From Ilumatobacter fluminis (GTDB lineage Bacteria > Actinomycetota > Acidimicrobiia > Acidimicrobiales > Ilumatobacteraceae): a DNA stretch of 64,000 nt. Under the pieces are notes generated by a model, which searched no databases, was not told the DNA's origin, and worked only from the letters and a program-made list of their open reading frames with translations. The stretch covers positions 682,001 through 746,000 of the forward strand of contig NZ_SOAU01000001.1 in assembly GCF_004364865.1 (NCBI RefSeq), read 5' to 3'. Position 1 is the stretch's first letter; each line of letters starts with the position of its first letter. Below, piece by piece: positions 1 through 64,000 of the stretch. A program made the translations under genes and the position numbers.

Positions 1-1
1 G

Positions 2-43
2 CTCCGGAGCGCCATCGCCGAGCTGTTCCCGGACGTCGGCTGA
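2..43 (+). CDS. C-terminal tail of an upstream gene (partial)
   Basis: Only the last 13 codons are in the window, ending ELFPDVG and a TGA at 41-43. The stop overlaps the ATG of the next gene as TGATG, so the two genes are probably translationally coupled. The fragment is too short to assign. A secreted thioredoxin-like protein would fit next to CcdA, but that is inference. Confidence 0.6.
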   Translation, partial: LRSAIAELFPDVG

Positions 44-927
44 TGGGGCTGTCGTTCCTCCGCGGTCTCGTCGCCTCGGTCAATCCGTGCGCGTTCGTCC
101 TCCTCCCGACGTACCTCATGTACTTCCTCGGCCTCGCCGGCACGCATCCGGGCGACCAGCGCGCATCGGTTCGGCGGGCCCTGCTGGTGTCGGCCTCGGT
201 GTCGGCGGGTTTCTTGTCGGTCTTCGTCGCGGTCGGCGTGGTGTCGGAGTACGTGACCGGCTGGATCGAGAGCAACGCGATCTACGCGACGGCCGTGATC
301 GGCGCCGGATTCGTGATCCTCGGCATCGCGATGCTCGCCGGCTACGAACTCCCGGTGAGCACGCCGGCCATCGGGTCGCTCGGCGGGTTGCGAGCCGAAC
401 GGGCCACGATCCTCGCCATGGCCGGCTACGGCGTCGCTTATGCGATCACGTCGATCAGCTGCACGCTTCCCCTGTTCAGCACGACCTTGTTCGGCAACGT
501 GCGACGCGATGGGTGGGGGAGCGGCTTCCTCAACGTCGTCGCCTACGGGCTCGGCATGGCGCTCGTCGTCACGGCGCTGACCGTGGCCTTGGCCGTGGCG
601 AACACATCGCTGCTCGGCGCGTTGCGGTCGGGTTCGAGATACGTCCACACCGTCGCGGCGACGCTGGTGCTGTTGTCCGGCCTGTACCTGCTCTACTACT
701 TCGTCGTCGTCGACCTGAACGAGGGCAACTCGGCGATCACCGATCGTGTCGACTCGCTCCAACAGCGCATCACGATCGCGCTCCAGGATCGCTGGCAGAT
801 CGTCGCGACCGTCCTCGCTGCGATCGTCGTCGCCGCGATCCTGTTCGCCGTCGGTCGTCGCGGCGACCCAGACGACGTTCCGGAGCCGACCGGCTCCGAG
901 TCCGGCCCCGGCGAGCACGTCGCCTAG
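43..927 (+). CDS. ccdA: CcdA-family thiol-disulfide transmembrane protein
   Basis: Integral membrane protein of 294 residues resembling CcdA/DsbD-beta, which carries electrons from cytoplasmic thioredoxin across the membrane to extracytoplasmic thiol-disulfide proteins, for example in cytochrome c maturation. The N-terminus has the family N-P-C motif with Cys16, and a second conserved Cys140 sits in an S-C-T-L-P context. About six hydrophobic segments precede a hydrophilic Pro/Gly-rich tail. The ATG overlaps the upstream stop. The substrate cannot be told from this window because no redoxin or cytochrome biogenesis gene is fully visible. Confidence 0.85.
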   Translation: MGLSFLRGLVASVNPCAFVLLPTYLMYFLGLAGTHPGDQRASVRRALLVSASVSAGFLSVFVAVGVVSEYVTGWIESNAIYATAVIGAGFVILGIAMLAGYELPVSTPAIGSLGGLRAERATILAMAGYGVAYAITSISCTLPLFSTTLFGNVRRDGWGSGFLNVVAYGLGMALVVTALTVALAVANTSLLGALRSGSRYVHTVAATLVLLSGLYLLYYFVVVDLNEGNSAITDRVDSLQQRITIALQDRWQIVATVLAAIVVAAILFAVGRRGDPDDVPEPTGSESGPGEHVA

Positions 928-930
928 CGT
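925..930 (+). promoter_or_regulatory. -10-like hexamer for leaderless NUDIX mRNA
   Basis: TAGCGT lies 7 nt before the ATG at 938 and overlaps the ccdA stop codon. No Shine-Dalgarno is present. The spacing fits transcription starting at the A of the start codon. Confidence 0.4.
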
Positions 931-937
931 TCCGGCG

Positions 938-1780
938 ATGCCCGACACCCCGCAGCGCGCCGCCGACGTCCCCATCCGACCCGCCGCCACGGTGATGCTG
1001 GTGCGCGACGGCGAGGCGGGCCTCGAGGTCTTCATGATGCAGCGCACGTTGTCGGCGGCGTTCGCCCACGGCATGTACGTGTTCCCGGGCGGCAAGGTCG
1101 ACGCTGCCGACGAGGCCGATCACTTCGAACCGATCTGCGACGGGCTCGACGACGGGCCGGCGTCCGAACGACTCGGTCTCGACTCGGGCGGTCTCGCCTG
1201 GTACGTGGCCGCCGTGCGCGAGGTGTTCGAGGAGGCGGGTGTCCTGCTGGCCCGCCGGGAGGGCGACGACGAGGTGGTCGATCTCGACGAGCCCGACATC
1301 GCCGCCCGCTACAACGACGCCCGCCACGCGATCCACGAGGGTCGGCTCGACTTCGCGCAGTTCTGCGCCGACGAGGAGCTGCTGCTGCTGGTCGACTCGT
1401 TGCATCTCGTCGACCACTGGATCACGCCACAGGGCGAGCGCCGCCGGTTCGACACCCGGTTCTTCCTCGGTGCCGCGCCACCGGCGCAACACCCCCTGCA
1501 CGACGACAAGGAGACGATCGACAGTCGGTGGGTGCGCCCGGCCGATGCGATCGACCTGTGGCGCAGCGGCGAGCTGCAGATGCTGCCGCCCACGATCGCC
1601 ACGCTCGAGTTCCTGCTGCCGCACGCGACCGCCGGCGACGCCGTCGCCGCTGCGGCGGCCGTCGGCATCCCTGAACCGGTCTTGCCGAAGGTGATCGTCG
1701 TCGACGGCAAGGTCGTCGGGATCAAGCGCCCCGGTGACGACGGCTACGACGACGCCGTCGAACCCGAGTTCACACTCTGA
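938..1780 (+). CDS. NUDIX hydrolase
   Basis: 280-residue NUDIX protein. An F-P-G-G-K strand near residues 49-53 is followed, after an insertion, by the core Nudix helix R-E-V-F-E-E-A-G-V at about residues 94-102, which would bind the metal used to cleave a nucleoside diphosphate linked to another moiety. The spacing between the glycine and the REXXEE helix is longer than in the classical Nudix box, as in long NUDIX proteins related to the NUDT8/NUDT19/CoA-pyrophosphatase type. The ATG at 938 is preferred over an earlier in-frame start that would overlap ccdA heavily. Substrate unknown. The gene ends before a large inverted repeat. Confidence 0.85.
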   Translation: MPDTPQRAADVPIRPAATVMLVRDGEAGLEVFMMQRTLSAAFAHGMYVFPGGKVDAADEADHFEPICDGLDDGPASERLGLDSGGLAWYVAAVREVFEEAGVLLARREGDDEVVDLDEPDIAARYNDARHAIHEGRLDFAQFCADEELLLLVDSLHLVDHWITPQGERRRFDTRFFLGAAPPAQHPLHDDKETIDSRWVRPADAIDLWRSGELQMLPPTIATLEFLLPHATAGDAVAAAAAVGIPEPVLPKVIVVDGKVVGIKRPGDDGYDDAVEPEFTL

Positions 1781-1797
1781 CGACGAACGACACCATG

Positions 1798-1880
1798 ACA
1801 GAAGGGGTCAGGCACCTTCTGTTCGCACCCGTCGACGGTGGTCGGAGCTGACGGAACAGAAGGTGCCTGACCCCTTCTGT
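1798..1880. repeat. 27-bp perfect inverted repeat, 29-nt loop (GGGGTCAGGCACC type)
   Basis: Arms 1798-1824 and 1854-1880 are exact reverse complements over 27 bp. The element lies between the convergent ends of the NUDIX gene and mrp, so it could terminate both. The outer GGGGTC and loop length match the GGGGTCGGATACG elements at 15146, 57314 and 59498, though the inner stem differs. Confidence 0.9.
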
Positions 1881-1899
1881 TCCGTCTCTTTCGTTGCCG

Positions 1900-3090
1900 T
1901 CAGTCGTCGAAGGCGGCGTTGACGGCGTCGAGGAGGCGGGCTGAGCAGCCGGCCATGTCGACGTCGGTGTCGGTCTTCGGCGGCACGATCTCGGTCGCCA
2001 GCCGTTCGGCGATCGCACGGAACTCGGCCGCTGCGGCGCCGTCACCGCCCGTCGCAACCGGGACACCGTCGTCGTTGCCGGCAGCGACCGCCGGTTCGAG
2101 CGGCACCTGACCGATCAGCGGTGCGTCGATCGCCGTGGCGAGCGCCTCGCCGCCACCGTCGCCGAACAGGGCGTACGTCTCGCCGTGGTCGCAGACGAAG
2201 GCGCTCATGTTCTCGACCACGCCGATCACGGGCAGGAAGCTGCGGGCTGCCATGTCGGCCGCACGCTGGGCCACTTTCTGTGCGGCACGGGCCGGCGTGG
2301 TGACGATCAGCATCGACGCCCGCGGGAGCAGCCGGGCCAGGCCCATCTGGACGTCGCCGGTGCCCGGCGGCATGTCGATCAGGAGGTAATCGAGCTCGCC
2401 CCAGGCCACGTCGGACAAGAACTGCTCGACCGCTTTCGTCAGCATCAGGCCGCGCCACATGAGCGCCGTCGACTCGTCGACCAGGAACCCGGTCGACACG
2501 ACCTCGAGTTCGCCCGGGCCGATCTGCTTCTTGTTGGGGATGATCTTCGGTTTCTCGGAGCCGTCGACCCGCTCGGCTTCCATGCGGTCGGAGATGCCGA
2601 GCAGCCGCGGCATCGAGAACCCCCAGATGTCGGCATCGAGCACGCCGACCCGGAAGCCCCGTGCCGCGAGCGCAACCGCCAGGTTGGCGGTGACCGAACT
2701 CTTGCCGACCCCGCCCTTGCCACTGGCGACCGCCACGACCTGGCAGTCGGTCGGCACGGCGGTGTGCGGGGCTCGCTCGCGGGCGATCCAGCGAGCCGTC
2801 GACATCACGTTCGAGCGCTCCTCGGGGGTCATCTCGCCCCACTCGATCCGGACGTCGGCGACGCCGGGATGCAACCCGAGGCGTGACTCGACGTCTTTCT
2901 TGATGTCGGCGCGCAGCGGGCACCCGCCGATCGTGAGCTTGATCGTGACGGTGACGACGCCGTCGTCGGCGACCACGACATCGGGAACCATGCCGAGGCT
3001 CACCACGTCGGCGCCGAGTTCGGGGTCGACGACGCCGCGCAGGACGCTCATCACGTCGTCTCGGGTGGGAGGGGCGACGTCAGGTGCCAT
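1900..3090 (-). CDS. mrp: Mrp/NBP35-family iron-sulfur cluster carrier ATPase
   Basis: 396 residues. An N-terminal MIP18/DUF59 domain (about 10-85) is joined to a SIMIBI-class P-loop ATPase with a deviant Walker A G-K-G-G-V-G-K-S-S at 124-132. Proteins of this type (Mrp/ApbC) hold and transfer [4Fe-4S] clusters to target enzymes in the cytoplasm. The C-terminal motif that is often C-x-x-C is C-D-H-G here, so only one of the two bridging cysteines is seen. A TAAAAT hexamer lies 6 nt before the ATG and there is no Shine-Dalgarno. It is divergent from a SufR-like regulator and near erpA, consistent with Fe-S biogenesis. Confidence 0.92.
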   Translation of the reverse strand: MAPDVAPPTRDDVMSVLRGVVDPELGADVVSLGMVPDVVVADDGVVTVTIKLTIGGCPLRADIKKDVESRLGLHPGVADVRIEWGEMTPEERSNVMSTARWIARERAPHTAVPTDCQVVAVASGKGGVGKSSVTANLAVALAARGFRVGVLDADIWGFSMPRLLGISDRMEAERVDGSEKPKIIPNKKQIGPGELEVVSTGFLVDESTALMWRGLMLTKAVEQFLSDVAWGELDYLLIDMPPGTGDVQMGLARLLPRASMLIVTTPARAAQKVAQRAADMAARSFLPVIGVVENMSAFVCDHGETYALFGDGGGEALATAIDAPLIGQVPLEPAVAAGNDDGVPVATGGDGAAAAEFRAIAERLATEIVPPKTDTDVDMAGCSARLLDAVNAAFDD

Positions 3091-3129
3091 GTGGTGATTT
3101 TACCGGTGGATGCCGTGTAATCTCTCCTC
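3091..3129. promoter_or_regulatory. Divergent leaderless promoters of mrp and the SufR-like gene
   Basis: On the minus strand TAAAAT (3097-3102) is 6 nt from the mrp ATG. On the plus strand TAATCT (3118-3123) is 6 nt from the ATG at 3130. Both look like -10 elements driving leaderless mRNAs. A GGTGAT half-site (3093-3098), also in the palindrome at 3887, overlaps the mrp -10, so regulation by the adjacent regulator is plausible but unproven. Confidence 0.5.
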
Positions 3130-3855
3130 ATGGCCGCAGAACGGGATCATCGACCGCCGGCGGTCGTCGACGCGCCCGATCTCACCGACCCTGCCGCCCG
3201 CCTGCAACTGTTCAAGACCCTCGGCGACAACACCCGGTACGCGATCTATCTCGAGCTCGCCCGCTCGGCACGGCCGCTCACCACGGCCGAGATCGCCGAC
3301 CTGATCGAGCTCCACCCGAATACCGTCCGACCGCACCTGGAGCGGATGCGCGATGTCGGGCTGGTCTCGGTCGAGGTGGCCGGGCGCGGCGACGTCGGCC
3401 GTCCACAGCACCGCTACTCGCTCTCCGACGCGGCGCCGTCGCTCGGACTCGAACCGCCGGTGCTGCCTGTGCTCGCCCGCATGGTGCTCTCGATGGCCGA
3501 ACGCCTCGGCGCCGGCCCGACCGACGCATTCGCCGTCGGCGAAGACGAGGGCCACGCACGCAGCGTGGCCTTTCGCTCGGCACCGTCGAGCCTCGAGGCG
3601 GTCGTGTCCGACCTCGACCGGCTCGGCTTCGACCCGGTCGTCCACGGCGATCCCGACGACGACGAGCTCGCGGTCGTCGCATTCGCCAACTGCCCGTTCG
3701 GCGATCTGGCCGAACGTCATCCCGATCTCGTGTGCAGCCTGCACCACGGCCTGATCGCCGGGTTCCTCGCCGAGCTCGGCGACACCGACGTGCGCGAGTT
3801 CTGCTCGGTCGCCGCCCGCACGCCGTGCCAGGTGTCGCTCGTCGGAGCGCCCTGA
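3130..3855 (+). CDS. SufR-like winged-helix regulator with C-terminal Cys cluster
   Basis: 241-residue transcription regulator. The N-terminal half is an ArsR/MarR-type winged helix (about 28-95, with L-H-P-N-T-V-R-P-H-L as recognition helix). The C-terminal half has Cys in N-C-P-F, V-C-S-L, F-C-S-V and P-C-Q-V contexts, the layout of SufR-type repressors that ligate an Fe-S cluster and sense Fe-S status. Such proteins repress suf/isc genes when holo. Its place between divergent mrp and downstream erpA supports this role. The exact ligands and regulon are inference; a generic ArsR-like regulator is the alternative. Confidence 0.78.
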   Translation: MAAERDHRPPAVVDAPDLTDPAARLQLFKTLGDNTRYAIYLELARSARPLTTAEIADLIELHPNTVRPHLERMRDVGLVSVEVAGRGDVGRPQHRYSLSDAAPSLGLEPPVLPVLARMVLSMAERLGAGPTDAFAVGEDEGHARSVAFRSAPSSLEAVVSDLDRLGFDPVVHGDPDDDELAVVAFANCPFGDLAERHPDLVCSLHHGLIAGFLAELGDTDVREFCSVAARTPCQVSLVGAP

Positions 3856-3886
3856 TGCCGTGCACCGCCCGGTTCATCACCCGAAT

Positions 3887-3903
3887 CATCACCGCAGGTG
3901 ATG
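3887..3903. promoter_or_regulatory. CATCACC-GCA-GGTGATG palindrome upstream of erpA
   Basis: Perfect 7-bp dyad with a 3-bp centre, in the gap between the SufR-like gene and erpA, 94 bp before the erpA ATG. A TACACT -10-like hexamer follows at 3946-3951. It is a candidate operator for the adjacent regulator. Confidence 0.4.
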
Positions 3904-3997
3904 TTCCGGCCGTCACCCCGTGCGGCGCGCGGCGGGCCGCCCCGGTACACTCGAATCTCATCTTCACCGCAATCCACCCCGTGTGAAAGGACCGACG

Positions 3998-4321
3998 ATG
4001 ATCACCCTCACCGATTCCGCCACTGTCAAGGTCCGCGAGTTGCTCGACTCCGAGGGCACGCCCGATTGGTCGCTGCGCGTCGCCGTCAAGCCGGGTGGCT
4101 GCAGCGGATTCCAGTACGAGATGTACTTCGACGGTGACGTCGCGTCCGACGACGAGCAGGCCAAGTACGACAACGACGTCAAGGTCGTCGTCGACCCGGC
4201 CTCGGCCCAGCTCCTGCAGGGCGCCACGCTCGACTACAAGGACGGTCTCGACCAGTCCGGGTTCTCGATCACGAACCCGAACGCCTCTCGCACCTGCGGC
4301 TGCGGTCAGAGCTTCTCCTGA
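3998..4321 (+). CDS. erpA: ErpA/HesB-type A-type iron-sulfur carrier
   Basis: 107-residue A-type carrier. The three conserved cluster-binding cysteines are visible: Cys35 in G-G-C-S-G and Cys100/Cys102 in the terminal C-G-C-G motif. These small proteins accept Fe-S clusters from a scaffold and pass them to apo-enzymes. The start at 3998 is chosen because GAAAGG lies 7 nt upstream; a longer in-frame reading would extend into the operator region. Neighbouring mrp and a SufR-like regulator make a compact Fe-S assembly group, although no SufBCD or cysteine desulfurase lies in the window. Confidence 0.92.
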   Translation: MITLTDSATVKVRELLDSEGTPDWSLRVAVKPGGCSGFQYEMYFDGDVASDDEQAKYDNDVKVVVDPASAQLLQGATLDYKDGLDQSGFSITNPNASRTCGCGQSFS

Positions 4322-4344
4322 CCGCTCGGGCCTCACGGTCCGCC

Positions 4345-4361
4345 ACACGCGTCCCGCGTGT
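4345..4361 (+). terminator. Short hairpin after erpA
   Basis: ACACGCG and CGCGTGT pair across a 3-nt TCC loop, 24 bp after the erpA stop. There is no clear U-tract, so factor-assisted termination is likelier than a classical intrinsic terminator. Confidence 0.4.
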
Positions 4362-4429
4362 TGAGAAACTGTTGCACTCCGTTGACGAGGGTTGCCTCGC
4401 GCCACCCCCGCTGAGATGGTGACCCCGTT

Positions 4430-6055
4430 ATGAGTTCGCCCGTCCGCCGTGACACGCGCCGATATCGGCGCCGGATCCTCGCGATCTGCGCGGCGATCGC
4501 GACGATCGGCTTCGTGGTGACGGCCCCGATCTATCTCGATCGGGTCGAGTCCGACCTCGAGACGCGTGTGCCCGACGAGCTCGCCGAGGCCGGCTACCCG
4601 AACCTGACGGCGAGCTTCAGCGGGCAGGACGGCACGATCTTCTGCGAGGCGCCGCTCAACGATCCCGAGGCCGCCCGACAGGCGGCGTACGACATCTGGG
4701 GCGTCCGTGCGATCGAGCTCGACCGCACCTGTCGGGTCAACACCTCGCCGCTCGTCGACGACGGTGCCGACGGGACGGCCGACACGACCGCCGACGCCAC
4801 CGAGGCGGCCGACGCCACCGATCCGACGCCGCCCACCACGACCACACCGACGTCGACGACGTCGCCGTCGGAGCCGGCGTTCGCCACCGTCGCCGACGCC
4901 GTGGCCGGATCGCCTCAGCTGTCCCTCCTCGCCGTGCTCCTGCAGGAAGCCGACCTCATCGCCGAGTTCGGCGACCCCGGCGCCGACCAGGTCACGCTGT
5001 TCGCCGCGACCGACGACGCCTTCGAAGCCCTGCCGGCCGACGTCCTCGCCGAGATCCGCGAAGACACCGAGCTGCTCCGGTCGCTCGTGTTCCACCACAC
5101 TGCCGACGGGGCCCTGTCGAGCGACGACTTCGAAACTGGCCCGATCGACATGGCCGACGGGACGACGCTCGACCTCGACGCCGAGGTGCCGTCGATCGAC
5201 GGCGTCACGATCAGCGTGCTCGACATCGAGACGGGCAACGGCGTCGTCCACATGATCGACGAGGTGATCTTCCCCGACGACTTCGGCGTGGGCGCCGCGG
5301 CGATGGCCGAAGCCGGTGCTGCGTTCGACGGCACGACCGTCGGCCTGACCGGCACCGTCGCCACCGAAGCCGTCCGCGCGACGCTGTTGGGGGCCGCCGC
5401 CGACGGCGTCGAGGTGGTCGACGAGCTGGGCGTCGACCCCGACACCGGTGTCGACGCCGAGGTCGGTGCCCGCATGGCGGCGCTGATCTCGTCCTCGACG
5501 TCGCAGCTCGTCGAGGCGTCGATCGCGTTCGATGGTGAAGCGTTGACGGTCACCGGCGTCGCTCCGTCCGAGGCCGCTCGCGACGTGGTCGCCGAGGTCG
5601 CCGCCGAGGCCGACGCGGCCGCCGAGATCACCGTCGAGGCGGCGCCCGAACCCGAACCCGAACCCGAGCCCGAGCCCGATCCGGCCGCCGACGTCGAGAC
5701 GTTGCTCAACGCCTACGTCGCCGCGAACCCGATCCTGTTCCAGCCCAGCTCGGCGCTCATCACCGACGACTCCGCGCCGGCGCTCGACCGGATCGCCCAG
5801 ATCATCGGCGGTGCCGACGGGGTGCTGGTCACCGTCGAGGGCCACACCGACAGCGACGGCGACCCCGACGAGAACCTGACGCTCAGCCGCCTGCGGGCCC
5901 TGTCGGTCGAACGGGCTTTGATCGAGCGCGGCATCGCCGACGCCGTGATCGAGTTCGAGGGGTTCGGGAGCGAACAGCCGATCCTCGTCGACGGTGTCGA
6001 GGACAAAGCCGCCAGCCGGCGGGTCGAGTTCCGAGTGGTCACGGTCTCGCCGTGA
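4430..6055 (+). CDS. ArfA/OmpATb-like envelope protein with BON, FAS1 and OmpA domains
   Basis: 541 residues. After a basic N-terminus comes one membrane segment (about 16-34), a BON-like domain (about 35-105), a Thr/Ala/Asp linker, a fasciclin (FAS1) domain (about 150-285), a further BON-like region (about 295-395), an E-P repeat linker (about 403-418), and a C-terminal OmpA peptidoglycan-binding domain (about 425-541, with the G-H-T-D-S-D-G loop). BON plus OmpA behind one N-terminal anchor is the layout of mycobacterial OmpATb/ArfA; the internal FAS1 domain is an unusual insertion. Expected location is the cell envelope facing peptidoglycan. Specific function unknown. The next membrane protein starts 69 bp downstream on the same strand. 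Confidence 0.8.
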   Translation: MSSPVRRDTRRYRRRILAICAAIATIGFVVTAPIYLDRVESDLETRVPDELAEAGYPNLTASFSGQDGTIFCEAPLNDPEAARQAAYDIWGVRAIELDRTCRVNTSPLVDDGADGTADTTADATEAADATDPTPPTTTTPTSTTSPSEPAFATVADAVAGSPQLSLLAVLLQEADLIAEFGDPGADQVTLFAATDDAFEALPADVLAEIREDTELLRSLVFHHTADGALSSDDFETGPIDMADGTTLDLDAEVPSIDGVTISVLDIETGNGVVHMIDEVIFPDDFGVGAAAMAEAGAAFDGTTVGLTGTVATEAVRATLLGAAADGVEVVDELGVDPDTGVDAEVGARMAALISSSTSQLVEASIAFDGEALTVTGVAPSEAARDVVAEVAAEADAAAEITVEAAPEPEPEPEPEPDPAADVETLLNAYVAANPILFQPSSALITDDSAPALDRIAQIIGGADGVLVTVEGHTDSDGDPDENLTLSRLRALSVERALIERGIADAVIEFEGFGSEQPILVDGVEDKAASRRVEFRVVTVSP

Positions 6056-6124
6056 TGCCCGTGCGAACATGGAACCCCGTACACTGCCCGCCCCGCTCCT
6101 GCCCGCCCCGGAGGTGACCCGCTG

Positions 6125-6736
6125 ATGCCCTACACCCTCGCCAAGATGCTCCTGTGGATCGTGCTCGCGGTCGGTCTCGGCATCATCACGGGCTGGCTCC
6201 TGCGCAACGTCACGGCACGTCGTCAGATCGCTCGTGCTCGCAGCCAGCGCGGCGACAACGGCGAGGTCGAACGGCTCCGGGGCCGTATCACCACCCTCGA
6301 ATCGACGATCGCCGAGCGCGATCGCCGGATCGCCGACCTCGAGTCCGACGTGGCGCCGCCCGCCGACGCCGACCCCGAACCGGCGCCGGAGACCGCCGGC
6401 GACGTGCTGATCGGCGCACCGGCCGACCCCGAGACGGAGCAGGCCGAGGCGGTGCTCGGCACGCCGGTCACGATCGACGACCTCAAGGTGATCGTCGGCA
6501 TCGGCCCCACCGTGGAGGAACTCTGCCACGGCATCGGGATCCGGACGTGGGCCGACCTCGCGTCGACCGAGGTGTCACTGCTGCAGACGATGCTGAACGA
6601 CGCCGGCGCCCGGTCGAAGACCAACGACCCGACGATGTGGCCGCACCAGGCCGAACTCCTGGCCGCCCGCGACTGGGCATCGTTCGCTGCGCTGCGCGAC
6701 GAACTCACCGCACCGTCCGACGCGTCGACGTCGTGA
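6125..6736 (+). CDS. Membrane-anchored coiled-coil protein with helix-hairpin-helix-like domain
   Basis: 203 residues: an N-terminal membrane helix (about 5-26), an Arg-rich stretch, a predicted coiled coil (about 40-75), an acidic Pro-rich linker, then a C-terminal domain containing L-K-V-I-V-G-I-G-P-T-V-E-E-L. That resembles the helix-hairpin-helix (DUF4332-like) module seen in proteins with a membrane anchor and predicted nucleic-acid-binding tail. A GGAGGT Shine-Dalgarno lies 9 nt before the ATG. It follows the ArfA-like gene; a TACACT at 6080 may give it its own promoter. Nucleic-acid binding is suggested only by the fold resemblance. Confidence 0.65.
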   Translation: MPYTLAKMLLWIVLAVGLGIITGWLLRNVTARRQIARARSQRGDNGEVERLRGRITTLESTIAERDRRIADLESDVAPPADADPEPAPETAGDVLIGAPADPETEQAEAVLGTPVTIDDLKVIVGIGPTVEELCHGIGIRTWADLASTEVSLLQTMLNDAGARSKTNDPTMWPHQAELLAARDWASFAALRDELTAPSDASTS

Positions 6737-6755
6737 CGACGCCGAACCGGTTGCG

Positions 6756-8279
6756 ATGAGCGACGTCGAGTTCACGGTCAACGGTCGAGCCGTCGCTGTG
6801 CCCGCCCGTGGATCACTCCTCGACGCGCTCCGTGAGGAGCTCCGTCTCACCGGCGCGAAGGACGGCTGCAGCCCGCAGGGCCAATGCGGCTGCTGCACCG
6901 TCTGGGTCGACGGTCAGCCACGTGTCGCCTGCGTCACGCCGGTGGCCCGTGTCCGCGGACGGTCGGTCACCACGATCGAGGGTCTCCCCGACGCAGCCGA
7001 CTGGTCGGCGACCTTCACCCGCCACGGAGCCAGCCAGTGCGGCTTCTGCACGCCCGGCATCATCATGCGGGCCGCCGGGCTCGACGAGGCCAAGCGGTCG
7101 ACCACGGCCGGGGCATGCCAGGCCATGCTCGCCCATCAGTGCCGGTGCACCGGTTGGCAGACCGTCATCGAGGCGATCGTCGACGGCCCGGGTGGCGACG
7201 CCGACCTCGACGACGCGTCGGCTGCCGCGGCGCGTGCGCGCCTCGAAGGAGGCGTGCCCCAGGTCGTCGGCCCGAACGTCGCGCTGGGCGCCGGCGGGTT
7301 CGCCGACGACACGGCTCCCGCCGACGCGCTGGTCGCCGTCCGAGACTCGGCCGGCGACTGGGTCGTCGGCGACACCCTGCACGAGGCCCGCGAACGGAGC
7401 GGGAAGGTGCAAGGACGCCGCACCACTGCCCCGATCGCCTGGCCGATCGACGTTGCCGACGGCGATTGGGACCTGACCCTGCAGACCACGTGGGTCGAAC
7501 CGGGCTACCTCGAACCCGACGCCTCGTGGTGCGAACCCGGCGGCGAGCCGATGAGTTCGCACGGCAACGGCGGTGCGTTCGGCGGCAAGGAGAGCGGCGA
7601 ACTGGGCGAGGTGGCCCGTCGTCTCGCCGACGAGCACGGCCGACCGGTGCGGGTCCTGTCGACCCGTGAGGACGTCGTCCGGCTCGGGGCCAAACGCCCG
7701 CCGTTGGCGATCGGCGCGCGGTCCGACGGCACCGGCGTCGTCCACGTGGCACGGACGCCGGGCATCGTCGACGCCGTGAGGTCGGCCGCTCCCGGCTTCG
7801 ACGTCGTCGAGGTCGACCTCGTCGGTCCGGCGACCTCGTCGGCGATCCGCGGCGCCGGGTGGGTCGAGGCCGCGGTCGTCCTCGCTGCACTGTCCGGCGA
7901 TGCCACGTCGAGTGTCACCGCTCCGAACGGCGGATCGGCGACCGCGTCGGTCGCGGACGACGGTGCGATCACCGTGCGCGTCGACGCCGGAGCGGTGCTC
8001 GACGCCCGCGTCCTGCGGAGCTACTGCATCGGTGCGGCCCACATGGCCCTCGGTTGGGTCACGAGCGAGGGGCTGTCGCTCGGCGACGACGGCGTGCCGC
8101 ACGACCTCACGATGCGGTCGTTCGGGGTGCTCCGAGCCGTCGACACCCCTCGGATCGAGGTCGAGATCGTGTCGTCCGACGCCGAACCGGTCAACGGCAG
8201 CGATGCCGTCTTCGCAGCGGTGGCCTCGGCGGTCTGGCGTCGCGCCGGGCTCCCGGCCCGCTGGCCCACGACGCACTGA
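6756..8279 (+). CDS. Compact, apparently degenerate xanthine-dehydrogenase-like fusion
   Basis: 507 residues. Residues 1-150 form an intact two-domain [2Fe-2S] module with cysteine motifs C-S-P-Q-G-Q-C-G-C-C, C-G-F-C and C-R-C-T-G. The remaining 350 residues are a heavily shortened molybdopterin-enzyme subunit: G-G-A-F-G-G-K and a worn R-G-A-G-W stretch are recognisable, but the Moco-binding Q-G-x-x-T region and the catalytic G-V-G-E region are absent. The full-length relative at 21329-23929 keeps both. It may be a non-catalytic electron-transfer or assembly partner, or a decaying paralogue. The reading frame is intact and third positions are GC-rich as in neighbours, which argues against a pseudogene. 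Confidence 0.72.
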   Translation: MSDVEFTVNGRAVAVPARGSLLDALREELRLTGAKDGCSPQGQCGCCTVWVDGQPRVACVTPVARVRGRSVTTIEGLPDAADWSATFTRHGASQCGFCTPGIIMRAAGLDEAKRSTTAGACQAMLAHQCRCTGWQTVIEAIVDGPGGDADLDDASAAAARARLEGGVPQVVGPNVALGAGGFADDTAPADALVAVRDSAGDWVVGDTLHEARERSGKVQGRRTTAPIAWPIDVADGDWDLTLQTTWVEPGYLEPDASWCEPGGEPMSSHGNGGAFGGKESGELGEVARRLADEHGRPVRVLSTREDVVRLGAKRPPLAIGARSDGTGVVHVARTPGIVDAVRSAAPGFDVVEVDLVGPATSSAIRGAGWVEAAVVLAALSGDATSSVTAPNGGSATASVADDGAITVRVDAGAVLDARVLRSYCIGAAHMALGWVTSEGLSLGDDGVPHDLTMRSFGVLRAVDTPRIEVEIVSSDAEPVNGSDAVFAAVASAVWRRAGLPARWPTTH

Positions 8280-8302
8280 CCCGCTCCGCCGATCCCAGAC
8301 GG

Positions 8303-8308
8303 TACGGT
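8303..8308 (+). promoter_or_regulatory. -10-like hexamer for leaderless ridA mRNA
   Basis: TACGGT lies 8 nt before the ATG at 8317, with no Shine-Dalgarno in between. Confidence 0.4.
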
Positions 8309-8316
8309 GGCGCGCC

Positions 8317-8667
8317 ATGAGCAAGCCTCTCGGTCCGTACACACCCGCCGTCCGCGCCGGTGACTTCATCTTCGTCTCGGGTCAGGTCGGCATCGCCGAC
8401 GGATCGCTCGCCGACGGCGGCGTCGCCGGCCAGACGCGTCAGGCCGTCACCAACCTGACCGCGCAGCTCGAGTCGATGGGGGCCTCGCTCACCGACGTCG
8501 TGAAGACCACCTGCTTCCTCGTCGACATGGACGCCTTCGCCACGTTCAACGACGCCTACGTGGATGCGATGGGATCGCACCGCCCGGCCCGCTCGACGGT
8601 CGCCGTACGCGAACTCCCCATCGGGGCCGTGGTCGAGATCGAAGCCGTCGCCTACCGTCCGGCCTGA
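8317..8667 (+). CDS. ridA: RidA-family reactive imine/enamine deaminase
   Basis: 116-residue RidA/YjgF/Rid protein, the usual size for this trimeric family, which hydrolyses reactive 2-aminoacrylate and related imines released by PLP enzymes. It shows the family opening (L-G-P-Y-T-P-A-V), F-V-S-G-Q, and the conserved substrate-binding arginine in R-P-A-R-S-T-V. A PLP-dependent decarboxylase lies just downstream, fitting a clean-up role, although many Rid paralogues act elsewhere. Confidence 0.88.
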   Translation: MSKPLGPYTPAVRAGDFIFVSGQVGIADGSLADGGVAGQTRQAVTNLTAQLESMGASLTDVVKTTCFLVDMDAFATFNDAYVDAMGSHRPARSTVAVRELPIGAVVEIEAVAYRPA

Positions 8668-8676
8668 CCGAGCGGC

Positions 8677-8682
8677 TAGCCT
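8677..8682 (+). promoter_or_regulatory. -10-like hexamer upstream of the small membrane protein
   Basis: TAGCCT is 7 nt before the ATG at 8690, matching the leaderless spacing seen across the window. Confidence 0.4.
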
Positions 8683-8689
8683 CTTGCCC

Positions 8690-8845
8690 ATGGCCGGAGC
8701 CATTGCGATCGTCGTCGCCCTGCTGATCTTCCCGTCGCTGGTGCTCATCAGCGGCGGCTTCGGCTCGGCCATCCTCGGGTTCTTCCTGCAGCGTGACGGC
8801 GAGATCCGTCACGAGGGCAGCGAGCTGCTCGACATCGACGACTGA
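8690..8845 (+). CDS. Small single-span membrane protein
   Basis: 51 residues: one hydrophobic helix (about 2-32) and a charged C-terminal tail ending L-L-D-I-D-D. It is too short to assign to a family from memory. Support comes from a TAGCCT -10 exactly 7 nt upstream, GC-rich third positions, and tight placement between ridA and the PLP decarboxylase (10 bp before the latter). Topology with the acidic tail in the cytoplasm is a guess. Confidence 0.55.
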   Translation: MAGAIAIVVALLIFPSLVLISGGFGSAILGFFLQRDGEIRHEGSELLDIDD

Positions 8846-8855
8846 CGTCGCGGCG

Positions 8856-10220
8856 ATGCATCGTCACGACGCATCGACCGAGATCCTCACCCAGGCGGTC
8901 CTCCGCTACGCGGTCGACCGGGTCCGGCTCGACCCACCACCACTCGACGGCCCCCAGAGCGCGCAGAACCTGCGCGCCATGGCCGGCCACACGATCACCG
9001 AACGCGGTATCGGCGGTCTCGAGGCACTGCGCGTCTTCGGCGATGTCCTGGCGCCCGCGTGCATCTCGGTCGATCATCCACGCTTTCTGTCGTTCGTGCC
9101 GGCGGCGCCCACCGAGGCGGCGATCCTGTTCGATCTCGTCGTCGGCGCCTCGAGCGTCTACGCCGGGTCGTGGATGGAAGGGGCCGGTGCGGTCTTCGCC
9201 GAGAACGAGGCACTGCGCTGGATCGCCGACCTCGCCGGTCTCCCGCCCGAGGCCGGCGGTGCGTTCGTCAGCGGCGGCACGGCCGGGAACCTGTCGGCGC
9301 TCATCGCCGCCCGGTGGAAGTGGCGCCACGACGCGGCCGGCGAGCACGATCGCACCCGCGGCCTGATGATCACCTCGTCGGGCGCCCACTCGTCGGTGGC
9401 CCAGGCGGGTCGGGCGATGGACGCCGACGTGATCACGGTGCCGGCCGACGAAACCGGTCGGATGCACGGCGCCCAACTCGACGCCACGGTCGAGGCGCTC
9501 GACCCCGTCGATCGGGACCGACTCTTCGCCGTGATCGCGACGAGCGGCACCACGAACGCCGGGGTGATCGACGACCTGACCGGCGCCGCCGACGTCAGCG
9601 AGCGGCTCGGGGTCTGGTTCCACGTCGACGGTGCCTACGGCGGCGCCGGGCTGGTCGCGCCGGCGCTGCGCGACAAGTTCGCCGGCATCGAGCGCGCCGA
9701 CAGCTTCATCGTCGATCCGCACAAGTGGCTGTTCGCCCCGTTCGACTGCTGTGCCCTGCTCTACCGCGACCCACGTGTCGCGAAGGCCGCGCACACGCAG
9801 CAGGCGGAGTACCTCGACGTGCTCCACGACGACGACGACTGGAATCCGAGCGACTACGCCCACCACCTGTCGCGTCGTGCCCGTGGCCTGCCCCTGTGGT
9901 TCAGCCTCGCGACCCACGGCACGGCCGCGTATCGAGAGGCCGTGGAGACGACGCTCGAGGTCGCCCACGCCGGCGCCGACCTCATCCGCCGGAGCGACCA
10001 CTGCGAACTCGTCGTCGAACCCGAGCTGTCGATCGTGATGTTCCGACGCCGCGGATGGACGGCCGAGCAGTACCACGCCTGGAGCGATGCCCAGCTCGCC
10101 GCCGAGGAGTCGTTCGTCGTCGCGACGTCGTGGCACGGCGAGACGGTGCTCCGCATCTGTCTCGTCAACCCGCTCACCACCGTCGACGACCTCGCCGCCA
10201 TCATCGAATCGCTGCGCTGA
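8856..10220 (+). CDS. PLP-dependent group II decarboxylase
   Basis: 454-residue pyridoxal-phosphate enzyme of the aromatic-L-amino-acid/glutamate decarboxylase fold. Visible family marks are S-G-G-T-A-G-N-L near residue 145, the H-V-D-G-A-Y-G-G cofactor aspartate stretch, and the Schiff-base lysine in D-P-H-K-W-L-F. The ATG at 8856 is used because an earlier in-frame start would lie inside the preceding small gene. It sits between ridA and an amidohydrolase, so it is probably part of an amine or amino-acid catabolic unit. The substrate is not readable from sequence; a related aldolase or aminotransferase activity is possible. Confidence 0.82.
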   Translation: MHRHDASTEILTQAVLRYAVDRVRLDPPPLDGPQSAQNLRAMAGHTITERGIGGLEALRVFGDVLAPACISVDHPRFLSFVPAAPTEAAILFDLVVGASSVYAGSWMEGAGAVFAENEALRWIADLAGLPPEAGGAFVSGGTAGNLSALIAARWKWRHDAAGEHDRTRGLMITSSGAHSSVAQAGRAMDADVITVPADETGRMHGAQLDATVEALDPVDRDRLFAVIATSGTTNAGVIDDLTGAADVSERLGVWFHVDGAYGGAGLVAPALRDKFAGIERADSFIVDPHKWLFAPFDCCALLYRDPRVAKAAHTQQAEYLDVLHDDDDWNPSDYAHHLSRRARGLPLWFSLATHGTAAYREAVETTLEVAHAGADLIRRSDHCELVVEPELSIVMFRRRGWTAEQYHAWSDAQLAAEESFVVATSWHGETVLRICLVNPLTTVDDLAAIIESLR

Positions 10221-10235
10221 ACGAAAGGGCTGCTC

Positions 10236-11591
10236 ATGGCCGACCTGCTGATCTCGAACGCCCGGTTGCTCGCCACGATGGACGGCGACCGGCGCGAGCT
10301 CACTGGCGGGTGGGTCAGCATCAGCGACGGCCTCGTCGAAGCGGTCGGGCAGGGCGAGCCGCCGGTCGCGACCACGGTGATCGACGCCACCGACTGTCTG
10401 GTGACGCCCGGGTTGATCAACACCCACCATCACCTGTTCCAGAACCTGACCCGGGCGTTCCCGCCGATGACCGACAAGCCGCTGTTCGGATGGCTGCAGT
10501 CGCTCTATCCGCTTTGGCGTGCGATCGACACCGACGCCGTGCACGTGTCGGCGTGGGTCGGGCTGGCCGAGTTGGCGCTGTCGGGCTGCACGACGTCGAC
10601 CGACCACCTGTATCTCCATCCGAAGGGTGCGGGTGATCTGCTCACGGCCGAGATCGAGGCGGCTCGTGACCTCGGTGTCCGATTCCACCCGACTCGCGGT
10701 TCGATGTCGCTGTCGGAGAAGGACGGCGGTCTGCCACCCGACGACGTGGTCGCCGACGACGACGACATCCTGGCAGCGAGCGAGGAAGCGGTCGCGAAGC
10801 ATCACGACCGGTCGTGGGGAGCGAGGACCCGAATCGCGCTCGCACCGTGCTCACCCTTCTCCGTCACCGAGCAGCTCATGGTGCGCACGGCCGAACTCGC
10901 CGAACGGCTCGACGTCCGGCTCCACACCCACTTCGCCGAGAACGACGAGGACGACGAGTTCAGCCTCGAGACGTTCGGGTGCCGTCCGATGGAATACCTC
11001 GAACGCACCGGCTGGGCGACCGACCGCACCTGGGTCGCCCACTGCGTCAAACCCGACGACGACGAGATCCGGCGTCTCGGTGCCGCCGGCGTCGGCGCAG
11101 CCCACTGCCCGTCGAGCAACCTGATCCTCGCCTCCGGCATCGCCCCGGTCGTGGCGCTGCGAGCCGCCGGTGTGCCCGTCGGGCTCGGCGTCGACGGATC
11201 GTCGTCGGCCGACGCCGCCTCACTGTGGCTCGAAGCCCGGCAGGCGATGCTGCTCGCCAAGCTCCGTGACGGCGCACACGCGGGCACCGCTCGGATGGCG
11301 CTCGAGATCGCGACGCTCGGGGGCGCTGCGTGTCTCGGACGCACCGGCGAACTCGGCGTGCTCGAACCGGGCGCCGTCGGCGATGTCGCCGTGTGGTCGC
11401 TCGACGGTCCGATCTTCGCCGGGGCCCTCGCCGACCCGATCGAGGCGTGGCTGCGCTGCGGACCCGTCGCTGCCCGGGACACCGTCGTGCACGGAACCCC
11501 GGTGGTGCAGGGCGGCCGACTGGTGAGCGAGCGCGTCGACGAGATGGTGCAGCTCCACACGCAACACAGCCGCCGCATCCAGCAGCGCTGA
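10236..11591 (+). CDS. 8-oxoguanine deaminase-like amidohydrolase
   Basis: 451-residue metal-dependent amidohydrolase. The first metal motif is N-T-H-H-H in strand 1; further on come an H-x-H in R-L-H-T-H-F-A-E, a V-A-H-C motif, and the S-S-S-A-D aspartate region. The overall pattern (L-F-Q-N-L-T-R, A-P-C-S-P-F-S-V, C-P-S-S-N) fits the 8-oxoguanine deaminase/hydroxydechloroatrazine-type subgroup of cytosine/guanine deaminases, which convert 8-oxoguanine to urate. GAAAGG lies 8 nt before the ATG. With the XDH-like proteins this suggests purine breakdown. Guanine or S-adenosylhomocysteine deaminase activity is the main alternative. Confidence 0.85.
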   Translation: MADLLISNARLLATMDGDRRELTGGWVSISDGLVEAVGQGEPPVATTVIDATDCLVTPGLINTHHHLFQNLTRAFPPMTDKPLFGWLQSLYPLWRAIDTDAVHVSAWVGLAELALSGCTTSTDHLYLHPKGAGDLLTAEIEAARDLGVRFHPTRGSMSLSEKDGGLPPDDVVADDDDILAASEEAVAKHHDRSWGARTRIALAPCSPFSVTEQLMVRTAELAERLDVRLHTHFAENDEDDEFSLETFGCRPMEYLERTGWATDRTWVAHCVKPDDDEIRRLGAAGVGAAHCPSSNLILASGIAPVVALRAAGVPVGLGVDGSSSADAASLWLEARQAMLLAKLRDGAHAGTARMALEIATLGGAACLGRTGELGVLEPGAVGDVAVWSLDGPIFAGALADPIEAWLRCGPVAARDTVVHGTPVVQGGRLVSERVDEMVQLHTQHSRRIQQR

Positions 11592-11739
11592 CGGACGCAT
11601 CCGCCGGCATCCGTCGAGTGTCACCGGCATCCACCGATGGTCCGGCCGACCTGGCTGGTCCGGGTGACGCGGTCGCCCGTCGACACCACCGAACTTCGGT
11701 ACAGTCCCGGACGGCGGACCGAACCAGACGGGAGTGGGC

Positions 11740-12645
11740 ATGGACACGGTCATCGACATCAACGACCTTCGGAAGAGCTTCGGCCGTACGAAGGCGCTCG
11801 ACGGGCTCGAACTGAGCGTCGAGCAGGGACACGTACACGGCTTCCTCGGTCCCAACGGGGCCGGCAAGTCGACCGCGCTGCGCATCATCTTGGGCCTGAT
11901 GCGGGCCGACGGTGGCAGCGTGCGGTTGCTCGACGGCGATCCGTGGAAAGACGCCGTCCGATTGCACCGTCGGATCGCCTACGTGCCGGGCGACGTGATG
12001 CTGTGGCCCGGACTGACGGGCGGCCAGTGCATCGACGTGCTGGCGGGCGCCGGCGTCGGTCTCGACGACGATCGCCGAGCGGCGTTGACGGAGCGTTTCG
12101 GGCTCGACCCCACCAAGCGCATCAGCGAGTACAGCAAGGGCAACCGACAGAAGGTCGCGCTGGTCGCTGCACTCGCGTCGCGGGCCGAACTGCTCCTGTT
12201 CGACGAACCGACGTCGGGCCTCGACCCGTTGATGGAGGAGGTCTTCCAGCAGTCGGTTCGTGAGCGCGTCGACGACGGCGTGTCGGTGCTGCTGTCGACC
12301 CACATCCTCGCCGAGGCCGAAGCGCTCAGCGACCGCGTCACGATCATCAGCCAGGGTCGCACGATCCGGACGGGCGGTCTCGCCGAACTGCGACGAGGGT
12401 CGCGCACGAAGGTGCACGCCACGACCGAGTCGGAGCCGACCGGTCTCGGCGACCGATCGTCCGTCAGCGAGCTGGTCCTCACCTCGAGCGCCGGCGGGCT
12501 CGACGTCCGGTTCGACGTCGACGAGTCGGCGCTCCAGGAGGCACTCGACGTGCTCTTCGCAGCAGGGGTCCACTCGCTCACCGTCCGGCCGCCCAACCTC
12601 GACGAGCTGTTCCTCGACGCCTACGCCGGGACCGTCGAGGCATGA
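11740..12645 (+). CDS. ABC transporter ATP-binding protein
   Basis: 301-residue ABC ATPase. Walker [10 protein letters not shown], Walker [13 protein letters not shown] and the H-loop S-T-H are clear; the signature is a variant S-K-G-N-R-Q-K. The C-terminal ~70 residues form the extra domain typical of antibiotic/drug exporter ATPases (DrrA/CcmA-like). ATG 11740 is chosen over GTG 11734 because GGGAG sits 6 nt upstream. It overlaps the permease gene as ATGA, so the two form one export system. Confidence 0.92.
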
Positions 12646-14243
12646 CGACCGCCGTGGCGGTGCCCGCCGATCAGCACGGCAGCGGCATCGGAACGATGCT
12701 CGCGATCCAGCTGCGGACGGGATGGAAACCGATCGCGATCTGGGTCGGATCGATCATCGGGCTCTACCTCGTCACGATCGCGGCGATCGACGCGGCGTAC
12801 CCCGACGCTGCGACCCTCGAGAGTTACGGGGCGGCGATGGACGGCAATGCCGCCGTGGCAGCGATCAACGGCACTCCGTACGGGGCCGACAACCTGGGCG
12901 GCGTCACGGCCAACGAGTTCGGTTTCATGGCTGCGATCATGCTCCCGGTCATGGCGACCCACCTGATCACGCGGGCGACGCGCACCCAGGAAGCATCCGG
13001 GTTGCTCGAACTCGTCCGGTCGCGGTGCGTCGCCCGCTGGGCGCCGACGGTCGGCGCCGTGATCACCACCCTGGCCGCACTCGCCGTGAGCGCACTCGGG
13101 ATCTTCCTCAGCGCAGCGGCGTACGACATCGACACGGGTGACGCTGCGCTGTACGCGCTCTCGCTGTTCGGCCTCGGCGCGGTCTGGGTCGGCATCGCCG
13201 CTCTCGTCGCGCAGTTGGTCCGCATCCCCGGCAAGGTGTACGCGATCAGCCTGACTGTCTTGGGCGTCTCGTACGCGACCCGAGCGATCGGCGACGTGAA
13301 CGAGAACGGGTGGAAGTGGCTGTCGCCGCTCGCCTGGCAGCAGGAAACCCGGCCCTTCGACACCGAGCCACGTTGGTGGCCGCTCCTGCTCGCCGCCGGC
13401 ACGGCGACGATCCTGATCACCGTGGGCGTCGTCCAGAGCGCCCGTCGCGACCTCGGATCGGGTCTCCTCAACACGCGAGCCGGGCCCGACCGAGCCGCTG
13501 CCCACACACAGTCGGTCGTCGGCCTGGCGTTCCGCGACCACCGTGCATCGATCGCAGCCTGGACGGCGGGTGCCATCGCCGTCGCCGTGATCTTCGGTGC
13601 CCTGTCCGATGCGGTTGCCGATGCCGTGGCGTCGAACCCGGCGTTCGCGGAGCTCGACGGGGGAGCCGACGGCTACCTCGCGCTGACGATCACCATGCTC
13701 GTGCTCATGGCGACCGGGTTCGCAGTGCAGGGCCTCGCGAAGCTGCGCTCCGCCGAACTCGACGGGAACCTCGAACCCACCCTGGCCCGGGCCGTCAGCC
13801 GCCACACCTGGCTGGGTTCGCACCTCGCCGTCGTCACCGCCGGGTACCTGGTGGTGACGCTCGCATCCGCGTTGGCGTTCGGGCTCACCGTCGGCGATCT
13901 CGGCGACGACGGGAACCAGACGGGCGAGATCCTGACATCCGGGATCGCGTACGTGCCCGCGATCGCCGTCGTCGCGGCTGTCAGCGTCGCCTGCTTCGGC
14001 TGGATGCCTCGATGGCAGGGCATCGCCTGGCTGGTTCTCGGCTACGAGACCTTCATCGCCTTCGTCGGGCCGACGCTCGACGTCGACGAGTGGGTGCTGC
14101 GCCTCTCGCCGATGTACTCGGTCGGGTTCGTCCCGGCCGACGACCCGTCGACGACCGGGATCGCCGTGCTCGTCGTGGTGGCGCTCGTCGTCACCGCGTT
14201 CGGCTTCGTCGGGTTCCGCCGACGCGACATTCCGCACCACTGA
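12642..14243 (+). CDS. ABC-2 type exporter permease (tetronasin/polyketide exporter type)
   Basis: 533-residue permease with about twelve hydrophobic segments in two related halves, as in large ABC-2 permeases annotated as polyketide or tetronasin exporters. A S-P-L-A-W-Q-Q segment in the middle is typical of that group. It overlaps the ATPase gene by 4 bp, so the pair would form a homodimeric exporter. Substrate unknown; no biosynthetic gene cluster adjoins it, so export of an endogenous lipid or self-defence are both open. Confidence 0.85.
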
Positions 14244-14267
14244 CGCCCGCCGAGGCGATCGTCGGTC

Positions 14268-14273
14268 CAGAAT
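14268..14273 (+). promoter_or_regulatory. CAGAAT -10-like element upstream of the SGNH lipoprotein gene
   Basis: CAGAAT is 6 nt before the GTG at 14280, the same CAGANT arrangement seen before xseA and three other genes. Confidence 0.35.
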
Positions 14274-14279
14274 GGTCCG

Positions 14280-15131
14280 GTGCCCCCGACCCGCCACCGT
14301 CTCGTCGCGCTCCTGATCGCATCGGCCGTCGCCGTCACGGCCTGCGGCGACGACGCTCCGGGTTCGCCGACGGCGACCGAGGCTTCGGTCTTGTCGACGA
14401 TCGAGCAGGAGCAGCTCACCGCCGCCGAGTTCCTCGACGAGGCCGGAACCGGCGACGACGAGGTCGCCGCCGCGGCTCCTCCCACGACCGCCACGCCCGT
14501 CGACATCGACGAGGAGCAGGTGCTCGACGATCCGATGGTGCCGCCCGTGGCGACGGTCCCCCTCGACGAGCGTCCGGCGTTGCCGGCATCGGTCGCCGTG
14601 GTCGGCGACTCGATCGCCCGCTCGGCGACCGACCTGATCACCAGCTCGATCTCGCTGCACGGCATCGAGATCCTGGCCTACGACGCACTCGAGAGCCGAC
14701 GGATGGCCGAGTGGGGCGGCGCCGACCTCCCGTCCGGGGTGTCGGCGATCGACGACATCGTCACCGTCGGCGCCGAACCGGAGCTGTGGATCGTGGCGCT
14801 CGGCACCAACGACGTCGGCGCCGGCACGAGTCAGGAGGCGATCCAGGACGACATCGACGAGGTCCTGGCCGAGATCCCCGACGACGCCGCCGTGTTCTGG
14901 GTCGACACATGGGTACGCGACCTCGACGACCGGGCGAACATGTTCAACCTGCTCGTCCGCGCGACGCTCGCCGACCGGCCGAACTCATGGGTGCTCGACT
15001 GGCACGCACTGGCCGAGATCGACGGGCTGATCTCCGACGACGGCGTGCATCTCACGGCTCGCGGTCAGCTCGAGTACGCCCGCATGATCGGCCGAGCCCT
15101 CCGCGACACCTTCACCCGCAGCCAGGCCTGA
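14280..15131 (+). CDS. SGNH/GDSL-family hydrolase lipoprotein
   Basis: 283 residues starting with GTG. A short signal peptide ends in the lipobox V-T-A-C (Cys near 21), so the protein should be lipid-anchored outside the membrane. After an acidic Thr/Pro linker the SGNH fold begins: block I V-V-G-D-S-I-A (nucleophile Ser), block III G-T-N-D-V, and block V D-G-V-H-L with the catalytic Asp and His. Members hydrolyse esters in lipids, glycans or cell-wall acyl groups. The substrate is not indicated. It ends just before a GGATACG-type inverted repeat. Confidence 0.85.
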   Translation: MPPTRHRLVALLIASAVAVTACGDDAPGSPTATEASVLSTIEQEQLTAAEFLDEAGTGDDEVAAAAPPTTATPVDIDEEQVLDDPMVPPVATVPLDERPALPASVAVVGDSIARSATDLITSSISLHGIEILAYDALESRRMAEWGGADLPSGVSAIDDIVTVGAEPELWIVALGTNDVGAGTSQEAIQDDIDEVLAEIPDDAAVFWVDTWVRDLDDRANMFNLLVRATLADRPNSWVLDWHALAEIDGLISDDGVHLTARGQLEYARMIGRALRDTFTRSQA

Positions 15132-15145
15132 CCCGCGCGGCCGGC

Positions 15146-15223
15146 GAAGGGGTCGGATACGTTTCGTCGGGTCGCCTTGTGCCGTTCGGCGTGCGGTGGC
15201 GACGAAACGTATCCGACCCCTTC
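15146..15223. repeat. 24-bp perfect inverted repeat, 30-nt loop (GGATACG family, copy 1)
   Basis: Arms 15146-15169 and 15200-15223 are exact reverse complements; the core is GGGGTCGGATACGTTTCGTC. It lies between convergent genes and its right arm reaches into the stop codon of the regulator on the minus strand. Copies with the same stem are at 57314-57384 and 59498-59571. Confidence 0.92.
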
Positions 15224-15917
15224 AGCTGCCCCAGCGGGACTGGCCGAAGCGGTAGCCGACGGAGCGGACCGTGGCGATCAGGCCGGCGTACTCCTCGCCG
15301 AGCTTGGCGCGGAGGCGACGGATGTGGACGTCGACCGTGCGGGCGCCGCCGTAGTACTCGTAGCCCCACACCCGGCTGAGCAGGATCTCGCGGGTGAAGA
15401 CCTTGCCCGGGTTCTGGGCCAGGAACTTCAACAGTTCGTACTCCATGTAGGTGAGGTCGAGCGGCCGCTTGGCGATCGTCGCCTGGTACGTCTCGAGGTT
15501 GAGGACCAGTTCGCCGTACTCGACCATGTCGGCTCGCAGCACGGGCGACGAGCCGGTCGCCCACATCAGGTGCCGCAGGCGCGCCTCGAGCTCGCTCGGG
15601 TGGAACGGCGACAGACAGAAGTCGTCGTACAGATCGTCGCGCAGTTCGAGTTCGCCGAGCTGGCCGCCCGACACCAGCAACATGATGCGGGTCGTCCCGT
15701 CGTCGTGCTGGCGGAGCGAACGACAGAACGCCCACGCGTTCTCGCTGTCGTCGCCGATCTCGACGATCGCGGCGCTCCATCCCTCCGCCGGTTCCGACTC
15801 GGCAGCCTCGTCCGCAGACGCAACTCCCTTCCACGAGTACCCGCCCAGATCGAGCGTGCGGGCGAGTTCGGGCGGCACGTCGGTGGCGAAGACTGCGATC
15901 ACACCGTTGCCGCTCAT
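15222..15917 (-). CDS. OmpR-type winged-helix regulator with atypical receiver, coupled to glnA
   Basis: 231 residues. The C-terminal ~100 residues are a clear OmpR/PhoB winged helix (V-F-T-R-E-I-L-L recognition region, T-V-D-V-H-I-R-R-L-R, V-G-Y-R-F). The N-terminal ~120 residues look like a receiver domain that has lost the usual phosphoacceptor context (V-E-I-G-D) and the Lys of the K-P-F motif (S-P-F here). GlnR, the actinobacterial nitrogen regulator, also has an atypical receiver, and the gene overlaps the GSI stop codon (TGATG), so a role in nitrogen control is a reasonable inference. Orthology to GlnR itself is not shown. Confidence 0.82.
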   Translation of the reverse strand: MSGNGVIAVFATDVPPELARTLDLGGYSWKGVASADEAAESEPAEGWSAAIVEIGDDSENAWAFCRSLRQHDDGTTRIMLLVSGGQLGELELRDDLYDDFCLSPFHPSELEARLRHLMWATGSSPVLRADMVEYGELVLNLETYQATIAKRPLDLTYMEYELLKFLAQNPGKVFTREILLSRVWGYEYYGGARTVDVHIRRLRAKLGEEYAGLIATVRSVGYRFGQSRWGS

Positions 15918-17254
15918 CACATCGACCTCAGGTACCGATCGATCTCGAACTGGCTGACGTGCTCCTTGTACGCCCACCATTCGCGGCGCTTGTTGCGCAG
16001 GAACCACTCGAAGATGTGCTCGCCGAGTGCCTCCTGCACCAGCTCGGACTCTTCCATCGTGCGGAGGGCGTCCGACAACGACTGCGGGAGTTGCGTGATC
16101 CCGAGTTTGGCGAGTGCGGCGTCGTCCATCTCGAACAGGTTGTCCTCGGCCTCCTCGGGCAGCTCGTAGCCCTCGTGGATGCCCTTCATGCCGGCGGCGA
16201 GCAGCACGCTGAACGCCAGGTACGGGTTGCACGCAGCGTCGGGGGAGCGGTACTCGATGCGGGTGGCCAGCGGGTTCGCCTTCTTGGCGATCGGCACCCG
16301 GATGAGGCCGCTGCGGTTGTTGCGGGCCCACGAGATGTGGACCGGTGCCTCGAAGCCCGGCACCAGACGCTTGTAGCTGTTGACCGTCTGGTTCGTGATG
16401 GCCGTGATCTCCGACGCGTGGCGGAGCAGACCGGCCATGAACGACTTGGCGACGGGCGACAGCTGGTGCGGGTCGTCGCCGTCGTAGAAGGCGTTCTCGT
16501 CGCCGCGGAACAGCGACATGTGGAGGTGCATGCCCGAGCCCTGCACTCCCTGGAGGGGCTTGGGCATGAACGTGGCGTGGACGCCTTGACTGGCGGCGAC
16601 CTCCTTGACGACGAGTCGGAACGTCATCACGCTGTCGGCCATCGTGAGGGCGTCGGTGTGCCGCAGGTCGATCTCCTGCTGGCTCGGCGCGTCCTCGTGG
16701 AACGAGTACTCGACCGGGATGCTCATCTGTTCGAGCTTGCGGATCGTCTGCTTGCGCAGGTCGCCGGCGGCGTCGCGCATCGTCAGGTCGAAGAAGCCGC
16801 CCTCGTCGAGCGGCGTGGGCCGCTCGCCGGGCGCCGGTTGTTCGAAGTAGAAGAACTCGACGTCGGGGGCGAGGTAGAACGTGTAGCCCTCGTCGTGGGC
16901 GGCGCGCACGTGGCGGCGCAGCACCTGGCGGGGGTCGCCGTCGAACGGGCTGCCGTCGAGGTGGTGGATGTCGCAGAACACCCGCGCCTCGGATGCGCCG
17001 GCTTCGCCCCACGGGATGATCTCGAACGTGTCGGGATCGGGGATCGCCAGCACGTCGGCTTCCTGGATGCGCGAGAACCCGTCGATCGACGAACCGTCGA
17101 ACGTCATGCCGTCCTCGAGCGCGTTCTCGAGTTCGGCCGGGCTGATGGCGAAGCTCCTCAGGTTGCCGAGCACGTCGGTGAACCAGAGCCGAACGAGGCG
17201 CACGCCTCGCTCTTCGACCGTGCGGAGCACGTAGTCGCGGTGTTGGTCGAGCAT
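15917..17254 (-). CDS. glnA: Glutamine synthetase, type I
   Basis: 445-residue GSI, making glutamine from glutamate, ammonia and ATP in the cytoplasm as a dodecamer. Visible are the D-G-S-S-I signature, the E-F-F metal region, the ATP-binding K-P-L-Q-G-x-x-G-S-G-M-H-x-H motif, N-x-x-N-S-Y-K-R and E-Y-R-S-P-D. The length and lack of the extra insertion and adenylylation loop fit the alpha-type rather than GlnA1. The start at 17254 is supported by AGGAG 8 nt upstream; an in-frame ATG 27 bp earlier has no such site. It follows GSII and its stop overlaps the start of the regulator gene. Confidence 0.93.
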   Translation of the reverse strand: MLDQHRDYVLRTVEERGVRLVRLWFTDVLGNLRSFAISPAELENALEDGMTFDGSSIDGFSRIQEADVLAIPDPDTFEIIPWGEAGASEARVFCDIHHLDGSPFDGDPRQVLRRHVRAAHDEGYTFYLAPDVEFFYFEQPAPGERPTPLDEGGFFDLTMRDAAGDLRKQTIRKLEQMSIPVEYSFHEDAPSQQEIDLRHTDALTMADSVMTFRLVVKEVAASQGVHATFMPKPLQGVQGSGMHLHMSLFRGDENAFYDGDDPHQLSPVAKSFMAGLLRHASEITAITNQTVNSYKRLVPGFEAPVHISWARNNRSGLIRVPIAKKANPLATRIEYRSPDAACNPYLAFSVLLAAGMKGIHEGYELPEEAEDNLFEMDDAALAKLGITQLPQSLSDALRTMEESELVQEALGEHIFEWFLRNKRREWWAYKEHVSQFEIDRYLRSM

Positions 17255-17277
17255 TCGACTCACTCCTTCAGTCTGTC

Positions 17278-17342
17278 GCACCGTAGGGGCGTGTGCGACA
17301 GGTCTCGCAGTGCGTCACACGGTAGGGCGGTGCGACAGGTCT
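17278..17342 (-). promoter_or_regulatory. Tandem 37-bp-spaced promoter repeats before glnA
   Basis: Read on the minus strand, AGACCTGTCGCAC followed by a CGCCC-TAC(C/G)GTG segment occurs twice, 37 bp apart (+ strand 17316-17342 and 17278-17305). Each copy contains a -10-like hexamer (TACCGT, TACGGT). TGTCGCAC at 17274-17281 is the inverse of GTGCGACA at 17293 and 17330, giving dyads. It is probably a duplicated, regulated promoter. Confidence 0.45.
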
Positions 17343-17355
17343 GGAAATGCCGAAC

Positions 17356-17384
17356 GGGAGCCCCGGCTCGGTGCCGGAGCTCCC
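17356..17384 (-). terminator. Hairpin downstream of glnII
   Basis: 12-bp arms with one mismatch (GGGAGC...GCTCCC outer part) around a 5-nt loop, starting 30 bp after the GSII stop on the minus strand. No U-tract follows, so it may attenuate rather than fully separate glnII from glnA. Confidence 0.5.
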
Positions 17385-17413
17385 GCTCGCCGATCAACGA
17401 CGGTGACCGTCGT

Positions 17414-18457
17414 TCACTTCTTCTTGGCGGCAGCCTTCTTCTTGGCCGGCTTGGCCTTCGGCGTGTTGATCGTCTCGGTGATGAGACGCGACACCGTGTA
17501 CGGGTCCATGTTGGCGTTCGGGCGGCGATCCTCGGCGTAGCCCTTGCCGTCCTTTTCGACCTGCCACGGGATGCGGATCGAGGCGCCACGGTCGGAGACG
17601 CCGTAGCTGAACTGATCCCAGGGGGCGGTCTCGTGGGAGCCGGTCAAGCGCTCGGCGACGCCGTCGCCGTAGTTCTCGACCAGTTCCATGAAGTTGGCGC
17701 CGATCTTCTCGCAGGCATCGATGATCGCGTCGTAGCTCTCACGCATCGCGACGTTGGAGAAGTTGGTGTGGCAGCCGGCGCCGTTCCAGTCGCCCTTCTC
17801 GGGCTTGGCGTCGAAGCTGATGATGACGTCGTAGTCCTCCGCGATGCGGTGGAGCAGCCAGCGAGCGACGTTGAGCTGGTCGCCGACGGCGGTCGGGCCG
17901 AGCGGGCCGACCTGGAACTCCCACTGACCGGGCATGACCTCGGGGTTGGTGCCCGAGATCGACAGGCCGGCGTCGATGCACGCCTGGGTGTGCTCTTCGA
18001 CGATCTGGCGACCCGAGATCTTGCCGGTGCCGACGCCGCAGTAGTACGGACCCTGGGGAGCGGGGAGTCCGCCGCCCTCGGGGAAGCCGAGCGGGGTGCG
18101 GTCGGCACGGAGCATCGTGTACTCCTGCTCGAGACCGAACAGCATCTGGGTGTCGGCGAACTTCTTCTCGACCTTGGCGCAGGCGTTGCGGGTGTTCGTC
18201 GGGTGCGGACGACCACTCACGAGCATGACCTCGCACATCACGAGGATGTTGCGGCCGCCGCGGATCGGGTCGGGGCACTTGAAGACGGGCTTGAGCACGC
18301 AGTCCGACTTGTCGCCGGTCGCCTGCTCGGTCGACGAGCCGTCGAAGCCCCAGATCGGGGGTTCGGTGACCTCGTCGTGGAGGATCTTCGTCTTGCTGCG
18401 CAGAGACGGAGTCGGCTCATAGCCGTCGAGCCAGATGTATTCAGCTTGGTACGCCAC
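17414..18457 (-). CDS. glnII: Glutamine synthetase, type II (eukaryote-like)
   Basis: 347 residues, the GSII length. Motifs include W-x-F-D-G-S-S-T near residue 37, a G-L-E-Q-E-Y-T metal motif, W-E-F-Q-V-G-P and D-W-N-G-A-G-C-H-x-N. GSII catalyses the same ATP-dependent ammonia assimilation as GSI and is typically induced under nitrogen limitation. The start is GTG, with AAGGA about 8 nt upstream. The C-terminus carries an unusual Lys/Ala-rich tail of about 14 residues (K-P-A-K-K-K-A-A-A-K-K-K) beyond the catalytic fold. A promoter and 11-bp-phased repeats lie upstream. Confidence 0.94.
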   Translation of the reverse strand: MAYQAEYIWLDGYEPTPSLRSKTKILHDEVTEPPIWGFDGSSTEQATGDKSDCVLKPVFKCPDPIRGGRNILVMCEVMLVSGRPHPTNTRNACAKVEKKFADTQMLFGLEQEYTMLRADRTPLGFPEGGGLPAPQGPYYCGVGTGKISGRQIVEEHTQACIDAGLSISGTNPEVMPGQWEFQVGPLGPTAVGDQLNVARWLLHRIAEDYDVIISFDAKPEKGDWNGAGCHTNFSNVAMRESYDAIIDACEKIGANFMELVENYGDGVAERLTGSHETAPWDQFSYGVSDRGASIRIPWQVEKDGKGYAEDRRPNANMDPYTVSRLITETINTPKAKPAKKKAAAKKK

Positions 18458-18483
18458 GGGGGAGTTCCTTCCGAGATAGCAGG

Positions 18484-18512
18484 GTTGTAGGGGCAGCGCC
18501 GAACGATGTCAG
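18484..18512 (-). promoter_or_regulatory. glnII promoter, CTGACA-N17-TACAAC
   Basis: On the minus strand -35 CTGACA (18507-18512) and -10 TACAAC (18484-18489) are separated by exactly 17 bp. Predicted initiation would leave a leader of roughly 20 nt carrying the GGAAGGAA ribosome site. Confidence 0.5.
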
Positions 18513-18529
18513 CAGGCCGTTGCACCGTC

Positions 18530-18557
18530 GTGTTCGCTGTGTGAACGCCGTGTGAAC
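18530..18557. promoter_or_regulatory. Three 11-bp-phased half-sites upstream of glnII
   Basis: GTGTTC (18530), GTGAAC (18541) and GTGAAC (18552) repeat with an exact 11-bp period, beginning 18 bp upstream of the glnII -35. GlnR boxes of actinobacteria also use an 11-bp period (5-bp sites with 6-bp spacers), so an activator site for a GlnR-like protein is plausible; the bases differ from the GTnAC/GAAAC consensus. Confidence 0.5.
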
Positions 18558-18685
18558 AGCGCCAGGTGGTGGCGAGCGACTGGGCAACCGGGCGGTTCGA
18601 CGTTGGACCAGCCCTCGCAACGAACCGTAGCGCATCGCCGCGACCGCGCTGCCATCGCCGCCCGCGACCGGGGTCGTTTCGACCG

Positions 18686-18713
18686 TGCGCGAACGATGCG
18701 CGAACCGTGCGCC
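18686..18713. promoter_or_regulatory. Second 11-bp-phased repeat, TGCGCGAAC
   Basis: TGCGCGAAC at 18686 and 18697, then TGCGCC at 18708, again with an 11-bp period and a shared GAAC core. The array lies about 45-65 bp upstream of the -10 of the lipoprotein gene, an activator-like position. Confidence 0.4.
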
Positions 18714-18749
18714 GTCCCGGCGCGACCGAGGCCGGTGGGCGCGAGGCAC

Positions 18750-18755
18750 TACCGT
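18750..18755 (+). promoter_or_regulatory. -10-like hexamer before the lipoprotein gene
   Basis: TACCGT is 8 nt before the GTG at 18764; there is no Shine-Dalgarno. Confidence 0.35.
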
Positions 18756-18763
18756 CGATCGGC

Positions 18764-19603
18764 GTGAGGTGGTGGCCCGCGGTCGGTCTGTTGGCGCTCG
18801 CGGCGTGCGGAGGCGGAGGCGACACGGCGCCGTCGACGACCCACCGACTGGCGCCGAGCCAGCGGTCGGCCTCGACCGTCGTCCGGCCCGACACCCCACC
18901 GCCGTGCGATCCCGACTCCCTGACGTGGTGGACCGCGCAGGCGAGTCCGGTCGACGTCACGTCGTCGGCGACCGTCCGGGTCAGGAACGACGGCGACGGC
19001 TGGTGCGAGGTCGACGTCGCCGGGTCACCGACGCTGTCGACCGAGGCGGAACCGAGCGTCTGGCTCGAACCGGGTGAGTGGGGCGACCTGATCGTCGGGT
19101 CCGAGGACGGCCGGTGCTCGCCGACGGTGTTCGACACGGTCGAGGTCGTCGTGAGTCACGTCATCGTCGAGGTGTCGTCGATCGTGGTCGCCGCGTGCGA
19201 GCCCTCGCTGCTCGCCTTCTACGTCGCCGACTCGCCCGACGAGCCCTGCGCCGACCTGGACGCCGTGTTCATCGATGACGTCGCCGACGGCGTCGTCGTG
19301 GTCCGCAACGCCGGCTTCGTGTCGTGCGATCTCGGTGCCGTCGTCGGAGAAGGGGTCGACGGCACGACGGCGCCGGCGATCACGGCGCTCGCCGGCGGTG
19401 ATGTCGTGGCGGTCGACGTGGTGCCGGTGGGGGACGGCTGTGGGGGCGACGCCTCGTCCGTCGAGTTCGATGCGGCAGGCACAGTGGTGGTGGACGGCCT
19501 CGAGGGTTGTCCGGTGGCCGGGCCCGCCCGCCCCTGGTTCGGGAGCGTGCCCGCACCGTCGCTCCCGGCCGACGCACTCGCGCTCCTCGATCCGTTCGGC
19601 TGA
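18764..19603 (+). CDS. Hypothetical Cys-containing lipoprotein
   Basis: 279 residues starting with GTG. A short signal with lipobox L-A-A-C (Cys near 15) followed by a Gly run predicts a lipid-anchored extracellular protein. The mature part has two similar beta-rich halves, each with a V-R-N-x-G strand and spaced cysteines (for example G-W-C-E-V and V-S-C-D-L), suggesting two Ig-like domains stabilised by disulfides. I do not recognise a named family. It is divergent from glnII and shares its regulatory gap, so nitrogen-linked expression is possible. Confidence 0.65.
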   Translation: MRWWPAVGLLALAACGGGGDTAPSTTHRLAPSQRSASTVVRPDTPPPCDPDSLTWWTAQASPVDVTSSATVRVRNDGDGWCEVDVAGSPTLSTEAEPSVWLEPGEWGDLIVGSEDGRCSPTVFDTVEVVVSHVIVEVSSIVVAACEPSLLAFYVADSPDEPCADLDAVFIDDVADGVVVVRNAGFVSCDLGAVVGEGVDGTTAPAITALAGGDVVAVDVVPVGDGCGGDASSVEFDAAGTVVVDGLEGCPVAGPARPWFGSVPAPSLPADALALLDPFG

Positions 19604-19632
19604 AGCGGCTGGCGTCGGTGGCCGTCGCGGCG

Positions 19633-19638
19633 TAGCGT
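19633..19638 (+). promoter_or_regulatory. -10-like hexamer before the DUF1992 gene
   Basis: TAGCGT is 7 nt before the GTG at 19646, in leaderless spacing. Confidence 0.35.
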
Positions 19639-19645
19639 TGCCGCC

Positions 19646-20011
19646 GTGAGCTATCTCGAGCGGATGCTCGAAGAGCGTCTGGCCAAGGCGGCCGCCGACG
19701 GTGAGTTGTCGGCACCGCGCCTCGAGGGCAAGCCGATCGCCGATCTCCACTGGGAGCGGCCCGAGGGTTGGTGGGCGAAGCGGTTCTTCGAACGCGAGCT
19801 CAGCCACGACCGGCGTGCGGCGGCGCTCGAAGGCGCAGCCGCTGCGAGAGCGGCGTTCTGGCGGTGCCCCGACGAGGACACGGTGCGGGCCGCCGTCGCC
19901 GATGCGAACGCGGCGATCGACCGGGCGAACGTCAACATCGTCGACGGCGCACCGGTCGATCACTTCGACACCGACGACATCGTCGACCGCTGGCGCCGCC
20001 TTCGCCGCTGA
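19646..20011 (+). CDS. DUF1992 / DnaJ-C28-like protein
   Basis: 121 residues, highly charged. The opening (Y-L-E-R-M-L-E-E-R-L-A-K-A) and following L-E-G-K-P-I-A-D-L match the DUF1992 module found in bacterial YhdN-like proteins and at the C-terminus of eukaryotic DNAJC28. The start is GTG, with TAGCGT 7 nt upstream. No J-domain is present. The C-terminal half is helical with R-A-N-V-N-I-V-D. Function is unknown; co-chaperone links are only by family name. Confidence 0.72.
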   Translation: MSYLERMLEERLAKAAADGELSAPRLEGKPIADLHWERPEGWWAKRFFERELSHDRRAAALEGAAAARAAFWRCPDEDTVRAAVADANAAIDRANVNIVDGAPVDHFDTDDIVDRWRRLRR

Positions 20012-20040
20012 GCCGATCGCCGAGCGCCACGCCGAGTCGG

Positions 20041-20250
20041 TCAGGCGGCGCCGAGATCGTCGTCGGGGCTGAAGATCTGCTCGATCGGGGCGTCGAACAC
20101 CCGCGAGAGCCGGAACGCGAGCGGCAGGCTCGGGTCGTAGCGGCCCTTCTCGAGCGCGTTGACGGTCTGACGGCTGACGCCGAGCAGGTCGGCCAGGTGA
20201 GCCTGGCTCCACCCATTGACGGCGCGCAGCTCTTTCAGTCGGTTCTGCAT
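20041..20250 (-). CDS. Small XRE-family HTH regulator
   Basis: 69 residues, essentially one helix-turn-helix domain: L-K-E-L-R...W-S-Q-A-H-L-A-D-L-L-G-V-S-R-Q-T-V-N-A-L-E form the classic five-helix core, followed by Y-D-P-S-L-P-L-A. Its ATG overlaps the stop of the membrane gene (TGATG), so the two are translated together. Such tiny Cro/XRE regulators paired with a small multi-span membrane protein are common and often autoregulatory; a palindrome over the promoter supports that here. Confidence 0.85.
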   Translation of the reverse strand: MQNRLKELRAVNGWSQAHLADLLGVSRQTVNALEKGRYDPSLPLAFRLSRVFDAPIEQIFSPDDDLGAA

Positions 20251-20678
20251 CAGCGCAATCCGCGCAGCAGGAGCGACCCGCTCCAGGCGACCATGCCGGC
20301 GCCGAACACGATCCACGGACCGTACGTCGGCGCGACCCCGATCCCGCCGAGGAAGCCGTACGCCATGGCGACGATCATCGAGACACCGAAGCCGAGCGCC
20401 ATGCACTCGAGCATCACCGTCCGGCCGTACTCGTCGGCTCGCTGGACCGCCCGGTAGAGGGCGACGGCGACGCCGATCATCGGGATGACGGGGAGCAACA
20501 CCCACCAGCGGGCGCCCGGCGTGTTCGCGTCGACCGTGGTCTGCACGATCGCGAGGAGGACGCCGTAGGTCAGGATCGCGGGGATGAACTCTTTGAGGTA
20601 ACTGTTGCGCTGCTGCTTGTCCGCGGCGCTCATTCGCTGTTCGCGCACTGCGGACGTGTCGTCGTGTCGATCGGTCAT
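20250..20678 (-). CDS. Small four-helix membrane protein in a regulator operon
   Basis: 142 residues with about four hydrophobic segments after a polar Ser/Gln/Lys-rich N-terminus. It resembles the membrane partners often encoded with small XRE regulators. I cannot name a function. ATG 20678 is preferred since a TACACT -10 ends 7 nt upstream with TTGTCA 17 bp beyond; a longer in-frame start would sit upstream of that promoter. Confidence 0.7.
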   Translation of the reverse strand: MTDRHDDTSAVREQRMSAADKQQRNSYLKEFIPAILTYGVLLAIVQTTVDANTPGARWWVLLPVIPMIGVAVALYRAVQRADEYGRTVMLECMALGFGVSMIVAMAYGFLGGIGVAPTYGPWIVFGAGMVAWSGSLLLRGLR

Positions 20679-20735
20679 GCTCGGCAGTGTAAAGGGTCCT
20701 TGTCTAAATGACAAACAAACTTTACGACAAGTGTC
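20679..20735 (-). promoter_or_regulatory. Leaderless promoter with TTGTC-N5-GACAA operator
   Basis: On the minus strand TTGTCA (20709-20714) and TACACT (20686-20691) are 17 bp apart, with the ATG 7 nt after the -10. The perfect palindrome TTGTC-TAAAT-GACAA (20700-20714) covers the -35, and a second dyad GACA-AG-TGTC lies at 20726-20735. The stretch is AT-rich for this genome. It is a likely autoregulatory site for the XRE protein. Confidence 0.65.
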
Positions 20736-20776
20736 CTTGACGTCAGCCCGTCGGTCGGTGGGCGGGAACCGAACGA

Positions 20777-20800
20777 TGTGACACCCCTTCGTCAGGATGG
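20777..20800 (+). promoter_or_regulatory. 24-bp conserved motif (TGTGACACCCCTTCGTCA...), copy 1
   Basis: It matches 39925-39948 upstream of rmuC at 22 of 24 positions. Here it lies 52 bp before the chosen ATG. It is probably a shared promoter or operator; the factor is unknown. Confidence 0.5.
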
Positions 20801-20851
20801 GTCGTGATCGGGCTCGTGCCCCGCCTCCACCGCTCCAGACAGGAACTCGCC

Positions 20852-21319
20852 ATGCTCGTCCTCATCGCCACCGACGAACTCTCCACCGAACCGCTCGGCT
20901 CGACCCCGTCCGATCACCACTGTGCCGTCGACGGCGAACTCGTCGCCCCCGTCGTGCTCGACTGCCCCGACGAACACTGCGACGTCTGCGATCGGGGCTG
21001 GTTCGGCCTCGTCAGTCACGGGGCGACCACCACCGCCATGGTCGTCGACCGTCCGGGCGTCACCGAACACACGCTGCGCACCCGGCTGCACGACTGGCTC
21101 GATTGCACCGGCACCATCGATCTCGTCGTGCAGGCGGTCGAGGCGGGCGACTACGCCGTGAACGGCGAAGTGTTCGACGACGCCGTCGCCGCGGTCGACG
21201 ACCTGGTGTCGGCCCACGTCGACGAGATCCGAGAGATCTGCGCCAACTTCGCGGTCGGCACGATCGTCAGCCGGATGGGGCAACTGGTCGCCCCCCGGTC
21301 GACCGCCGTTGCCGCCTGA
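20852..21319 (+). CDS. Conserved actinobacterial hypothetical protein with Cys-rich loop
   Basis: 155 residues. It opens with a hydrophobic strand (M-L-V-L-I-A-T), continues through a Cys-rich loop C-P-D-E-H-C-D-V-C, then S-H-G-A-T-T-T. That order resembles an uncharacterised actinobacterial family (DUF7715-like, from memory). The three close cysteines could bind a metal. ATG 20852 is used because AGGAA sits 6 nt upstream; a GTG at 20804 is in frame but lacks a ribosome site. Function unknown. It shares a 24-bp upstream motif with rmuC. Confidence 0.65.
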   Translation: MLVLIATDELSTEPLGSTPSDHHCAVDGELVAPVVLDCPDEHCDVCDRGWFGLVSHGATTTAMVVDRPGVTEHTLRTRLHDWLDCTGTIDLVVQAVEAGDYAVNGEVFDDAVAAVDDLVSAHVDEIREICANFAVGTIVSRMGQLVAPRSTAVAA

Positions 21320-21328
21320 TCGGCCGGG

Positions 21329-23929
21329 TCAGGGCTGCATCGGGAGTTCGGTCGCCCACTCGCCGGTGGCGGCGCGCCGCGCTGCGGCGACCGCCGGCGC
21401 GGTGGGGACCAGGCCGATCTCGCCGACGCCCTTGATGCCATAGGGCGATCGCGGCTGGGGCACCTCGACGATCCGGACCTCGATCTCAGGGATGTCCTTC
21501 GCACGCAGGATGCCGAGCGATCGCAGCGTCATGTTGGTCGGGAAGCCGGTCTCGGGGTCGGTCGGGAATTGCTCGCTCAGCGCGTAGCCCAGACCCATGT
21601 GGACCGAACCCTCCACCTGACCTTCGACCAGCATCGGGTTGACGGCCTTGCCGACGTCGTGCACGGCGACGATCTTCTCGATTGCGCCGGTCTCGGGGTC
21701 GGCGATCGCCAACTGCGCGGCGTACGAGAAGCACGAGTGGATCGTCGGGTTCTGCACGCCCGGGTCACCGAGCTTCTGGGTCCAGTCGACGACGTACTCG
21801 CCGCTGTGATCGACGTCGGGTGCGCAACCGGCGGCGAGCGCCGCCTGGCAGGCGGCCTGCACCGACCCGGCGGTCATGAGCGTCCCGCGCGATCCGGTCG
21901 TCTGCCCGAAGCCGAGCTCGCGGCTCGTGTCGACGATGACGTCGATGCGGTCGGGATCGATGCCCAACTCGGCGCTGGCGATCTGGAGCGCGACGGTGTG
22001 CACGCCTTGTCCCATCTCGGTCCAGCCGTGGCGGACCTCGACCCGGTCGTCGTCGGAGTGGAACCGGACCACGGCGCCACACACCTCGCGGAAGCCGTTG
22101 CCGAGGCCCGAGTTCTTCAGACCGAGCCCGAGCCCGATCGCCTTGCCGCTTGCGGCGGCCTCTTCGTAGACGGCGCGGATCTCGTCGAGCACCGCCTCGG
22201 CGCCACCGGCCCCGTCGTCCATGATCTGGCCCGGTCCCCACACCTCGCCCGGCTGGATCACGTTGCGCTTGCGCATCTCCCAGCCACTGATGCCGACCTG
22301 TTCGGCGAGTCGATCAATCACGCCCTCCATCGCGAACTGCGCCTGGTTGGCGCCGAACCCGCGGAAGGCACCGCAGACGAGGTTGTTGGTCCGCACGGCG
22401 ATCGTCTCGACGTCGATCGCGTGCCATCGGTACGGGCCGCAGGCGTGCCCGGCGGCCCGTTCGAGCACCTTCATGCCGACGCTGGCGTACGCGCCCGAGT
22501 CGCCGATGCCGCGCACACGGAGGCCGGTCAGCCGACCCTCGGCGTCACAGCCGGCGGTGTATTCGAGCCGGATCGGGTGACGCTTGGCGTGCATCCGGAA
22601 GCTCTCTTCGCGCGAGAGCGTGCACTTCACGGGTCGACCCAGCAAGAACGCGGCGAGCGCTGTCTGGGCCTGGTTCGACATGTCTTCCTTGCCGCCGAAC
22701 GCACCACCGTTCGACACCAGTTCGACGGTGACCCGCGACCGGTCGATGCCGAGGATCGCGGCGATGTCGTTGCGGTCGTCCCAGACGCCCTGGCCGCCGG
22801 AGTACACGTACAGGGAGCGGTCGTCGCCGTCGCCGCTCGGCACGGCGAGGGTCGACTCGGGTTCGAGGAAGGCGTGTTCGATGCGTTGGGTCTGGAAGGT
22901 CTCCGACACGGTGAACGCCGAACCGGCGAGTGCGTCGTCGATGTCGCCGCGTTCGTATGCGCTCACCGACAGGACGTTCGAATCGGTGCCCCAGACCGAG
23001 AGCGGAGCATCGTCGGCGAGCGCAGCGACCGGGTCGGTGTTCGGCTGGCGCACGTCGTAGTCGATGGCGACGAGTTCGACCGCGCTACGGGCCTGCTCGC
23101 GCGTCTCGGCGACCACGATCGCGAGCACGTCGCCCGCACACGAGGTGGTGCCGCCGACCGGGATCATGGTCGGCCAGTCCTTATGGATCAGGCCGTGTCG
23201 CAACTCCCCGGGGATGTCGGCGGCGGTGAAAACGGCCACGACGCCGTCGGCCTGATCGGCGGCGCTCGCGTCGATCGCGGTGACGTCGGCGCGTGCGTGG
23301 TCGGTGAGGCGAAGGGCGGCGTGCAACATGCCGGGCACGCGCAGATCGTCGATGTAGCCGCGGTCGCCGAGGGTGAGTGGCGCTGCCTCGTACTTGGCGC
23401 CGCCGCCACCGATCTCGTTCGAGAGCGACGGGGCACATGCGGTGCCCTGCGCGACCATCTCGATCGCGTCGAGGATCTTGACATAGCCGGTGCACCGGCA
23501 CAGGTGGGCGCCGAGGTGCGGTTTCATGCCGTCACGAGTGAGCGAGTCGCCCTTCTTGTCGATCTGGGCCTTGGCGCGCATCACGATGCCGGGGATGCAG
23601 AAACCGCACTGCAGCCCGCCGCAGGCCGCGAAGGCGTCGGCGAACGCCTGACGCTCCGTTTCGTCGACTCCTTCGAGGGTGACGATCGAGGAGCCGTCGA
23701 CCTTGTCGAGCGACTGCTGGCACGACACGACGGCCTTGCCGTCGATCAGCACGGTGCAACACCCGCACTGGCCCGACGGCGAGCAGCCGTCCTTCGGGGA
23801 GGTGACGTCGAGCTCCTCGCGGAGCGCGGCGAGCAGGTGGGGGTGGTTCCGGCGCACCGACACGGGTTGGCCGTTCAGCTCGAACGATGCCGTGGGCGTG
23901 TGCGCGGGGGAGGGCTCGGTCGCAGTCAC
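21329..23929 (-). CDS. Xanthine dehydrogenase-type molybdoenzyme, [2Fe-2S] and Moco domains fused
   Basis: 866 residues. Residues 1-160 hold the two [2Fe-2S] domains (C-S-P-S-G-Q-C-G-C-C, C-G-F-C, C-R-C-T-G). From about 190 onward is the Moco subunit: G-G-Q-G-V-W, G-G-A-F-G-G-K-E, A-F-R-G-F-G, E-M-G-Q-G-V-H-T and the catalytic glutamate in G-V-G-E-I-G. Fusion of the small and large subunits without a FAD domain is a known arrangement; a FAD subunit would be encoded elsewhere. It likely hydroxylates hypoxanthine/xanthine or another N-heterocycle. GTG 23929 is chosen; an in-frame GTG at 23968 would place a perfect palindrome inside the gene. Confidence 0.88.
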   Translation of the reverse strand: MTATEPSPAHTPTASFELNGQPVSVRRNHPHLLAALREELDVTSPKDGCSPSGQCGCCTVLIDGKAVVSCQQSLDKVDGSSIVTLEGVDETERQAFADAFAACGGLQCGFCIPGIVMRAKAQIDKKGDSLTRDGMKPHLGAHLCRCTGYVKILDAIEMVAQGTACAPSLSNEIGGGGAKYEAAPLTLGDRGYIDDLRVPGMLHAALRLTDHARADVTAIDASAADQADGVVAVFTAADIPGELRHGLIHKDWPTMIPVGGTTSCAGDVLAIVVAETREQARSAVELVAIDYDVRQPNTDPVAALADDAPLSVWGTDSNVLSVSAYERGDIDDALAGSAFTVSETFQTQRIEHAFLEPESTLAVPSGDGDDRSLYVYSGGQGVWDDRNDIAAILGIDRSRVTVELVSNGGAFGGKEDMSNQAQTALAAFLLGRPVKCTLSREESFRMHAKRHPIRLEYTAGCDAEGRLTGLRVRGIGDSGAYASVGMKVLERAAGHACGPYRWHAIDVETIAVRTNNLVCGAFRGFGANQAQFAMEGVIDRLAEQVGISGWEMRKRNVIQPGEVWGPGQIMDDGAGGAEAVLDEIRAVYEEAAASGKAIGLGLGLKNSGLGNGFREVCGAVVRFHSDDDRVEVRHGWTEMGQGVHTVALQIASAELGIDPDRIDVIVDTSRELGFGQTTGSRGTLMTAGSVQAACQAALAAGCAPDVDHSGEYVVDWTQKLGDPGVQNPTIHSCFSYAAQLAIADPETGAIEKIVAVHDVGKAVNPMLVEGQVEGSVHMGLGYALSEQFPTDPETGFPTNMTLRSLGILRAKDIPEIEVRIVEVPQPRSPYGIKGVGEIGLVPTAPAVAAARRAATGEWATELPMQP

Positions 23930-23931
23930 GG

Positions 23932-23946
23932 TTGACAGTTTGTCAA
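23932..23946. promoter_or_regulatory. TTGACA-N3-TGTCAA palindrome upstream of the XDH gene
   Basis: Perfect 6-bp dyad, ending 3 bp before the chosen GTG. Its position suits a repressor blocking initiation. If the true start is GTG 23968 the dyad would be coding. Confidence 0.4.
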
Positions 23947-24005
23947 AGCACGGGCGTGAAGTCAGCACGACGACTCGAACGTCACACCCCGTTCACGAAA
24001 GGGGC

Positions 24006-24101
24006 GTCGGGTGTCGCAGGGAACGGCGACGGAGAGGCAGCGGGTCGGGTGATCTCCCGAAACGCCTCGGCTGCGCCTCGCCGTTCCGTCCGACACCCGA
24101 C
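24006..24101 (-). terminator. Large imperfect hairpin after the DUF11 surface-protein gene
   Basis: Outer arms 24006-24016/24091-24101 (GTCGGGTGTCG) pair over 11 bp, inner arms 24020-24029/24078-24087 (GGAACGGCGA) over 10 bp, with a further GCAGC/GCTGC pair inside. It begins 10 bp after the stop at 24112 and is the probable terminator. Confidence 0.6.
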
Positions 24102-24111
24102 CCGGTGGACT

Positions 24112-27100
24112 TCAGGTGCGGCGGAAGCGGCGGGTGGCGAGCAGGACTGCGCCGAGGAGGATCGCCAGGGTCGCCGGCAGCAGGGTGCCGGCGGGGTCGC
24201 CGCCGGTGGCCGGGAGTCCGGGTGGCGTCACCATCGTCCCCGCAGCGCTGGCGCTGCCGTTCCCCGGAGTCGGGTCGGTCACGGAGCCCGAGGCGGTCGC
24301 GGTGTTCGTGACGGTGGTCGACAACGCCGGATCGGTGGCGCACGTCGCGGCGTAGGTCGCCGTCGAGCCCGGCGGCAGCGAGATCGTCTCGCCGATGTCG
24401 CCGGTGCCAGACGTCGAACCGCTGGCACCCCCGATCGTCGACATCGTCCAGCTGCAGGCCAGTCCGGCGGCGAAGTCGTCGGTGACGGTGACCGCCGGGT
24501 CGGTCGAGGGGCCGGCGTTGCTCACGGTGATCGTGTAGGTGATCGAGCCGCCGGCGACGACCGTCGCCGGACCGCCGGTCTTGGTGACGGTGATGTCGGC
24601 GGTGGGGGTGAGGGTGGTGTCGTCGGTGGCGGTGTCGTTGGTGGTGTCGGGGTCGGTGATCGAGGCGGTTGCGGTGGTGGTGTTGGTCAGAGTGCCGGTT
24701 GCTGCGGGGTCGATGTCGCAGGTGGCGGTGTACGTGACGGTCGAACCTGCCGGCATCGAGAGGGTGTCGTCGATGTCGCCGGTTCCGCTGGTGGTGTTGC
24801 CGGTTGCGCCGCCGGTGGCGACCGACGTGGATGCGCAGGTCAGCGTGGCGGGGAAGGTGTCGGTGACGGTGACGGCGGGGTCGGTCGAGGGCCCGGCGTT
24901 GGTGACGACGATGGTGTACGTGGTGGTCTCACCCGGCACCACCGTGGTCGCCCCGTCCGTCTTGGTGACGGAGACGTCGGCGGTGGGGGTGAGGGTGGTG
25001 TCGTCGGTGGCGGTGTCGTTGGTGGTGTCGGGGTCGGTGACCGAGGCGGTTGCGGTGGCGGTGTTGGTCAGGGTGCCCGTTGCTGCGGGGTCGATGTTGC
25101 AGGTGGCGGTGTACGTGACCGTGGAGTCGGGTGGCATCGAGAGGGTGTCGTCGATGTCGCCGGTTCCGCTGGTGGTGTTGCCGGTTGCGCCGCCGGTGGC
25201 GACCGACGTGGATGCGCAGGTCAGCGTGGCGGGGAAGGTGTCGGTGACGGTGACGGCGGGGTCGGTCGAGGGCCCGGCGTTGGTGACGACGATGGTGTAC
25301 GTGGTGGTCTCACCCGGCACCACCGTCGTCGCCCCGTCCGTCTTGGTGACGGAGACGTCGGCGGTGGGGGTGAGGGTGGTGTCGTCGGTGGCGGTGTCGT
25401 TGGTGGTGTCGGGGTCGGTGACCGAGGCGGTTGCGGTGGCGGTGTTGGTCAGGGTGCCCGTTGCTGCGGGGTCGATGTCGCAGGTGGCGGTGTACGTGAC
25501 CGTGGAGTCGGGTGGCATCGAGAGGGTGTCGTCGATGTCGCCGGTTCCGCTGGTGGTGTTGCCGGTTGCGCCGCCGGTGGCGACCGACGTGGATGCGCAG
25601 GTCAGCGTGGCGGGGAAGGTGTCGGTGACGGTGACGGCGGGGTCGGTCGAGGGCCCGGCGTTGGTGACGACGATGGTGTACGTGGTGGTCTCACCCGGCA
25701 CCACCGTCGTCGCCCCGTCCGTCTTGGTGACGGAGATGTCGGCCGCCGGTTCGACGACGAGGTCGGCGGTCGCCGGTTCGGAGACCGGCAGGCCGAGCTG
25801 GAACAGCGCGCTCGTCGTGTTGGGGTACGTGCCCGGCATCGTCGTCGACGGCACCGCGACCTCGACGGAGAACGAGCACGTGCCGCCCGAACCCGCCAGC
25901 GGGCCGCCCGAGAACGTCAACACACTCGTGCCCGAGATGTTGCTCCGCCCTCCGCAGACGCCGGCGATCGGCGTGTCGGTCGCGACCAGGCCGGACACGA
26001 CCGCGTCGAGGTCGTCGGTGAACGACAGGTCGCCGATCTCGTCGGCACCGTCGTTGGTCAGGGTGAACGTCAGCGTCGCCGTGCCACCCGGGATGGTGGG
26101 CCCGTCGAACGACTTCGTCAGCGTGATGTCGACGTCGGTGACGACGAGATCGTCGCCGGCGGCCGTCCCGAACACGGCGAGGCCGTCGATCGTGCCGGTC
26201 ACCTCGCTCGTCGTGTTCGTGTACGAGCCGGCAGCGGCGCCCCCGGGAACCGAGAGCGACACGACGATCGTGCAGGATGCGCCGGCCGCCAATGCGGCGC
26301 CCGACACGGAGATCAGGCCGGTGCCGGCACCACCGACGGTGCCGCCGCAGTCGTTCGAGACGATGCCGTCGAACGACAGCCCGGCCACGGTCGCGGTGAG
26401 GTTGTCGGTGAACCCCACGGCGGAGATCGGGCGCGTGGCGTCGAGGTTGGTGAGGCCGAACTCGAGCGTCACGGTGTCACCCGGGTTGACCGGGTCGTCG
26501 GTGAACTCCTTGGCCATCTGCAGCAACTCGCTCCGGACGGCGAGGTCGTCGGTGGCGGGTTGGACGACGACGGCGCCGCCCTGGTCGGCGGTGAGCGAAC
26601 TCGTCGTGTTCCGGTAGGTGTCGTCGGCTGTGCCCGCCGGGACGAGGATCTCGACGTCGATGGTGCAGCTCGACGCTGCAGCGACCGAGCCGCCGGAGTA
26701 CGTGAGGAAGGTCGGGCCGGCCATGGTGCCGCCGCAGGTGTTCGTCGTCGGAGGCAGCGTGGCGGTGAGGTCGGGGGTGCCGGGGAGCACGGCGGCGAGA
26801 TCGTCGGTGAACGAGATGCCGGTCGCGGCGTCGGACGGCGACGAGTTCGCGATGTCGAACCGGAGGGTGACGGTGTCGCCGGCGATGACCGGATCACCGA
26901 CGAACTCCTTCGTGAACGTCAGTGCCGTGACGGTGAGGTCGTCGGTAGCCGGGCTCGACGCGGTGGCGATGCCATCGACCGTCGCAGCGACGGTCGAGGT
27001 GGTGTTCGGGTACGAACCGGGAGCGACCCCGGCGTCGACCGCGAGGACGACGTCGATGGTGCACGTCGACCCGGCACCGAGCGATGCGCCCGACACGTCG

Positions 27101-29088
27101 ATCAGGGTGGGCGTGGAGATGTCGACGGTGCTGCCGACGCACGAGTTGGCGTCGACGCTCGTCGCCGTGAGCCCAGCCACGACGGCCGACAGATCGTCGG
27201 TGAACGAGATGGCCGTCGCGTTCGGAGCCTCCTCCTGCATGCTCAGCTCGAAGCGGAGGGTGACCGAGCCGCCGGGTGCGACGGCGCCGCCGACGAACTC
27301 CTTGGTCAGGCGTGGCGTGTCGACGACCTCGAGGGTGTCGGTCGCCGGAGGTGCGCCGCTCGGGTCGGCGTCGAGGGGCGACGTCGTGTTGAGGTACTGC
27401 CCGCCAGGGGCATCTGCCGGCACGTCGAGCACGACGTCGAACGTGCACGAGTCACCCGGCTGCCCGGCGGCAGCGAGGCTGCCACCGGTGAACTGGAGGA
27501 ACGTCGGGTCCGGCGGGAGATCAGGGAACGGGGGTGACGGCAGGGATTCGTTCGGGTCGGGGATCGTCAGCTCGCTGCCCGGGCCGCACGGATCGACGAG
27601 CGGGTCGGGCTCGAGCCCGCCGGCGTCGACCAGACCGTTCGCCGCCATCCCGGGGAGCGTCCCCGCACGGTCCTCGGGAGGCGGGCTGCCGCCGACGTCG
27701 TCCGTGAACGAGATGGCGGTGACCGGCGACGAGTCGCGGTTCGAGATGGTGAAGCGCAGCGTCACCTGGTCGCCCGGGCCCACCGGGTCGTCGACGAACT
27801 CCTTGGTGAACTCGACGGGCGCGGCTTCGACGAACAGGAGGTCGGCGGCCGAGTCGCCCGTGACCGGGTTGCGGCCGACCGAACCTGCGACGGCGCTCGT
27901 GACGTTCTCGTAGCTGCCCGGCGCGGCGGCAGGCACCGTCAGCGACGTGCGGATCGTGCAGCCCGCTCCGGCGGCCAGCGAGACGTCGGACACGGTGATC
28001 AGGCCCGAACCGGTCCCGTTGATCGTCGCGTTGCAGTCGTCGGACACGACCGAGTCGAAGGTCAGTCCGGTCAGGGTGGCGTCGAGGTCGTCGGTGAACG
28101 AGATCGATCCGGCGGGTTGTGCACGGTCGAAGTTCCGGATCCGGAACTCGAGTTCGACCTGTCCGCCGGGAGCGACCGGGTCGTTCGTGAACTCCTTCTC
28201 GATGTGGAGGTCGGACCGCGTGACCTCGAGTGAGGCGTTCGCATGGCCGGCCGACACGAACTCGGCCTGGAGATCGTCCGACTGGTTGTCGAGCGAGCCG
28301 ACACCGGTGGTCGCCACGTCGACCGTGACCGTGCACACCGCCTCGGCGGCCACAGCGGGGAACGCCAGGGTGCCGTCGGCGTCGAGCACGATGGAGGTGC
28401 CGCCGGGCGACGCGGTCACTACGGGCGGGATCGTCGGCGTTCCGCAGGTGCTCGACACCGACGGCGGGTCGGCCACTTCCATGCCGATCGGCAGGTCGTC
28501 GCCGAAGTCGAGGTTCGGCACACTCGAGGCGTTGAGCGAGTTGTCGATGACGAACGTCAGCGTGCTCCGCTGGCCGAGGGTGACCGACGACGGGGTGAAC
28601 GACTTCGAAAAGCCGGGTCGGTCGATGTCGATGGTGAGATCGTCGCTCGCAGGTCCGCTGTTCCCGGCGGTCGACGTCAGGTCGCTGCTGACGTTCATCG
28701 CCAACCCCGGGGTCGACGAGGTGACGTCGACCGAGATCGTGCACGCAGAACCGCCACCGAGGCGGCCGTCGGACACGGCGATGGTGGAGCCGCCCGCGGG
28801 CGCCGACACCGTGGCGTCGCACCCCGGCGTGACCATCGCCGGTGAGGCGATCGTGACACCCGCAGGCAGCACGTCGGTGAAGGCGAGACTCGTGACCGGG
28901 TCGGGATCGCCCGTGTTGTCGATCGTGAACGTGAGCGTGCTGACGCTGCCGGGTCCGATGATGTCGGGAGCGAACTGCTTACTGAACGTCGGGGGCGTCA
29001 ACGCCGCCGCCGGAGTCGCCGTGATGGCGATCGCTGCCGTCGCGAGGGTCGCCGCGGCAACCCCCAACCTCGTGAACCTCGAACCCAT
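24112..29088 (-). CDS. Giant LPXTG surface protein built of DUF11-like repeats
   Basis: 1658 residues. A signal peptide (about 1-29, ending A-A-A) is followed by roughly twelve Ig-like repeats: eight of a K-E-F-x-x-D-P-V-x-P-G type and four of the DUF11 V-T-K-T-D-G-A type with V-V-T-N-A-G-P-S. The C-terminus is a full sorting signal: L-P-A-T-G at 1625-1629, a hydrophobic helix and a basic R-R-F-R-R-T tail. It should be covalently attached to the wall by a sortase and project outward, likely in adhesion or cell-cell contact. Three repeats are almost identical at DNA level. GGGAG lies 7 nt upstream of the ATG. No sortase gene is in the window. Confidence 0.9.
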   Translation of the reverse strand: MGSRFTRLGVAAATLATAAIAITATPAAALTPPTFSKQFAPDIIGPGSVSTLTFTIDNTGDPDPVTSLAFTDVLPAGVTIASPAMVTPGCDATVSAPAGGSTIAVSDGRLGGGSACTISVDVTSSTPGLAMNVSSDLTSTAGNSGPASDDLTIDIDRPGFSKSFTPSSVTLGQRSTLTFVIDNSLNASSVPNLDFGDDLPIGMEVADPPSVSSTCGTPTIPPVVTASPGGTSIVLDADGTLAFPAVAAEAVCTVTVDVATTGVGSLDNQSDDLQAEFVSAGHANASLEVTRSDLHIEKEFTNDPVAPGGQVELEFRIRNFDRAQPAGSISFTDDLDATLTGLTFDSVVSDDCNATINGTGSGLITVSDVSLAAGAGCTIRTSLTVPAAAPGSYENVTSAVAGSVGRNPVTGDSAADLLFVEAAPVEFTKEFVDDPVGPGDQVTLRFTISNRDSSPVTAISFTDDVGGSPPPEDRAGTLPGMAANGLVDAGGLEPDPLVDPCGPGSELTIPDPNESLPSPPFPDLPPDPTFLQFTGGSLAAAGQPGDSCTFDVVLDVPADAPGGQYLNTTSPLDADPSGAPPATDTLEVVDTPRLTKEFVGGAVAPGGSVTLRFELSMQEEAPNATAISFTDDLSAVVAGLTATSVDANSCVGSTVDISTPTLIDVSGASLGAGSTCTIDVVLAVDAGVAPGSYPNTTSTVAATVDGIATASSPATDDLTVTALTFTKEFVGDPVIAGDTVTLRFDIANSSPSDAATGISFTDDLAAVLPGTPDLTATLPPTTNTCGGTMAGPTFLTYSGGSVAAASSCTIDVEILVPAGTADDTYRNTTSSLTADQGGAVVVQPATDDLAVRSELLQMAKEFTDDPVNPGDTVTLEFGLTNLDATRPISAVGFTDNLTATVAGLSFDGIVSNDCGGTVGGAGTGLISVSGAALAAGASCTIVVSLSVPGGAAAGSYTNTTSEVTGTIDGLAVFGTAAGDDLVVTDVDITLTKSFDGPTIPGGTATLTFTLTNDGADEIGDLSFTDDLDAVVSGLVATDTPIAGVCGGRSNISGTSVLTFSGGPLAGSGGTCSFSVEVAVPSTTMPGTYPNTTSALFQLGLPVSEPATADLVVEPAADISVTKTDGATTVVPGETTTYTIVVTNAGPSTDPAVTVTDTFPATLTCASTSVATGGATGNTTSGTGDIDDTLSMPPDSTVTYTATCDIDPAATGTLTNTATATASVTDPDTTNDTATDDTTLTPTADVSVTKTDGATTVVPGETTTYTIVVTNAGPSTDPAVTVTDTFPATLTCASTSVATGGATGNTTSGTGDIDDTLSMPPDSTVTYTATCNIDPAATGTLTNTATATASVTDPDTTNDTATDDTTLTPTADVSVTKTDGATTVVPGETTTYTIVVTNAGPSTDPAVTVTDTFPATLTCASTSVATGGATGNTTSGTGDIDDTLSMPAGSTVTYTATCDIDPAATGTLTNTTTATASITDPDTTNDTATDDTTLTPTADITVTKTGGPATVVAGGSITYTITVSNAGPSTDPAVTVTDDFAAGLACSWTMSTIGGASGSTSGTGDIGETISLPPGSTATYAATCATDPALSTTVTNTATASGSVTDPTPGNGSASAAGTMVTPPGLPATGGDPAGTLLPATLAILLGAVLLATRRFRRT
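24580..25722 (-). repeat. Three near-identical 381-bp tandem repeats in the DUF11 gene
   Basis: Units 24580-24960, 24961-25341 and 25342-25722, each exactly 381 bp (127 codons), differ by only a few bases. The exact codon-multiple period and near identity suggest recent duplication or gene conversion and a potential for repeat-number variation. Confidence 0.9.
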
Positions 29089-29176
29089 CCGCTGACTCCC
29101 GTCGTGTCTCCGCTGACGTGTCGACCCTCGCGCATCGTGCGGTCATCCGCAAAGCCGCGGCGGGGGCAGCGCGGGA

Positions 29177-30898
29177 TCAGCCGTCGACGACCCGGTCGTC
29201 GTCGGGGAGGGTGATGTCGGGGGCGGCGCGCAGGTCGAACCACTGCACGAGGGCCTGCGGCTCTCCCTGGTTGCCGACGATGTGCAGTTCGTGGACGACG
29301 CCCGACCCGACGTAGAGATAGACCTCGACCGGTTCGGTCGGGTCGAGGGTCATCGGCACCCTGCTCGGCAGCACGATCTCACCCGGGGCGACCTCGAGAT
29401 GGGCCTCGAGCGCGATCGTGCCGTCGCGGAGGACGACGTACCGGTAGAACTCGAGGACCTCGGCGTCCTCGAGCGCTGCCCGGGGCACGAGCCCACTGAT
29501 CATCCGTTCGTCGACCGGCGGGAGCCGGCCGCCGGGCCCCGTGCTCGTCAGTCGGGTCCAGACCCCCTCGACGTCGTCGGTCACGTACGTCGTCGCCGTT
29601 GCGGCGTCGTCGATCTGGACCGACACCGTCGACACCGCGTCGAACGTCTGTGTCAGCAGGCGGCGGTCGTTGCCGTCGTCGCGCTGTGCCGTGAACCGGG
29701 CGGTGTTGCCGGCCCACGACACGTCGATCGCAGCGGCCGCCGGCGGAGACTCGTCGCGCTGATCGAGTGCGGCCGAGATCGAGTACTGGCCGGTGCTGTT
29801 CGCCGGGACCGGCTCGATCGTCTCGTACACGGGGCGCAACGACTCGGCCGTGACGGCGTCGGACGAGGCCTGTTCGATGTCCGCGTCGGACGGGAGCTCG
29901 ACGCTGACGTCGACGCGGGTCGGCGAATGCACCTGGACCAGGGTGGCGGTGGGGTTCACGTACGTGAACTGGCTCCGCACGACCCGGCCGCCCTCGTCGA
30001 CGAAGACGTCGACGTCGACAGGCTCGTCGCCGTCGCCGGCCCAGGCGCCGAGCGTGAACATCGGCAGGCGGTAGGTGGTGCGAACGGTCGGGACGGCTCG
30101 AACGCTCACCACGTTCCGGTCGGTCGTCACGTCGGTTGCCAGATCGGCGTTGTCGGCTCGCACCGGCCCCAGGACGAGTTCGCTGAAGTACTCCATCGGG
30201 TCGAAGGAGGGTGGGAAGTAGTCGTCCCCTGCCCTGCTGGTCCACGTGGCTGCGCCGGATCGCGGTCGCTCGACCGTCTCGTACACCGTCTCGGTCACGG
30301 TGTCGTAGATCGTGCGTGACGTGCCGATCGGGAAGTCGAGCCGGAGTTCGAATCGACGGCTGGTCGAGTCCCAGATCGCCTGACCGGACGAGGGGCCGTC
30401 ACCGGCCGACGAGTCGGCGACCAGTTCGGCGACGATCGAGTTCGCCAGCGTGTCGAACTCGACGGCCGTGTCCCAGTCGGCGACGGCCCCGCTCGACGGC
30501 GGGTAGGTCGGGACGGTCACCGGGCGCGGCTCGGGGGCCATTCGTTCCAGCCCGGCGATCGTCGTCGGGGGAGCGGTCTCGACCGGCGGCAGCGTCGGCG
30601 GAACCGTGATCTCGGCGGTCAGTTCGTCGATCGGGAGTGTCGAGGACGACGGCTCGCCCTCGTCACCGTCGTCGCCGCCGGACCAGAAGATCACCCCGGC
30701 GACGAGGAGACCGAGCACCACGCCGAGGACGGCCGCGATGCCGGACACCGCCCTCCAGTTCGGTTCGCCGGAGTCGATCCGTTCTCCCGGATCGCCGGTC
30801 GGGCCGTCGGGGCCGTCGAGTTCGATCTCGACCGACTGCGCAGGCGGCCGTCGGGCTCGCGCTCCGTCATCGGAGGGGCGTGCCCAGGGGTCGGTCAC
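29177..30898 (-). CDS. Single-span membrane protein of unknown function
   Basis: 573 residues starting with GTG. A ~47-residue charged cytoplasmic N-terminus precedes one membrane helix (about 50-72), a Pro/Thr-rich stalk (to about 125) and a large extracellular beta-rich domain with no motif I recognise. The GTG overlaps the stop of the upstream amidohydrolase gene (GTGA), so the two are co-translated. The DUF11 surface-protein gene lies downstream on the same strand. It may be an envelope sensor or lipoprotein-carrier-like protein, but nothing in the sequence settles this. Confidence 0.72.
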   Translation of the reverse strand: MTDPWARPSDDGARARRPPAQSVEIELDGPDGPTGDPGERIDSGEPNWRAVSGIAAVLGVVLGLLVAGVIFWSGGDDGDEGEPSSSTLPIDELTAEITVPPTLPPVETAPPTTIAGLERMAPEPRPVTVPTYPPSSGAVADWDTAVEFDTLANSIVAELVADSSAGDGPSSGQAIWDSTSRRFELRLDFPIGTSRTIYDTVTETVYETVERPRSGAATWTSRAGDDYFPPSFDPMEYFSELVLGPVRADNADLATDVTTDRNVVSVRAVPTVRTTYRLPMFTLGAWAGDGDEPVDVDVFVDEGGRVVRSQFTYVNPTATLVQVHSPTRVDVSVELPSDADIEQASSDAVTAESLRPVYETIEPVPANSTGQYSISAALDQRDESPPAAAAIDVSWAGNTARFTAQRDDGNDRRLLTQTFDAVSTVSVQIDDAATATTYVTDDVEGVWTRLTSTGPGGRLPPVDERMISGLVPRAALEDAEVLEFYRYVVLRDGTIALEAHLEVAPGEIVLPSRVPMTLDPTEPVEVYLYVGSGVVHELHIVGNQGEPQALVQWFDLRAAPDITLPDDDRVVDG

Positions 30899-31827
30899 CC
30901 GTTCGGGCCCCGCATCGTCGTGAGCCGGGTGTACACCTCGGGGCGTCGGTAGTAGTCCATGTCGAACAAGGTGCCGGTGTACTGCTTGCACCAGTCGAGA
31001 CGCAGATCTGCCCAGATCACCTCGTCGCCGTCGGTCGCCGCCTCGGCGAGGATCTCACCCGACGGCGCCACGATGATCGACTCGCAGAGCGATGCCACAC
31101 CCTCCTCGACGCCGCCCTTCGCGACACCGACCACGAACGTGCCGTTCTGGTAGGCACCCGACTGCATCACCAGCTTGTTGTGGAAGCCCTGCAGACGGTC
31201 CTGGCTCGGGTCGGGCACGTAGTGGATCGGTGTGTTGTAGCCGCACAGGATCAGCTCGACGCCCTGCAACCCCATCTCGCGGTACGTCTCGGGCCACCGG
31301 CGGTCGTTGCAGATCATCATCCCGACGCGCGCACCGAACGCTTCCCAGACGCCGAACCCGTCGGGCGACGGCTCGAAGAAGTATCGCTCGGCGTGCTGGA
31401 ACGGCCGGGCAGGGTCGAACTCGTCGTGGCCGGGGATGTGGACCTTCTTGAACGTGCCCACGATCTCGCCGCTCGCATCGACGAGCGTCTGCACGTTCCA
31501 GCGGTGGACGACGCCGTCGGCGGCTTCTTCGAGCAAGGCGTAGCCCAGGGAGAACCCGATGCCGCGCCGCTTCGCTTCGTCGAACAGCGGTTGCGTCGCT
31601 GCGTTCGGCATCTCGGTCTCGTAGAAGTGGTCGAAGTCGGACACCTTGCCGGTGTGCCACCTCGGGAAGAACGTCGTGAGCGTCAGTTCGGGGAACACGA
31701 TCAGATCGCACCCGAGGTCGGCGGCCTCGGTGAGGAGGGCGATCAGCCGCTCGACGACCTGCTCGCGTTCGTCGGCGCGTTGGATCGGGCCCATCTGGCC
31801 ACCGGCGACTCGTATCTTCCGCTCCAT
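30895..31827 (-). CDS. N-carbamoyl-D-amino-acid hydrolase-like nitrilase-superfamily amidase
   Basis: 310 residues, the size of N-carbamoyl-D-amino-acid amidohydrolases. The nitrilase triad is visible: Glu in V-F-P-E-L-T-L-T-T-F-F, Lys in F-K-K-V-H-I-P-G, and the nucleophile Cys in M-I-C-N-D-R-R-W-P-E, a motif characteristic of the D-carbamoylase subgroup. It would cleave carbamoyl-amino acids to CO2, ammonia and the amino acid, a nitrogen-salvage step after hydantoin or pyrimidine ring opening. The ATG at 31827 has CAGACT 7 nt upstream, divergent from the M14-like gene. A longer upstream frame is low-complexity antisense. Confidence 0.88.
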   Translation of the reverse strand: MERKIRVAGGQMGPIQRADEREQVVERLIALLTEAADLGCDLIVFPELTLTTFFPRWHTGKVSDFDHFYETEMPNAATQPLFDEAKRRGIGFSLGYALLEEAADGVVHRWNVQTLVDASGEIVGTFKKVHIPGHDEFDPARPFQHAERYFFEPSPDGFGVWEAFGARVGMMICNDRRWPETYREMGLQGVELILCGYNTPIHYVPDPSQDRLQGFHNKLVMQSGAYQNGTFVVGVAKGGVEEGVASLCESIIVAPSGEILAEAATDGDEVIWADLRLDWCKQYTGTLFDMDYYRRPEVYTRLTTMRGPNG

Positions 31828-31888
31828 TGGCGACAGTCTGCCGTGGCGCGCTGCCACATGCAGCATCTCCGCTGCCAGACTCGGCACC
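31828..31888. promoter_or_regulatory. Divergent CAGACT promoters of the amidase and M14-like genes
   Basis: On the minus strand CAGACT (31835-31840) is 7 nt from the ATG at 31827; on the plus strand CAGACT (31876-31881) is 7 nt from the GTG at 31889. The mirrored arrangement supports both starts and leaderless mRNAs. Confidence 0.5.
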
Positions 31889-32911
31889 GTGCGATGGCAG
31901 GTGGGTCTCATGGTGACAGCGTGTGTGCTGGTCGCCGGATGTGCCGGCGACGGCGGTGACGCGTCGCCCGGGATCGAGACGACTGCGACGACGTCGTCGA
32001 CCACGACGGTGGTTCCCACGACCACGACGGTGGTTCCCACGACCATCACGACCACCACGACATTGCCCGTGACGCTCCCGACGATGACGACGACCAGCAC
32101 ATCGACCAGTACCACGACCAGCACATCGACCACGACGAGCACCACCACGTCGACCACCACGACCACGACGACCACGACCCCGCCGCCTCCGCCCGCGCCG
32201 ACGACCACGCTCGCGCCTGCTCGGACCGGGTCGATCTGGGACGTCCGCCCCAAGTCCGACATCCCACCCCCGCCGCTCCCCGACGGGTGGGAGACCCAGC
32301 GGATCGGCACGTCGGTGCTCGGGCGCGACATCGTCGCCCTGCACCGACCGGTCGAGGGAACCGCTCGCGTCCGTGTCGTCGTGATCGGCGGCATCCACGG
32401 CAACGAGCCCGTCAGCCCGCCGATCGTGCGAGCGCTCGTCGACGTGCCGATGCCGACCGACATCGAGGTCTGGTTGGTGCCCGAGATGAATCCCGACGGC
32501 GTCGAGGCCGGCACCCGGGCCAACGCGAACGGTGTCGATCTGAACCGCAACTTCGGGTGGGGTTGGGCCGCGTACGACGGCGGCCCGGCGCCGTTCTCCG
32601 AACCCGAGTCGACGGCCGTCGCCGACCTGATCATCCGGTCCGAACCGCACGTCGCCGTCTGGGTGCACCAGCCCCTCGACTACATCAGCTCGATCGGATC
32701 GACCCCGGATTCGTTCGAGGAAGCGTGGGCCGCCGGGGCGGGTCTGCCCGTCCGCCGAGACGTCACCCAGCACGGCGGCGGCGAGAGCTGGACCAACTTC
32801 ACCGGCGGCTACAACTCGATGCTCATCGAGGCGAACGGCTGGGACGCGACGCCCGAGATGGTCGCTGCTCATCGCAACGGCTTCGCGGCGCTGATCGCCT
32901 TGTTCGGCTGA
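31889..32911 (+). CDS. M14-like zinc carboxypeptidase/amidase lipoprotein with Thr-rich stalk
   Basis: 340 residues starting with GTG. A signal peptide with lipobox V-A-G-C (Cys near 19) leads into a Thr/Ser-rich stalk of about 65 residues, then an M14-type zinc hydrolase domain (about 115-340). Metal ligands are suggested by G-I-H-G-N-E-P and the later V-W-V-H-Q-P; N-R-N-F is the substrate carboxylate pocket of the family. It resembles bacterial M14 members acting on peptidoglycan peptides. The enzyme would be anchored outside the membrane. A close paralogue lies at 35239-36060, beyond the E1 gene. Confidence 0.82.
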   Translation: MRWQVGLMVTACVLVAGCAGDGGDASPGIETTATTSSTTTVVPTTTTVVPTTITTTTTLPVTLPTMTTTSTSTSTTTSTSTTTSTTTSTTTTTTTTTPPPPPAPTTTLAPARTGSIWDVRPKSDIPPPPLPDGWETQRIGTSVLGRDIVALHRPVEGTARVRVVVIGGIHGNEPVSPPIVRALVDVPMPTDIEVWLVPEMNPDGVEAGTRANANGVDLNRNFGWGWAAYDGGPAPFSEPESTAVADLIIRSEPHVAVWVHQPLDYISSIGSTPDSFEEAWAAGAGLPVRRDVTQHGGGESWTNFTGGYNSMLIEANGWDATPEMVAAHRNGFAALIALFG

Positions 32912-32940
32912 CCCGTCACCCAGCCTGTACCCGACGGGTC
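32910..32940 (+). terminator. Hairpin GACCCGTC/GACGGGTC after the M14-like gene
   Basis: 8-bp perfect arms (32910-32917 and 32933-32940) around a 15-nt loop, overlapping the stop codon. No U-tract. Confidence 0.4.
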
Positions 32941-32948
32941 GGCAGGCG

Positions 32949-32954
32949 TACGCT
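32949..32954 (+). promoter_or_regulatory. -10-like hexamer before the E1 gene
   Basis: TACGCT is 6 nt before the GTG at 32961; no Shine-Dalgarno. Confidence 0.4.
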
Positions 32955-32960
32955 CCCGAC

Positions 32961-35198
32961 GTGCCCGAACTGCCCGACGACCTGCACGATCTCGAACGCC
33001 ACCTGCTCGAGGCCGTCATCGCGCTCGAACCGACCGACGAACGCGACCGCGTGTCCGGCCCCGACGACGAGGTCCCGGTCCCGCTCGATCAGATCTTCGG
33101 GGCCCAGGTCGACAGCCGGTTGCTCGACCACACCGCACGCTGGCTGCGGGGCCAGGGTTTCGGCTACTACACGATCGGATCGGCCGGACACGAGAGCAAC
33201 GCGGCCGTCGCGATCGCACTGCGTCCGACCGATCCGGCTCTGCTCCACTACCGATCGGGCGGCTTCTATTGCGGACGGGCGCGTCAGCGGCCCGGGCACG
33301 ACGCGATCGGCGACGTCCTGGCGGGCATGCTCGCCCTCACCGACGAACCGATCGCAGGTGGTCGTCACAAGGTGTTCGGTCATCGCGACCTCGCCGTGAT
33401 CCCGCAGACCTCGACGATCGCATCCCATCTGCCGCGAGCACTCGGTGTGGCGTTCGCGATCCGCCGGGCGGCCCGACTCGGCGTCGACGCCGCCTGGCCG
33501 GGCGACGCCATCGCCGTCTGCTCGTTCGGTGACGCCAGCGCCAACCACTCCACGGCGCAGGGCGCCATCAACGCCGCTGCGTACACGGCGTACAGCGGTC
33601 TGCCCGTGCCGCTCCTGTTCGTGTGCGAGGACAACGGTCTCGGCATCAGCGTGCCCACCCCGAGCGGCTGGATCGACGCCACCCTGTCGAACCGGCCGGG
33701 TCTCGGGTACGCCCGGGTCGACGGCACCGACCCCAATGCGGTGTTCCACACGACCGCGCGGCTCGCCGCCGACGTCCGCGCCACGGGACGCCCGGCGGTG
33801 CTCCATCTCCGCACGGTCCGCTACCTCGGCCACGCCGGCACCGACGTCGAGACGGCCTACCGTTCGGGCGGAGCCATCCGATCCGACTACGCACGAGACC
33901 CGATCCTCGGCACGGCTCGGGCGCTGGTCGACGCCGGCATCGATCCCTCCTCGCTCGTCGATCGATACCTCGAGCGGCGCGCCGAGATCCGCGAACGGGC
34001 GATGTCGATGACGGGCCGTCCGCGCATCGCGTCCGCCGACGAGGTGATCGAGCCGCTGTCGCCCCGGCGACCCGATCTCGTCCGCTCGCTGGCCACGACC
34101 GCGGCCGACGCCGAACAACGCAACCAGGCGTTCGGCGGCAAGCTGCCCGAGTCGGCCGGCCCGCTCACCCTGGCCGAGACGATCAACCGCACCCTCGCCG
34201 ACGCACTCGCCCGCACGCCCCAGCTGCTCGTGTTCGGTGAGGACGTGGCGGCGAAGGGTGGCGTGTACGGGGTGACCCGCGGTCTCCAGAAACGTTTCGG
34301 TGCGGCCCGGGTGTTCGACAGCCTCCTCGACGAGCAGTCGATCCTCGGCCTCGCGCTCGGCGCCGGTGTGAGCGGGATGGTGCCGATCCCCGAGATCCAG
34401 TACCTGGCGTATCTTCACAACGCCGAGGACCAGCTGCGGGGCGAGGCGGCGAGCCTGTCGTTCTTCTCGAACGGTCAATACCGGAACCCGATGGTCGTCC
34501 GGATCGCCGGCTACGGCTACCAGAAGGGGTTCGGCGGTCACTTCCACAACGACAACTCGGTGGCGGTGCTCCGCGACATCCCCGGTCTGGTCGTCGCCAG
34601 CCCCGCACATCCGAGTGACGCGGCGCCGATGCTCCGCACCTGCGTCGCGGCAGCGCTCGCCGACGGCACGGTCAGCGCGTTCCTCGAGCCGATCGCGCTC
34701 TACCACACCCGAGATCTCCACGACGACGGTGACGACGTGTGGACGGCGCCCTATCCGCATCCCGACGAGTGGGTCGACGGGCACGTGCCGATCGGCGAGG
34801 GGCGGCTGGTCCGCGAGGGTGACGACGTCCTGATCGCGACGTGGGGCAACGGGCTCCATCTCGCACTCCGAGCCGCCAAACAGCTGGCCGCCGAGGGTGT
34901 GTCGTGCCGAGTCTTCGACCTGCGCTGGCTGGCTCCGCTCCCGGTCGACCAGCTCGTCCATCACGCCGCCGACGTGGGCAGGCTGCTGGTGGTCGACGAG
35001 ACGCGACACGCAGGCGGGGTCGGCGAGGGGGTCGTCACGGCGCTGGTCGAACGTGGCGTCGACGCGACGATCCGACGTGTCGCAGCAGTCGACTCGTTCG
35101 TCCCGCTCGGCGACGCGGCGAACCTCGTGCTGGTCTCGGTCGACCAGATCGTCGACGCCGTACACGGACTCCAGGACCACCATCGCTCAGGGCGATAA
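32961..35198 (+). CDS. 2-oxoacid dehydrogenase E1, fused alpha and beta subunits
   Basis: 745 residues. The N-terminal ~350 residues are an E1-alpha (I-G-S-A-G-H-E, a TPP/Mg motif from G-D-A-S-A-N onward, C-E-D-N-G-L-G-I-S-V-P). The C-terminal ~360 residues are an E1-beta (F-G-E-D-V-A-x-K-G-G-V-Y, the Q-Y-L-A-Y...D-Q-L-R segment). The resemblance is to branched-chain 2-oxoacid dehydrogenases, which decarboxylate 2-oxoisovalerate-type acids with thiamine diphosphate and pass the acyl group to E2. E2 and E3 are not adjacent, so partners lie elsewhere. A TACGCT -10 is 6 nt before the GTG. Confidence 0.9.
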   Translation: MPELPDDLHDLERHLLEAVIALEPTDERDRVSGPDDEVPVPLDQIFGAQVDSRLLDHTARWLRGQGFGYYTIGSAGHESNAAVAIALRPTDPALLHYRSGGFYCGRARQRPGHDAIGDVLAGMLALTDEPIAGGRHKVFGHRDLAVIPQTSTIASHLPRALGVAFAIRRAARLGVDAAWPGDAIAVCSFGDASANHSTAQGAINAAAYTAYSGLPVPLLFVCEDNGLGISVPTPSGWIDATLSNRPGLGYARVDGTDPNAVFHTTARLAADVRATGRPAVLHLRTVRYLGHAGTDVETAYRSGGAIRSDYARDPILGTARALVDAGIDPSSLVDRYLERRAEIRERAMSMTGRPRIASADEVIEPLSPRRPDLVRSLATTAADAEQRNQAFGGKLPESAGPLTLAETINRTLADALARTPQLLVFGEDVAAKGGVYGVTRGLQKRFGAARVFDSLLDEQSILGLALGAGVSGMVPIPEIQYLAYLHNAEDQLRGEAASLSFFSNGQYRNPMVVRIAGYGYQKGFGGHFHNDNSVAVLRDIPGLVVASPAHPSDAAPMLRTCVAAALADGTVSAFLEPIALYHTRDLHDDGDDVWTAPYPHPDEWVDGHVPIGEGRLVREGDDVLIATWGNGLHLALRAAKQLAAEGVSCRVFDLRWLAPLPVDQLVHHAADVGRLLVVDETRHAGGVGEGVVTALVERGVDATIRRVAAVDSFVPLGDAANLVLVSVDQIVDAVHGLQDHHRSGR

Positions 35199-35225
35199 CG
35201 GGTTGGCGAGGCCCCGCGGCTGGGC

Positions 35226-35231
35226 CAGACT
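35226..35231 (+). promoter_or_regulatory. CAGACT -10-like element before the second M14-like gene
   Basis: CAGACT is 7 nt before the GTG at 35239, identical in sequence and spacing to the element before the paralogue at 31889. Confidence 0.45.
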
Positions 35232-35238
35232 TGACGTC

Positions 35239-36060
35239 GTGTGCGGGGACGGCGAACTGCGAACCGAGCCGATCCCCGAGCGCGTCCTGACACGCCGTCG
35301 GCTGTTCCTCGCGGCCGCCGCCGGTGCGGTCATGACGGGCGGCGTCGCTGCAGCCGAGGGCGGTTTCGACCAGCTCCGCGGCGACGGCCTGGCGACCGCC
35401 CGCAAGCGTGCAGAACGGCTCGCGACCCCCGACCGTCGGCGGTGGGAGGCACACCGGATCGGTACTTCGGTGGAGGGGCGCCCGATCGTCGCCCACCGCA
35501 CCGTGCGTCCCGACTCACGGAAGTCGGTGCTGGTCGTGGCCGCAGTGCACGGCGACGAACGAGGCGTCGCCCCGGTGGGCGTCGAGCTGACCACGGTCCC
35601 GATCCCGACGGGGATCGACGCCTGGATCGTGCCGGTCGCCAACCCCGACGGCTGGGCCCGGGGGAGCCGCAACAACGCACGCGACGTCGATCTCAACCGG
35701 AACTTCCCGTGGTGGTGGACGCGCGCCGACGGCGGCCCGACCCCCGCCAGCGAGCCGGAGACCCAGGCGTTGATGACGCTGGTCGAACAACTGCGCCCCA
35801 CGGTCACCGTCTGGATCCATCAGCCGTACGAGTACGTCTCGGCGGTCGATCCGAGCGTCGAACACCTCGCGAGAGCGTGGGCCGGTGCCGCCGGGTTGGC
35901 GTACGAGCCGCCGATTGCCCAACACGGCGGCGGCGAGACGTGGACGTACAAGACGATGCGGCTGCCGTCGATCCTCGTCGAGGGAACCACCCGCGACACC
36001 TCGGCCGATGAGACGTCCGCGCACCGGCGTGGCTTCGAGGCGCTGCTCGCCGCGCTCTGA
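35239..36060 (+). CDS. M14-like zinc carboxypeptidase/amidase, Tat-type signal
   Basis: 273 residues starting with GTG. The N-terminus has a twin-arginine-like R-R-R-L-F-L followed by a hydrophobic stretch, so export by Tat is likely. The domain (about 65-273) parallels that at 31889: H-R-I-G-T-S-V, V-H-G-D-E-R, D-L-N-R-N-F, V-W-I-H-Q-P-Y and Q-H-G-G-G-E-T-W. The paralogues differ in anchoring: a lipoprotein with a Thr stalk versus a Tat substrate without stalk. Peptidoglycan-peptide hydrolysis is a family-based guess. Confidence 0.8.
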   Translation: MCGDGELRTEPIPERVLTRRRLFLAAAAGAVMTGGVAAAEGGFDQLRGDGLATARKRAERLATPDRRRWEAHRIGTSVEGRPIVAHRTVRPDSRKSVLVVAAVHGDERGVAPVGVELTTVPIPTGIDAWIVPVANPDGWARGSRNNARDVDLNRNFPWWWTRADGGPTPASEPETQALMTLVEQLRPTVTVWIHQPYEYVSAVDPSVEHLARAWAGAAGLAYEPPIAQHGGGETWTYKTMRLPSILVEGTTRDTSADETSAHRRGFEALLAAL

Positions 36061-36099
36061 CCCCGCCCTGCGTCTTCTTTCCCGACGAGGCCCGCGCAG

Positions 36100-36105
36100 T
36101 AGCGT
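36100..36105 (+). promoter_or_regulatory. -10-like hexamer before the carboxylase gene
   Basis: TAGCGT is 7 nt before the GTG at 36113. Confidence 0.4.
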
Positions 36106-36112
36106 GCACGAC

Positions 36113-37663
36113 GTGACTTCGATGCAGGAGAAGATCGACGATCTGCAGCGCCGCCGCGAGGAGGCGTACCACGCAGGTTCCGAGCGGGCCGTCGAGCGGC
36201 AGCACGGCAAGGGCAAGATGCTCGCCCGGGAGCGGATCGAGTACTTCCTCGACGACGGCAGCTTCCACGAGCTCGACCTGTTGGCACGCCACCGCGCCCA
36301 TGACGCCGGACTCGGCGAGCGTCCCTACACCGACGGTGTCATCACCGGCTGGGGCACGGTCGAGGGCCGCAAGGTGTTCGTGTTCAGCCAGGACTTCACC
36401 GTGTTCGGCGGAGCCCTCGGTGAGGTGTTCGCCGAGAAGATCCACAAGCTGATGGATCTGGCGCTCAAGACCGGCGCACCCGTCGTCGGCCTCAACGACG
36501 GCGCCGGCGCCCGCATCCAGGAGGGCGTGGTCAGCCTCGCCAGCTACGGCGGCATCTTCCGGCGCAACGTGCAGTCGTCGGGTGTCGTCCCGCAGATCTC
36601 GGTGATCCTCGGCCCGTGCGCCGGCGGCGCCGTGTACAGCCCGGCGATGACCGACTTCATCTTCATGGTGCGCGAGTCGTCGCACATGTTCATCACCGGT
36701 CCCGACGTCGTCAAGACCGTCACGGGTGAAGAGGTGACCCTCGAGGAGCTCGGCGGGGCGATGTCGCATGCCACCAAGTCGGGCGTCGCGACCTTCGTGT
36801 CCGACGACGAGAAGGCCTGCCTCGACGACGTTCGTTTCCTGCTCTCGTACCTGCCGGCCAACAACCTCGAGCAGCCGCCGGTCGACGATGTCGGCGACGA
36901 CCCGGAGCGGCTCTGCCCCGAGCTCGACTCCATCCTGCCCGACAGCCCGAACCTGCCGTACGACATGCTCGAAGTCGTTCGTTCCGTCGTCGACGACGGC
37001 GAGTTCTTCGAGTACTTCCCGCACTGGGCGAAGTCGATCGTCTGTGGGTTCGCCCGTGTCGACGGCCACCCGGTCGGCGTCGTCGGCAACCAGCCGATGG
37101 TGCTCGCCGGCGTGCTCGACATCGAGTCGGCCGAGAAGGCCGCCCGTTTCGTGCGCACGTGTGATGCGTTCAACATCCCGCTGCTGACCTTCGTCGACGT
37201 GCCCGGCTTCCTCCCGGGCGTCGATCAGGAATACGGCGGCATCATCCGCCACGGCGCGAAGCTGCTGTACGCCTACTGCGAGGCATCGGTGCCGCGCATC
37301 TCGGTCATCACCCGCAAGGCCTACGGCGGCGCCTACGTCGTCATGGACTCGAAGTCGATCGGCTCCGATCTGTCGTTCGCGTGGCCGTCGGCCGAACTCG
37401 CCGTCATGGGCCCGCAGGGCGCCGTCGAGATCGTGTACCGCCGCGAGCTTCAGCAGGCCGCCGACCCCGCGACACGCCGAGCCGAGCTGGTCGAGGAGTA
37501 CACCGAGCGGTACGCGAACCCGTACGCCGCCGCCGAGCGCGGCTTCGTCGACGACGTGATCCAGCCCGCCGAGACGCGCAAGAAGGTCATCGCCGGCTTC
37601 CGTGTGCTCCGCTCGAAGCGCGAAGACCTGCCGCAGCGCAAGCACGGCAACGTGCCGCTCTGA
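36113..37663 (+). CDS. pccB: Acyl-CoA carboxylase beta (carboxyltransferase) subunit
   Basis: 516-residue carboxyltransferase of the propionyl/acetyl-CoA carboxylase beta family. It has two crotonase-like halves, with G-A-R-I-Q-E-G and G-P-C-A-G-G-A-V-Y-S-P-A in the first and G-V-D-Q-E-Y-G-G-I-I-R-H-G-A-K and A-Y-G-G-A-Y in the second; the two G-G/A-Y regions make the acyl-CoA and biotin oxyanion holes. Propionyl-CoA is the likely substrate, fitting the mutase at 59.6 kb, but acetyl-CoA is possible. The epsilon subunit follows after an RDD remnant; the biotinylated alpha subunit is not in the window. Confidence 0.92.
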   Translation: MTSMQEKIDDLQRRREEAYHAGSERAVERQHGKGKMLARERIEYFLDDGSFHELDLLARHRAHDAGLGERPYTDGVITGWGTVEGRKVFVFSQDFTVFGGALGEVFAEKIHKLMDLALKTGAPVVGLNDGAGARIQEGVVSLASYGGIFRRNVQSSGVVPQISVILGPCAGGAVYSPAMTDFIFMVRESSHMFITGPDVVKTVTGEEVTLEELGGAMSHATKSGVATFVSDDEKACLDDVRFLLSYLPANNLEQPPVDDVGDDPERLCPELDSILPDSPNLPYDMLEVVRSVVDDGEFFEYFPHWAKSIVCGFARVDGHPVGVVGNQPMVLAGVLDIESAEKAARFVRTCDAFNIPLLTFVDVPGFLPGVDQEYGGIIRHGAKLLYAYCEASVPRISVITRKAYGGAYVVMDSKSIGSDLSFAWPSAELAVMGPQGAVEIVYRRELQQAADPATRRAELVEEYTERYANPYAAAERGFVDDVIQPAETRKKVIAGFRVLRSKREDLPQRKHGNVPL

Positions 37664-37849
37664 TCATCCGACCGAACGGTCGAAATCACTCGCCCCACCC
37701 CCGGTTGGGGCAAGGCGATCGGCCGGTCGCTGTTCGCCGGGTTCATCAGCGCCAACATCTTCTACCTCGGGTACCTGTGGATGATCTGGGACGGTCAGAA
37801 CCAGACGTGGCACGACAAGGTGGCCGACACGTACGTCGTGACGGAGTGA
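37664..37849 (+). pseudogene. C-terminal remnant of an RDD-family membrane protein
   Basis: Between the carboxylase beta and epsilon genes an open frame directly follows the TGA of pccB and reads to a TGA at 37847-37849. It has the end of an RDD protein: a hydrophobic helix (F-L/Y-L-G-Y-L-W-M-I-W), then W-D-G-Q-N-Q-T-W-H-D-K-V-A-D-T-Y-V-V. There is no ATG or GTG before the last ~25 residues and no N-terminal R-D-D motif, so it looks like a truncated leftover inserted into an operon. Confidence 0.6.
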
Positions 37850-37879
37850 GTCGGCTGGTCCGATCTCGTGGCGTTCGCG

Positions 37880-37885
37880 TAGTGT
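37880..37885 (+). promoter_or_regulatory. -10-like hexamer before the epsilon subunit gene
   Basis: TAGTGT is 7 nt before GTG 37893, favouring that start over GTG 37884, which lies inside the hexamer. Confidence 0.35.
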
Positions 37886-37892
37886 GCTCGGC

Positions 37893-38084
37893 GTGAGCGA
37901 TCCGACGATCTCGCCGGCCCCGACGCCAGAGGAAGCCGCTGCCGTGATGGCGGCGGTCGAGGCGTTGTGGCCGAAGCCGATGGCTGCCGCACCGGCCGAG
38001 GTCGATCCGACGCTGGCATGGCGCTACAGCGGCCGCTGGTGGCAGCGCGACCGCATGGCCCACGCCTCGCGCCCCTGGTCCTGA
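37893..38084 (+). CDS. Acyl-CoA carboxylase epsilon subunit
   Basis: 63 residues starting with GTG. Small actinobacterial acyl-CoA carboxylase epsilon subunits share a short N-terminal helix, a Pro/Ala linker and a C-terminal W-R-Y/F-S-G-R-W-W motif. Here T-P-E-E-A-A-A-V-M-A-A-V-E-A-L and W-R-Y-S-G-R-W-W fit. The subunit binds and stabilises the alpha-beta complex. Its usual place directly after the beta gene is interrupted by the RDD remnant, so it may have gained its own promoter. Confidence 0.82.
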   Translation: MSDPTISPAPTPEEAAAVMAAVEALWPKPMAAAPAEVDPTLAWRYSGRWWQRDRMAHASRPWS

Positions 38085-38120
38085 ACCGCAGACGGCGGAC
38101 GTGCGCGCACACGTTCCGAC

Positions 38121-38126
38121 TAGGTT
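38121..38126 (+). promoter_or_regulatory. -10-like hexamer before the YbhN-type gene
   Basis: TAGGTT is 9 nt before ATG 38136, slightly longer than the usual 6-8 nt. Confidence 0.3.
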
Positions 38127-38135
38127 GAGCGCCGC

Positions 38136-39260
38136 ATGAGCGGGTCCGACGACGACGAGCGTGTCGACGACGTACAGATCCCGGCCGACGTCGAGGTCGA
38201 TGCTCGGTCTCGTTGGGCGATGGTGCGCAGTGTCGGTGGGCGCGCGTTGCTCATGGCCGTCGGTCTCGGGATCGCCGGGGCCCTCCTCGTGTGGGCGTTC
38301 GACGACCTCGACTGGAACGAGGTGGTCGACTCGGTCCGCTCCCTCGACGACGCCGAGATCATCGCCCTGCTGTCGGGCACCGTGATCATGGTGTGGGCGG
38401 AGTCGTTGCTCACGGCGTCGGTCGTCGAGGGGCTCCCGGCCCGACGTGGCGCCCTGGCCTGGATGGGCCCGGTCGCCGTCGCGTCGATCGTGCCGGGACC
38501 GTCCGACATGCCGGTTCGCTACAAGATGTTCGTGTCGTGGGGGTACGACAGCAACACCGCCGGCACGGCCGTGGCGGCGAGCGGCATTATCAACATCGGC
38601 ATGAAGCTCCTCTTCCCCGTCGTGGCGGCGATCGGGCTGGCGGCGGCCGAGATCCCGCTCGGGACGATCATGTCGATCCTGATCTCCGGGCTGATCATCG
38701 TCGGCGTGTTCGTCGGGCTGATGATCTTCGTCATCGTGTCCGAGCGTCGCACCCACTGGTTCGGTCGGGTGCTCGACCGGTTCTGGCGGGTCACGGTCCG
38801 GCTCGTGGGCCGCAGTCGCGAGGGGTCCCCGATCGCGAACTGGCTGGTCGACCAGCGAGCGCAGTCGATCGAGTTGCTGCGTGGGCGGTGGGGGCGGGCG
38901 ATCGCCTCCGGCGTGTTCGTGTCGGTCGCACGCGTGGCGCTGCTCGTGATGTGTCTGCGCTTCATGGACGTGCCCGAGTCGGCGATCTCGTGGGAGGCGA
39001 TCTTCGCCGTGTGGGCGATCCAGCGTGGCCTCACCATCGTGCCGATCATGCCCGGCGGTGCCGGTGTCACCGAACTCGCGCTCACCGGTCTGCTCGCCGC
39101 GATCGCCGGCAACGAGTTCATCAACCAGATCACCGCAGGCGTGCTGATCTTCCGCCTGCTCACCTGGCTGCTCATGATCCCCGCCGGGGGAGTCGCACTC
39201 GGCCTGTGGCGTCTCGGTCTCCGCAAGTCGGCGACCGCTGCCGCCGCCACCGGGCCGTAA
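38136..39260 (+). CDS. YbhN/AglD-type flippase-like membrane protein
   Basis: 374 residues with about eight hydrophobic segments after an acidic 28-residue N-terminus. The pattern fits the lysylphosphatidylglycerol synthase transmembrane region/UPF0104 superfamily, including the late P-I-M-P-G-G-A-G-V-T-E motif diagnostic of the group. No C-terminal aminoacyl-transferase domain is present, so it is not MprF; stand-alone members are thought to act in lipid or glycolipid flipping. Substrate unknown. Confidence 0.85.
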   Translation: MSGSDDDERVDDVQIPADVEVDARSRWAMVRSVGGRALLMAVGLGIAGALLVWAFDDLDWNEVVDSVRSLDDAEIIALLSGTVIMVWAESLLTASVVEGLPARRGALAWMGPVAVASIVPGPSDMPVRYKMFVSWGYDSNTAGTAVAASGIINIGMKLLFPVVAAIGLAAAEIPLGTIMSILISGLIIVGVFVGLMIFVIVSERRTHWFGRVLDRFWRVTVRLVGRSREGSPIANWLVDQRAQSIELLRGRWGRAIASGVFVSVARVALLVMCLRFMDVPESAISWEAIFAVWAIQRGLTIVPIMPGGAGVTELALTGLLAAIAGNEFINQITAGVLIFRLLTWLLMIPAGGVALGLWRLGLRKSATAAAATGP

Positions 39261-39313
39261 GGCCCCGAAATCCGACGCGGCTCGGCAGCGGCGCCGATGG
39301 CATCGTGGACGGT

Positions 39314-39871
39314 GTGCACGTGTGGCCGAGCGACGTCGTCACCCCACGGCTGCTGCTGCGGCTGTGGCACCCCGACGACGCGCCCGCGCTCCACGACGCG
39401 ATCACCGCCAGCCTCGAACACCTCCGGCCGTGGATGGTCTGGGTCCGCTTCGAACCGCTGAGCCGCGATGACCGGATCGGGTTCATCGAGGCCGGCCGGC
39501 GCGCACACGAGGGCGGTGGCGACGCGAACTACGGCGTCCGGGTCGACGGCGAGGTCGTCGGCGGTTGTGGGCTCCATCGCCGTCAGGGTCCGGGCGTCGT
39601 CGATCTCGGCTACTGGATCCACGTCGATCACATCGGTCGCGGGTATGCGACCGAACTGTCGCGTGCACTGACGACCGTCGCCTTCGGCGACCCGGACACC
39701 GAGCGCGTCGAGATCCACCACGATCGGGCCAACCGACGGAGCGCCGGTGTGCCGCGCTCGCTCGGCTTCCGTCGCGGACCCGAACGGCCGGACGGGATCG
39801 ATTCGCCCGGTGAGGACGGCATCGATTGCACCTGGTGGATCGACCGGGCCGGCTGGACCGGCGACGGCTGA
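39314..39871 (+). CDS. GNAT-family N-acetyltransferase
   Basis: 185 residues starting with GTG. It opens with the RimJ/RimL-like T-P-R-L-L-L-R-L-W and contains G-Y-W-I-H-V-D-H-I-G-R-G-Y-A-T-E, with R-G-Y-A-T forming the acetyl-CoA pyrophosphate loop. The normally following N-x-x-S region is N-R-R-S-A-G-V. Proteins of this subgroup acetylate alpha-amino groups of proteins or small amines. Substrate unknown. Confidence 0.82.
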   Translation: MHVWPSDVVTPRLLLRLWHPDDAPALHDAITASLEHLRPWMVWVRFEPLSRDDRIGFIEAGRRAHEGGGDANYGVRVDGEVVGGCGLHRRQGPGVVDLGYWIHVDHIGRGYATELSRALTTVAFGDPDTERVEIHHDRANRRSAGVPRSLGFRRGPERPDGIDSPGEDGIDCTWWIDRAGWTGDG

Positions 39872-39924
39872 CGCCGTCCTGGGCCCTGTTCGCGAACTGC
39901 CTGGTCAGGGGGCATCCGCAACTG

Positions 39925-39948
39925 TGTGACACCCCTTCGTCATCATGG
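39925..39948 (+). promoter_or_regulatory. 24-bp conserved motif (TGTGACACCCCTTCGTCA...), copy 2
   Basis: It lies 4 bp before the rmuC ATG and matches 20777-20800 at 22 of 24 positions. With a leaderless start the TCATCAT part would serve as -10, but a -35 at normal spacing is not obvious; an unusual sigma site or an operator are both possible. Confidence 0.5.
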
Positions 39949-39952
39949 GGAC

Positions 39953-41272
39953 ATGGAGATCTTGCTCGTGCTGCTGCTGCTCGCCGTCGTCGGGGCCGTC
40001 GCCGCCTTCGTGGCGGTCGAGGTCACCCGCCGCCGCTACGAGCACACCGCCCCGGCCGTGCCCGATCACGGCATCGACCTCGAGCCCGACGAGCCGCTCG
40101 AGCCGGAGCCTCGCGTCGACGAACTGGTCCACGAGGCCGTCTCGTCGGCACTGGCCGAGATGCGGGCGTCGTCGGCCGCCGAGCGCGATGCGGCCGTCCA
40201 TGCCGCACTGCAGCAGGCCGCCGTCATGCAGCGAGAGCAACTCAGCGCCGCCGCCAACCAGGCGCGCGAGCAATCGACTGCCGACCTCGGGGCCAAGAAA
40301 GACGTCATCGACTCACGGCTCGAGCAGGTTCAGGCCGAGATGCGAGCCGAGATGTCGAAGCTCGGCGGCATCGTCTCCGAACTCGCCCAGTCGAGCGCCC
40401 AGCGGTTCGGCCAGGTCGACGCCTCGCTGCGCAGCCACGCCGAGGTCACCCAGACCCTGAACGACTCGGCACGGGCGCTGCGCGAGGCGATGGCATCGTC
40501 GACGGCGCGTGGTCAGTGGGGTGAGCGCATGGCCGAAGACGTGCTGCGGCTCGCCGGCTTCGTCGAGAACGTGAACTACGTCAAGCAGACCCAGCTCGAC
40601 GGGGCGACCGGTCGCCCCGACTTCACGTTCCCCCTCCCCAAGGGCCACGAGCTCTACATGGACGTCAAGTTCCCGATGGCGGGGTACCTCCGCTATCTCG
40701 ACGCCGGCACCGAGGCCGAGCGCCAGGCCCATCGCACCGCCTTCCTGCGCGATGTGCGGGCCCGGGTGAAAGAACTCGCCAAGCGCGACTACGCCAACGA
40801 GTCGGCGAAGCAGTCGGTCGACTACGTGTTGCTCTTCCTGCCCAACGAGCAGCTGACCGGGTTCATCCACGAGCACGACCCGAGCCTGCTCGACGATGCG
40901 ATGGGCCAGCGCGTCGTGATGTGCTCGCCGCTGACCCTGTTCGCGTTCCTCGGCGTGATTCGACAGGCGTACGACAACTTCATGATCGAGCAGACCAGCG
41001 ATCAGATCCTGGCGCTCATGGGCAAGTTCTCGACCCAGTGGGAGAAGTACACCGACCAGCTCGACAAGGTGAAGTCGAGCTTCGAGCGCCTCGACCGCCA
41101 GTTCGACGAGTTGGTCGGGACGCGCAAGCGTCAGCTCGAGAAGCCGTTGCAGCAGCTCGATGCCGTCCGTCGTGAGCGGAACCTGCCGATCGACGGGCAA
41201 CTGTTCACCGAACTCGACGACGGCTCGTCGTCCGACGCAACGCCGCCGAACGTCCGACGTCTCGGCGCCTGA
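39953..41272 (+). CDS. rmuC: RmuC DNA-recombination protein
   Basis: 439 residues: an N-terminal membrane helix (about 2-22), a long coiled coil (about 45-185) and the RmuC nuclease-like domain, with G-Q-W-G-E, Y-V-K-Q-T-Q-L-D-G, R-P-D-F-T-F-P-L-P and D-V-K-F-P as catalytic-core motifs. RmuC limits DNA inversions and rearrangements. A GTG 27 bp earlier is in frame but lies in the conserved upstream motif. The exonuclease VII genes follow 47 bp downstream on the same strand. Confidence 0.9.
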   Translation: MEILLVLLLLAVVGAVAAFVAVEVTRRRYEHTAPAVPDHGIDLEPDEPLEPEPRVDELVHEAVSSALAEMRASSAAERDAAVHAALQQAAVMQREQLSAAANQAREQSTADLGAKKDVIDSRLEQVQAEMRAEMSKLGGIVSELAQSSAQRFGQVDASLRSHAEVTQTLNDSARALREAMASSTARGQWGERMAEDVLRLAGFVENVNYVKQTQLDGATGRPDFTFPLPKGHELYMDVKFPMAGYLRYLDAGTEAERQAHRTAFLRDVRARVKELAKRDYANESAKQSVDYVLLFLPNEQLTGFIHEHDPSLLDDAMGQRVVMCSPLTLFAFLGVIRQAYDNFMIEQTSDQILALMGKFSTQWEKYTDQLDKVKSSFERLDRQFDELVGTRKRQLEKPLQQLDAVRRERNLPIDGQLFTELDDGSSSDATPPNVRRLGA

Positions 41273-41305
41273 GCCCGCCCGGTTGGCCGTCGCGCCGAAC
41301 CGGGC

Positions 41306-41311
41306 CAGAAT
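41306..41311 (+). promoter_or_regulatory. CAGAAT -10-like element before xseA
   Basis: CAGAAT is 8 nt before GTG 41320. Confidence 0.35.
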
Positions 41312-41319
41312 CGAGCATC

Positions 41320-42654
41320 GTGAGCCAGCCAGCGTTCGACTTCGGAGACGAACCGGTCGACGACGCCGCCAACCCCACGTACTCGGTCGGCGAACTCGCC
41401 GACGCGATCAACGACCAGCTCCGGCGTGGCTTCTTCGACGGGGTCTGGGTCCGGGGCGAGATCGACGGGCTCCGCAACAGTGGGCCGCACACCTACTTCG
41501 CGCTCGTCGAAGACACCGAACGCGGGCGCGCCGTCATGAACGTGTCGCTGTTCGCACCCATGAAGCGCAACCTCACGCCGGTCCTGAAGAAGAACCGGCT
41601 CGAGCTGACGAACGGCATGAAGGTTCGCATCTACGGCCATCTCGACTACTACGCCCCCAACGGTCGGCTCGGTCTCAAGATGGCCGGCATCGATCCGCGG
41701 TTCACGCTCGGAGAGCTCTCCCAGGCTCGCGACCAGGTCGTCCGCCGGCTCGTCACCAGCGGTCTCTACGACGCCAACCGCAGTCGCCCGTGGCCGGCTG
41801 CCCCGCTGCGCGTCGGCGTGGTCACGAGCGTCGGCACTGCGGCCTGGCACGACTTCCACCACGAGATCGAGACGAGCGGCTTCGGCTTCGAACTCCGGGT
41901 GTGCGACACGCGGGTCCAGGGCGAGGGGGCCGACCGCTCGGTCGCTGCCGCCGTGACGACACTCGCCCGGCGCTCCGACGTCGACTGCGTGGTGGTGATC
42001 CGTGGTGGCGGCGCTCGCAACGAACTGGCGACGTTCGACGCCGAGTCGATTGCGATGGCGATCGCCACGTCGACGGTGCCGGTGATCACCGGGCTCGGTC
42101 ACGAGATCGACCGCTCGGTCGCCGACGAGGTCGCCCACGCCTCGTACAAGACCCCGACGGCGTGCGCGCGAGCGCTGATCGACGCCGTCGCCGACTTCAG
42201 CAGCCAGATCGAGCAGGCGTGGGCGGCGATCACCGCCGTTGCCGAACGACGGGTCACCGAAGCCTCGGGCTCGTTGGTCGACCGTGCGCATCGGGTCGCC
42301 CGCCGAACTCATGCCGCAGTCGAGCGGGCCGACGAGCGGTTGTCGACGCGCGAAGAACGGCTCGCCACGACACCGAGCCGTCTGCTCACCAACCACGAGC
42401 AGCGCCTGACCGCCCTCGCCGAACGTCTCGTGCGGCGGTCGCCACAGCTGCTCGACGCCGAGACCAGGTCGCTCGACGCCGCGGCGAGCAGGCTCGCTCT
42501 CCTCGACCCCGTCAACCTGCTCCGTCGCGGCTGGACCATCACCCGCGACGCGGACGGCGCCGTCGTCCGCAGTGTCGAGCAGGCCCCGACCGGGTCCGTC
42601 ATCACCACCGAGCTGGCCGACGGCACGCTCACCAGCCGAACCGAGGAACCATGA
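41320..42654 (+). CDS. xseA: Exodeoxyribonuclease VII large subunit
   Basis: 444 residues starting with GTG. An N-terminal OB-fold (about 20-120, with V-W-V-R-G-E-I and H-T-Y-F-A-L) precedes the nuclease core with R-V-G-V-V-T-S, V-I-R-G-G-G-A and V-I-T-G-L-G-H-E-I-D, then a coiled coil and L-R-R-G-W-T-I. With XseB it degrades single-stranded DNA from both ends in mismatch repair and damage clean-up. Its last codons overlap xseB as ATGA. Confidence 0.94.
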   Translation: MSQPAFDFGDEPVDDAANPTYSVGELADAINDQLRRGFFDGVWVRGEIDGLRNSGPHTYFALVEDTERGRAVMNVSLFAPMKRNLTPVLKKNRLELTNGMKVRIYGHLDYYAPNGRLGLKMAGIDPRFTLGELSQARDQVVRRLVTSGLYDANRSRPWPAAPLRVGVVTSVGTAAWHDFHHEIETSGFGFELRVCDTRVQGEGADRSVAAAVTTLARRSDVDCVVVIRGGGARNELATFDAESIAMAIATSTVPVITGLGHEIDRSVADEVAHASYKTPTACARALIDAVADFSSQIEQAWAAITAVAERRVTEASGSLVDRAHRVARRTHAAVERADERLSTREERLATTPSRLLTNHEQRLTALAERLVRRSPQLLDAETRSLDAAASRLALLDPVNLLRRGWTITRDADGAVVRSVEQAPTGSVITTELADGTLTSRTEEP

Positions 42655-42875
42655 CCGACGACGCAACCACCACGCCCGAGATCGGCTACGCCGAGGCGCT
42701 GTCCGAGCTCGACACGATCTTGCGCGAACTCGAAGGCAGCGACGTTGACGTCGACCGGCTCGCCGATCGGGTCGCACGGGCCGCCGACCTCATCGCCGTG
42801 TGCCGCGATCGCATCGATGCCGCACGGCTGCGGATCGACGACGTCATCGCCGACCTCGACGCCGACGGCGGCTGA
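42651..42875 (+). CDS. xseB: Exodeoxyribonuclease VII small subunit
   Basis: 74 residues, helical, with Y-A-E-A-L-S-E-L-D-T-I-L-R-E-L-E and a second helix C-R-D-R-I-D-A-A-R-L-R-I, the XseB pattern. The start overlaps the xseA stop by 4 bp, giving the expected coupled synthesis of the many small subunits that wrap each large subunit. Confidence 0.93.
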   Translation: MTDDATTTPEIGYAEALSELDTILRELEGSDVDVDRLADRVARAADLIAVCRDRIDAARLRIDDVIADLDADGG

Positions 42876-42881
42876 ATCGCC

Positions 42882-43049
42882 CTACGAGGGGCTCCGTCGA
42901 ATTCGATCGACGAGCCAACGCCGGCCCCGCACTGCGAACGCGTAGGCCGCCATCACGGCGTTGCCGGCGTCGTCGGGGCCGACGGGGTAGTCGGCCAAGG
43001 GGTCTGGTGCAGGCGGACGGTCCCGCTTCGGTTGCTCGTCGTCGGGCAT
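42882..43049 (-). CDS. Short hypothetical protein opposite xseB
   Basis: 55 residues on the minus strand with strongly GC-rich third positions, an acidic/Pro-rich N-terminus (starts M-P-D-D-E-Q) and an amphipathic Arg-rich C-terminal helix (R-G-R-R-W-L-V-D-R-I-R-R). It is convergent with xseB, 6 bp apart, and it fills what would otherwise be a 240-bp gap. No family recognised and no strong ribosome site. Confidence 0.45.
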   Translation of the reverse strand: MPDDEQPKRDRPPAPDPLADYPVGPDDAGNAVMAAYAFAVRGRRWLVDRIRRSPS

Positions 43050-43102
43050 GCGTCGGATCGTAGATCGCCGGTTCCGGCGATCGCGTCGCCTCGGCGCACC
43101 TC

Positions 43103-43108
43103 TAGCCT
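43103..43108 (+). promoter_or_regulatory. -10-like hexamer before the GGPP synthase gene
   Basis: TAGCCT is 6 nt before GTG 43115 and would start the carotenoid operon. Confidence 0.4.
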
Positions 43109-43114
43109 GGGACC

Positions 43115-44176
43115 GTGCCTGCGACCGCCCCCGATTCGCTGCTCCGGATCGCCGAACGCGTCGAGGCGCGCCTCGACGACGTGCTCACACCCGAACTCGA
43201 GCGATGGGCCGCACTCGATGCCGACCTGGCCGAACCGATGGCCGAGATCCGGCGCCTCGTGCTCACCGGTGGCAAGCGGCTCCGTCCGGCGTTCTGTCAT
43301 TGGGGCTTCGTCGCCGCCGGCGGTGCTGCCGACGACCCGACCGTCGTCGATGCGGGCGCGGCGTTCGAACTCATGCATGCGTTCGCCCTGTTCCACGACG
43401 ACGTGATGGACGACGCCGCGAGCCGCCGTGGCCAACCCACGACTCATACCGTGTTCGCCGAACTCCACGATGCCGAAGGCTGGTCGGGCGAGTCGCGTCG
43501 TTTCGGTGAGGGCATCGCGATCCTGATCGGCGACCTGGCATTCGTCTACTCCGACCGCCTGCTCCACGGCGCCAACGCCACGGCGTGGGGTATCTGGAAC
43601 GAGCTGCGCATCGAACTGAACGTCGGCCAGGTACTCGACGTGCTCGGCTCGGTCCGCGGTGTGCGCGATGTCGCGCAGGCCGAGCGGATCTGTCGCTACA
43701 AGTCGGGTAAGTACACGATCGAACGTCCGCTGCACCTCGGCGCCGCGCTCGCCGACCCACGGCGGTTCGCCGAGCTCGAGGCGGGCCTGTCGGCGTACGG
43801 CCTGCCGCTCGGTGACGCCTTCCAGATGCGCGACGACGTGATGGGCGCCTTCGGCGACGAGACCGCCACCGGCAAGCCGGTCGGCGGCGATCTGCGGGAG
43901 GGCAAGCCGACCCCGTTGCTCGCCCGTGCGATCGCGGCGGCGACGACCGAACAGCGATCGGTGCTCGAGCAGGTCGGTGCCGCCGACATGACCGATGCCG
44001 ACGTCGCCGCCGCGCAGCAGACCATCGTCGACACCGGGGCCCTGGCCGACCTCGAGTCCACCATCGAGCAGCGAACCGAAGCCGCCCTCGCGGCCCTGGC
44101 GGCGCTCGACATCGACGACGAGCCGCGACGCGAACTGACTGCGCTGGCCGACTTCGTGATCCGTCGGGAGATCTAG
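43115..44176 (+). CDS. crtE: Geranylgeranyl diphosphate synthase-type polyprenyl synthetase
   Basis: 353 residues starting with GTG. It has G-G-K-R-L-R-P substrate binding, the first Asp-rich motif D-D-V-M-D, and the second Q-M-R-D-D-V-M-G-A-F-G-D with G-K-P-V-G-G-D-L-R-E-G-K. It condenses allylic and isopentenyl diphosphates; chain length is probably C20, given that phytoene synthase and desaturase follow on the same strand. It is the first gene of the four-gene carotenoid run 43.1-47.3 kb. Confidence 0.9.
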   Translation: MPATAPDSLLRIAERVEARLDDVLTPELERWAALDADLAEPMAEIRRLVLTGGKRLRPAFCHWGFVAAGGAADDPTVVDAGAAFELMHAFALFHDDVMDDAASRRGQPTTHTVFAELHDAEGWSGESRRFGEGIAILIGDLAFVYSDRLLHGANATAWGIWNELRIELNVGQVLDVLGSVRGVRDVAQAERICRYKSGKYTIERPLHLGAALADPRRFAELEAGLSAYGLPLGDAFQMRDDVMGAFGDETATGKPVGGDLREGKPTPLLARAIAAATTEQRSVLEQVGAADMTDADVAAAQQTIVDTGALADLESTIEQRTEAALAALAALDIDDEPRRELTALADFVIRREI

Positions 44177-44217
44177 GCGATGGCTCCTCCGGCGGGACGA
44201 TGGAGGGTGACCATCTG

Positions 44218-45708
44218 ATGCGCGTCGGCGTGATCGGAGCGGGCCTCGGCGGACTCTCGGCGGCAGCGCACCTCGTCGCGGCCGGGCACCAGGTCACGGT
44301 GTTCGAGCGATCGTCCGCACCGGGCGGTCGGGCCACCACGGAGGTCGTCGACGGATTCCGGCTCGCGCTCGGGCCGACGGTCCTCACGATGCCGCGGATC
44401 GTCGGCGAGGCCTTTGCCGCGATCGGCGCCGACCTCGAACGAGAGGTGACGATCACGCCGCTCGACCCGGCCTACCGGGCGGTGTTCGCCGATGGTTCGG
44501 AGTTCCGTGTCCGTCATGGTCGCGGCCCGATGACCGAGGAGATCCGCGAGTTCGCCGGCCCTCGTGAGGCCGCCAACTTCGAGGCGTTCGCCGACTGGCT
44601 GACCGAGCTCTACCGCATCGAGATGCCGAACTTCATCGACACCCAGTGGGACGGTGCCGGTGACCTGTTCGCCAAGTGGCGTGTACTCGCTCGTCTCGTT
44701 CGCACGGCCGGGTTCCGGCGGCTCGACCAGGCGGTCGCATCGTTCCTGGAAGAGCCGCGACTCCAACGCGTGTTCAGCTTCCAGTCGCTCTACGCCGGTG
44801 TCGCTCCGCAGCAGGCGCTGTCGCTGTATGCCGTCATCACCTACATGGACACCATCGCCGGTGTCTACGAGGTGCACGGGGGCATCTCGGCCGTCGCCGA
44901 CGCGTTGGCCCGACAGCTCGATCGCCGCGGCGTCGAGTTCGTGTACGACGCGCCGATCACCAAGATCCTGCGACGGGGCGACGACACGGGAGCCGTCGAC
45001 GGGGTCGAGATCGCCGGCGAACGCCGGGTTCGGCTCGACGCCGTCGTGTGCGACGTCGACCTACCGGTGGCGTATCGCACCTTGCTCGACGTCAAGGCAC
45101 CGCGGCGGTCGCGCCACGCCCGGTACGCCCCGTCGTGCGTCGTGTGGAGCGCCGGTGTTCGCGGGCTGCCACCTGCGGGCACCGAGCACCACAACATCCA
45201 CTTCGGTTGGGAGTGGGACGATGCGTTCGCCGCACTCGATGCCGGGGTCCGGATGAGCGATCCGTCCACCTTCGTGACCGTTGCGTCCCGAACCGACCCG
45301 ACCGCCGCACCCGACGGATCGAGCACCATCTTCGCCCTCGAACCCGTTCCGAATCTCGACGGCAAGGTCGACTGGTCGTCGGAGGGCGCACAGCTCGCCG
45401 GCCAGCTCCGCGATCGTCTCGGGTCGTTCGGGTACCCGGTCGACGACGTGGTGGTCGAACGGTTCGTCGACCCGCTCACGTGGCGGTCGCTCGGTCTCGA
45501 TCGGGGCACGCCGTTCTCGCTCGCCCACACGTTCCGCCAGACCGGTCCGTTCCGTCCCAGCAACACCGACGACCGGATCCCCGGCCTGGCGTTCACCGGC
45601 GGCGCGACGGTGCCGGGCGTCGGCGTCCCGATGGTGATGCTGTCGGGCCGCCTGGCGGCGCAGCGGATCGACCAGTACGCGATCGCCACGCGCACGGTGC
45701 GCTGGTGA
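44218..45708 (+). CDS. crtI: CrtI-type carotenoid desaturase (phytoene desaturase candidate)
   Basis: 496 residues. The N-terminal FAD motif is G-A-G-L-G-G-L-S-A-A-A-H-L followed by F-E-R-S...G-G-R-A; C-terminal F-T-G-G-A-T-V-P-G-V-G-V-P-M closes the CrtI fold. It would introduce double bonds into phytoene toward lycopene using FAD. ATG 44218 is favoured over ATG 44200 because GGAGGG lies 10 nt upstream. It is followed 15 bp later by phytoene synthase. A second CrtI-type gene is at 51539; which one acts first is not settled by sequence alone. Confidence 0.88.
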   Translation: MRVGVIGAGLGGLSAAAHLVAAGHQVTVFERSSAPGGRATTEVVDGFRLALGPTVLTMPRIVGEAFAAIGADLEREVTITPLDPAYRAVFADGSEFRVRHGRGPMTEEIREFAGPREAANFEAFADWLTELYRIEMPNFIDTQWDGAGDLFAKWRVLARLVRTAGFRRLDQAVASFLEEPRLQRVFSFQSLYAGVAPQQALSLYAVITYMDTIAGVYEVHGGISAVADALARQLDRRGVEFVYDAPITKILRRGDDTGAVDGVEIAGERRVRLDAVVCDVDLPVAYRTLLDVKAPRRSRHARYAPSCVVWSAGVRGLPPAGTEHHNIHFGWEWDDAFAALDAGVRMSDPSTFVTVASRTDPTAAPDGSSTIFALEPVPNLDGKVDWSSEGAQLAGQLRDRLGSFGYPVDDVVVERFVDPLTWRSLGLDRGTPFSLAHTFRQTGPFRPSNTDDRIPGLAFTGGATVPGVGVPMVMLSGRLAAQRIDQYAIATRTVRW

Positions 45709-45723
45709 CGCGAGACTGACGGG

Positions 45724-46569
45724 ATGACCTCGACCATCGCCCACGCCGACCGCGTGTGTCGACGAGTCAACCGCCGACACGGGGTCACGTACTACTGGGC
45801 TGCGCAGTTGCTCGGTGCCGAGCAACGACGCCACGTGCACGCCCTGTACGCCCTGTGCCGTCGCGCCGACGACATCGTCGACACCCTGGAACCTCTCGAG
45901 GCGCGCCGGTCTGCGCTCGCCGCGTTCCGTCGGGACTTCGCACGGGCGCTCACCGGCGTCGCGGTGGACGACCCGGTCCTCACGGCAGCCGCCCGCACCG
46001 TCGACGCGTACTCGCTCGACGCCGCGCTGTTCGACCGGTTCTTCGACGCCATGCTCGCCGACTTGTCGACCTTCGAGTACCAGACCTGGGACGACCTGCT
46101 CGGCTACATGGACGGCTCCGCCGCCGTCGTGGGGGAGATGGTGCTGCCCGTCCTGGCGCCGACCGACGTCGACGCCGCGTTCGAGCCGGCTCGACAGTTG
46201 GGGTTGGCGTTCCAGCTCACGAACTTCCTGCGCGACGTCGACGCCGATCTCGACCTCGGCCGCCGGTACCTTCCCCGTGACGACCTCGAACGGTTCGGGG
46301 TCGACCTCGGCCGTCGCGTGGTCGACGACGAGTTCGTCGCGCTGATGCGGTTCGAGATCGTCCGGTGCCGGGCGCTGTACGAGGGCGCCGAGACCGGACT
46401 CGCGTCGCTGCCGACGCGAAGCCGTCGGTGCGTCGCCACGGCCCTCGTGGCGTATCGGGAGATCCTCGACCGCATCGTGGCCGCCGACTACGACGTGTTC
46501 TCGGGCCGGATCTCGGTGCCGACGAGTCGCAAGCTCCGCATCGCCGCTCGCCAGTACCGACGATCGTGA
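45724..46569 (+). CDS. crtB: Phytoene synthase
   Basis: 281-residue trans-isoprenyl diphosphate synthase of the squalene/phytoene class. Both Asp-rich motifs are seen: R-A-D-D-I-V-D near residue 48 and N-F-L-R-D-V-D-A-D near 165, with the Y-A-L-C-R-R lead-in. It condenses two GGPP to phytoene, the committed carotenoid step. The stop overlaps the GTG of the CruF-like gene. Confidence 0.93.
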   Translation: MTSTIAHADRVCRRVNRRHGVTYYWAAQLLGAEQRRHVHALYALCRRADDIVDTLEPLEARRSALAAFRRDFARALTGVAVDDPVLTAAARTVDAYSLDAALFDRFFDAMLADLSTFEYQTWDDLLGYMDGSAAVVGEMVLPVLAPTDVDAAFEPARQLGLAFQLTNFLRDVDADLDLGRRYLPRDDLERFGVDLGRRVVDDEFVALMRFEIVRCRALYEGAETGLASLPTRSRRCVATALVAYREILDRIVAADYDVFSGRISVPTSRKLRIAARQYRRS

Positions 46570-47303
46570 GGCCGAACACGCTCGAACGGGTTGCCGGTGC
46601 CGTGGCGCTCTCGGCGATGCTGGCCACCCCGTTCGTCCCGGTGGCGAGCCGGCGACGCGTCGCACTCACCTGGACGACCGTGTTGGCGGGTGCGACGCGC
46701 ACCTGGTCGATCGAACGTCGACGTCGTGGCGACCGACCGGCGACGGCGACCGCAACGGCCGTCGCAGCGGCGACGCTGGCGGCCGAGGTCGTGGGGACGC
46801 GCACCGGTCGCCCGTTCGGCCACTACACCTACACCGATCGCTTGCGCCCGCTCGTCGGTGGCGTGCCGCTCCTCGTGCCGCTCGCCTGGTACGCCGTGCT
46901 GATCCCTGCCCGAACGGTCGCCCATCGAGCGCTCGGAACACGGTCGACGCCGCTGGCACGCGTCGGCGTCGGTGCGGCCGCCATGACGGCGTGGGATCTG
47001 TTCCTCGATCCGCAGATGACCGCCGAAGGCTCCTGGCGATGGGCCGACGGTGGCCGATATCGCGGGATCCCGCTGCGCAACTTCGCCGGATGGTTCCTCG
47101 TCGCGGCGGGTGTGTCGGCGGCGTTGGAGGTGACGGGCGCGTCGTCCGACGACGACGCGCACAGGATGACCTACGGTGCGCTCGGCGTGCTCGAGACCGT
47201 GGCGTTCTCGACGTTCTGGCGAGATCCGCTGGTCGCCGTGGCGGGCGGTTTCGGCATGCTGCCGGTCACCGCCGGGGCAGCAGTTCGCCGGGCGGTGCGC
47301 TGA
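46566..47303 (+). CDS. cruF: CruF-like carotenoid C-1,2 hydratase (DUF422)
   Basis: 245 residues with about seven hydrophobic segments. The core G-R-P-F-G-H-Y-T-Y-T-D, P-L-A-W-Y, D-L-F-L-D-P-Q-M and G-I-P-L-R-N-F-x-G-W match the DUF422 family that includes cyanobacterial CruF and archaeal bisanhydrobacterioruberin hydratase, which add water to the psi end of acyclic carotenoids. The GTG start overlaps the crtB stop (GTGA). The product implies a 1-hydroxy acyclic end group. Its stop abuts the stop of the convergent GGDEF/EAL gene. Confidence 0.85.
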   Translation: MRPNTLERVAGAVALSAMLATPFVPVASRRRVALTWTTVLAGATRTWSIERRRRGDRPATATATAVAAATLAAEVVGTRTGRPFGHYTYTDRLRPLVGGVPLLVPLAWYAVLIPARTVAHRALGTRSTPLARVGVGAAAMTAWDLFLDPQMTAEGSWRWADGGRYRGIPLRNFAGWFLVAAGVSAALEVTGASSDDDAHRMTYGALGVLETVAFSTFWRDPLVAVAGGFGMLPVTAGAAVRRAVR

Positions 47304-50300
47304 TCAGTCGAGCTGGTGACGGGCCTCGCGTGCCAGGCGTGCGATCGTCTCCGACACCAGCGCGGCGGTCGACGTGAATGCGACGATCGACTCGGCGTCG
47401 GGCTGCGGCCGTTCCGCTTCGAGCAGCTGTTCGGCCCGTGCTTGGAGGTGTTGGTGGTGCGCTCGGAGGTCGGTAAACGATCCGAACCCCGAGTAGCGGC
47501 GGGCTCCCGGCGCAGCGAGCCACTGCTGGAAGGCCTCCGGCGGAGCAGGAGCCGTCCGGTCTCGGGCGGCGACGGCTGCCAGGATCGAACTACTCCATCG
47601 TTCGTGCATCGTCTTCACGACGTCGAGGTCGCCGAACGGGCTGAGCACGAGATCGTTTCTCGACAGGTCGTGCCAGTCGGGGGCCGACGCGAAGGCAGTC
47701 ACCCACGGGGCGATCTCGTCGGCGGGCATCGGGCGGGCGATCCCGAACCCCTGCGCGTACTGGCAGCCGAGACGGCGCAACATCAATCCGACCTCGAATG
47801 TCTCGACGCCCTCCGCCACGACGGGGCGCCGGATCGCCTTCGCGAGGTCGATGACCCCCTCGACGATGTCGAGGCTGTTGGGGCTGGCGAACAGATCGCG
47901 GACGAATCCCTGATCGATCTTCAGCGTCGAGATCGGGAGCTGGTTGAAGTACGTCAGCGACGAGTACCCGGTGCCGAAGTCGTCGAGCGAGAACCGCACA
48001 CCGAGTCGTTCGATGCGCCGCATCAAGGCAGCGACCGTGTCGAGCCGGCCTTCGGCACTGGCCTCGAGGATCTCGAGCTCGAGGCTCGCAGCGAGCCCGT
48101 CGGGGTGCCTCCCCAGCTCCGTGGTCAGGAAGTCGGCGAACTCGGGCCGGGCGATGTGCCGGGGCGAGATGTTGACGGCGACGGTCAGATCGAGGCCGTT
48201 CGCCCTCCAGGCAGCGAGCTGCCGGAGCGCGGTGCGCACGACCCATTCGCCGAGCTCGAACTCGAGCGGGCTGCCCTCGGCGAGCGGGAGGAACACCCCG
48301 GGGGCGAGCAAGCCCCGCTCGGTGTGCTGCCACCGTACGAGTGCCTCGACACCCACGACGCGGCCGGTCTCGAGTTCGATCTTCGGTTGGTAGTGGAGCA
48401 CGAGCTCGTCGTCGCGAACGGCGGACTCGAGTTCGGCGATGGCAGCGCGCTGTCGAGTGACATCGGTCTTCGCCACTGGGTCGTACACCACGAAGGTGTT
48501 CTTTCCTGCCTCCTTCGCCCGGTACATCGCCTGGTCGGCGTGTCGCAGCAAGGCATCCTCGTCACCGTCGTCGTCGGGGTAGATCGTGACACCCACCGTC
48601 GCACCGAGGTGGAACCGGTGGCCTTCGACGACGAACGGTTCGGCGGCGACGTCGACCAACCGCTGTGCCTCGAGCTCGACCTCGGCCGGCGACGACGCAC
48701 CGGTGAGCAGGACCACGAACTCGTCACCGCCGATGCGGGCGACGACGTCGCTCCTGCGCTGCCACCTCCGGAGGCGCTCGCCGAGCTGCACCAGGAGCAC
48801 GTCACCCGCCTCGTGTCCGAATCGGTCGTTCACCTGCTTGAAGCCGTCGAGGTCGAGGTAGCACACGGCGACGACGCCACCGTCCGCTCGTGTCTGGGCC
48901 TCTCGGAGGAGCTGGGAGAACCGGGTGCGATTGGGGAGGTCGGTGAGCGCATCGGTGTAGGCGAGTCGCTCGATCCGTCGTTCGGCCTCACGTCGTTCGG
49001 TCACGTCACGCGCAAAAGCGAAGAACTGACCCCCCTCTGCCGGGCTGTACGTGATGGCCAGCTCGACAGGGATCATCACGCCGTCCGATCGTCGAAGCCT
49101 GGAGTCGCGCCGGTGGCTCCCGGTTGCTGCGATCAAATCGAGAATCGGGCCGAGCTCGTCATGCTCCGTGTCGGCGTCGAGGTCGGCGACGGAGCGGCCG
49201 ATGACGTCGTCGGGAGACAGCCCGACCAGTGCAGCGTAGGCATCGTTCGCCTCGACGATGATGCCCGCACGGTCGACACGGACGATGCCGTCGACGGAGC
49301 CGGCGAGCAGGGTGCTCCATCGTTGCGCGGCGAGCCGGGTATCGGTGAGGTCTCGGACGAAGACGAAGAATCGTCCGCCGCTCGCAGGCGAGTAGGTGAT
49401 GGAGACCTCCGACGGCCAGGTGGTGCCGTCGGCGTGCCACTGTTCGGTCTCGAACACCTCGCCACCCTTGACGGCGATCCGGGCGGCCCGGCGGGCGACG
49501 TCGGCCGGGTCGCTGTTGGCGTCGAGTTCGTCGATCCGACGCCCGATGAGCTCGTCTCGCGACCACCCGGTGAGTTCGCAGTAGCGATCGTTGACGTCGA
49601 CGATCGTGGCGGTCAGGTCGAGCAGCGCGAAGCCATCGATCGTGCCGTCGATCAGCCCGTGGTACTGATCGGCCGCTTCTCGGGCGGCGCGCTCGCGCTC
49701 GACTCGGTCGGTGATGTCTCGTGCCGCGGCGATGACGACCGGGCGCACGCCGTCGATCAGCTCCATCGTCACCTCGGCCGGCACCGCGCTGCCGTCGCTG
49801 CGCAACAGCGTGCACTCGAGGATCGACGGAACCCGACCCGAACCGACCTGGTCCTGCCACCAGCTCGGCGTCAGCTCCTCGACGATGTCCCACGCCTTGA
49901 GCTGGAGCATCTCGGTTCGAGGGGTACCGAAGTGCGCGACTGCCTTGTCGTTGACGTCGATGACGTCGCCCGAACCTGCGTCGACGATGCAGATCGCGTC
50001 GGAGGCTCGGTCCATGAGGCGAGCGAAGCTCTCGGCGCGCTGTTCGGAGCGGACGCGGTCGGTGATGTCGTGCGTCGTGCCGAATGCCCGGATCACCTGA
50101 CCGTGCTCGTCGCGGTCGTACTCACTGCGGGCCTCGACGTGTCGGACGTCTCCGTCGACCAGGATCCGATGCTCGATCGTGAACGGCTCGCCGGTGCGGT
50201 ACGACGTGTTGACGACGTTCGACACCGTCGCACGGTCGTCGGGGTGGATCTTCTCGAGGGCCTCCTCGATACCGGACCGACCGAGCTCCGGGTCGACCCC

Positions 50301-50846
50301 GAAGATCCGGTACATGCCGGGAGTCCACTCGCTGACGCCGGTCCGGACGTCCTCGTCGAAGCTGCCGAAGCTGGCCAGTCGTTCGGCAGCTTCGAACCGT
50401 TCGGTCTGAGCGATGAGCTGGTTCTGGACGGCGTCACGATCGGTGATGTCGAACCCGACACCGAGAATCGCGAATGGCTCGCCGTCGGCGTCGCGGACGA
50501 GCATCTTCGTCGTCTCCCACCGCATCTGCCTGCCGGTGGTCGTGTCGGTGACGTCTTCTTCGAACGTGACGGGCATGCCGGACGAGAAGGCGAGACGATC
50601 TTGGCGGTCGTATGCCGCTGCGGTGGACTCGTCGTGATATTCGGCGTCGTGCATGCCGACGATCTCCGATTCGGGTTTGCCGAACGCGCTGGCGAACCGC
50701 TGGTTGCAGCCGAGGTAGCGCCCGGCGAGATCCTTGACCCAGAGCGCCACCGGGAGCTGGTCGAGAATGGCGCGTGTCATCCAGCTCTCGGTGAGCGGGT
50801 CGGTGTGGTCGTTCGGACCCGAGTGCGAGCCGTCTGCGGTCGCCAC
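47304..50846 (-). CDS. Five-PAS GGDEF/EAL cyclic-di-GMP protein with CZB-like tail
   Basis: 1180 residues. Five PAS-type sensor domains (about 20-640) precede a GGDEF domain with intact A-R-I-G-G-D-E-F and an EAL domain with V-E-A-L-V-R-W and D-D-F-G-T-G-Y-S-S, so both cyclic-di-GMP synthesis and hydrolysis motifs are present. The last ~100 residues form a helical tail with M-H-E-R-W...W-L-A-A...R-A-H-H-Q-H-L, like the chemoreceptor zinc-binding (CZB) domain, but the zinc cysteine is replaced (A-F-Q-Q-W-L). No N-terminal membrane helix, so it is a soluble sensor. GTG 50846 has TACCAT 7 nt upstream; ATG 50780 is an alternative. Confidence 0.88.
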   Translation of the reverse strand: MATADGSHSGPNDHTDPLTESWMTRAILDQLPVALWVKDLAGRYLGCNQRFASAFGKPESEIVGMHDAEYHDESTAAAYDRQDRLAFSSGMPVTFEEDVTDTTTGRQMRWETTKMLVRDADGEPFAILGVGFDITDRDAVQNQLIAQTERFEAAERLASFGSFDEDVRTGVSEWTPGMYRIFGVDPELGRSGIEEALEKIHPDDRATVSNVVNTSYRTGEPFTIEHRILVDGDVRHVEARSEYDRDEHGQVIRAFGTTHDITDRVRSEQRAESFARLMDRASDAICIVDAGSGDVIDVNDKAVAHFGTPRTEMLQLKAWDIVEELTPSWWQDQVGSGRVPSILECTLLRSDGSAVPAEVTMELIDGVRPVVIAAARDITDRVERERAAREAADQYHGLIDGTIDGFALLDLTATIVDVNDRYCELTGWSRDELIGRRIDELDANSDPADVARRAARIAVKGGEVFETEQWHADGTTWPSEVSITYSPASGGRFFVFVRDLTDTRLAAQRWSTLLAGSVDGIVRVDRAGIIVEANDAYAALVGLSPDDVIGRSVADLDADTEHDELGPILDLIAATGSHRRDSRLRRSDGVMIPVELAITYSPAEGGQFFAFARDVTERREAERRIERLAYTDALTDLPNRTRFSQLLREAQTRADGGVVAVCYLDLDGFKQVNDRFGHEAGDVLLVQLGERLRRWQRRSDVVARIGGDEFVVLLTGASSPAEVELEAQRLVDVAAEPFVVEGHRFHLGATVGVTIYPDDDGDEDALLRHADQAMYRAKEAGKNTFVVYDPVAKTDVTRQRAAIAELESAVRDDELVLHYQPKIELETGRVVGVEALVRWQHTERGLLAPGVFLPLAEGSPLEFELGEWVVRTALRQLAAWRANGLDLTVAVNISPRHIARPEFADFLTTELGRHPDGLAASLELEILEASAEGRLDTVAALMRRIERLGVRFSLDDFGTGYSSLTYFNQLPISTLKIDQGFVRDLFASPNSLDIVEGVIDLAKAIRRPVVAEGVETFEVGLMLRRLGCQYAQGFGIARPMPADEIAPWVTAFASAPDWHDLSRNDLVLSPFGDLDVVKTMHERWSSSILAAVAARDRTAPAPPEAFQQWLAAPGARRYSGFGSFTDLRAHHQHLQARAEQLLEAERPQPDAESIVAFTSTAALVSETIARLAREARHQLD

Positions 50847-50853
50847 CTCTGTG

Positions 50854-50859
50854 ATGGTA
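50854..50859 (-). promoter_or_regulatory. -10-like hexamer before the GGDEF/EAL gene
   Basis: On the minus strand TACCAT is 7 nt before GTG 50846, supporting that start. Confidence 0.4.
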
Positions 50860-50899
50860 GACGACGATGCCGCTGCGGAGCAGGGTCGTTCGGCTGCGT

Positions 50900-51487
50900 T
50901 CAGCGTTCGCCGGCGGCGCGAGCGGTCGCTTCGACCCGGGCGACGTAGCCGGCCCACCAGTCGGCGCCGCCGTCGGGAAGATTCGGTGCTGCCGGTCGGT
51001 ACCCGACCTCGCCGTCGATCAGCTCGCGAACGACATCGGCGTGTCCGGCGTGTCGATGGGTCTCGGTCGCCATGTGCACGAGGATCCAGTGCAGGGTCAC
51101 CGGATTGACGTCGTCGGGCCACCAGGGAACGTGACCTTCGCTGTCCAGATCGAGCGCGTCGATCGTGGCGTCGGCGTGGGCGTTGGCTCGTCGGTACAGG
51201 TCGAGGATGTCGTCGCGCGACTCGTCGACCGCTGCGTACATGTCGGCGTTCGGTTCGCTGTCGTCGGCCATCCACGGGAGCGGCTCGTCGTGGGGGCGCC
51301 CGAAGGTCACGCCGAAGTAGTCGTACTCGACGCTCGCCAGGTGCTTCACCAGACCGAGCAGGTTGGTGCCGGTCGGTGTGAGCGGTCGTCGGATGTCGTA
51401 CTCGGACAGTCCGTCGAGCTTCCACAGCATCGCCTCGCGCCCCACCTGCAGGTAGCGGTGCAGTTTCGCCTTCGCGTCGTACCCCAT
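50900..51487 (-). CDS. DinB/DUF664-family protein
   Basis: 195 residues, mostly helical. The three metal-binding histidines expected for the DinB four-helix bundle lie in V-K-H-L and H-x-x-x-E-T-H-R-H-A-G-H. The family covers metal-dependent thiol transferases (for example mycothiol- or bacillithiol-dependent) and detoxification enzymes. GGGAGA lies about 9 nt before the ATG. It is divergent from the second CrtI-type gene and has no evident link to carotenoids. Confidence 0.82.
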   Translation of the reverse strand: MGYDAKAKLHRYLQVGREAMLWKLDGLSEYDIRRPLTPTGTNLLGLVKHLASVEYDYFGVTFGRPHDEPLPWMADDSEPNADMYAAVDESRDDILDLYRRANAHADATIDALDLDSEGHVPWWPDDVNPVTLHWILVHMATETHRHAGHADVVRELIDGEVGYRPAAPNLPDGGADWWAGYVARVEATARAAGER

Positions 51488-51538
51488 CGGCGAAGTCTCC
51501 CATTGTCGGTTGATGCTGGTGTGGCAGGATCGGTTGCG

Positions 51539-52972
51539 ATGAAGGTGGTGGTGATCGGCGCCGGTGTCGGCGGGTTGTGCGCAGCGATCCGGCTGCAGAC
51601 GGCGGGACACGACGTCACGATCCTCGAACGGAACCCGATGGTCGGTGGCAAGCTCAGCGCACTGAGCGAGCAGGGCTACACGTTCGATCTCGGCCCGACG
51701 CTGTTCACGATGCCGCACCTGTTCGACGAGGTGTTCCGACTGACCGGCTCGTCGCTCGCAGCGCAGGTCGAGATGACCCGCCTCGATCCGCAGTTCCACT
51801 ACCGCTGGCCGGACGGATCGTCACTCGACGTCCCGAACGAGCGTGAACGACTCCTCGACCGGGTGGAGTCACTCGCGCCCGACGACGGCGATGCGTGGAT
51901 GGACTTCGAGTACCACGCCCAGCAGATCTGGGAGGTCGCCGAACGCACCTTCCTCGCGGGCACGGTCGACTCGCCGTGGTCGCTCGTCAAACGTTCGAAG
52001 AACCCGCTCGATCTCGACCGCGTCGAAGGCAAGCGGACCCTCAACCGGTTGGCTCGCGCCTACTTCGACGATCCGCGCCTGCACCAACTGGTGGGCCGCT
52101 ACGCGACGTACTCCGGCTCGTCGCCGTACCAGGCGCCCGGCACCCTCTCGTGCATCTTCCACATCGAGCAGGAGTACGGCTGCTGGCACCTCCACGGCGG
52201 GATCTCCGTCCTGGCCGAACGACTCGCCACGACCGCTCGACGGCTCGGGGTCGACATCCGGCTCGGGGTCGACGTCGGCCGCGTCACCACGGCACGCGGA
52301 TCGGTGTCCGGCGTCGATCTCGCCGACGGCGGGAGCGAACCCGCTGACATCGTGATCAGCGACGTCGATGCGGAGCACCTGTACACCGATCTGCTCCCTG
52401 ACTCCCGTCGACGGAAGCGGATCACCAAGTTGGGCCGATCGATGAGTGCCTTCGTGATGTGCGCCGCGGTCCGCGGCCACTCGGAGGGCATCGCCCATCA
52501 CAACGTGTTCTTCTCGCTCGACGACGAGCAGGAGTTCGCGGACCTGGCGAAAGGGCGCCTCGCCACCGATCCGACGATCTACGCGTGCGTCTCGTCGGTG
52601 ACCGACTCGTCGATGGCTCCCCGCGACGGCGAGAACTGGGTGTTCCTGGTGAACGTGCCGGCCGAGATGGGCATCGATCGGAAGCTGATGTCCGCGGCCG
52701 TCCTCAACCGGGTCGCCGAACGCGGCATCGACCTGCGTGAGCGGATCGACTTCACCCGAACCCTGCTGCCCGCCGACATCGATGCCCGGTATCGGGCGCC
52801 TGGCGGGGCGATTTACGGCACCTCGTCGAACGGGCGCACCGCCGCGTTCCGGCGCCCGGCCAACGTGGGGCCGGTCGACGGGCTGTTCCTCGTCGGCGGT
52901 TCGACGCACCCGGGCGGGGGATTGCCGCTCGTCGCGACCGGTGCCCGCATCGTCGCCGACCTCGTCGGATGA
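51539..52972 (+). CDS. Second CrtI-type carotenoid desaturase (CrtD candidate)
   Basis: 477 residues with G-A-G-V-G-G-L-C-A-A-I-R-L, then G-G-K-L-S-A-L at the FAD adenine pocket, and C-terminal G-G-S-T-H-P-G-G-G-L-P-L typical of CrtI/CrtD/CrtN enzymes. Since a 1-hydroxy-forming CruF-like gene and a CrtA-like gene are present, a 3,4-desaturase (CrtD) role on a 1-hydroxycarotenoid is plausible; phytoene desaturase is the alternative. The stop overlaps the GT2 gene start as ATGA. Confidence 0.85.
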   Translation: MKVVVIGAGVGGLCAAIRLQTAGHDVTILERNPMVGGKLSALSEQGYTFDLGPTLFTMPHLFDEVFRLTGSSLAAQVEMTRLDPQFHYRWPDGSSLDVPNERERLLDRVESLAPDDGDAWMDFEYHAQQIWEVAERTFLAGTVDSPWSLVKRSKNPLDLDRVEGKRTLNRLARAYFDDPRLHQLVGRYATYSGSSPYQAPGTLSCIFHIEQEYGCWHLHGGISVLAERLATTARRLGVDIRLGVDVGRVTTARGSVSGVDLADGGSEPADIVISDVDAEHLYTDLLPDSRRRKRITKLGRSMSAFVMCAAVRGHSEGIAHHNVFFSLDDEQEFADLAKGRLATDPTIYACVSSVTDSSMAPRDGENWVFLVNVPAEMGIDRKLMSAAVLNRVAERGIDLRERIDFTRTLLPADIDARYRAPGGAIYGTSSNGRTAAFRRPANVGPVDGLFLVGGSTHPGGGLPLVATGARIVADLVG

Positions 52973-54063
52973 GACGACCTGCGCCGTCGACGGTGCTCCG
53001 CCTCGCGGCTGCCGCCTGGGTCGGCCCGCACGTCGCCCGGGCGGCGCTCGCCCACCGGCCGGACGCGCGGCCCACGGCGGCTCGCGACGACATCACGGTC
53101 GTCGTCCCCGCTCGCGACGAGGCCGACCGTCTCGAGCCGCTCCTCGTCGCACTCGGTGAGCGGTACGAGGTCGTCGTCGTCGACGACGGGTCGACCGACG
53201 GCACCGCTGCGCTCGCCCGCCGCTCGGGTGCGACCGTGGTGGAGGCCGGCGATCGGCCCGCGGGTTGGGCGGGCAAGACGTGGGCCCTGCAGCGTGGTGT
53301 GGAAGCGGCCAACGGTTCGTGGATCGTGCACCTCGACGCCGACGTGCGTCCGGCCGCCGACACGCCGACGGCAGCGGTCGCAGCGGCGGAGGAGCTCGGC
53401 GCCGATCTCCTCACGGTGGCCACCCGCGTCGTGGCACCGCCGGTGGCTCGTTGGCTGCACGCCTCGATGCTGGTGACGCTCGTGTGTCGCACCGGTGGGC
53501 CGGGTGGGCTCTCGCCCGGTCGTGAGATGGCGAACGGCCAGGTGCTCGCGGCCAGGCGGACGCTGCTCGCCGAGTCCGACGGGTGGAGCGCTGTCGCCGA
53601 TCACGTCACCGAGGACGTCGCGCTCGCAAGGCACCTCGCGTCGGTGGGGCGCCACGTCGCGATGGTCGACGGCGACGCCGAGATCGAGTTCGCCTCGTTC
53701 GGTGAGGTGTGGCGCGGGTGGGGCCGATCGATCGGGTTGCCCGGTATCGAGCCGAGATGGCGATCGGTGCTCGATCTCGTCGCGCTCGCAGCGGTGATGC
53801 CGTTGCCGCTCGCTCGGCTCGTGCTCGGCCGTGGTGACGCACTCGACATCGCGTTGCTCGCCGCTCGATGGGGGGCGGCGCTCGGGGTCGGACGCGCCTA
53901 CCGCCCGGCAGGGCCGGCTGTCTGGATGTCTCCGATCGCCGACCCGGTCGCGATCGGCACCGTCGCTGCGTCGGCGTTCCGTCGCCATATCAGCTGGCGC
54001 GGTCGTCGGTGGGCCGTCCCTCGAGTGCCGCCAGGGCGAAGCGGAACCCGACGAACGTCATGA
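52969..54063 (+). CDS. GT2 glycosyltransferase of carotenoid type
   Basis: 364 residues. A GT-A fold with V-V-V-P-A-R-D-E, V-V-V-D-D-G-S-T-D-G-T and the D-x-D H-L-D-A-D-V is followed by hydrophobic segments near the C-terminus (about 255-285 and 310-340), as in membrane-associated CruC/CruG/CrtQ-type transferases. It probably glycosylates the hydroxyl introduced by the CruF-like enzyme. It is co-translated with the desaturase (ATGA). Its 3' end overlaps the convergent PlsY-like gene by 74 bp. Confidence 0.82.
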   Translation: MRRPAPSTVLRLAAAAWVGPHVARAALAHRPDARPTAARDDITVVVPARDEADRLEPLLVALGERYEVVVVDDGSTDGTAALARRSGATVVEAGDRPAGWAGKTWALQRGVEAANGSWIVHLDADVRPAADTPTAAVAAAEELGADLLTVATRVVAPPVARWLHASMLVTLVCRTGGPGGLSPGREMANGQVLAARRTLLAESDGWSAVADHVTEDVALARHLASVGRHVAMVDGDAEIEFASFGEVWRGWGRSIGLPGIEPRWRSVLDLVALAAVMPLPLARLVLGRGDALDIALLAARWGAALGVGRAYRPAGPAVWMSPIADPVAIGTVAASAFRRHISWRGRRWAVPRVPPGRSGTRRTS

Positions 54064-54583
54064 GGACGCCGGTCGCCGCGGTTCGTCGAGGCCCCTCGGC
54101 TGCGAGCTGCACGACCGGGAACGAGGCGACGCCGGCGCGGGCGGCGACGTCGAAGCGACGAGTGCCCGCCCACACCGCCGTCGCGACGGCAACGCTCACG
54201 GCCGCGGCGCGCGGCGACGCGACCAGTCCGGTGCCGACGAACGTCAGCACGCTCCGACCACCTCGGAACCCGTCGGTGAACGGGTAGGCGTGACCGACCA
54301 GTGCGGCGCCTCCCGTGACGTACGGTGCCCACCAACCGCCGACGATTGCACGGCCGAGTCCGGCGGCGGCCACCCCCTTGGCGGTGTCGCCGACGAACAC
54401 GGGCAGCGCGGCCGATGTCCCGAGCAGCTCCATCGTGTTCCAGGCGCCCGGGTTGCGGTCGCCGACGTCGCGGAGGTCGTCGATGCCGTGGCGCCTCGCG
54501 ATCGTGCGTGCGACGGGCACAGAGCCCAGGAGGTAGCCCGCTGCCGTCGCGACGATGAGCCTGGTGCGCACGGGTGCCAGCAT
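53990..54583 (-). CDS. Divergent PlsY-like acyltransferase
   Basis: 197 residues with about five hydrophobic segments. PlsY glycerol-3-phosphate acyltransferases have three loops; here they read D-L-R-x-V-G-D-R-N-P-G-A-W-N (canonical G-S-G-N-x-G-A-T-N), G-D-T-A-K-G (intact) and G-H-A-Y-P-F...F-R-G-G-R-S (canonical F-K-G-G-K-G). The first and third loops deviate, so the natural acyl acceptor may differ from glycerol-3-phosphate. Lying in a carotenoid locus with a glycosyltransferase, it may acylate the carotenoid sugar. The ATG overlaps the CrtA-like start codon head to head; GTG 54571 is an alternative. Confidence 0.72.
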   Translation of the reverse strand: MLAPVRTRLIVATAAGYLLGSVPVARTIARRHGIDDLRDVGDRNPGAWNTMELLGTSAALPVFVGDTAKGVAAAGLGRAIVGGWWAPYVTGGAALVGHAYPFTDGFRGGRSVLTFVGTGLVASPRAAAVSVAVATAVWAGTRRFDVAARAGVASFPVVQLAAEGPRRTAATGVLMTFVGFRFALAALEGRPTDDRAS

Positions 54584-55277
54584 GGCCGATGTGGCGATCG
54601 CGTCGTTCCATCTCGTCGACGTCGGCCTCCGGCGCGCCCCCGCCGCTCTGGCCCGGATCGGGCTCGACCGTCGTGCACTGGCACGCACTCCCGGCTTGCT
54701 CCACGCCCGGTCGCTCGGCGCCGGTCGTGACGGTCGGATGGCGATGTCGTTCCAGCCCGACCGACGAGCGCTGTTCGCCGTGTGGCGCAACGAAGCAGCG
54801 CTCGACCGGTTCCTCGACGAGAACCCGGTGGCGGCCCGGTGGACGACCGCCGAGGCGTCGTGGCACGTTCGCCTCCGGCTGATCGAGGGGCACGGTCGAT
54901 GGGCGGGCGAGCCGATCCTCGACGAGATCGAACCGGCGCGAGGCATCGGTGGTCCGGTCGTGACGGTGACCCGAGCGGCGATCCGGCTCGGCGCGTTGCC
55001 GTCGTTCCTCCGCCACAGCCGTTCGGTGACGGGATCGCTGGACGCCGTCGCCGGGCTGCGCCGAGCCGTGGGGTTCGGCGAGGTTCCGATCGTCCGGCTC
55101 GGCACGGTGGCGGTGTGGGACGACGACGGAGCCGCCCGACGGGCGATGACCGAGTGGTCGGATCACGCCGCGGCGATGCGCGCCGCAGCCGCCAACCGCA
55201 TGTTCACCGAATCCCTCTTCGCCCGCTTCGAACCCATCCCCGGACCGGACGAAGGCGTGAACAGTGTGCGCACCTGA
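54582..55277 (+). CDS. crtA: CrtA-like spheroidene monooxygenase family protein
   Basis: 231 residues matching the heme-type CrtA family: R-R-A-P...R-T-P-G-L-L-H, a G-x-G-R-x-G loop, A-V-W-R-N-E-A-A, W-H-V-R-L and a late F-G-E-V-P-I-V-R-L-G-T...V-W-D-D. CrtA introduces 2-keto groups at the psi end of acyclic carotenoids. It fits the CruF-like hydratase and the absence of a cyclase. The last codons and stop are encoded by a 26-bp inverted repeat. An in-frame ATG at 54555 is a possible earlier start. Confidence 0.8.
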   Translation: MADVAIASFHLVDVGLRRAPAALARIGLDRRALARTPGLLHARSLGAGRDGRMAMSFQPDRRALFAVWRNEAALDRFLDENPVAARWTTAEASWHVRLRLIEGHGRWAGEPILDEIEPARGIGGPVVTVTRAAIRLGALPSFLRHSRSVTGSLDAVAGLRRAVGFGEVPIVRLGTVAVWDDDGAARRAMTEWSDHAAAMRAAAANRMFTESLFARFEPIPGPDEGVNSVRT

Positions 55278-55303
55278 TGCGCACACTGTTCACGCCTTCG
55301 TCG
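55247..55303. repeat. 26-bp perfect inverted repeat, 5-nt loop, containing a stop codon
   Basis: Arms 55247-55272 and 55278-55303 are exact reverse complements; the loop holds the TGA of the CrtA-like gene. It sits at the convergent end of that gene and the alpha/beta hydrolase, so it can terminate both. The stem differs from the GGATACG family and the loop is much shorter. Confidence 0.92.
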
Positions 55304-55320
55304 GGGCGAGCCGGGCCGGG

Positions 55321-55965
55321 TCAGGCGTAGCGGGCCAGGGCGTCGGTGAGCGACGACATCTCGCGCACGCCGGGCTCGTCGACGACGGCCCGGAGCCAGC
55401 GAGGGCGGAACTTCGCGGTCACGGTGATCGGCTCGTCGAGCCCGGAACCCTCGTTGGCCAGACGCACGAACGTCGTGGCGTAGTCGGGCGGGCGAAGGTC
55501 GCGACCGAGTTCGAGGATCGCATAGGGATCGGGGGTCGAGTCGACCGCGTCGGCCGTGACCACCGGCTGTGAGGTCGGCGACGTCGGTCCGCCCGACATG
55601 CCCGGGCCGTCCGACAGCACGACGCCACGGACGGCCGCCGCTCGGGCGCCACCGATGAGGAGCCCGATGTATGCACCGAGACCTCGACCGACCACGGTCA
55701 CCTGGCCCAGTTCGCGGACCGCCATGTCGGCGTCGGCGAGCAGCATTTCGGCGGTGTAGCCGCCACCGATCGGGAGTCCGCTCGCACCGTGGCCGGTGAA
55801 GTCGAGGGCGTGCACGGCGCCGGGCCAGCACTGTGCGAACCGGGGGACGGCGTCGGGAGAGGCCTCGCCGAGGCCGTGCAGCAGCAGCAGGTTCGGTCCG
55901 TCCGCGGCGCGCAGGGTGTGCAGCGCCAACTCGACCTTGTTGTGGGTGAGGAAGGTGGTGCTCAT
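55321..55965 (-). CDS. Alpha/beta-hydrolase-fold protein without catalytic serine
   Basis: 214 residues. The fold is recognisable (L-L-L-L-H-G-L-G oxyanion strand, A-L-D-F-T-G-H-G-A-S), but the nucleophile elbow, normally G-x-S-x-G, is G-R-G-L-G here, with Gly in place of Ser. No obvious catalytic His follows. It overlaps the upstream active hydrolase gene by 4 bp (ATGA). It may be a non-enzymatic partner or ligand-binding protein. Confidence 0.78.
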   Translation of the reverse strand: MSTTFLTHNKVELALHTLRAADGPNLLLLHGLGEASPDAVPRFAQCWPGAVHALDFTGHGASGLPIGGGYTAEMLLADADMAVRELGQVTVVGRGLGAYIGLLIGGARAAAVRGVVLSDGPGMSGGPTSPTSQPVVTADAVDSTPDPYAILELGRDLRPPDYATTFVRLANEGSGLDEPITVTAKFRPRWLRAVVDEPGVREMSSLTDALARYA

Positions 55966-56873
55966 GCCGGGGCTCCCAGGAACTCCATGATGCGGGCGGC
56001 CGTCGCCTGCGGCTGTTCGATGTGGGCGAAGTGCCCGACGCCCTTGATCTCCTCGACGTGACCGCCGTCGGGAAGGTACGGGGTGACGTCGTCGATCGTC
56101 GTGTCCCACCCCATCGGCTCCGAGTGCTCGACCAGCAATCCGTAGAACGGCACGCCGAGCGAGGCCATCTTCGGCAGCGCCCACTCGGGTCGCCAGGGGC
56201 CGAACCCTCCGAAGCGGATCGACGGGTCGAGCTTCCAACGCCACCCGTCGTTCGACTCGAACGCCCCGACCGACACGAGGTAGCGGAGCCAGTCGGGTCG
56301 CAGGCGCGGGTTCATGCGCCGCCGCCGCTCGGCCAACTCGTCGACGGTGCCCGGCTTGCGCTCGGCGGTCGCCGTCGTCGCACGATGGTCGAGCCACGTC
56401 GTGATCTCACCGGTCAGCATCTTGGTCCGCTCGTGCTCGGCGACGTCGGGAACCGGTCGGCGAGACGGCATGCCGTCGATGTTGACGATCTTGCGGAAGC
56501 GGAACGGGGCGGCGTCGGCCAGGTTGAGGCAGAGTGCCCCGCCTTTGGAGTGCCCGATCGCCGGCACGGCGCGTCGGCCGGCCGCGTGGTCGAACACGGC
56601 GGAGGCGTCGCGCAGGTCGGCCTCCCACGAGTAGAGGTGGGTGTGGGCGCTGTCGCCGTGACCGCGATGGTCCCAGCTGACGACGCGCCAGCCGGCGTCG
56701 GCGAAGATTGGCGCGAAGACGTCGAAGGTGCGGGCGAAGTCGAAGCCGCCGTGCGCCATCATCAGCGGCGGAGCGTCGGCGTCACCCCATTCGTGGATGG
56801 CGATACCCACGCCTTTCGCGTCGATGGTGTACTCGCGATCGGGTGTCCGTGCACCAGGGAACTCGGGGGTCAC
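55962..56873 (-). CDS. Alpha/beta hydrolase (active-site intact)
   Basis: 303 residues starting with GTG. H-G-G-F-D-F, W-D-H-R-G-H-G-D-S and the nucleophile elbow G-H-S-K-G-G are intact, and G-V-G-H-F-A-H supplies the C-terminal histidine. An esterase, lipase or epoxide-hydrolase-like activity is likely but unspecified. TACGCT lies 7 nt before the GTG. It overlaps the next gene, whose product is a catalytically altered homologue. Confidence 0.82.
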   Translation of the reverse strand: MTPEFPGARTPDREYTIDAKGVGIAIHEWGDADAPPLMMAHGGFDFARTFDVFAPIFADAGWRVVSWDHRGHGDSAHTHLYSWEADLRDASAVFDHAAGRRAVPAIGHSKGGALCLNLADAAPFRFRKIVNIDGMPSRRPVPDVAEHERTKMLTGEITTWLDHRATTATAERKPGTVDELAERRRRMNPRLRPDWLRYLVSVGAFESNDGWRWKLDPSIRFGGFGPWRPEWALPKMASLGVPFYGLLVEHSEPMGWDTTIDDVTPYLPDGGHVEEIKGVGHFAHIEQPQATAARIMEFLGAPA

Positions 56874-56943
56874 GTGGTGGAGCGTAGGTGGACGGCGTAC
56901 GATCTTTCGGACCCGACCCGCCTCGTGCGGAGTGACATCTGCC
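56874..56943. promoter_or_regulatory. Divergent promoter region, hydrolase / LysM lipoprotein
   Basis: Minus-strand TACGCT (56881-56886) is 7 nt from GTG 56873. Plus-strand TACGAT (56898-56903) gives a leader of about 33 nt with GGAG before the ATG at 56944. Confidence 0.4.
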
Positions 56944-57297
56944 ATGCGCCGCCTCGTCATCGTTCCCAGCCTCGTCGTCTCAGCCGCTCTCGTCGCCGCC
57001 TCGTGTGGCAGCGAGGCGTCGAGCGCGATCGAGACACTGCCGCCGATCCGCACCACGACGTCGACGTCGACCACCACGACGACGATCGACCCGCGCGGCA
57101 TCATCTACATCGTGCAGCCCGGCGACAACGTGAACGAGATCGCCAAGAGCTACCAGGTCACGGCGGCGATGATCATCGAACTGAACCGTCTGGGCGCCGA
57201 CGGTGAGATCCAGCCGGGCCAGGAACTCGAGATCCCCAACATCCGGGTCGACACCACGCGCCCCACCCTGCCACCGGACTCCACCGACGCCCCCTGA
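56944..57297 (+). CDS. LysM-domain lipoprotein
   Basis: 117 residues. The signal peptide ends V-A-A-S-C (lipobox Cys near 21), followed by a Thr-rich stalk (about 37-48) and one LysM domain (I-Y-I-V-Q-P-G-D-N to I-P-N-I). It should be a lipid-anchored peptidoglycan- or chitin-oligosaccharide-binding protein with no catalytic domain. The C-terminus is Pro/Thr-rich. A GGATACG inverted repeat follows. Confidence 0.88.
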   Translation: MRRLVIVPSLVVSAALVAASCGSEASSAIETLPPIRTTTSTSTTTTTIDPRGIIYIVQPGDNVNEIAKSYQVTAAMIIELNRLGADGEIQPGQELEIPNIRVDTTRPTLPPDSTDAP

Positions 57298-57313
57298 CCG
57301 AGGGCCGGTCGTT

Positions 57314-57384
57314 GGGGTCGGATACGTTTCGTCGACCACGAGCCCGACAGACGGCGGGACGTGCGACGAAACGTATCCGACCCC
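57314..57384. repeat. 21-bp perfect inverted repeat, 29-nt loop (GGATACG family, copy 2)
   Basis: Arms 57314-57334 and 57364-57384 are exact reverse complements with the same stem as 15146 and 59498. It lies after the LysM gene. Confidence 0.92.
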
Positions 57385-57431
57385 GTTCGCCTCGAGTGAC
57401 GAAGTGCCCTGTGCGGGCGGCGGAGCGTTCG

Positions 57432-57437
57432 TAGACT
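57432..57437 (+). promoter_or_regulatory. -10-like hexamer before the hydroxylase-like gene
   Basis: TAGACT is 7 nt before ATG 57445. Confidence 0.4.
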
Positions 57438-57444
57438 GGTGCGC

Positions 57445-58146
57445 ATGAGTTTCTGGCCGACGCCCGAACACTGGAGCGTGAAGATCCCGCTCCAGACCGA
57501 CCACTACCGCATGCCGGTGCTCGACGAGACCGGCGTCGTCGAACTGGGCCCGATGCCCGTCGAGGTGCCCGCGTCCGAGTGGGAGTCACTCGAGTACATG
57601 GACTGGAAGTCGGGTGGCGACACCAACTTCGCGCCGATCGCCTCGGCCGACGGCGAGCTCGACTGCCGCGGCTTCTGGGACAAGGGCAAGACCGACAAGG
57701 ACGCGCTCTGGACGTCGAACGCCGAGATCGCCCCGACGCTTCGCGAGTACGTCGACGCCGTGGGCGCCAACTTCGGTCGGGTCCGCATCATCAAGCTCGA
57801 GCCCCAAGATCGTGAGACCGCGATCCGCTCCATCCACCGCGACGACAACAACCGGTTCAACCCCGACGGTGAGGGCTGGGTCGTGCGGTCGTGGGTCGAG
57901 CTGACCGACAACCCCGACAGTTACATGTTGTTGATGGACAACGACGAGAACGGTCTGCCCGACCCGGCGACCGAACGTCGCGTGCCGCTGAACAAGGGCG
58001 CCCGCTTCGTCGTCGACACCCAGCGGCTGTGGCACGTCGTCGTCCACAACGGCGACGCCCCGCGCTACGCGCTGATCACCAGCTTCGAATCGGGCCCAGC
58101 CCTCGAGACCTGGATCGACGCCCAGCGCGCCACCGCCGACGTCTGA
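57445..58146 (+). CDS. Aspartyl/asparaginyl beta-hydroxylase-like oxygenase
   Basis: 233 residues. The jelly-roll region has H-R-D-D-N-N-R near residue 131, W-V-V-R-S-W-V-E-L, a P-L-N-K-G strand and W-H-V-V-V-H-N-G-D, an H-x-D...H pattern of 2-oxoglutarate/Fe(II) oxygenases of the Asp/Asn beta-hydroxylase group. It has no signal peptide, so it would act in the cytoplasm. Substrate unknown; a non-catalytic cupin is an alternative. ATG 57445 is chosen for its TAGACT spacing. Confidence 0.65.
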   Translation: MSFWPTPEHWSVKIPLQTDHYRMPVLDETGVVELGPMPVEVPASEWESLEYMDWKSGGDTNFAPIASADGELDCRGFWDKGKTDKDALWTSNAEIAPTLREYVDAVGANFGRVRIIKLEPQDRETAIRSIHRDDNNRFNPDGEGWVVRSWVELTDNPDSYMLLMDNDENGLPDPATERRVPLNKGARFVVDTQRLWHVVVHNGDAPRYALITSFESGPALETWIDAQRATADV

Positions 58147-58156
58147 CGCTTCGCTC

Positions 58157-59455
58157 TTACTGGACCTCGTCGAGGGTCCAGGCGACGGCGGCGGCTGCGG
58201 CCGACATGACGGCGAACACCACGAACAGCCACGACAGGCCGATCGTGCTCGACAGCACACCGAACGCGCTCGTCGCCAGGATCACGATGCCGACCACGGT
58301 GTTCGAGACGGCGGTGTAGATCGCCCGCTCGTCCTCGCTCGCCATGTCGACGAGGTGCGTCGAGCGGCCGAGTCGGACGCCCTGGTAGGCCAGCACGACG
58401 AGGAACAGCAGCCCCGACGCGAGCCAGGCACTCTCGAGCCAGCCCGCCGCGGAGCCGGTCGTGGCGGTGACGAACAGCAGCGTCGACGCAGCAGCGGCGC
58501 CTACCAGCACCAGCCGTGACGACCGATCGGACAGCCGTCCCCACAGTCGCCCGCCGACGATCGTGGCGATCGACGAGGCGATCACGAACGGTCCGAGGAC
58601 ACCGAGGCCGCTGCTGTCGCCCTCCCGCGCCAGCGCCAACACGTACGGCGGGGCGACCGCGGTGACCGTAAGGAGGGACCGGGTGGCGACGAACCGCCCG
58701 AGCTGGGCGTCCTCCCACAGCAGCGTCAGGTTGCCGAGCGCGACCCCGATGCCGTTGCGACCGCCTTCGGTCGCTCCCTCGTCCTCACGCACGAACGAGA
58801 AGAGCAGCCCGGCGAAGATCCAGCAGGCGCCGGCCACGACCAGCACCGTCGCGATCGCGGTCGTGGTGAGCGGGATGATCTCGGCCCACAGCAGCACGCC
58901 GAAGGCGAGCACGGCGGCGGCCGACAGTGACGTGGCGGTGCCGGTCACGGTGCCGCGCCGAGACTTCGACACGGTCTTGCCCAGCACGTCCTTGTAGCTC
59001 ACCGACGCAGCGCTCCGAGCGACGCCGAACAGGACGACCAGGCCGACGATCGACCACCCGGCGGCGGCACCGTCGAGCGTGAACGCCACCAGTGCGATCG
59101 CGAGGACGACCAGACCCTGGGCGAGCGAGGCGCCGGCCCAGACCCACTTGCGTCGAGGCAGCTCGCGGATCGAGCCGGCGATGAAGAGCTGGGGGAGGAG
59201 CGCCATGGCCTCGCGAACCGGGACGATCGCACCGATCGCGGCCGCCGGCGCCGACAGCGCGCCGAGGAGCCAGGCCAGCACGAGCTTGGGGTCGAGCAGG
59301 CCGTCGCCGGTCTTGGTGGCGCTGAGGCTGGCGAGATGGACGCCGAGGTTGCGAGGTTGCTCGTGGCAGGCGGCTTCCGGGATGTCCTTGCAGACCCGGT
59401 CGGCCCCCTCACCGAAGACGAGTTCGGTCGCCCGATCGAACGAGAGTGTGGTCAT
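58157..59455 (-). CDS. MFS transporter
   Basis: 432 residues with about twelve hydrophobic segments after a ~55-residue hydrophilic N-terminus containing two cysteines (V-C-K-D, A-C-H-E). The middle has the charged cytoplasmic loop between the two six-helix halves (S-F-V-R-E-D-E). The classical MFS motif A is weak. Efflux or uptake substrate unknown. It is convergent with the hydroxylase-like gene, 10 bp apart. A GGATACG repeat lies upstream. Confidence 0.78.
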   Translation of the reverse strand: MTTLSFDRATELVFGEGADRVCKDIPEAACHEQPRNLGVHLASLSATKTGDGLLDPKLVLAWLLGALSAPAAAIGAIVPVREAMALLPQLFIAGSIRELPRRKWVWAGASLAQGLVVLAIALVAFTLDGAAAGWSIVGLVVLFGVARSAASVSYKDVLGKTVSKSRRGTVTGTATSLSAAAVLAFGVLLWAEIIPLTTTAIATVLVVAGACWIFAGLLFSFVREDEGATEGGRNGIGVALGNLTLLWEDAQLGRFVATRSLLTVTAVAPPYVLALAREGDSSGLGVLGPFVIASSIATIVGGRLWGRLSDRSSRLVLVGAAAASTLLFVTATTGSAAGWLESAWLASGLLFLVVLAYQGVRLGRSTHLVDMASEDERAIYTAVSNTVVGIVILATSAFGVLSSTIGLSWLFVVFAVMSAAAAAVAWTLDEVQ

Positions 59456-59497
59456 GACCCCGAATGACTACCCCGTCACCCGAACCCCGAAACGACG

Positions 59498-59571
59498 ATG
59501 GGGTCGGATACGTTTCGTCGTCGCAGAGCCGGCGACGACGACGGTCTGCGACGAAACGTATCCGACCCCAT
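59498..59571. repeat. 23-bp perfect inverted repeat, 28-nt loop (GGATACG family, copy 3)
   Basis: Arms 59498-59520 and 59549-59571 are exact reverse complements with the same stem as copies 1 and 2. It lies downstream of the mutase gene and upstream of the MFS gene. Confidence 0.92.
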
Positions 59572-59586
59572 TGGTCCTGCGAACGG

Positions 59587-61539
59587 TCAGGTGCGGTGTC
59601 GCACCGTCAGATCGACGATGTCGGACATGATCGTGGCGAGTTCGAAGTCCTTCGGGGTGTAGACCGCGGCGATGCCGGCGTCGACCAGGGGCTGACGGTC
59701 GGCCTCCGGGATGATGCCGCCGGCGACCACCGCCGACTCGACGCCTTCGGCGCGGAGCTTGCCGACCAGGTCGGGGAGGAGCTCCATGTGCGAGCCCGAC
59801 AGGATCGACACCCCGATCACGTCCGGATCCTCGTCGCGTGCCGACGCCACGATCTGATCGATCGTGAGTCGGATGCCGGAGTAGATGACCTCCATGCCGG
59901 CGTCACGTGCGGCGACGGCGATCTGTTCGGCGCCGTTCGAGTGGCCGTCGAGGCCCGGCTTGGCGACGAGGAGGCGTGGCGGCCCGCCGTCGAGGTCGCG
60001 CACACGTCCCGCCACTTCGGCGAGCTTGCCGGTGACCCGACCCAGCGCGCCGCCGACGCCGGTCGGTGCCCGGTACTCCCCGAACGCCTCCCGCATGACC
60101 GATCCCCACTCACCGGTGGTTCCGCCGGCCTTCGCCAGGGCGATCGTCGCCGGCATGATGTTCTCGTCGGAGTGGGCGACACGAGCGAGCTCGGCGAGTG
60201 CAGCGTCGACCGCCGACTGGTCGCGGTCGGAGCGCCACGCCGTCACGTCGGCGATCATCTCCTCGCCGACCGCCGGGTCGACGGTGAGGATGGCCTCGCT
60301 GCCACCGAGCGGCCCGTCGGCGGTCTCGGTGTAGGCGTTCACGCCGACCACGGTCTGGTCACCGCTCTCGATCCGACGCGTGCGGTCGGCCATCGAGGCG
60401 ACGAGACGAGACTTGAGCGTGTCGACCGCCTCGAACGCGCCGCCGAGCGAGAGCACGTCGTCGAGTTCGGCCTGGGCGGCGTCGCGGAGTTCGGTCGTCT
60501 TGGCTTCCATGACGTGGGAGCCGTCGAAGATGTCGCCGTGCTCGAGCAGGTCGGTCTCGAACGCCAGCACCTGCTGCATGCGCAGCGACCACTGCTGATC
60601 CCACGGTGTCGGCAGGCCGAGGGCCTCGTTCCAGGCCGGGAGCTGGATCGAACGGGCGCGAGCCCGCTTCGACAGCGACACGCCGAGCATCTCGAGCACG
60701 ATGCGCTGGACGTTGTTCTCGGGCTGGGCTTCGGTGAGGCCGAGCGAGTTGACCTGTACGCCGTACCGGAACCGGCGCGCCTTCGGGTCGGTGACGCCGT
60801 AGCGCTCCGCGCCGATCCGGTCCCACATCTCGGTCATCGCCCGCAGCTTGCAGATCTCCTCCACGAAGCGGATGCCGGCGTTGACGAAGAACGAGATCGA
60901 TCCGAACACCTGGCCGAAGTCGTCGTCGGACACCTGGCCGCTCTCGCGGACCGCGTCGAGCACGTCGATCGCCGTGGCCATCGAGTAGGCGATCTCCTGC
61001 ACCGGCGTCGCACCCGCCTCCTGCAGGTGGTACGAGCACACGTTCATCGGGTTCCACTTGGGTGCGTGCTGTGAGCACCAGGCGATCATGTCGACGATCA
61101 GGCGACGAGACGGGACCGGCGGGAAGATGTACGTGCCGCGCGACAGGTACTCCTTGACGATGTCGTTCTGGGTGGTGCCACGCAGATCGACCGACGCGAC
61201 GCCCTGCTCTTCGGCGTTGGCCACGTAGAGCGCCAGCAGCCACGACGCCGACGCGTTGATCGTCATCGACGTGTTCATCTCGCCCGGCGGGATGCCGTCG
61301 AGCAGGGTGCGCATGTGGCCGAGATGGGCGACCGGCACGCCGACCTTGCCCACCTCGCCGCGCGCCATCTCCGAGTCGGGGTCGTACCCGGTCTGGGTCG
61401 GCAGATCGAACGCGATCGACAGACCGGTCTGTCCCTTGGCCAGGTTGGTGCGGTACAGCGCGTTGGAAGCTGCGGCCGTGGAATGACCGGAGTACGTCCG
61501 CATCATCCAGGGACGGTCTCGGGTGGGTTGCTCGCTCAT
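59587..61539 (-). CDS. meaA: MeaA/ethylmalonyl-CoA-type B12-dependent mutase
   Basis: 650 residues. An N-terminal TIM-barrel acyl-CoA mutase domain (R-P-W-M-M-R-T-Y-S-G, F-D-L-P-T-Q-T-G-Y-D, G-T-T-Q-N-D) is joined to a C-terminal B12-binding domain with the axial-His motif D-G-H-S-N-G near residue 546. The R-P-W-M-M-R and Y-L-S-R-G-T-Y-I-F features match MeaA/ethylmalonyl-CoA mutase more than methylmalonyl-CoA mutase, suggesting acetyl-CoA assimilation via ethylmalonyl-CoA. GAGGAG lies 7 nt before ATG 61539, deciding the start. Methylmalonyl-CoA or isobutyryl-CoA mutase are alternatives. Confidence 0.87.
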   Translation of the reverse strand: MSEQPTRDRPWMMRTYSGHSTAAASNALYRTNLAKGQTGLSIAFDLPTQTGYDPDSEMARGEVGKVGVPVAHLGHMRTLLDGIPPGEMNTSMTINASASWLLALYVANAEEQGVASVDLRGTTQNDIVKEYLSRGTYIFPPVPSRRLIVDMIAWCSQHAPKWNPMNVCSYHLQEAGATPVQEIAYSMATAIDVLDAVRESGQVSDDDFGQVFGSISFFVNAGIRFVEEICKLRAMTEMWDRIGAERYGVTDPKARRFRYGVQVNSLGLTEAQPENNVQRIVLEMLGVSLSKRARARSIQLPAWNEALGLPTPWDQQWSLRMQQVLAFETDLLEHGDIFDGSHVMEAKTTELRDAAQAELDDVLSLGGAFEAVDTLKSRLVASMADRTRRIESGDQTVVGVNAYTETADGPLGGSEAILTVDPAVGEEMIADVTAWRSDRDQSAVDAALAELARVAHSDENIMPATIALAKAGGTTGEWGSVMREAFGEYRAPTGVGGALGRVTGKLAEVAGRVRDLDGGPPRLLVAKPGLDGHSNGAEQIAVAARDAGMEVIYSGIRLTIDQIVASARDEDPDVIGVSILSGSHMELLPDLVGKLRAEGVESAVVAGGIIPEADRQPLVDAGIAAVYTPKDFELATIMSDIVDLTVRHRT

Positions 61540-61693
61540 CGCTGAACTCCTCGTCAGGACGGAATCGTCAGGTTTCACTCAAGTGGGGTGCCGGGGTCGC
61601 CGATACCAAGCATGTCCGACCGAACAGCCGGTACACGAACCTCGTGGTTGGAACAGCTCCTCCGGCACCTGGGACAAACGGTCGGCCCGATTT

Positions 61694-61725
61694 CGACGCT
61701 GGTGGGTGGCGGCCCACCAGCGTCG
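61694..61725 (-). terminator. 13-bp perfect hairpin after aat, in a 294-bp gap
   Basis: CGACGCTGGTGGG and CCCACCAGCGTCG (61694-61706, 61713-61725) pair around a 6-nt loop, 109 bp after the aat stop on the minus strand. The gap 61540-61833 otherwise holds no gene and no recognisable riboswitch, although a B12-dependent enzyme starts at its edge. Confidence 0.6.
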
Positions 61726-61833
61726 GATCAATTCTGATGGTCGGGACTGGGCTCCGCTGCGCTTCGCCCGCTCCCTCCGTGCAGCCGTCCTCGCTGGCGC
61801 TCGCGGTCGGCTGCGATGCGCGGCACCGCTCGC

Positions 61834-62511
61834 TCACACGGCGTTGGCGAGATGGCGTAGGTACTCGGTTCTCGGCATGTCGACGGCGCCGAGGCTGATC
61901 AGGTGTGGGGTCGTCCATTGGACGTCGAACAAGGTCGCCTGGGTCTCGTTCAGCCAGTCGACGGTGTGCACGAGGGCGACCTTCGACGCATCGGTCGCCG
62001 TGTGGAACATCGACTCGCCCGCGAACAGGCGGCCGATCCGCACCCCGTACAGGCCCCCGACCAGTTCGCCGGCGTCGTCGTAGATCTCGATCGAGTGTGC
62101 CCACCCGAGTTCGTGGAGCCGGGTATAGGCGTCGACGAACGCCTTGTTGATCCAGCTGCCCGGCCGCTTCGGATCGCCGCACGCCTGCATCACGTCGGTG
62201 AACCGGGTGTCCATCGCCACCGCGAACCGTCGGACACTCTTGCGGAGCGACCGCGAGACGTGCAGCCCGTCGAGCGGGATCACGCCGCGCGGGTCGGGTG
62301 AGAACCAGGCGATGCGGCGTCGATCGAACGGCATCGGGAACAGCCCCTGCCGATACGCGGACAGCAAGGTGCCCGGTTCGAGGTCGGCGCCGATCGCCAC
62401 GATGTCGCTGTCGTCGATCGGGCCGCTCGTGGGCATCGACCAGCGCGACGGCGGCGGTTCGACGGGCGAGACGAGCGGCGCGCCGGTCCAGGGGCTCGTC
62501 CGCTCGCTCAC
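61834..62511 (-). CDS. aat: Leucyl/phenylalanyl-tRNA-protein transferase
   Basis: 225 residues starting with GTG. The family core is present: G-A-D-L-E-P-G-T-L-L-S-A-Y-R-Q-G-L-F-P, W-F-S-P-D-P-R-G-V, G-G-L-Y-G-V and F-A-G-E-S-M-F. Aat transfers Leu or Phe to proteins with N-terminal Arg or Lys, marking them for ClpS/ClpAP degradation. It is 31 bp downstream of the dehydrogenase gene; a GAGGAT 6 nt before the GTG may give it an own start. No ClpS in the window. Confidence 0.93.
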   Translation of the reverse strand: MSERTSPWTGAPLVSPVEPPPSRWSMPTSGPIDDSDIVAIGADLEPGTLLSAYRQGLFPMPFDRRRIAWFSPDPRGVIPLDGLHVSRSLRKSVRRFAVAMDTRFTDVMQACGDPKRPGSWINKAFVDAYTRLHELGWAHSIEIYDDAGELVGGLYGVRIGRLFAGESMFHTATDASKVALVHTVDWLNETQATLFDVQWTTPHLISLGAVDMPRTEYLRHLANAV

Positions 62512-62542
62512 GCCACCATCCTCGCACGGCGGTCGCCGCTCG

Positions 62543-63397
62543 TCAGGAGTAGTCGTAGAAGCCGCTGCCGGACTTGCGTCCGAGCTGGCCGGCAGCGACC
62601 ATCCGGCGCAGCAGCGGGACGGCGGCGTAGTTCGGGTCGCGGAACTCCTCGTACAGGGCATCGAGGATGGCGAGCGAGGTGTCGAGCCCGACGAGGTCGA
62701 GCAGGGCGAACGGGCCCATCGGGAAGCCACAGCCGCCCTTCATCGCAGCGTCGATGTCGTCGCGCGATGCCGTGCCGAACTCCATCATCCGGATGGCGTT
62801 GTTGAGGTACGGGAACAGCAAGGCGTTCACGATGAAGCCGGCTCGGTCTTGGACCTGCACCGGGTCCTTGCCGCAGGTCGAGGCGAATGCGGTCGCCGTT
62901 GCGATGGTGTCGTCGCTCGCCGTGACGGGCTTGATGATCTCGACCAGCGACATGACCGGTGCCGGGTTGAAGAAGTGGATGCCGCACACCTTGTCGGGGC
63001 GCTGGGTGGCCATGGCGAGTTCGACGACCGGCAGGGTGGAGGTGTTCGTCGCGAGGATGCCCGACGGCTTGACGATCTGCTCGAGTTCGGCGAACAGGGT
63101 CTTCTTGGTCTCGAGGTCTTCGACGATGCTCTCGATGACGAGGTCGCAGTCGGCCAGCTGGCCCAGGTGATCGGTGACCCGAACCCGGCTCATGATCTCG
63201 TCGCGCTCGTCGGCGGTCATACGCTCCTTGGCGATCTGCTTGTCGAAGCCCTTGACCAGCTTGTCGCGGACTGCTTCGGCGCCCTCGAGGGTGCGGGATC
63301 GGACGACCACGTGGTGTCCGGCCCGGGCGGCGACCTCGGCCAGCCCGGCCCCCATGATTCCCGATCCGACCACGCCCACTTCGAAGATGTCTGCCAT
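62543..63397 (-). CDS. hbd: 3-hydroxybutyryl/3-hydroxyacyl-CoA dehydrogenase
   Basis: 284 residues, the size of stand-alone 3-hydroxybutyryl-CoA dehydrogenases. The NAD motif is G-V-V-G-S-G-I-M-G-A-G-L; then A-T-N-T-S, the catalytic H-F-F-N-P-A-P-V-M, and D-R-A-G-F-I-V-N. It interconverts acetoacetyl- and 3-hydroxybutyryl-CoA, in line with the ethylmalonyl-CoA-type mutase nearby. A perfect 16-bp palindrome adjoins its -10, implying repression. Confidence 0.93.
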   Translation of the reverse strand: MADIFEVGVVGSGIMGAGLAEVAARAGHHVVVRSRTLEGAEAVRDKLVKGFDKQIAKERMTADERDEIMSRVRVTDHLGQLADCDLVIESIVEDLETKKTLFAELEQIVKPSGILATNTSTLPVVELAMATQRPDKVCGIHFFNPAPVMSLVEIIKPVTASDDTIATATAFASTCGKDPVQVQDRAGFIVNALLFPYLNNAIRMMEFGTASRDDIDAAMKGGCGFPMGPFALLDLVGLDTSLAILDALYEEFRDPNYAAVPLLRRMVAAGQLGRKSGSGFYDYS

Positions 63398-63403
63398 GAG
63401 CAC

Positions 63404-63425
63404 ACCGTAGTTACCCGCGGGTAAC
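63404..63425 (-). promoter_or_regulatory. hbd leaderless promoter abutted by 16-bp perfect palindrome
   Basis: Minus-strand TACGGT (63404-63409) is 6 nt before the ATG. Directly adjoining it, GTTACCCGCGGGTAAC (63410-63425) is a perfect dyad of TetR-operator type occupying the spacer and -35 region. Confidence 0.65.
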
Positions 63426-63465
63426 CCGTGCCAAGTCGGAACGCGTGCCCGACCCGTCGACGCTC

Positions 63466-63471
63466 TACCAT
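63466..63471 (+). promoter_or_regulatory. -10-like hexamer before the S51-like gene
   Basis: TACCAT is 6 nt before ATG 63478. Confidence 0.4.
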
Positions 63472-63477
63472 GCGGCC

Positions 63478-64000
63478 ATGCCCGGAGTGATCGCACTGCA
63501 AGGCGGCGACCCGTTCGTCGCCAACGACGACCTCGACCGTCAGCTCCTCGACGGGATCGACCGGGTGGTGATGTTGCCGACCGCCGATGCGTTCGAGCAG
63601 CCGGCCGATCTGGTCGAGACTGCTCGCGTGTGGGGCGACCGGATCGGCGTCGAGGTGGAGCCGCTGATGGTGATCACCCGTCCCGACGCCGGCGACGACG
63701 CCGCCGCCGTGATCGACGGCGCCGCTGCCGTGTTCCTCGCCGGCGACTCGGCGATCCATCTGCGCAGCGCGATCAAGAACACGCCGGTCTTCGCGGCGAT
63801 CGAACGGCTCCTCGAGCGTGGCGGCACGCTCATCGCGACCGGCCCGAGCGCGTCGGCGCTGTGCGATCCGATGACCGACCGTCGTGGCGGAGCCTTCACG
63901 ATCGGGCTCGGCCTGATCTCGGGCGTCGCGCTGATGACCGAGATCGACGGGTGGTCACCCGGTCAGCTCACCCGTGCCCGCGAACTGGCGAACACGCCGC
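63478..64000 (+). CDS. Cyanophycinase/peptidase S51-like protein (3' truncated by window)
   Basis: The first 174 residues are visible, open to the window edge. The N-terminus I-A-L-Q-G-G-D-P-F, V-V-M-L-P-T-A-D-A-F, A-A-A-V-F-L-A-G-D-S and a T-L-I-A-T-G-P-S-A-S-A nucleophile-elbow-like turn match the class-I glutamine-amidotransferase-like fold of peptidase S51/cyanophycinase relatives. Function could be dipeptidase-like hydrolysis. It is divergent from hbd with 80 bp between starts. Confidence 0.7.
   Translation, partial: MPGVIALQGGDPFVANDDLDRQLLDGIDRVVMLPTADAFEQPADLVETARVWGDRIGVEVEPLMVITRPDAGDDAAAVIDGAAAVFLAGDSAIHLRSAIKNTPVFAAIERLLERGGTLIATGPSASALCDPMTDRRGGAFTIGLGLISGVALMTEIDGWSPGQLTRARELANTP

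Follow-up and report, generated by a model that had tools for sequence, protein, structure and literature searches.

The closest known kind of system to the elements described here is the TIRYT branch of the RAYTs, that is, the terminal inverted repeat associated tyrosine transposases, whose TIRtrons are reported with the TIR motif GGGGWSAS (PMC3733652, PMC6006769). In the sample of the latter study, only subclass 1.1 is reported for the Actinobacteridae; the host genus here is recorded as Ilumatobacter, of the Acidimicrobiia. Compensatory changes have been reported for the REPINs (PMC3116915, PMC6006769). The GTAG-15, GTAG-23 and CGTC-1 REPs are described as nested inside palindromes, and the ends of REPs as providing stop codons (PMC3733652). 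It has also been reported that orthologous RAYT genes in related strains are flanked by different REP classes (PMC3686654). The present elements bear on the long-standing questions of how REP-like palindromes move and why they are sited behind genes.

The window, a stretch of 64,000 nucleotides from Ilumatobacter fluminis, contains three inverted repeats of one family, F1, at 15146-15223, 57314-57384 and 59498-59571. The initial annotation had described them as having identical stems, loops of 28-30 nt and a position just after a gene end, and this description holds. The 20-nt arm GGGGTCGGATACGTTTCGTC is exact at all six arm positions (15149, 57314 and 59500 on the plus strand; 15201, 57365 and 59550 on the minus strand), the loops, counted with 21-nt arms, are 30, 29 and 28 nt long, and a gene 3' end lies 1-17 nt from each element. 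In 100 shuffles, exact matches to the arm averaged 0.04, with a maximum of 2, against the six in the window. The loop of each element forms a further stem when folded, and the elements with short flanks give folds of -57.7 to -67.7 kcal/mol (z -5.8 to -9.0).

The first element (arms 15149-15168, plus, and 15201-15220, minus; extension GAA/TTC) is flanked by convergent genes, those of a GDSL-type lipase (a weak match) and a Trans_reg_C-domain regulator; one stop, at 15131, lies 17 nt before it, and the opposing gene's stop, at 15222, is 1 nt off. The second (arms 57314-57333, plus, and 57365-57384, minus) starts 16 nt past a LysM open reading frame that ends at 57297 and is absent from the gene caller's output; the orthologous site in a relative, G003, has no palindrome. 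The third (arms 59500-59519, plus, and 59550-59569, minus) lies behind the stop of a methylmalonyl-CoA mutase gene (59587), 17 nt away, and the same site carries an element of a second family, F2, in G003 and of a third, FT, in another relative, G004. A fourth palindrome of the window, missed by the initial annotation, is an F2 copy at 1804-1874 (element 1797-1881; arms 1804-1823 and 1855-1874; outer arms GACAGAA/TTCTGTT; core GGGGTCAGGCACC). At this site, G004 has an F2 element with arms of a different type, and G003 lacks a palindrome. The convergent-gene gap at 58147-58156 is an empty site, with an F2 element at its G004 counterpart.

That the arm belongs to a dispersed family that has spread, and does not occur only three times, was borne out by a search allowing up to two mismatches, which gave 78 arms in the genome (G000), against 0 for the reversed control, and 101 in G003. 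Among the 100 genomes searched, the source genome included, four had F1-arm matches. At least 36 F1 palindromes can be assembled from the arm in G000. The long form (n=13, 67-72 bp) includes the three copies of the window; the short form (n=23) is mostly 46 bp long, with the loop GGGACC/GGTCCC. This shorter form, the majority of the genome's F1 copies, had not been noticed in the initial annotation.

F1 is one of at least four families of one design (F1, F2, FT and F6), which are present in four of ten genomes of the genus. Their common plan is that of two inverted small hairpin units, stem X, core GGKGTCRGRYMC and stem X', flanking a spacer; in the 46-bp form the two units are fused and the spacer is lost. 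Pairs of the GGGGTC type number 85 in G000, 99 in G003, 21 in G004 and 7 in G005, with 0 in the other six genomes, and those of the GGTGTC type number 58 in G004, 3 in G000 and 1 in G003. Since the detector requires GG[GT]GTC[AG]G ends with no more than three mismatches in 16 between the arms, its counts are too low for degenerate copies and for other families. Identical 20-nt arms were found in 168 of 202 elements, and deviations from the commonest arm were symmetric in 125 cases and one-sided in 47, most of the symmetric ones lying between multi-copy subtypes and the mismatch limit itself favouring symmetric arms.

The long F1, F2, FT and F6 elements are inverted unit pairs with a variable spacer, dispersed between genes. 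They thus resemble the REPINs and BIMEs, likewise described as extragenic, dispersed pairs of inverted hairpin units with a less conserved spacer, and share with the REPIN/RAYT system a single-strand Y1 transposase as the presumed mover; the 46-bp form has a parallel in the 'double foot' REP, which is explained as a central deletion of the dimer (PMC3116915, PMC6006769). Unlike in the REPIN/RAYT system as described there, GTAG or GTGG was not seen by eye at the hairpin foot in the listed copies and their flanks, and in each unit the conserved part is enclosed by the two stem halves. The likeness to the TIRYT/TIRtron accounts (PMC3733652, PMC6006769) extends to Y1 genes bracketed by matching inverted repeats, some of them self-complementary, and to dispersed copies, many of which are dimers. 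The tag of F2 and F6, GGGGTCAG, fits the motif GGGGWSAS, whereas those of F1 (GGGGTCGG) and FT (GGTGTCGG) do not.

The initial annotation had likened the elements to those mobilised in trans by RAYT systems. This likeness is supported insofar as IS200-like Y1 transposase genes are flanked by sister families and by related palindromes. It is not supported as far as the GTAG tag and F1 itself are concerned: the tag is missing, and this genome yielded a single Y1 gene, far from the elements and with non-F1 repeats beside it. Matching palindromes flank the Y1 gene on both sides at 9 of the 22 loci read; the remaining 13 are one-sided, have other repeats or no match, or allow no judgement on one of the flanks. 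In G003, a Y1 gene is bracketed by two F2 elements with near-identical spacers, and the corresponding interval of G004 contains a single palindrome and lacks a Y1 gene. A Y1 gene of G004, with an in-frame TAG, is bracketed by F6-like elements of 85 and 44 bp. In G002, G006, G021, G120, G016, G057 and G059, the Y1 genes are bracketed by matching single palindromes, the core of which is mostly like GTGYCAGRCAC. The Y1 proteins match PF01797 above its cut-off, while NF047646, the sole NCBIfam match, scored 46.2 and 53.4 against a cut-off of 80 bits; they extend past the Y1 domain, and none of ten matched a Pfam HTH model (E up to 5, HMMER filters on).

The search for a partner of F1 covered the genus, with Pfam PF01797 and with the Y1 protein of G003, a further 81 genomes of the family, with the same protein, and the flanks of the 22 loci; F1 arms were present beside none of the loci read. 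Of the Y1 genes found in the ten genus genomes, mostly draft assemblies, none has F1 or FT on its flanks, which for F1 is a difference from the TIRYT/TIRtron accounts. The mover of F1 in this genome has presumably gone or was not recognised. Two variant elements enclose 1.35 kb (118832-120276), which was read in the same search; by eye it holds a CapA-like gene and no transposase.

At orthologous gene ends, the place can be shared while the family is not. Out of 27 mapped G004 elements, 22 fall on element-bearing G000 gaps, against 9.0 expected with gaps drawn at random from the same region and 16.4 with gaps of equal gene orientation (p 0.0025), so that this co-occupancy is partly due to gap type. 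For 22 G000 elements mapped in G004, a full element was found at 20, of another family in 17-18 of the 20. The G004 element at L189 2194 has an F1 copy opposite, at 741500. All eight G003 elements mapped in G004 face another family, the G004 stretches having been picked for their elements. Between G003 and G000, the family is unchanged at six of seven shared sites, the pattern that plain inheritance would give. Besides 57314 and 1804 in G003, the site 23106 is empty in both G003 and G004; the G003 orthologue of 1843361 is not empty, having a palindrome of another family (core GTGGTCAGACCAGG). Such exchange of families between species at the same sites sets these elements apart from the TIRYT/TIRtron accounts and, in contrast to the change of REP class around RAYT genes (PMC3686654), it affects dispersed sites that are remote from the transposase gene.

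Some copies are nested, with younger elements within or adjoining halves of older ones. F2 adjoins an F1 half at L069, L073, L074 and L085, and more loosely at L088, in G003, and at 3038835 in G000; it adjoins a half of the GGTGTCGGATCCGTTGCGTC type at 3693460, and FT adjoins halves of a different FT type at L214 and L237. Within 80 nt of elements, 31 fragments of an outer arm with GGKGTC were found, all 31 in a single orientation, against 0 in 404 control windows; several of them are simple 12-base tandem doublings, which slippage could make too. The core is left directly after GGKGTC in only 13 of the 31. Clean excision scars, GGKGTC..GACMCC, showed no excess in element-bearing over element-free genomes, and the test was dropped as the pattern is too short. 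Elements within other palindromes recall the nested REPs (PMC3733652), and ends that supply stop codons are a second likeness to them; in contrast to that account, the older palindrome here is a sister of the same plan, and the site ends with another family.

We consider it probable, at roughly two in three, that F1 is a non-autonomous family among such sisters, mobilised in trans by Y1 transposases, and that gene ends were recolonised successively. The palindromic units would be, or would once have been, moved by Y1 (HUH, single-strand) enzymes of the TIRYT/RAYT branch. If such an enzyme recognises the hairpin, resident palindromes would be preferred landing places. A newcomer would insert into the loop of an older element or at its end, and of the older element a half, or a 12-13-nt end made up of the outer arm and GGKGTC, would be left; landing in or beside old palindromes would lead to the recolonisation of gene ends by successive families. 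Weighing against the proposal, F1, the very family in question, has no Y1 partner among those found in the ten genomes, its tag is off-motif, and no transposition was observed. The share of the co-occupancy due to gap type, the unchanged family at most sites shared with G003, the empty sites in relatives, the small number of fragments that end the core directly after GGKGTC, the doublings open to slippage and the lack of a scar excess also count against it. More tentatively, and as rather less likely than not, gene ends in this group of species might be viewed as inherited docking sites at which transposase-driven palindrome families displace one another at the same stop codons. As a new family would land in or beside the last hairpin, the place and a hairpin would tend to persist while the sequence is exchanged; a gene end would then often keep some hairpin, and no single hairpin would be kept. 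The uncoupling of place and family helps to tell selection for a hairpin at the gene end from selfish spread. With transposase-palindrome units, orphan families, empty and filled sites, nested copies and end fragments side by side in a single genus, the sequences offer a way to read off the boundaries and the rules of landing.

The location of the elements also invites a reading in which a selected function came first, the hairpins acting as bidirectional RNA terminators or stabilisers of mRNA 3' ends, with the arms co-changing under pairing while the place stays. A gene 3' end is at most 30 nt away for 157 of 191 intergenic elements, with stop-to-element distances peaking at 6 and 9 nt, and 76 of the 191 lie in convergent gaps, which make up 174 of 790 gaps overall. 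This siting behind stop codons, which also speaks for the recolonisation proposal, agrees with functional hairpins, as do the very stable folds, the identical arms with their mostly symmetric differences, and a place kept while the family differs between species. However, dozens of letter-identical arms do not come about through drift under pairing alone, and the patchy distribution of families across species, the empty sites in several relatives and the nested copies with end fragments speak against it; the symmetry of the arms is in part the detector's and mostly separates multi-copy subtypes. A stem is present in the folds, but a scan of 57000-60000 found no T-tract or terminator-like site, and the window has no Rfam match at the gathering score; within this scope, neither an intrinsic terminator nor a known RNA family is supported. 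We regard function first as unlikely.

Rather improbable, in our judgement, is a single ancestral insertion whose arms were overwritten in place, via recombination or hairpin-templated repair, with the spacer kept. At 59500, comparison of the spacers gave z 2.95 for G000 (F1) with G003 (F2), which are alike, z 2.13 for G000 with G004, which are partly so, and z 1.09 for G003 with G004, which show little likeness. This would suit such switching, as would the site 757427, at which G000 and G003 show a symmetric difference in the two arms. Yet across 14 orthologous pairs that differ in family, spacer likeness does not clearly exceed that among other spacers (combined z 1.5), a result in which divergence may hide likeness beyond the test's reach, and F2-F2 pairs do not have clearly closer spacers either. 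An ordinary DDE-transposase MITE, with terminal inverted repeats and target-site duplications, would explain short, non-autonomous, dispersed elements with inverted ends. We hold it to be highly improbable, as no consistent target-site duplication was seen by eye at the filled/empty pairs inspected, and the genes found between matching palindromes, in searches directed at Y1, are those of Y1 transposases.

TGAC stops are commoner beside elements (127 of 226, against 252 of 600; p 0.0003) but far from exclusive, and TGAC as a strict target is therefore not claimed. The G004 orthologues of 18372 and 1395519 carry TGACCCCTTCTGGTCAG, and the latter site, with an F2 end present, is not empty. In both, TGACCCCTTCTGGTCAG reads as the right end of F2 fused to a stop codon.

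The three F1 hairpins of the window, at 15149, 57314 and 59500, lie where the initial annotation had placed them, and its claim of a dispersed family is borne out. The window contains six exact copies of the 20-nt arm GGGGTCGGATACGTTTCGTC, against an expectation of 0.04. When up to 2 mismatches are allowed, the whole genome carrying the window (G000; a single contig of 4,775,416 bases) has 41 forward and 37 reverse copies of the arm; with up to 3, the numbers are 46 and 40, several of these being the sister type GGTGTCGGATCCGTTGCGTC; the reversed-arm control pattern gave 0 matches in this genome. F1 is a real, dispersed palindrome family, and a mobile-looking one. Arms with up to 2 mismatches are present in 4 of the 100 genomes searched, namely G000, its element-bearing relatives G003 (51/50) and G005 (1/1), and G057, with one arm only. 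An exact scan of a named genome collection, from which own-genome records may be absent, returned 42 stretches, 41 from HKST-UBA13 and one from 3_bin.6. The plan shared with the sister families (F2, FT and F6), when searched with GGGGTC ends, is found 85 times in G000, 99 in G003, 21 in G004 (another relative) and 7 in G005, and in none of the remaining six genus genomes. With GGTGTC ends, it is found 58 times in G004, 3 in G000 and once in G003. Reversed controls of both patterns gave 0.

Over all families, the detector reported 202 elements (77 in G000, 74 in G004 and 51 in G003). The examined G000 sequence holds 36 F1 palindromes, 23 short and 13 long, and that of G003 holds 37 short and 1 long. 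Short copies are nearly all 46 bp, made of two arms separated by a six-base loop that in most copies reads GGGACC or GGTCCC, one loop in two orientations. In long copies, the form present in the window, the total length is 67-72 bp, of which 27-32 bases are spacer. In F2, FT and F6, the palindrome extends outward by six or seven bases, with pairing of 82-100% at positions 1-6, whereas in F1 the pairing there is much lower (45-68%). Thus, outer arms are part of the sister families, while GGGGTC may be the end of F1. An F2 half by itself forms a hairpin (CCAGAA-GGGGTCAGGCACC-TTCTGG), as does an FT half (e.g., GACAGGA-GGTGTCGGATACC-TCCTGTC) and, where outer arms exist, an F1 half (GACGAA-NGGGGTCGGATACGT-TTCGTC). 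The spacers are not wholly unrelated to each other; CAGGTC/GACCTG occurs in 20 of 65 F2 spacers (1.1 expected by shuffling), 12 of 54 FT spacers (1.0) and 1 of 14 F1 spacers (0.3).

The 20-nt arms are identical on both sides in 168 of the 202 elements. Departures from a family's commonest arm are symmetric in 125 cases and one-sided in 47, with the detector limit (3 mismatches in 16) favouring symmetric arms and most symmetric differences lying between multi-copy subtypes; 11 symmetric arm types occur once. Site 757427, where the G000 and G003 copies differ in both arms at once, is one case resembling change in place. Single palindromes were also observed. Locus L105 (G000:C1:3076901-3077026) has an F1 element broken up by a GGATGATGTCAGACATCATCC-like palindrome, present there twice; this is a single palindrome whose core is TGTCAGACA. 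Likewise, L135 10617-10629 (G000:C1:1534616-1534628) carries the F6 core singly, as the perfect palindrome ACGGATGGGGTCTGACCCCATCCGT.

Gene calls from a home-made caller put 46 of the 47 examined G000 sites of F1 and sister type between genes and one within a weakly scored call. The 46 comprise 18 convergent, 20 codirectional and 8 divergent gaps, site 57314 being miscounted among the divergent ones because the caller missed the adjacent LysM gene. For all families, 191 elements were placed between genes and 6 inside called genes; a gene 3' end lies within 30 nt of 157 of the 191. The distance from stop to element peaks at 6 and 9 nt, and for F2 at distance 6, the stop codon TGA and the outer arm GACCAGAA have GA in common. 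TAG stops are enriched beside elements (40/226 vs 43/600), and so are stops followed by C (151/226 vs 287/600). As regards a possible role at RNA 3' ends, the four window elements with their flanks fold at -57.7 to -67.7 kcal/mol, which is very stable; no T-tract was found in window 57000-60000, and the window as a whole matches no Rfam family. Separately, window 17417-17459 matches many places in G000, such as 2319740-2319887 (spaced by 36) and 3531093-3531474, and is perhaps a repeated coding motif.

Orthologous sites were mapped by matching both 900-bp flanks of each element between genomes. Into the examined G000 sequence, 27 of the 74 G004 elements could be mapped, and 22 of these gaps hold an element or half-arm, against 9.0 expected when gaps are drawn at random from that region; 22 was not reached in any of 200,000 simulations. 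With regions of at least 6.5 kb only, the figure is 19 of 24 (6.7 expected). Against gaps of equal gene orientation, the expectation rises to 16.4 (p 0.0025), so that a considerable share of the co-occupancy is accounted for by permissive gap type. Mapped elements of G003 fall on element-bearing gaps in 9 of 10 cases (3.8 expected). The reverse figures are biased upwards because the examined regions were chosen for containing elements; 22 G000 elements mapped in G004 face 20 full elements, one remnant and one F2 end, and 9 mapped in G003 face 7 full elements. The family is the same in only 2 of the 20 G004 pairs (F2-F2), or 3 with GGTGTC types lumped, and in 6 of the 7 G003 pairs. Of the other two G003 sites, one is empty and one bears a palindrome of yet another family; near 4273 of the G003 locus L083, a further family with the core GTGGTCAGACCAGG stands where G000 has F1 (1843361). 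All eight G003 elements mapped in examined G004 sequence face another family.

Six G000 sites were picked regardless of relatives (the F2 site 1804 as well as 15149, 57314 and 59500 in the window; 18372 and 23106 in the genome). Their ten comparisons with G003 and G004 gave five palindromes (F2 of another arm type, half F2 and FT in G004; F2 and F2 in G003), one F2-like end only and four empty sites. Site 59500 has F1 in G000, FT in G004 and F2 in G003. A long F1 at L097 5077-5146 of G003 joins sequences 1.7 Mb apart in G000 (1365438 and 3109787), each of which adjoins an F1 element in that genome; a rearrangement has thus had its breakpoint in the immediate vicinity of an element.

A full F2 element stands directly beside an F1 half at L069, L073, L074 and L085 of G003, more loosely at L088, and also at 3038835 of G000; well under one such neighbour is expected by chance in G003 by our own arithmetic (99 GGGGTC-type pairs, 101 F1 arms, 4.4 Mb). 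Similarly, at 3693460 an F2 element follows a GGTGTCGGATCCGTTGCGTC-type half, and FT elements follow halves of another FT type at L214 and L237. On the opposite side, the older element's second half was not found in full within about 110 nt. Extra cores within 70 nt occur in 35 of 400 flank windows vs 9 of 389 control windows, some being same-family extra arms. Fragments of outer arm plus GGKGTC lie within 80 nt of elements in 31 cases, all 31 oriented like the neighbouring arm, and in 0 of 404 control windows. In 13 of these, by our count, the sequence departs from the core immediately after GGKGTC, and in about six of the 13 it goes straight on to the next outer arm; the others continue into a longer arm. 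For the tandem fragments, slippage of a 12-base unit is the simpler reading; the 13 clean fragments may be terminal remnants of older elements cut after GGKGTC. A whole-genome search for the clean-scar pattern showed no surplus in the element-bearing genomes.

The closest description is that of the TIRYT/TIRtron (PMC3733652), with the TIR motif GGGGWSAS. The same paper reports REPs nested in palindromes and REP ends supplying stop codons. REPINs are treated in PMC3116915, orthologous RAYT genes with different REP classes in PMC3686654 and TnpAREP cleavage rules in PMC8266576; PMC8049555 was also compared. TIRYTs are largely assigned to subclass 2.1, and Actinobacteridae sampled in the same work have subclass 1.1 only (PMC6006769). 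In the literature searched, with subscription papers and preprints outside its scope, no report was found in which families are exchanged at orthologous sites scattered over the genome, or of such elements in Ilumatobacter.

We consider that the element family works in the TIRYT/RAYT way with a probability of about two in three; this fair confidence is slightly reduced by the mostly unchanged family at the G000-G003 sites and by the fact that only 13 of the 31 end fragments are clean. Transposases of the Y1 type (PF01797) exceed the cut-off in 8 of 10 genus genomes. Neither F1 nor FT adjoins a Y1 gene at any of the 22 loci read in the genus and family; with no partner gene found for it, F1 itself is a candidate member. 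Matching palindromes on both sides were observed at 9 of the 22 (G003, G004, one each of G002, G006, G021, G120 and G016, plus G057 and G059), e.g., CGTAACGGTTT-GGTGCCAGGCACC-AAACCGTTACG, with a stem particular to each; apart from the loci of G000 and G005 described below, the remaining ones showed repeats on one side only or none, some being at contig ends, beside N runs or partial genes. The G003 protein, P0001, carries what we take by eye to be the HUH and Tyr motifs. Its gene lies between two F2 elements with nearly identical spacers, the second overlapping the gene end; in G004, the matching interval, whose bounding genes are by eye of the ABC-F and sdhB types, contains a single palindrome but lacks the Y1 gene. 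Elsewhere in G004, a Y1 gene with one in-frame TAG is flanked by F6-like elements, 85 and 44 bp long, and the Y1 gene of G005 has the inverted ends GGGGTCAGGCACA. The only Y1 gene found in G000 (L053 1270-2430; G000:C1:4551879-4553039) shares 33% identity with P0001 over 10-265 and lies between tandem arrays, whose units begin GGGTCAGGTG and differ in repeat style from F1.
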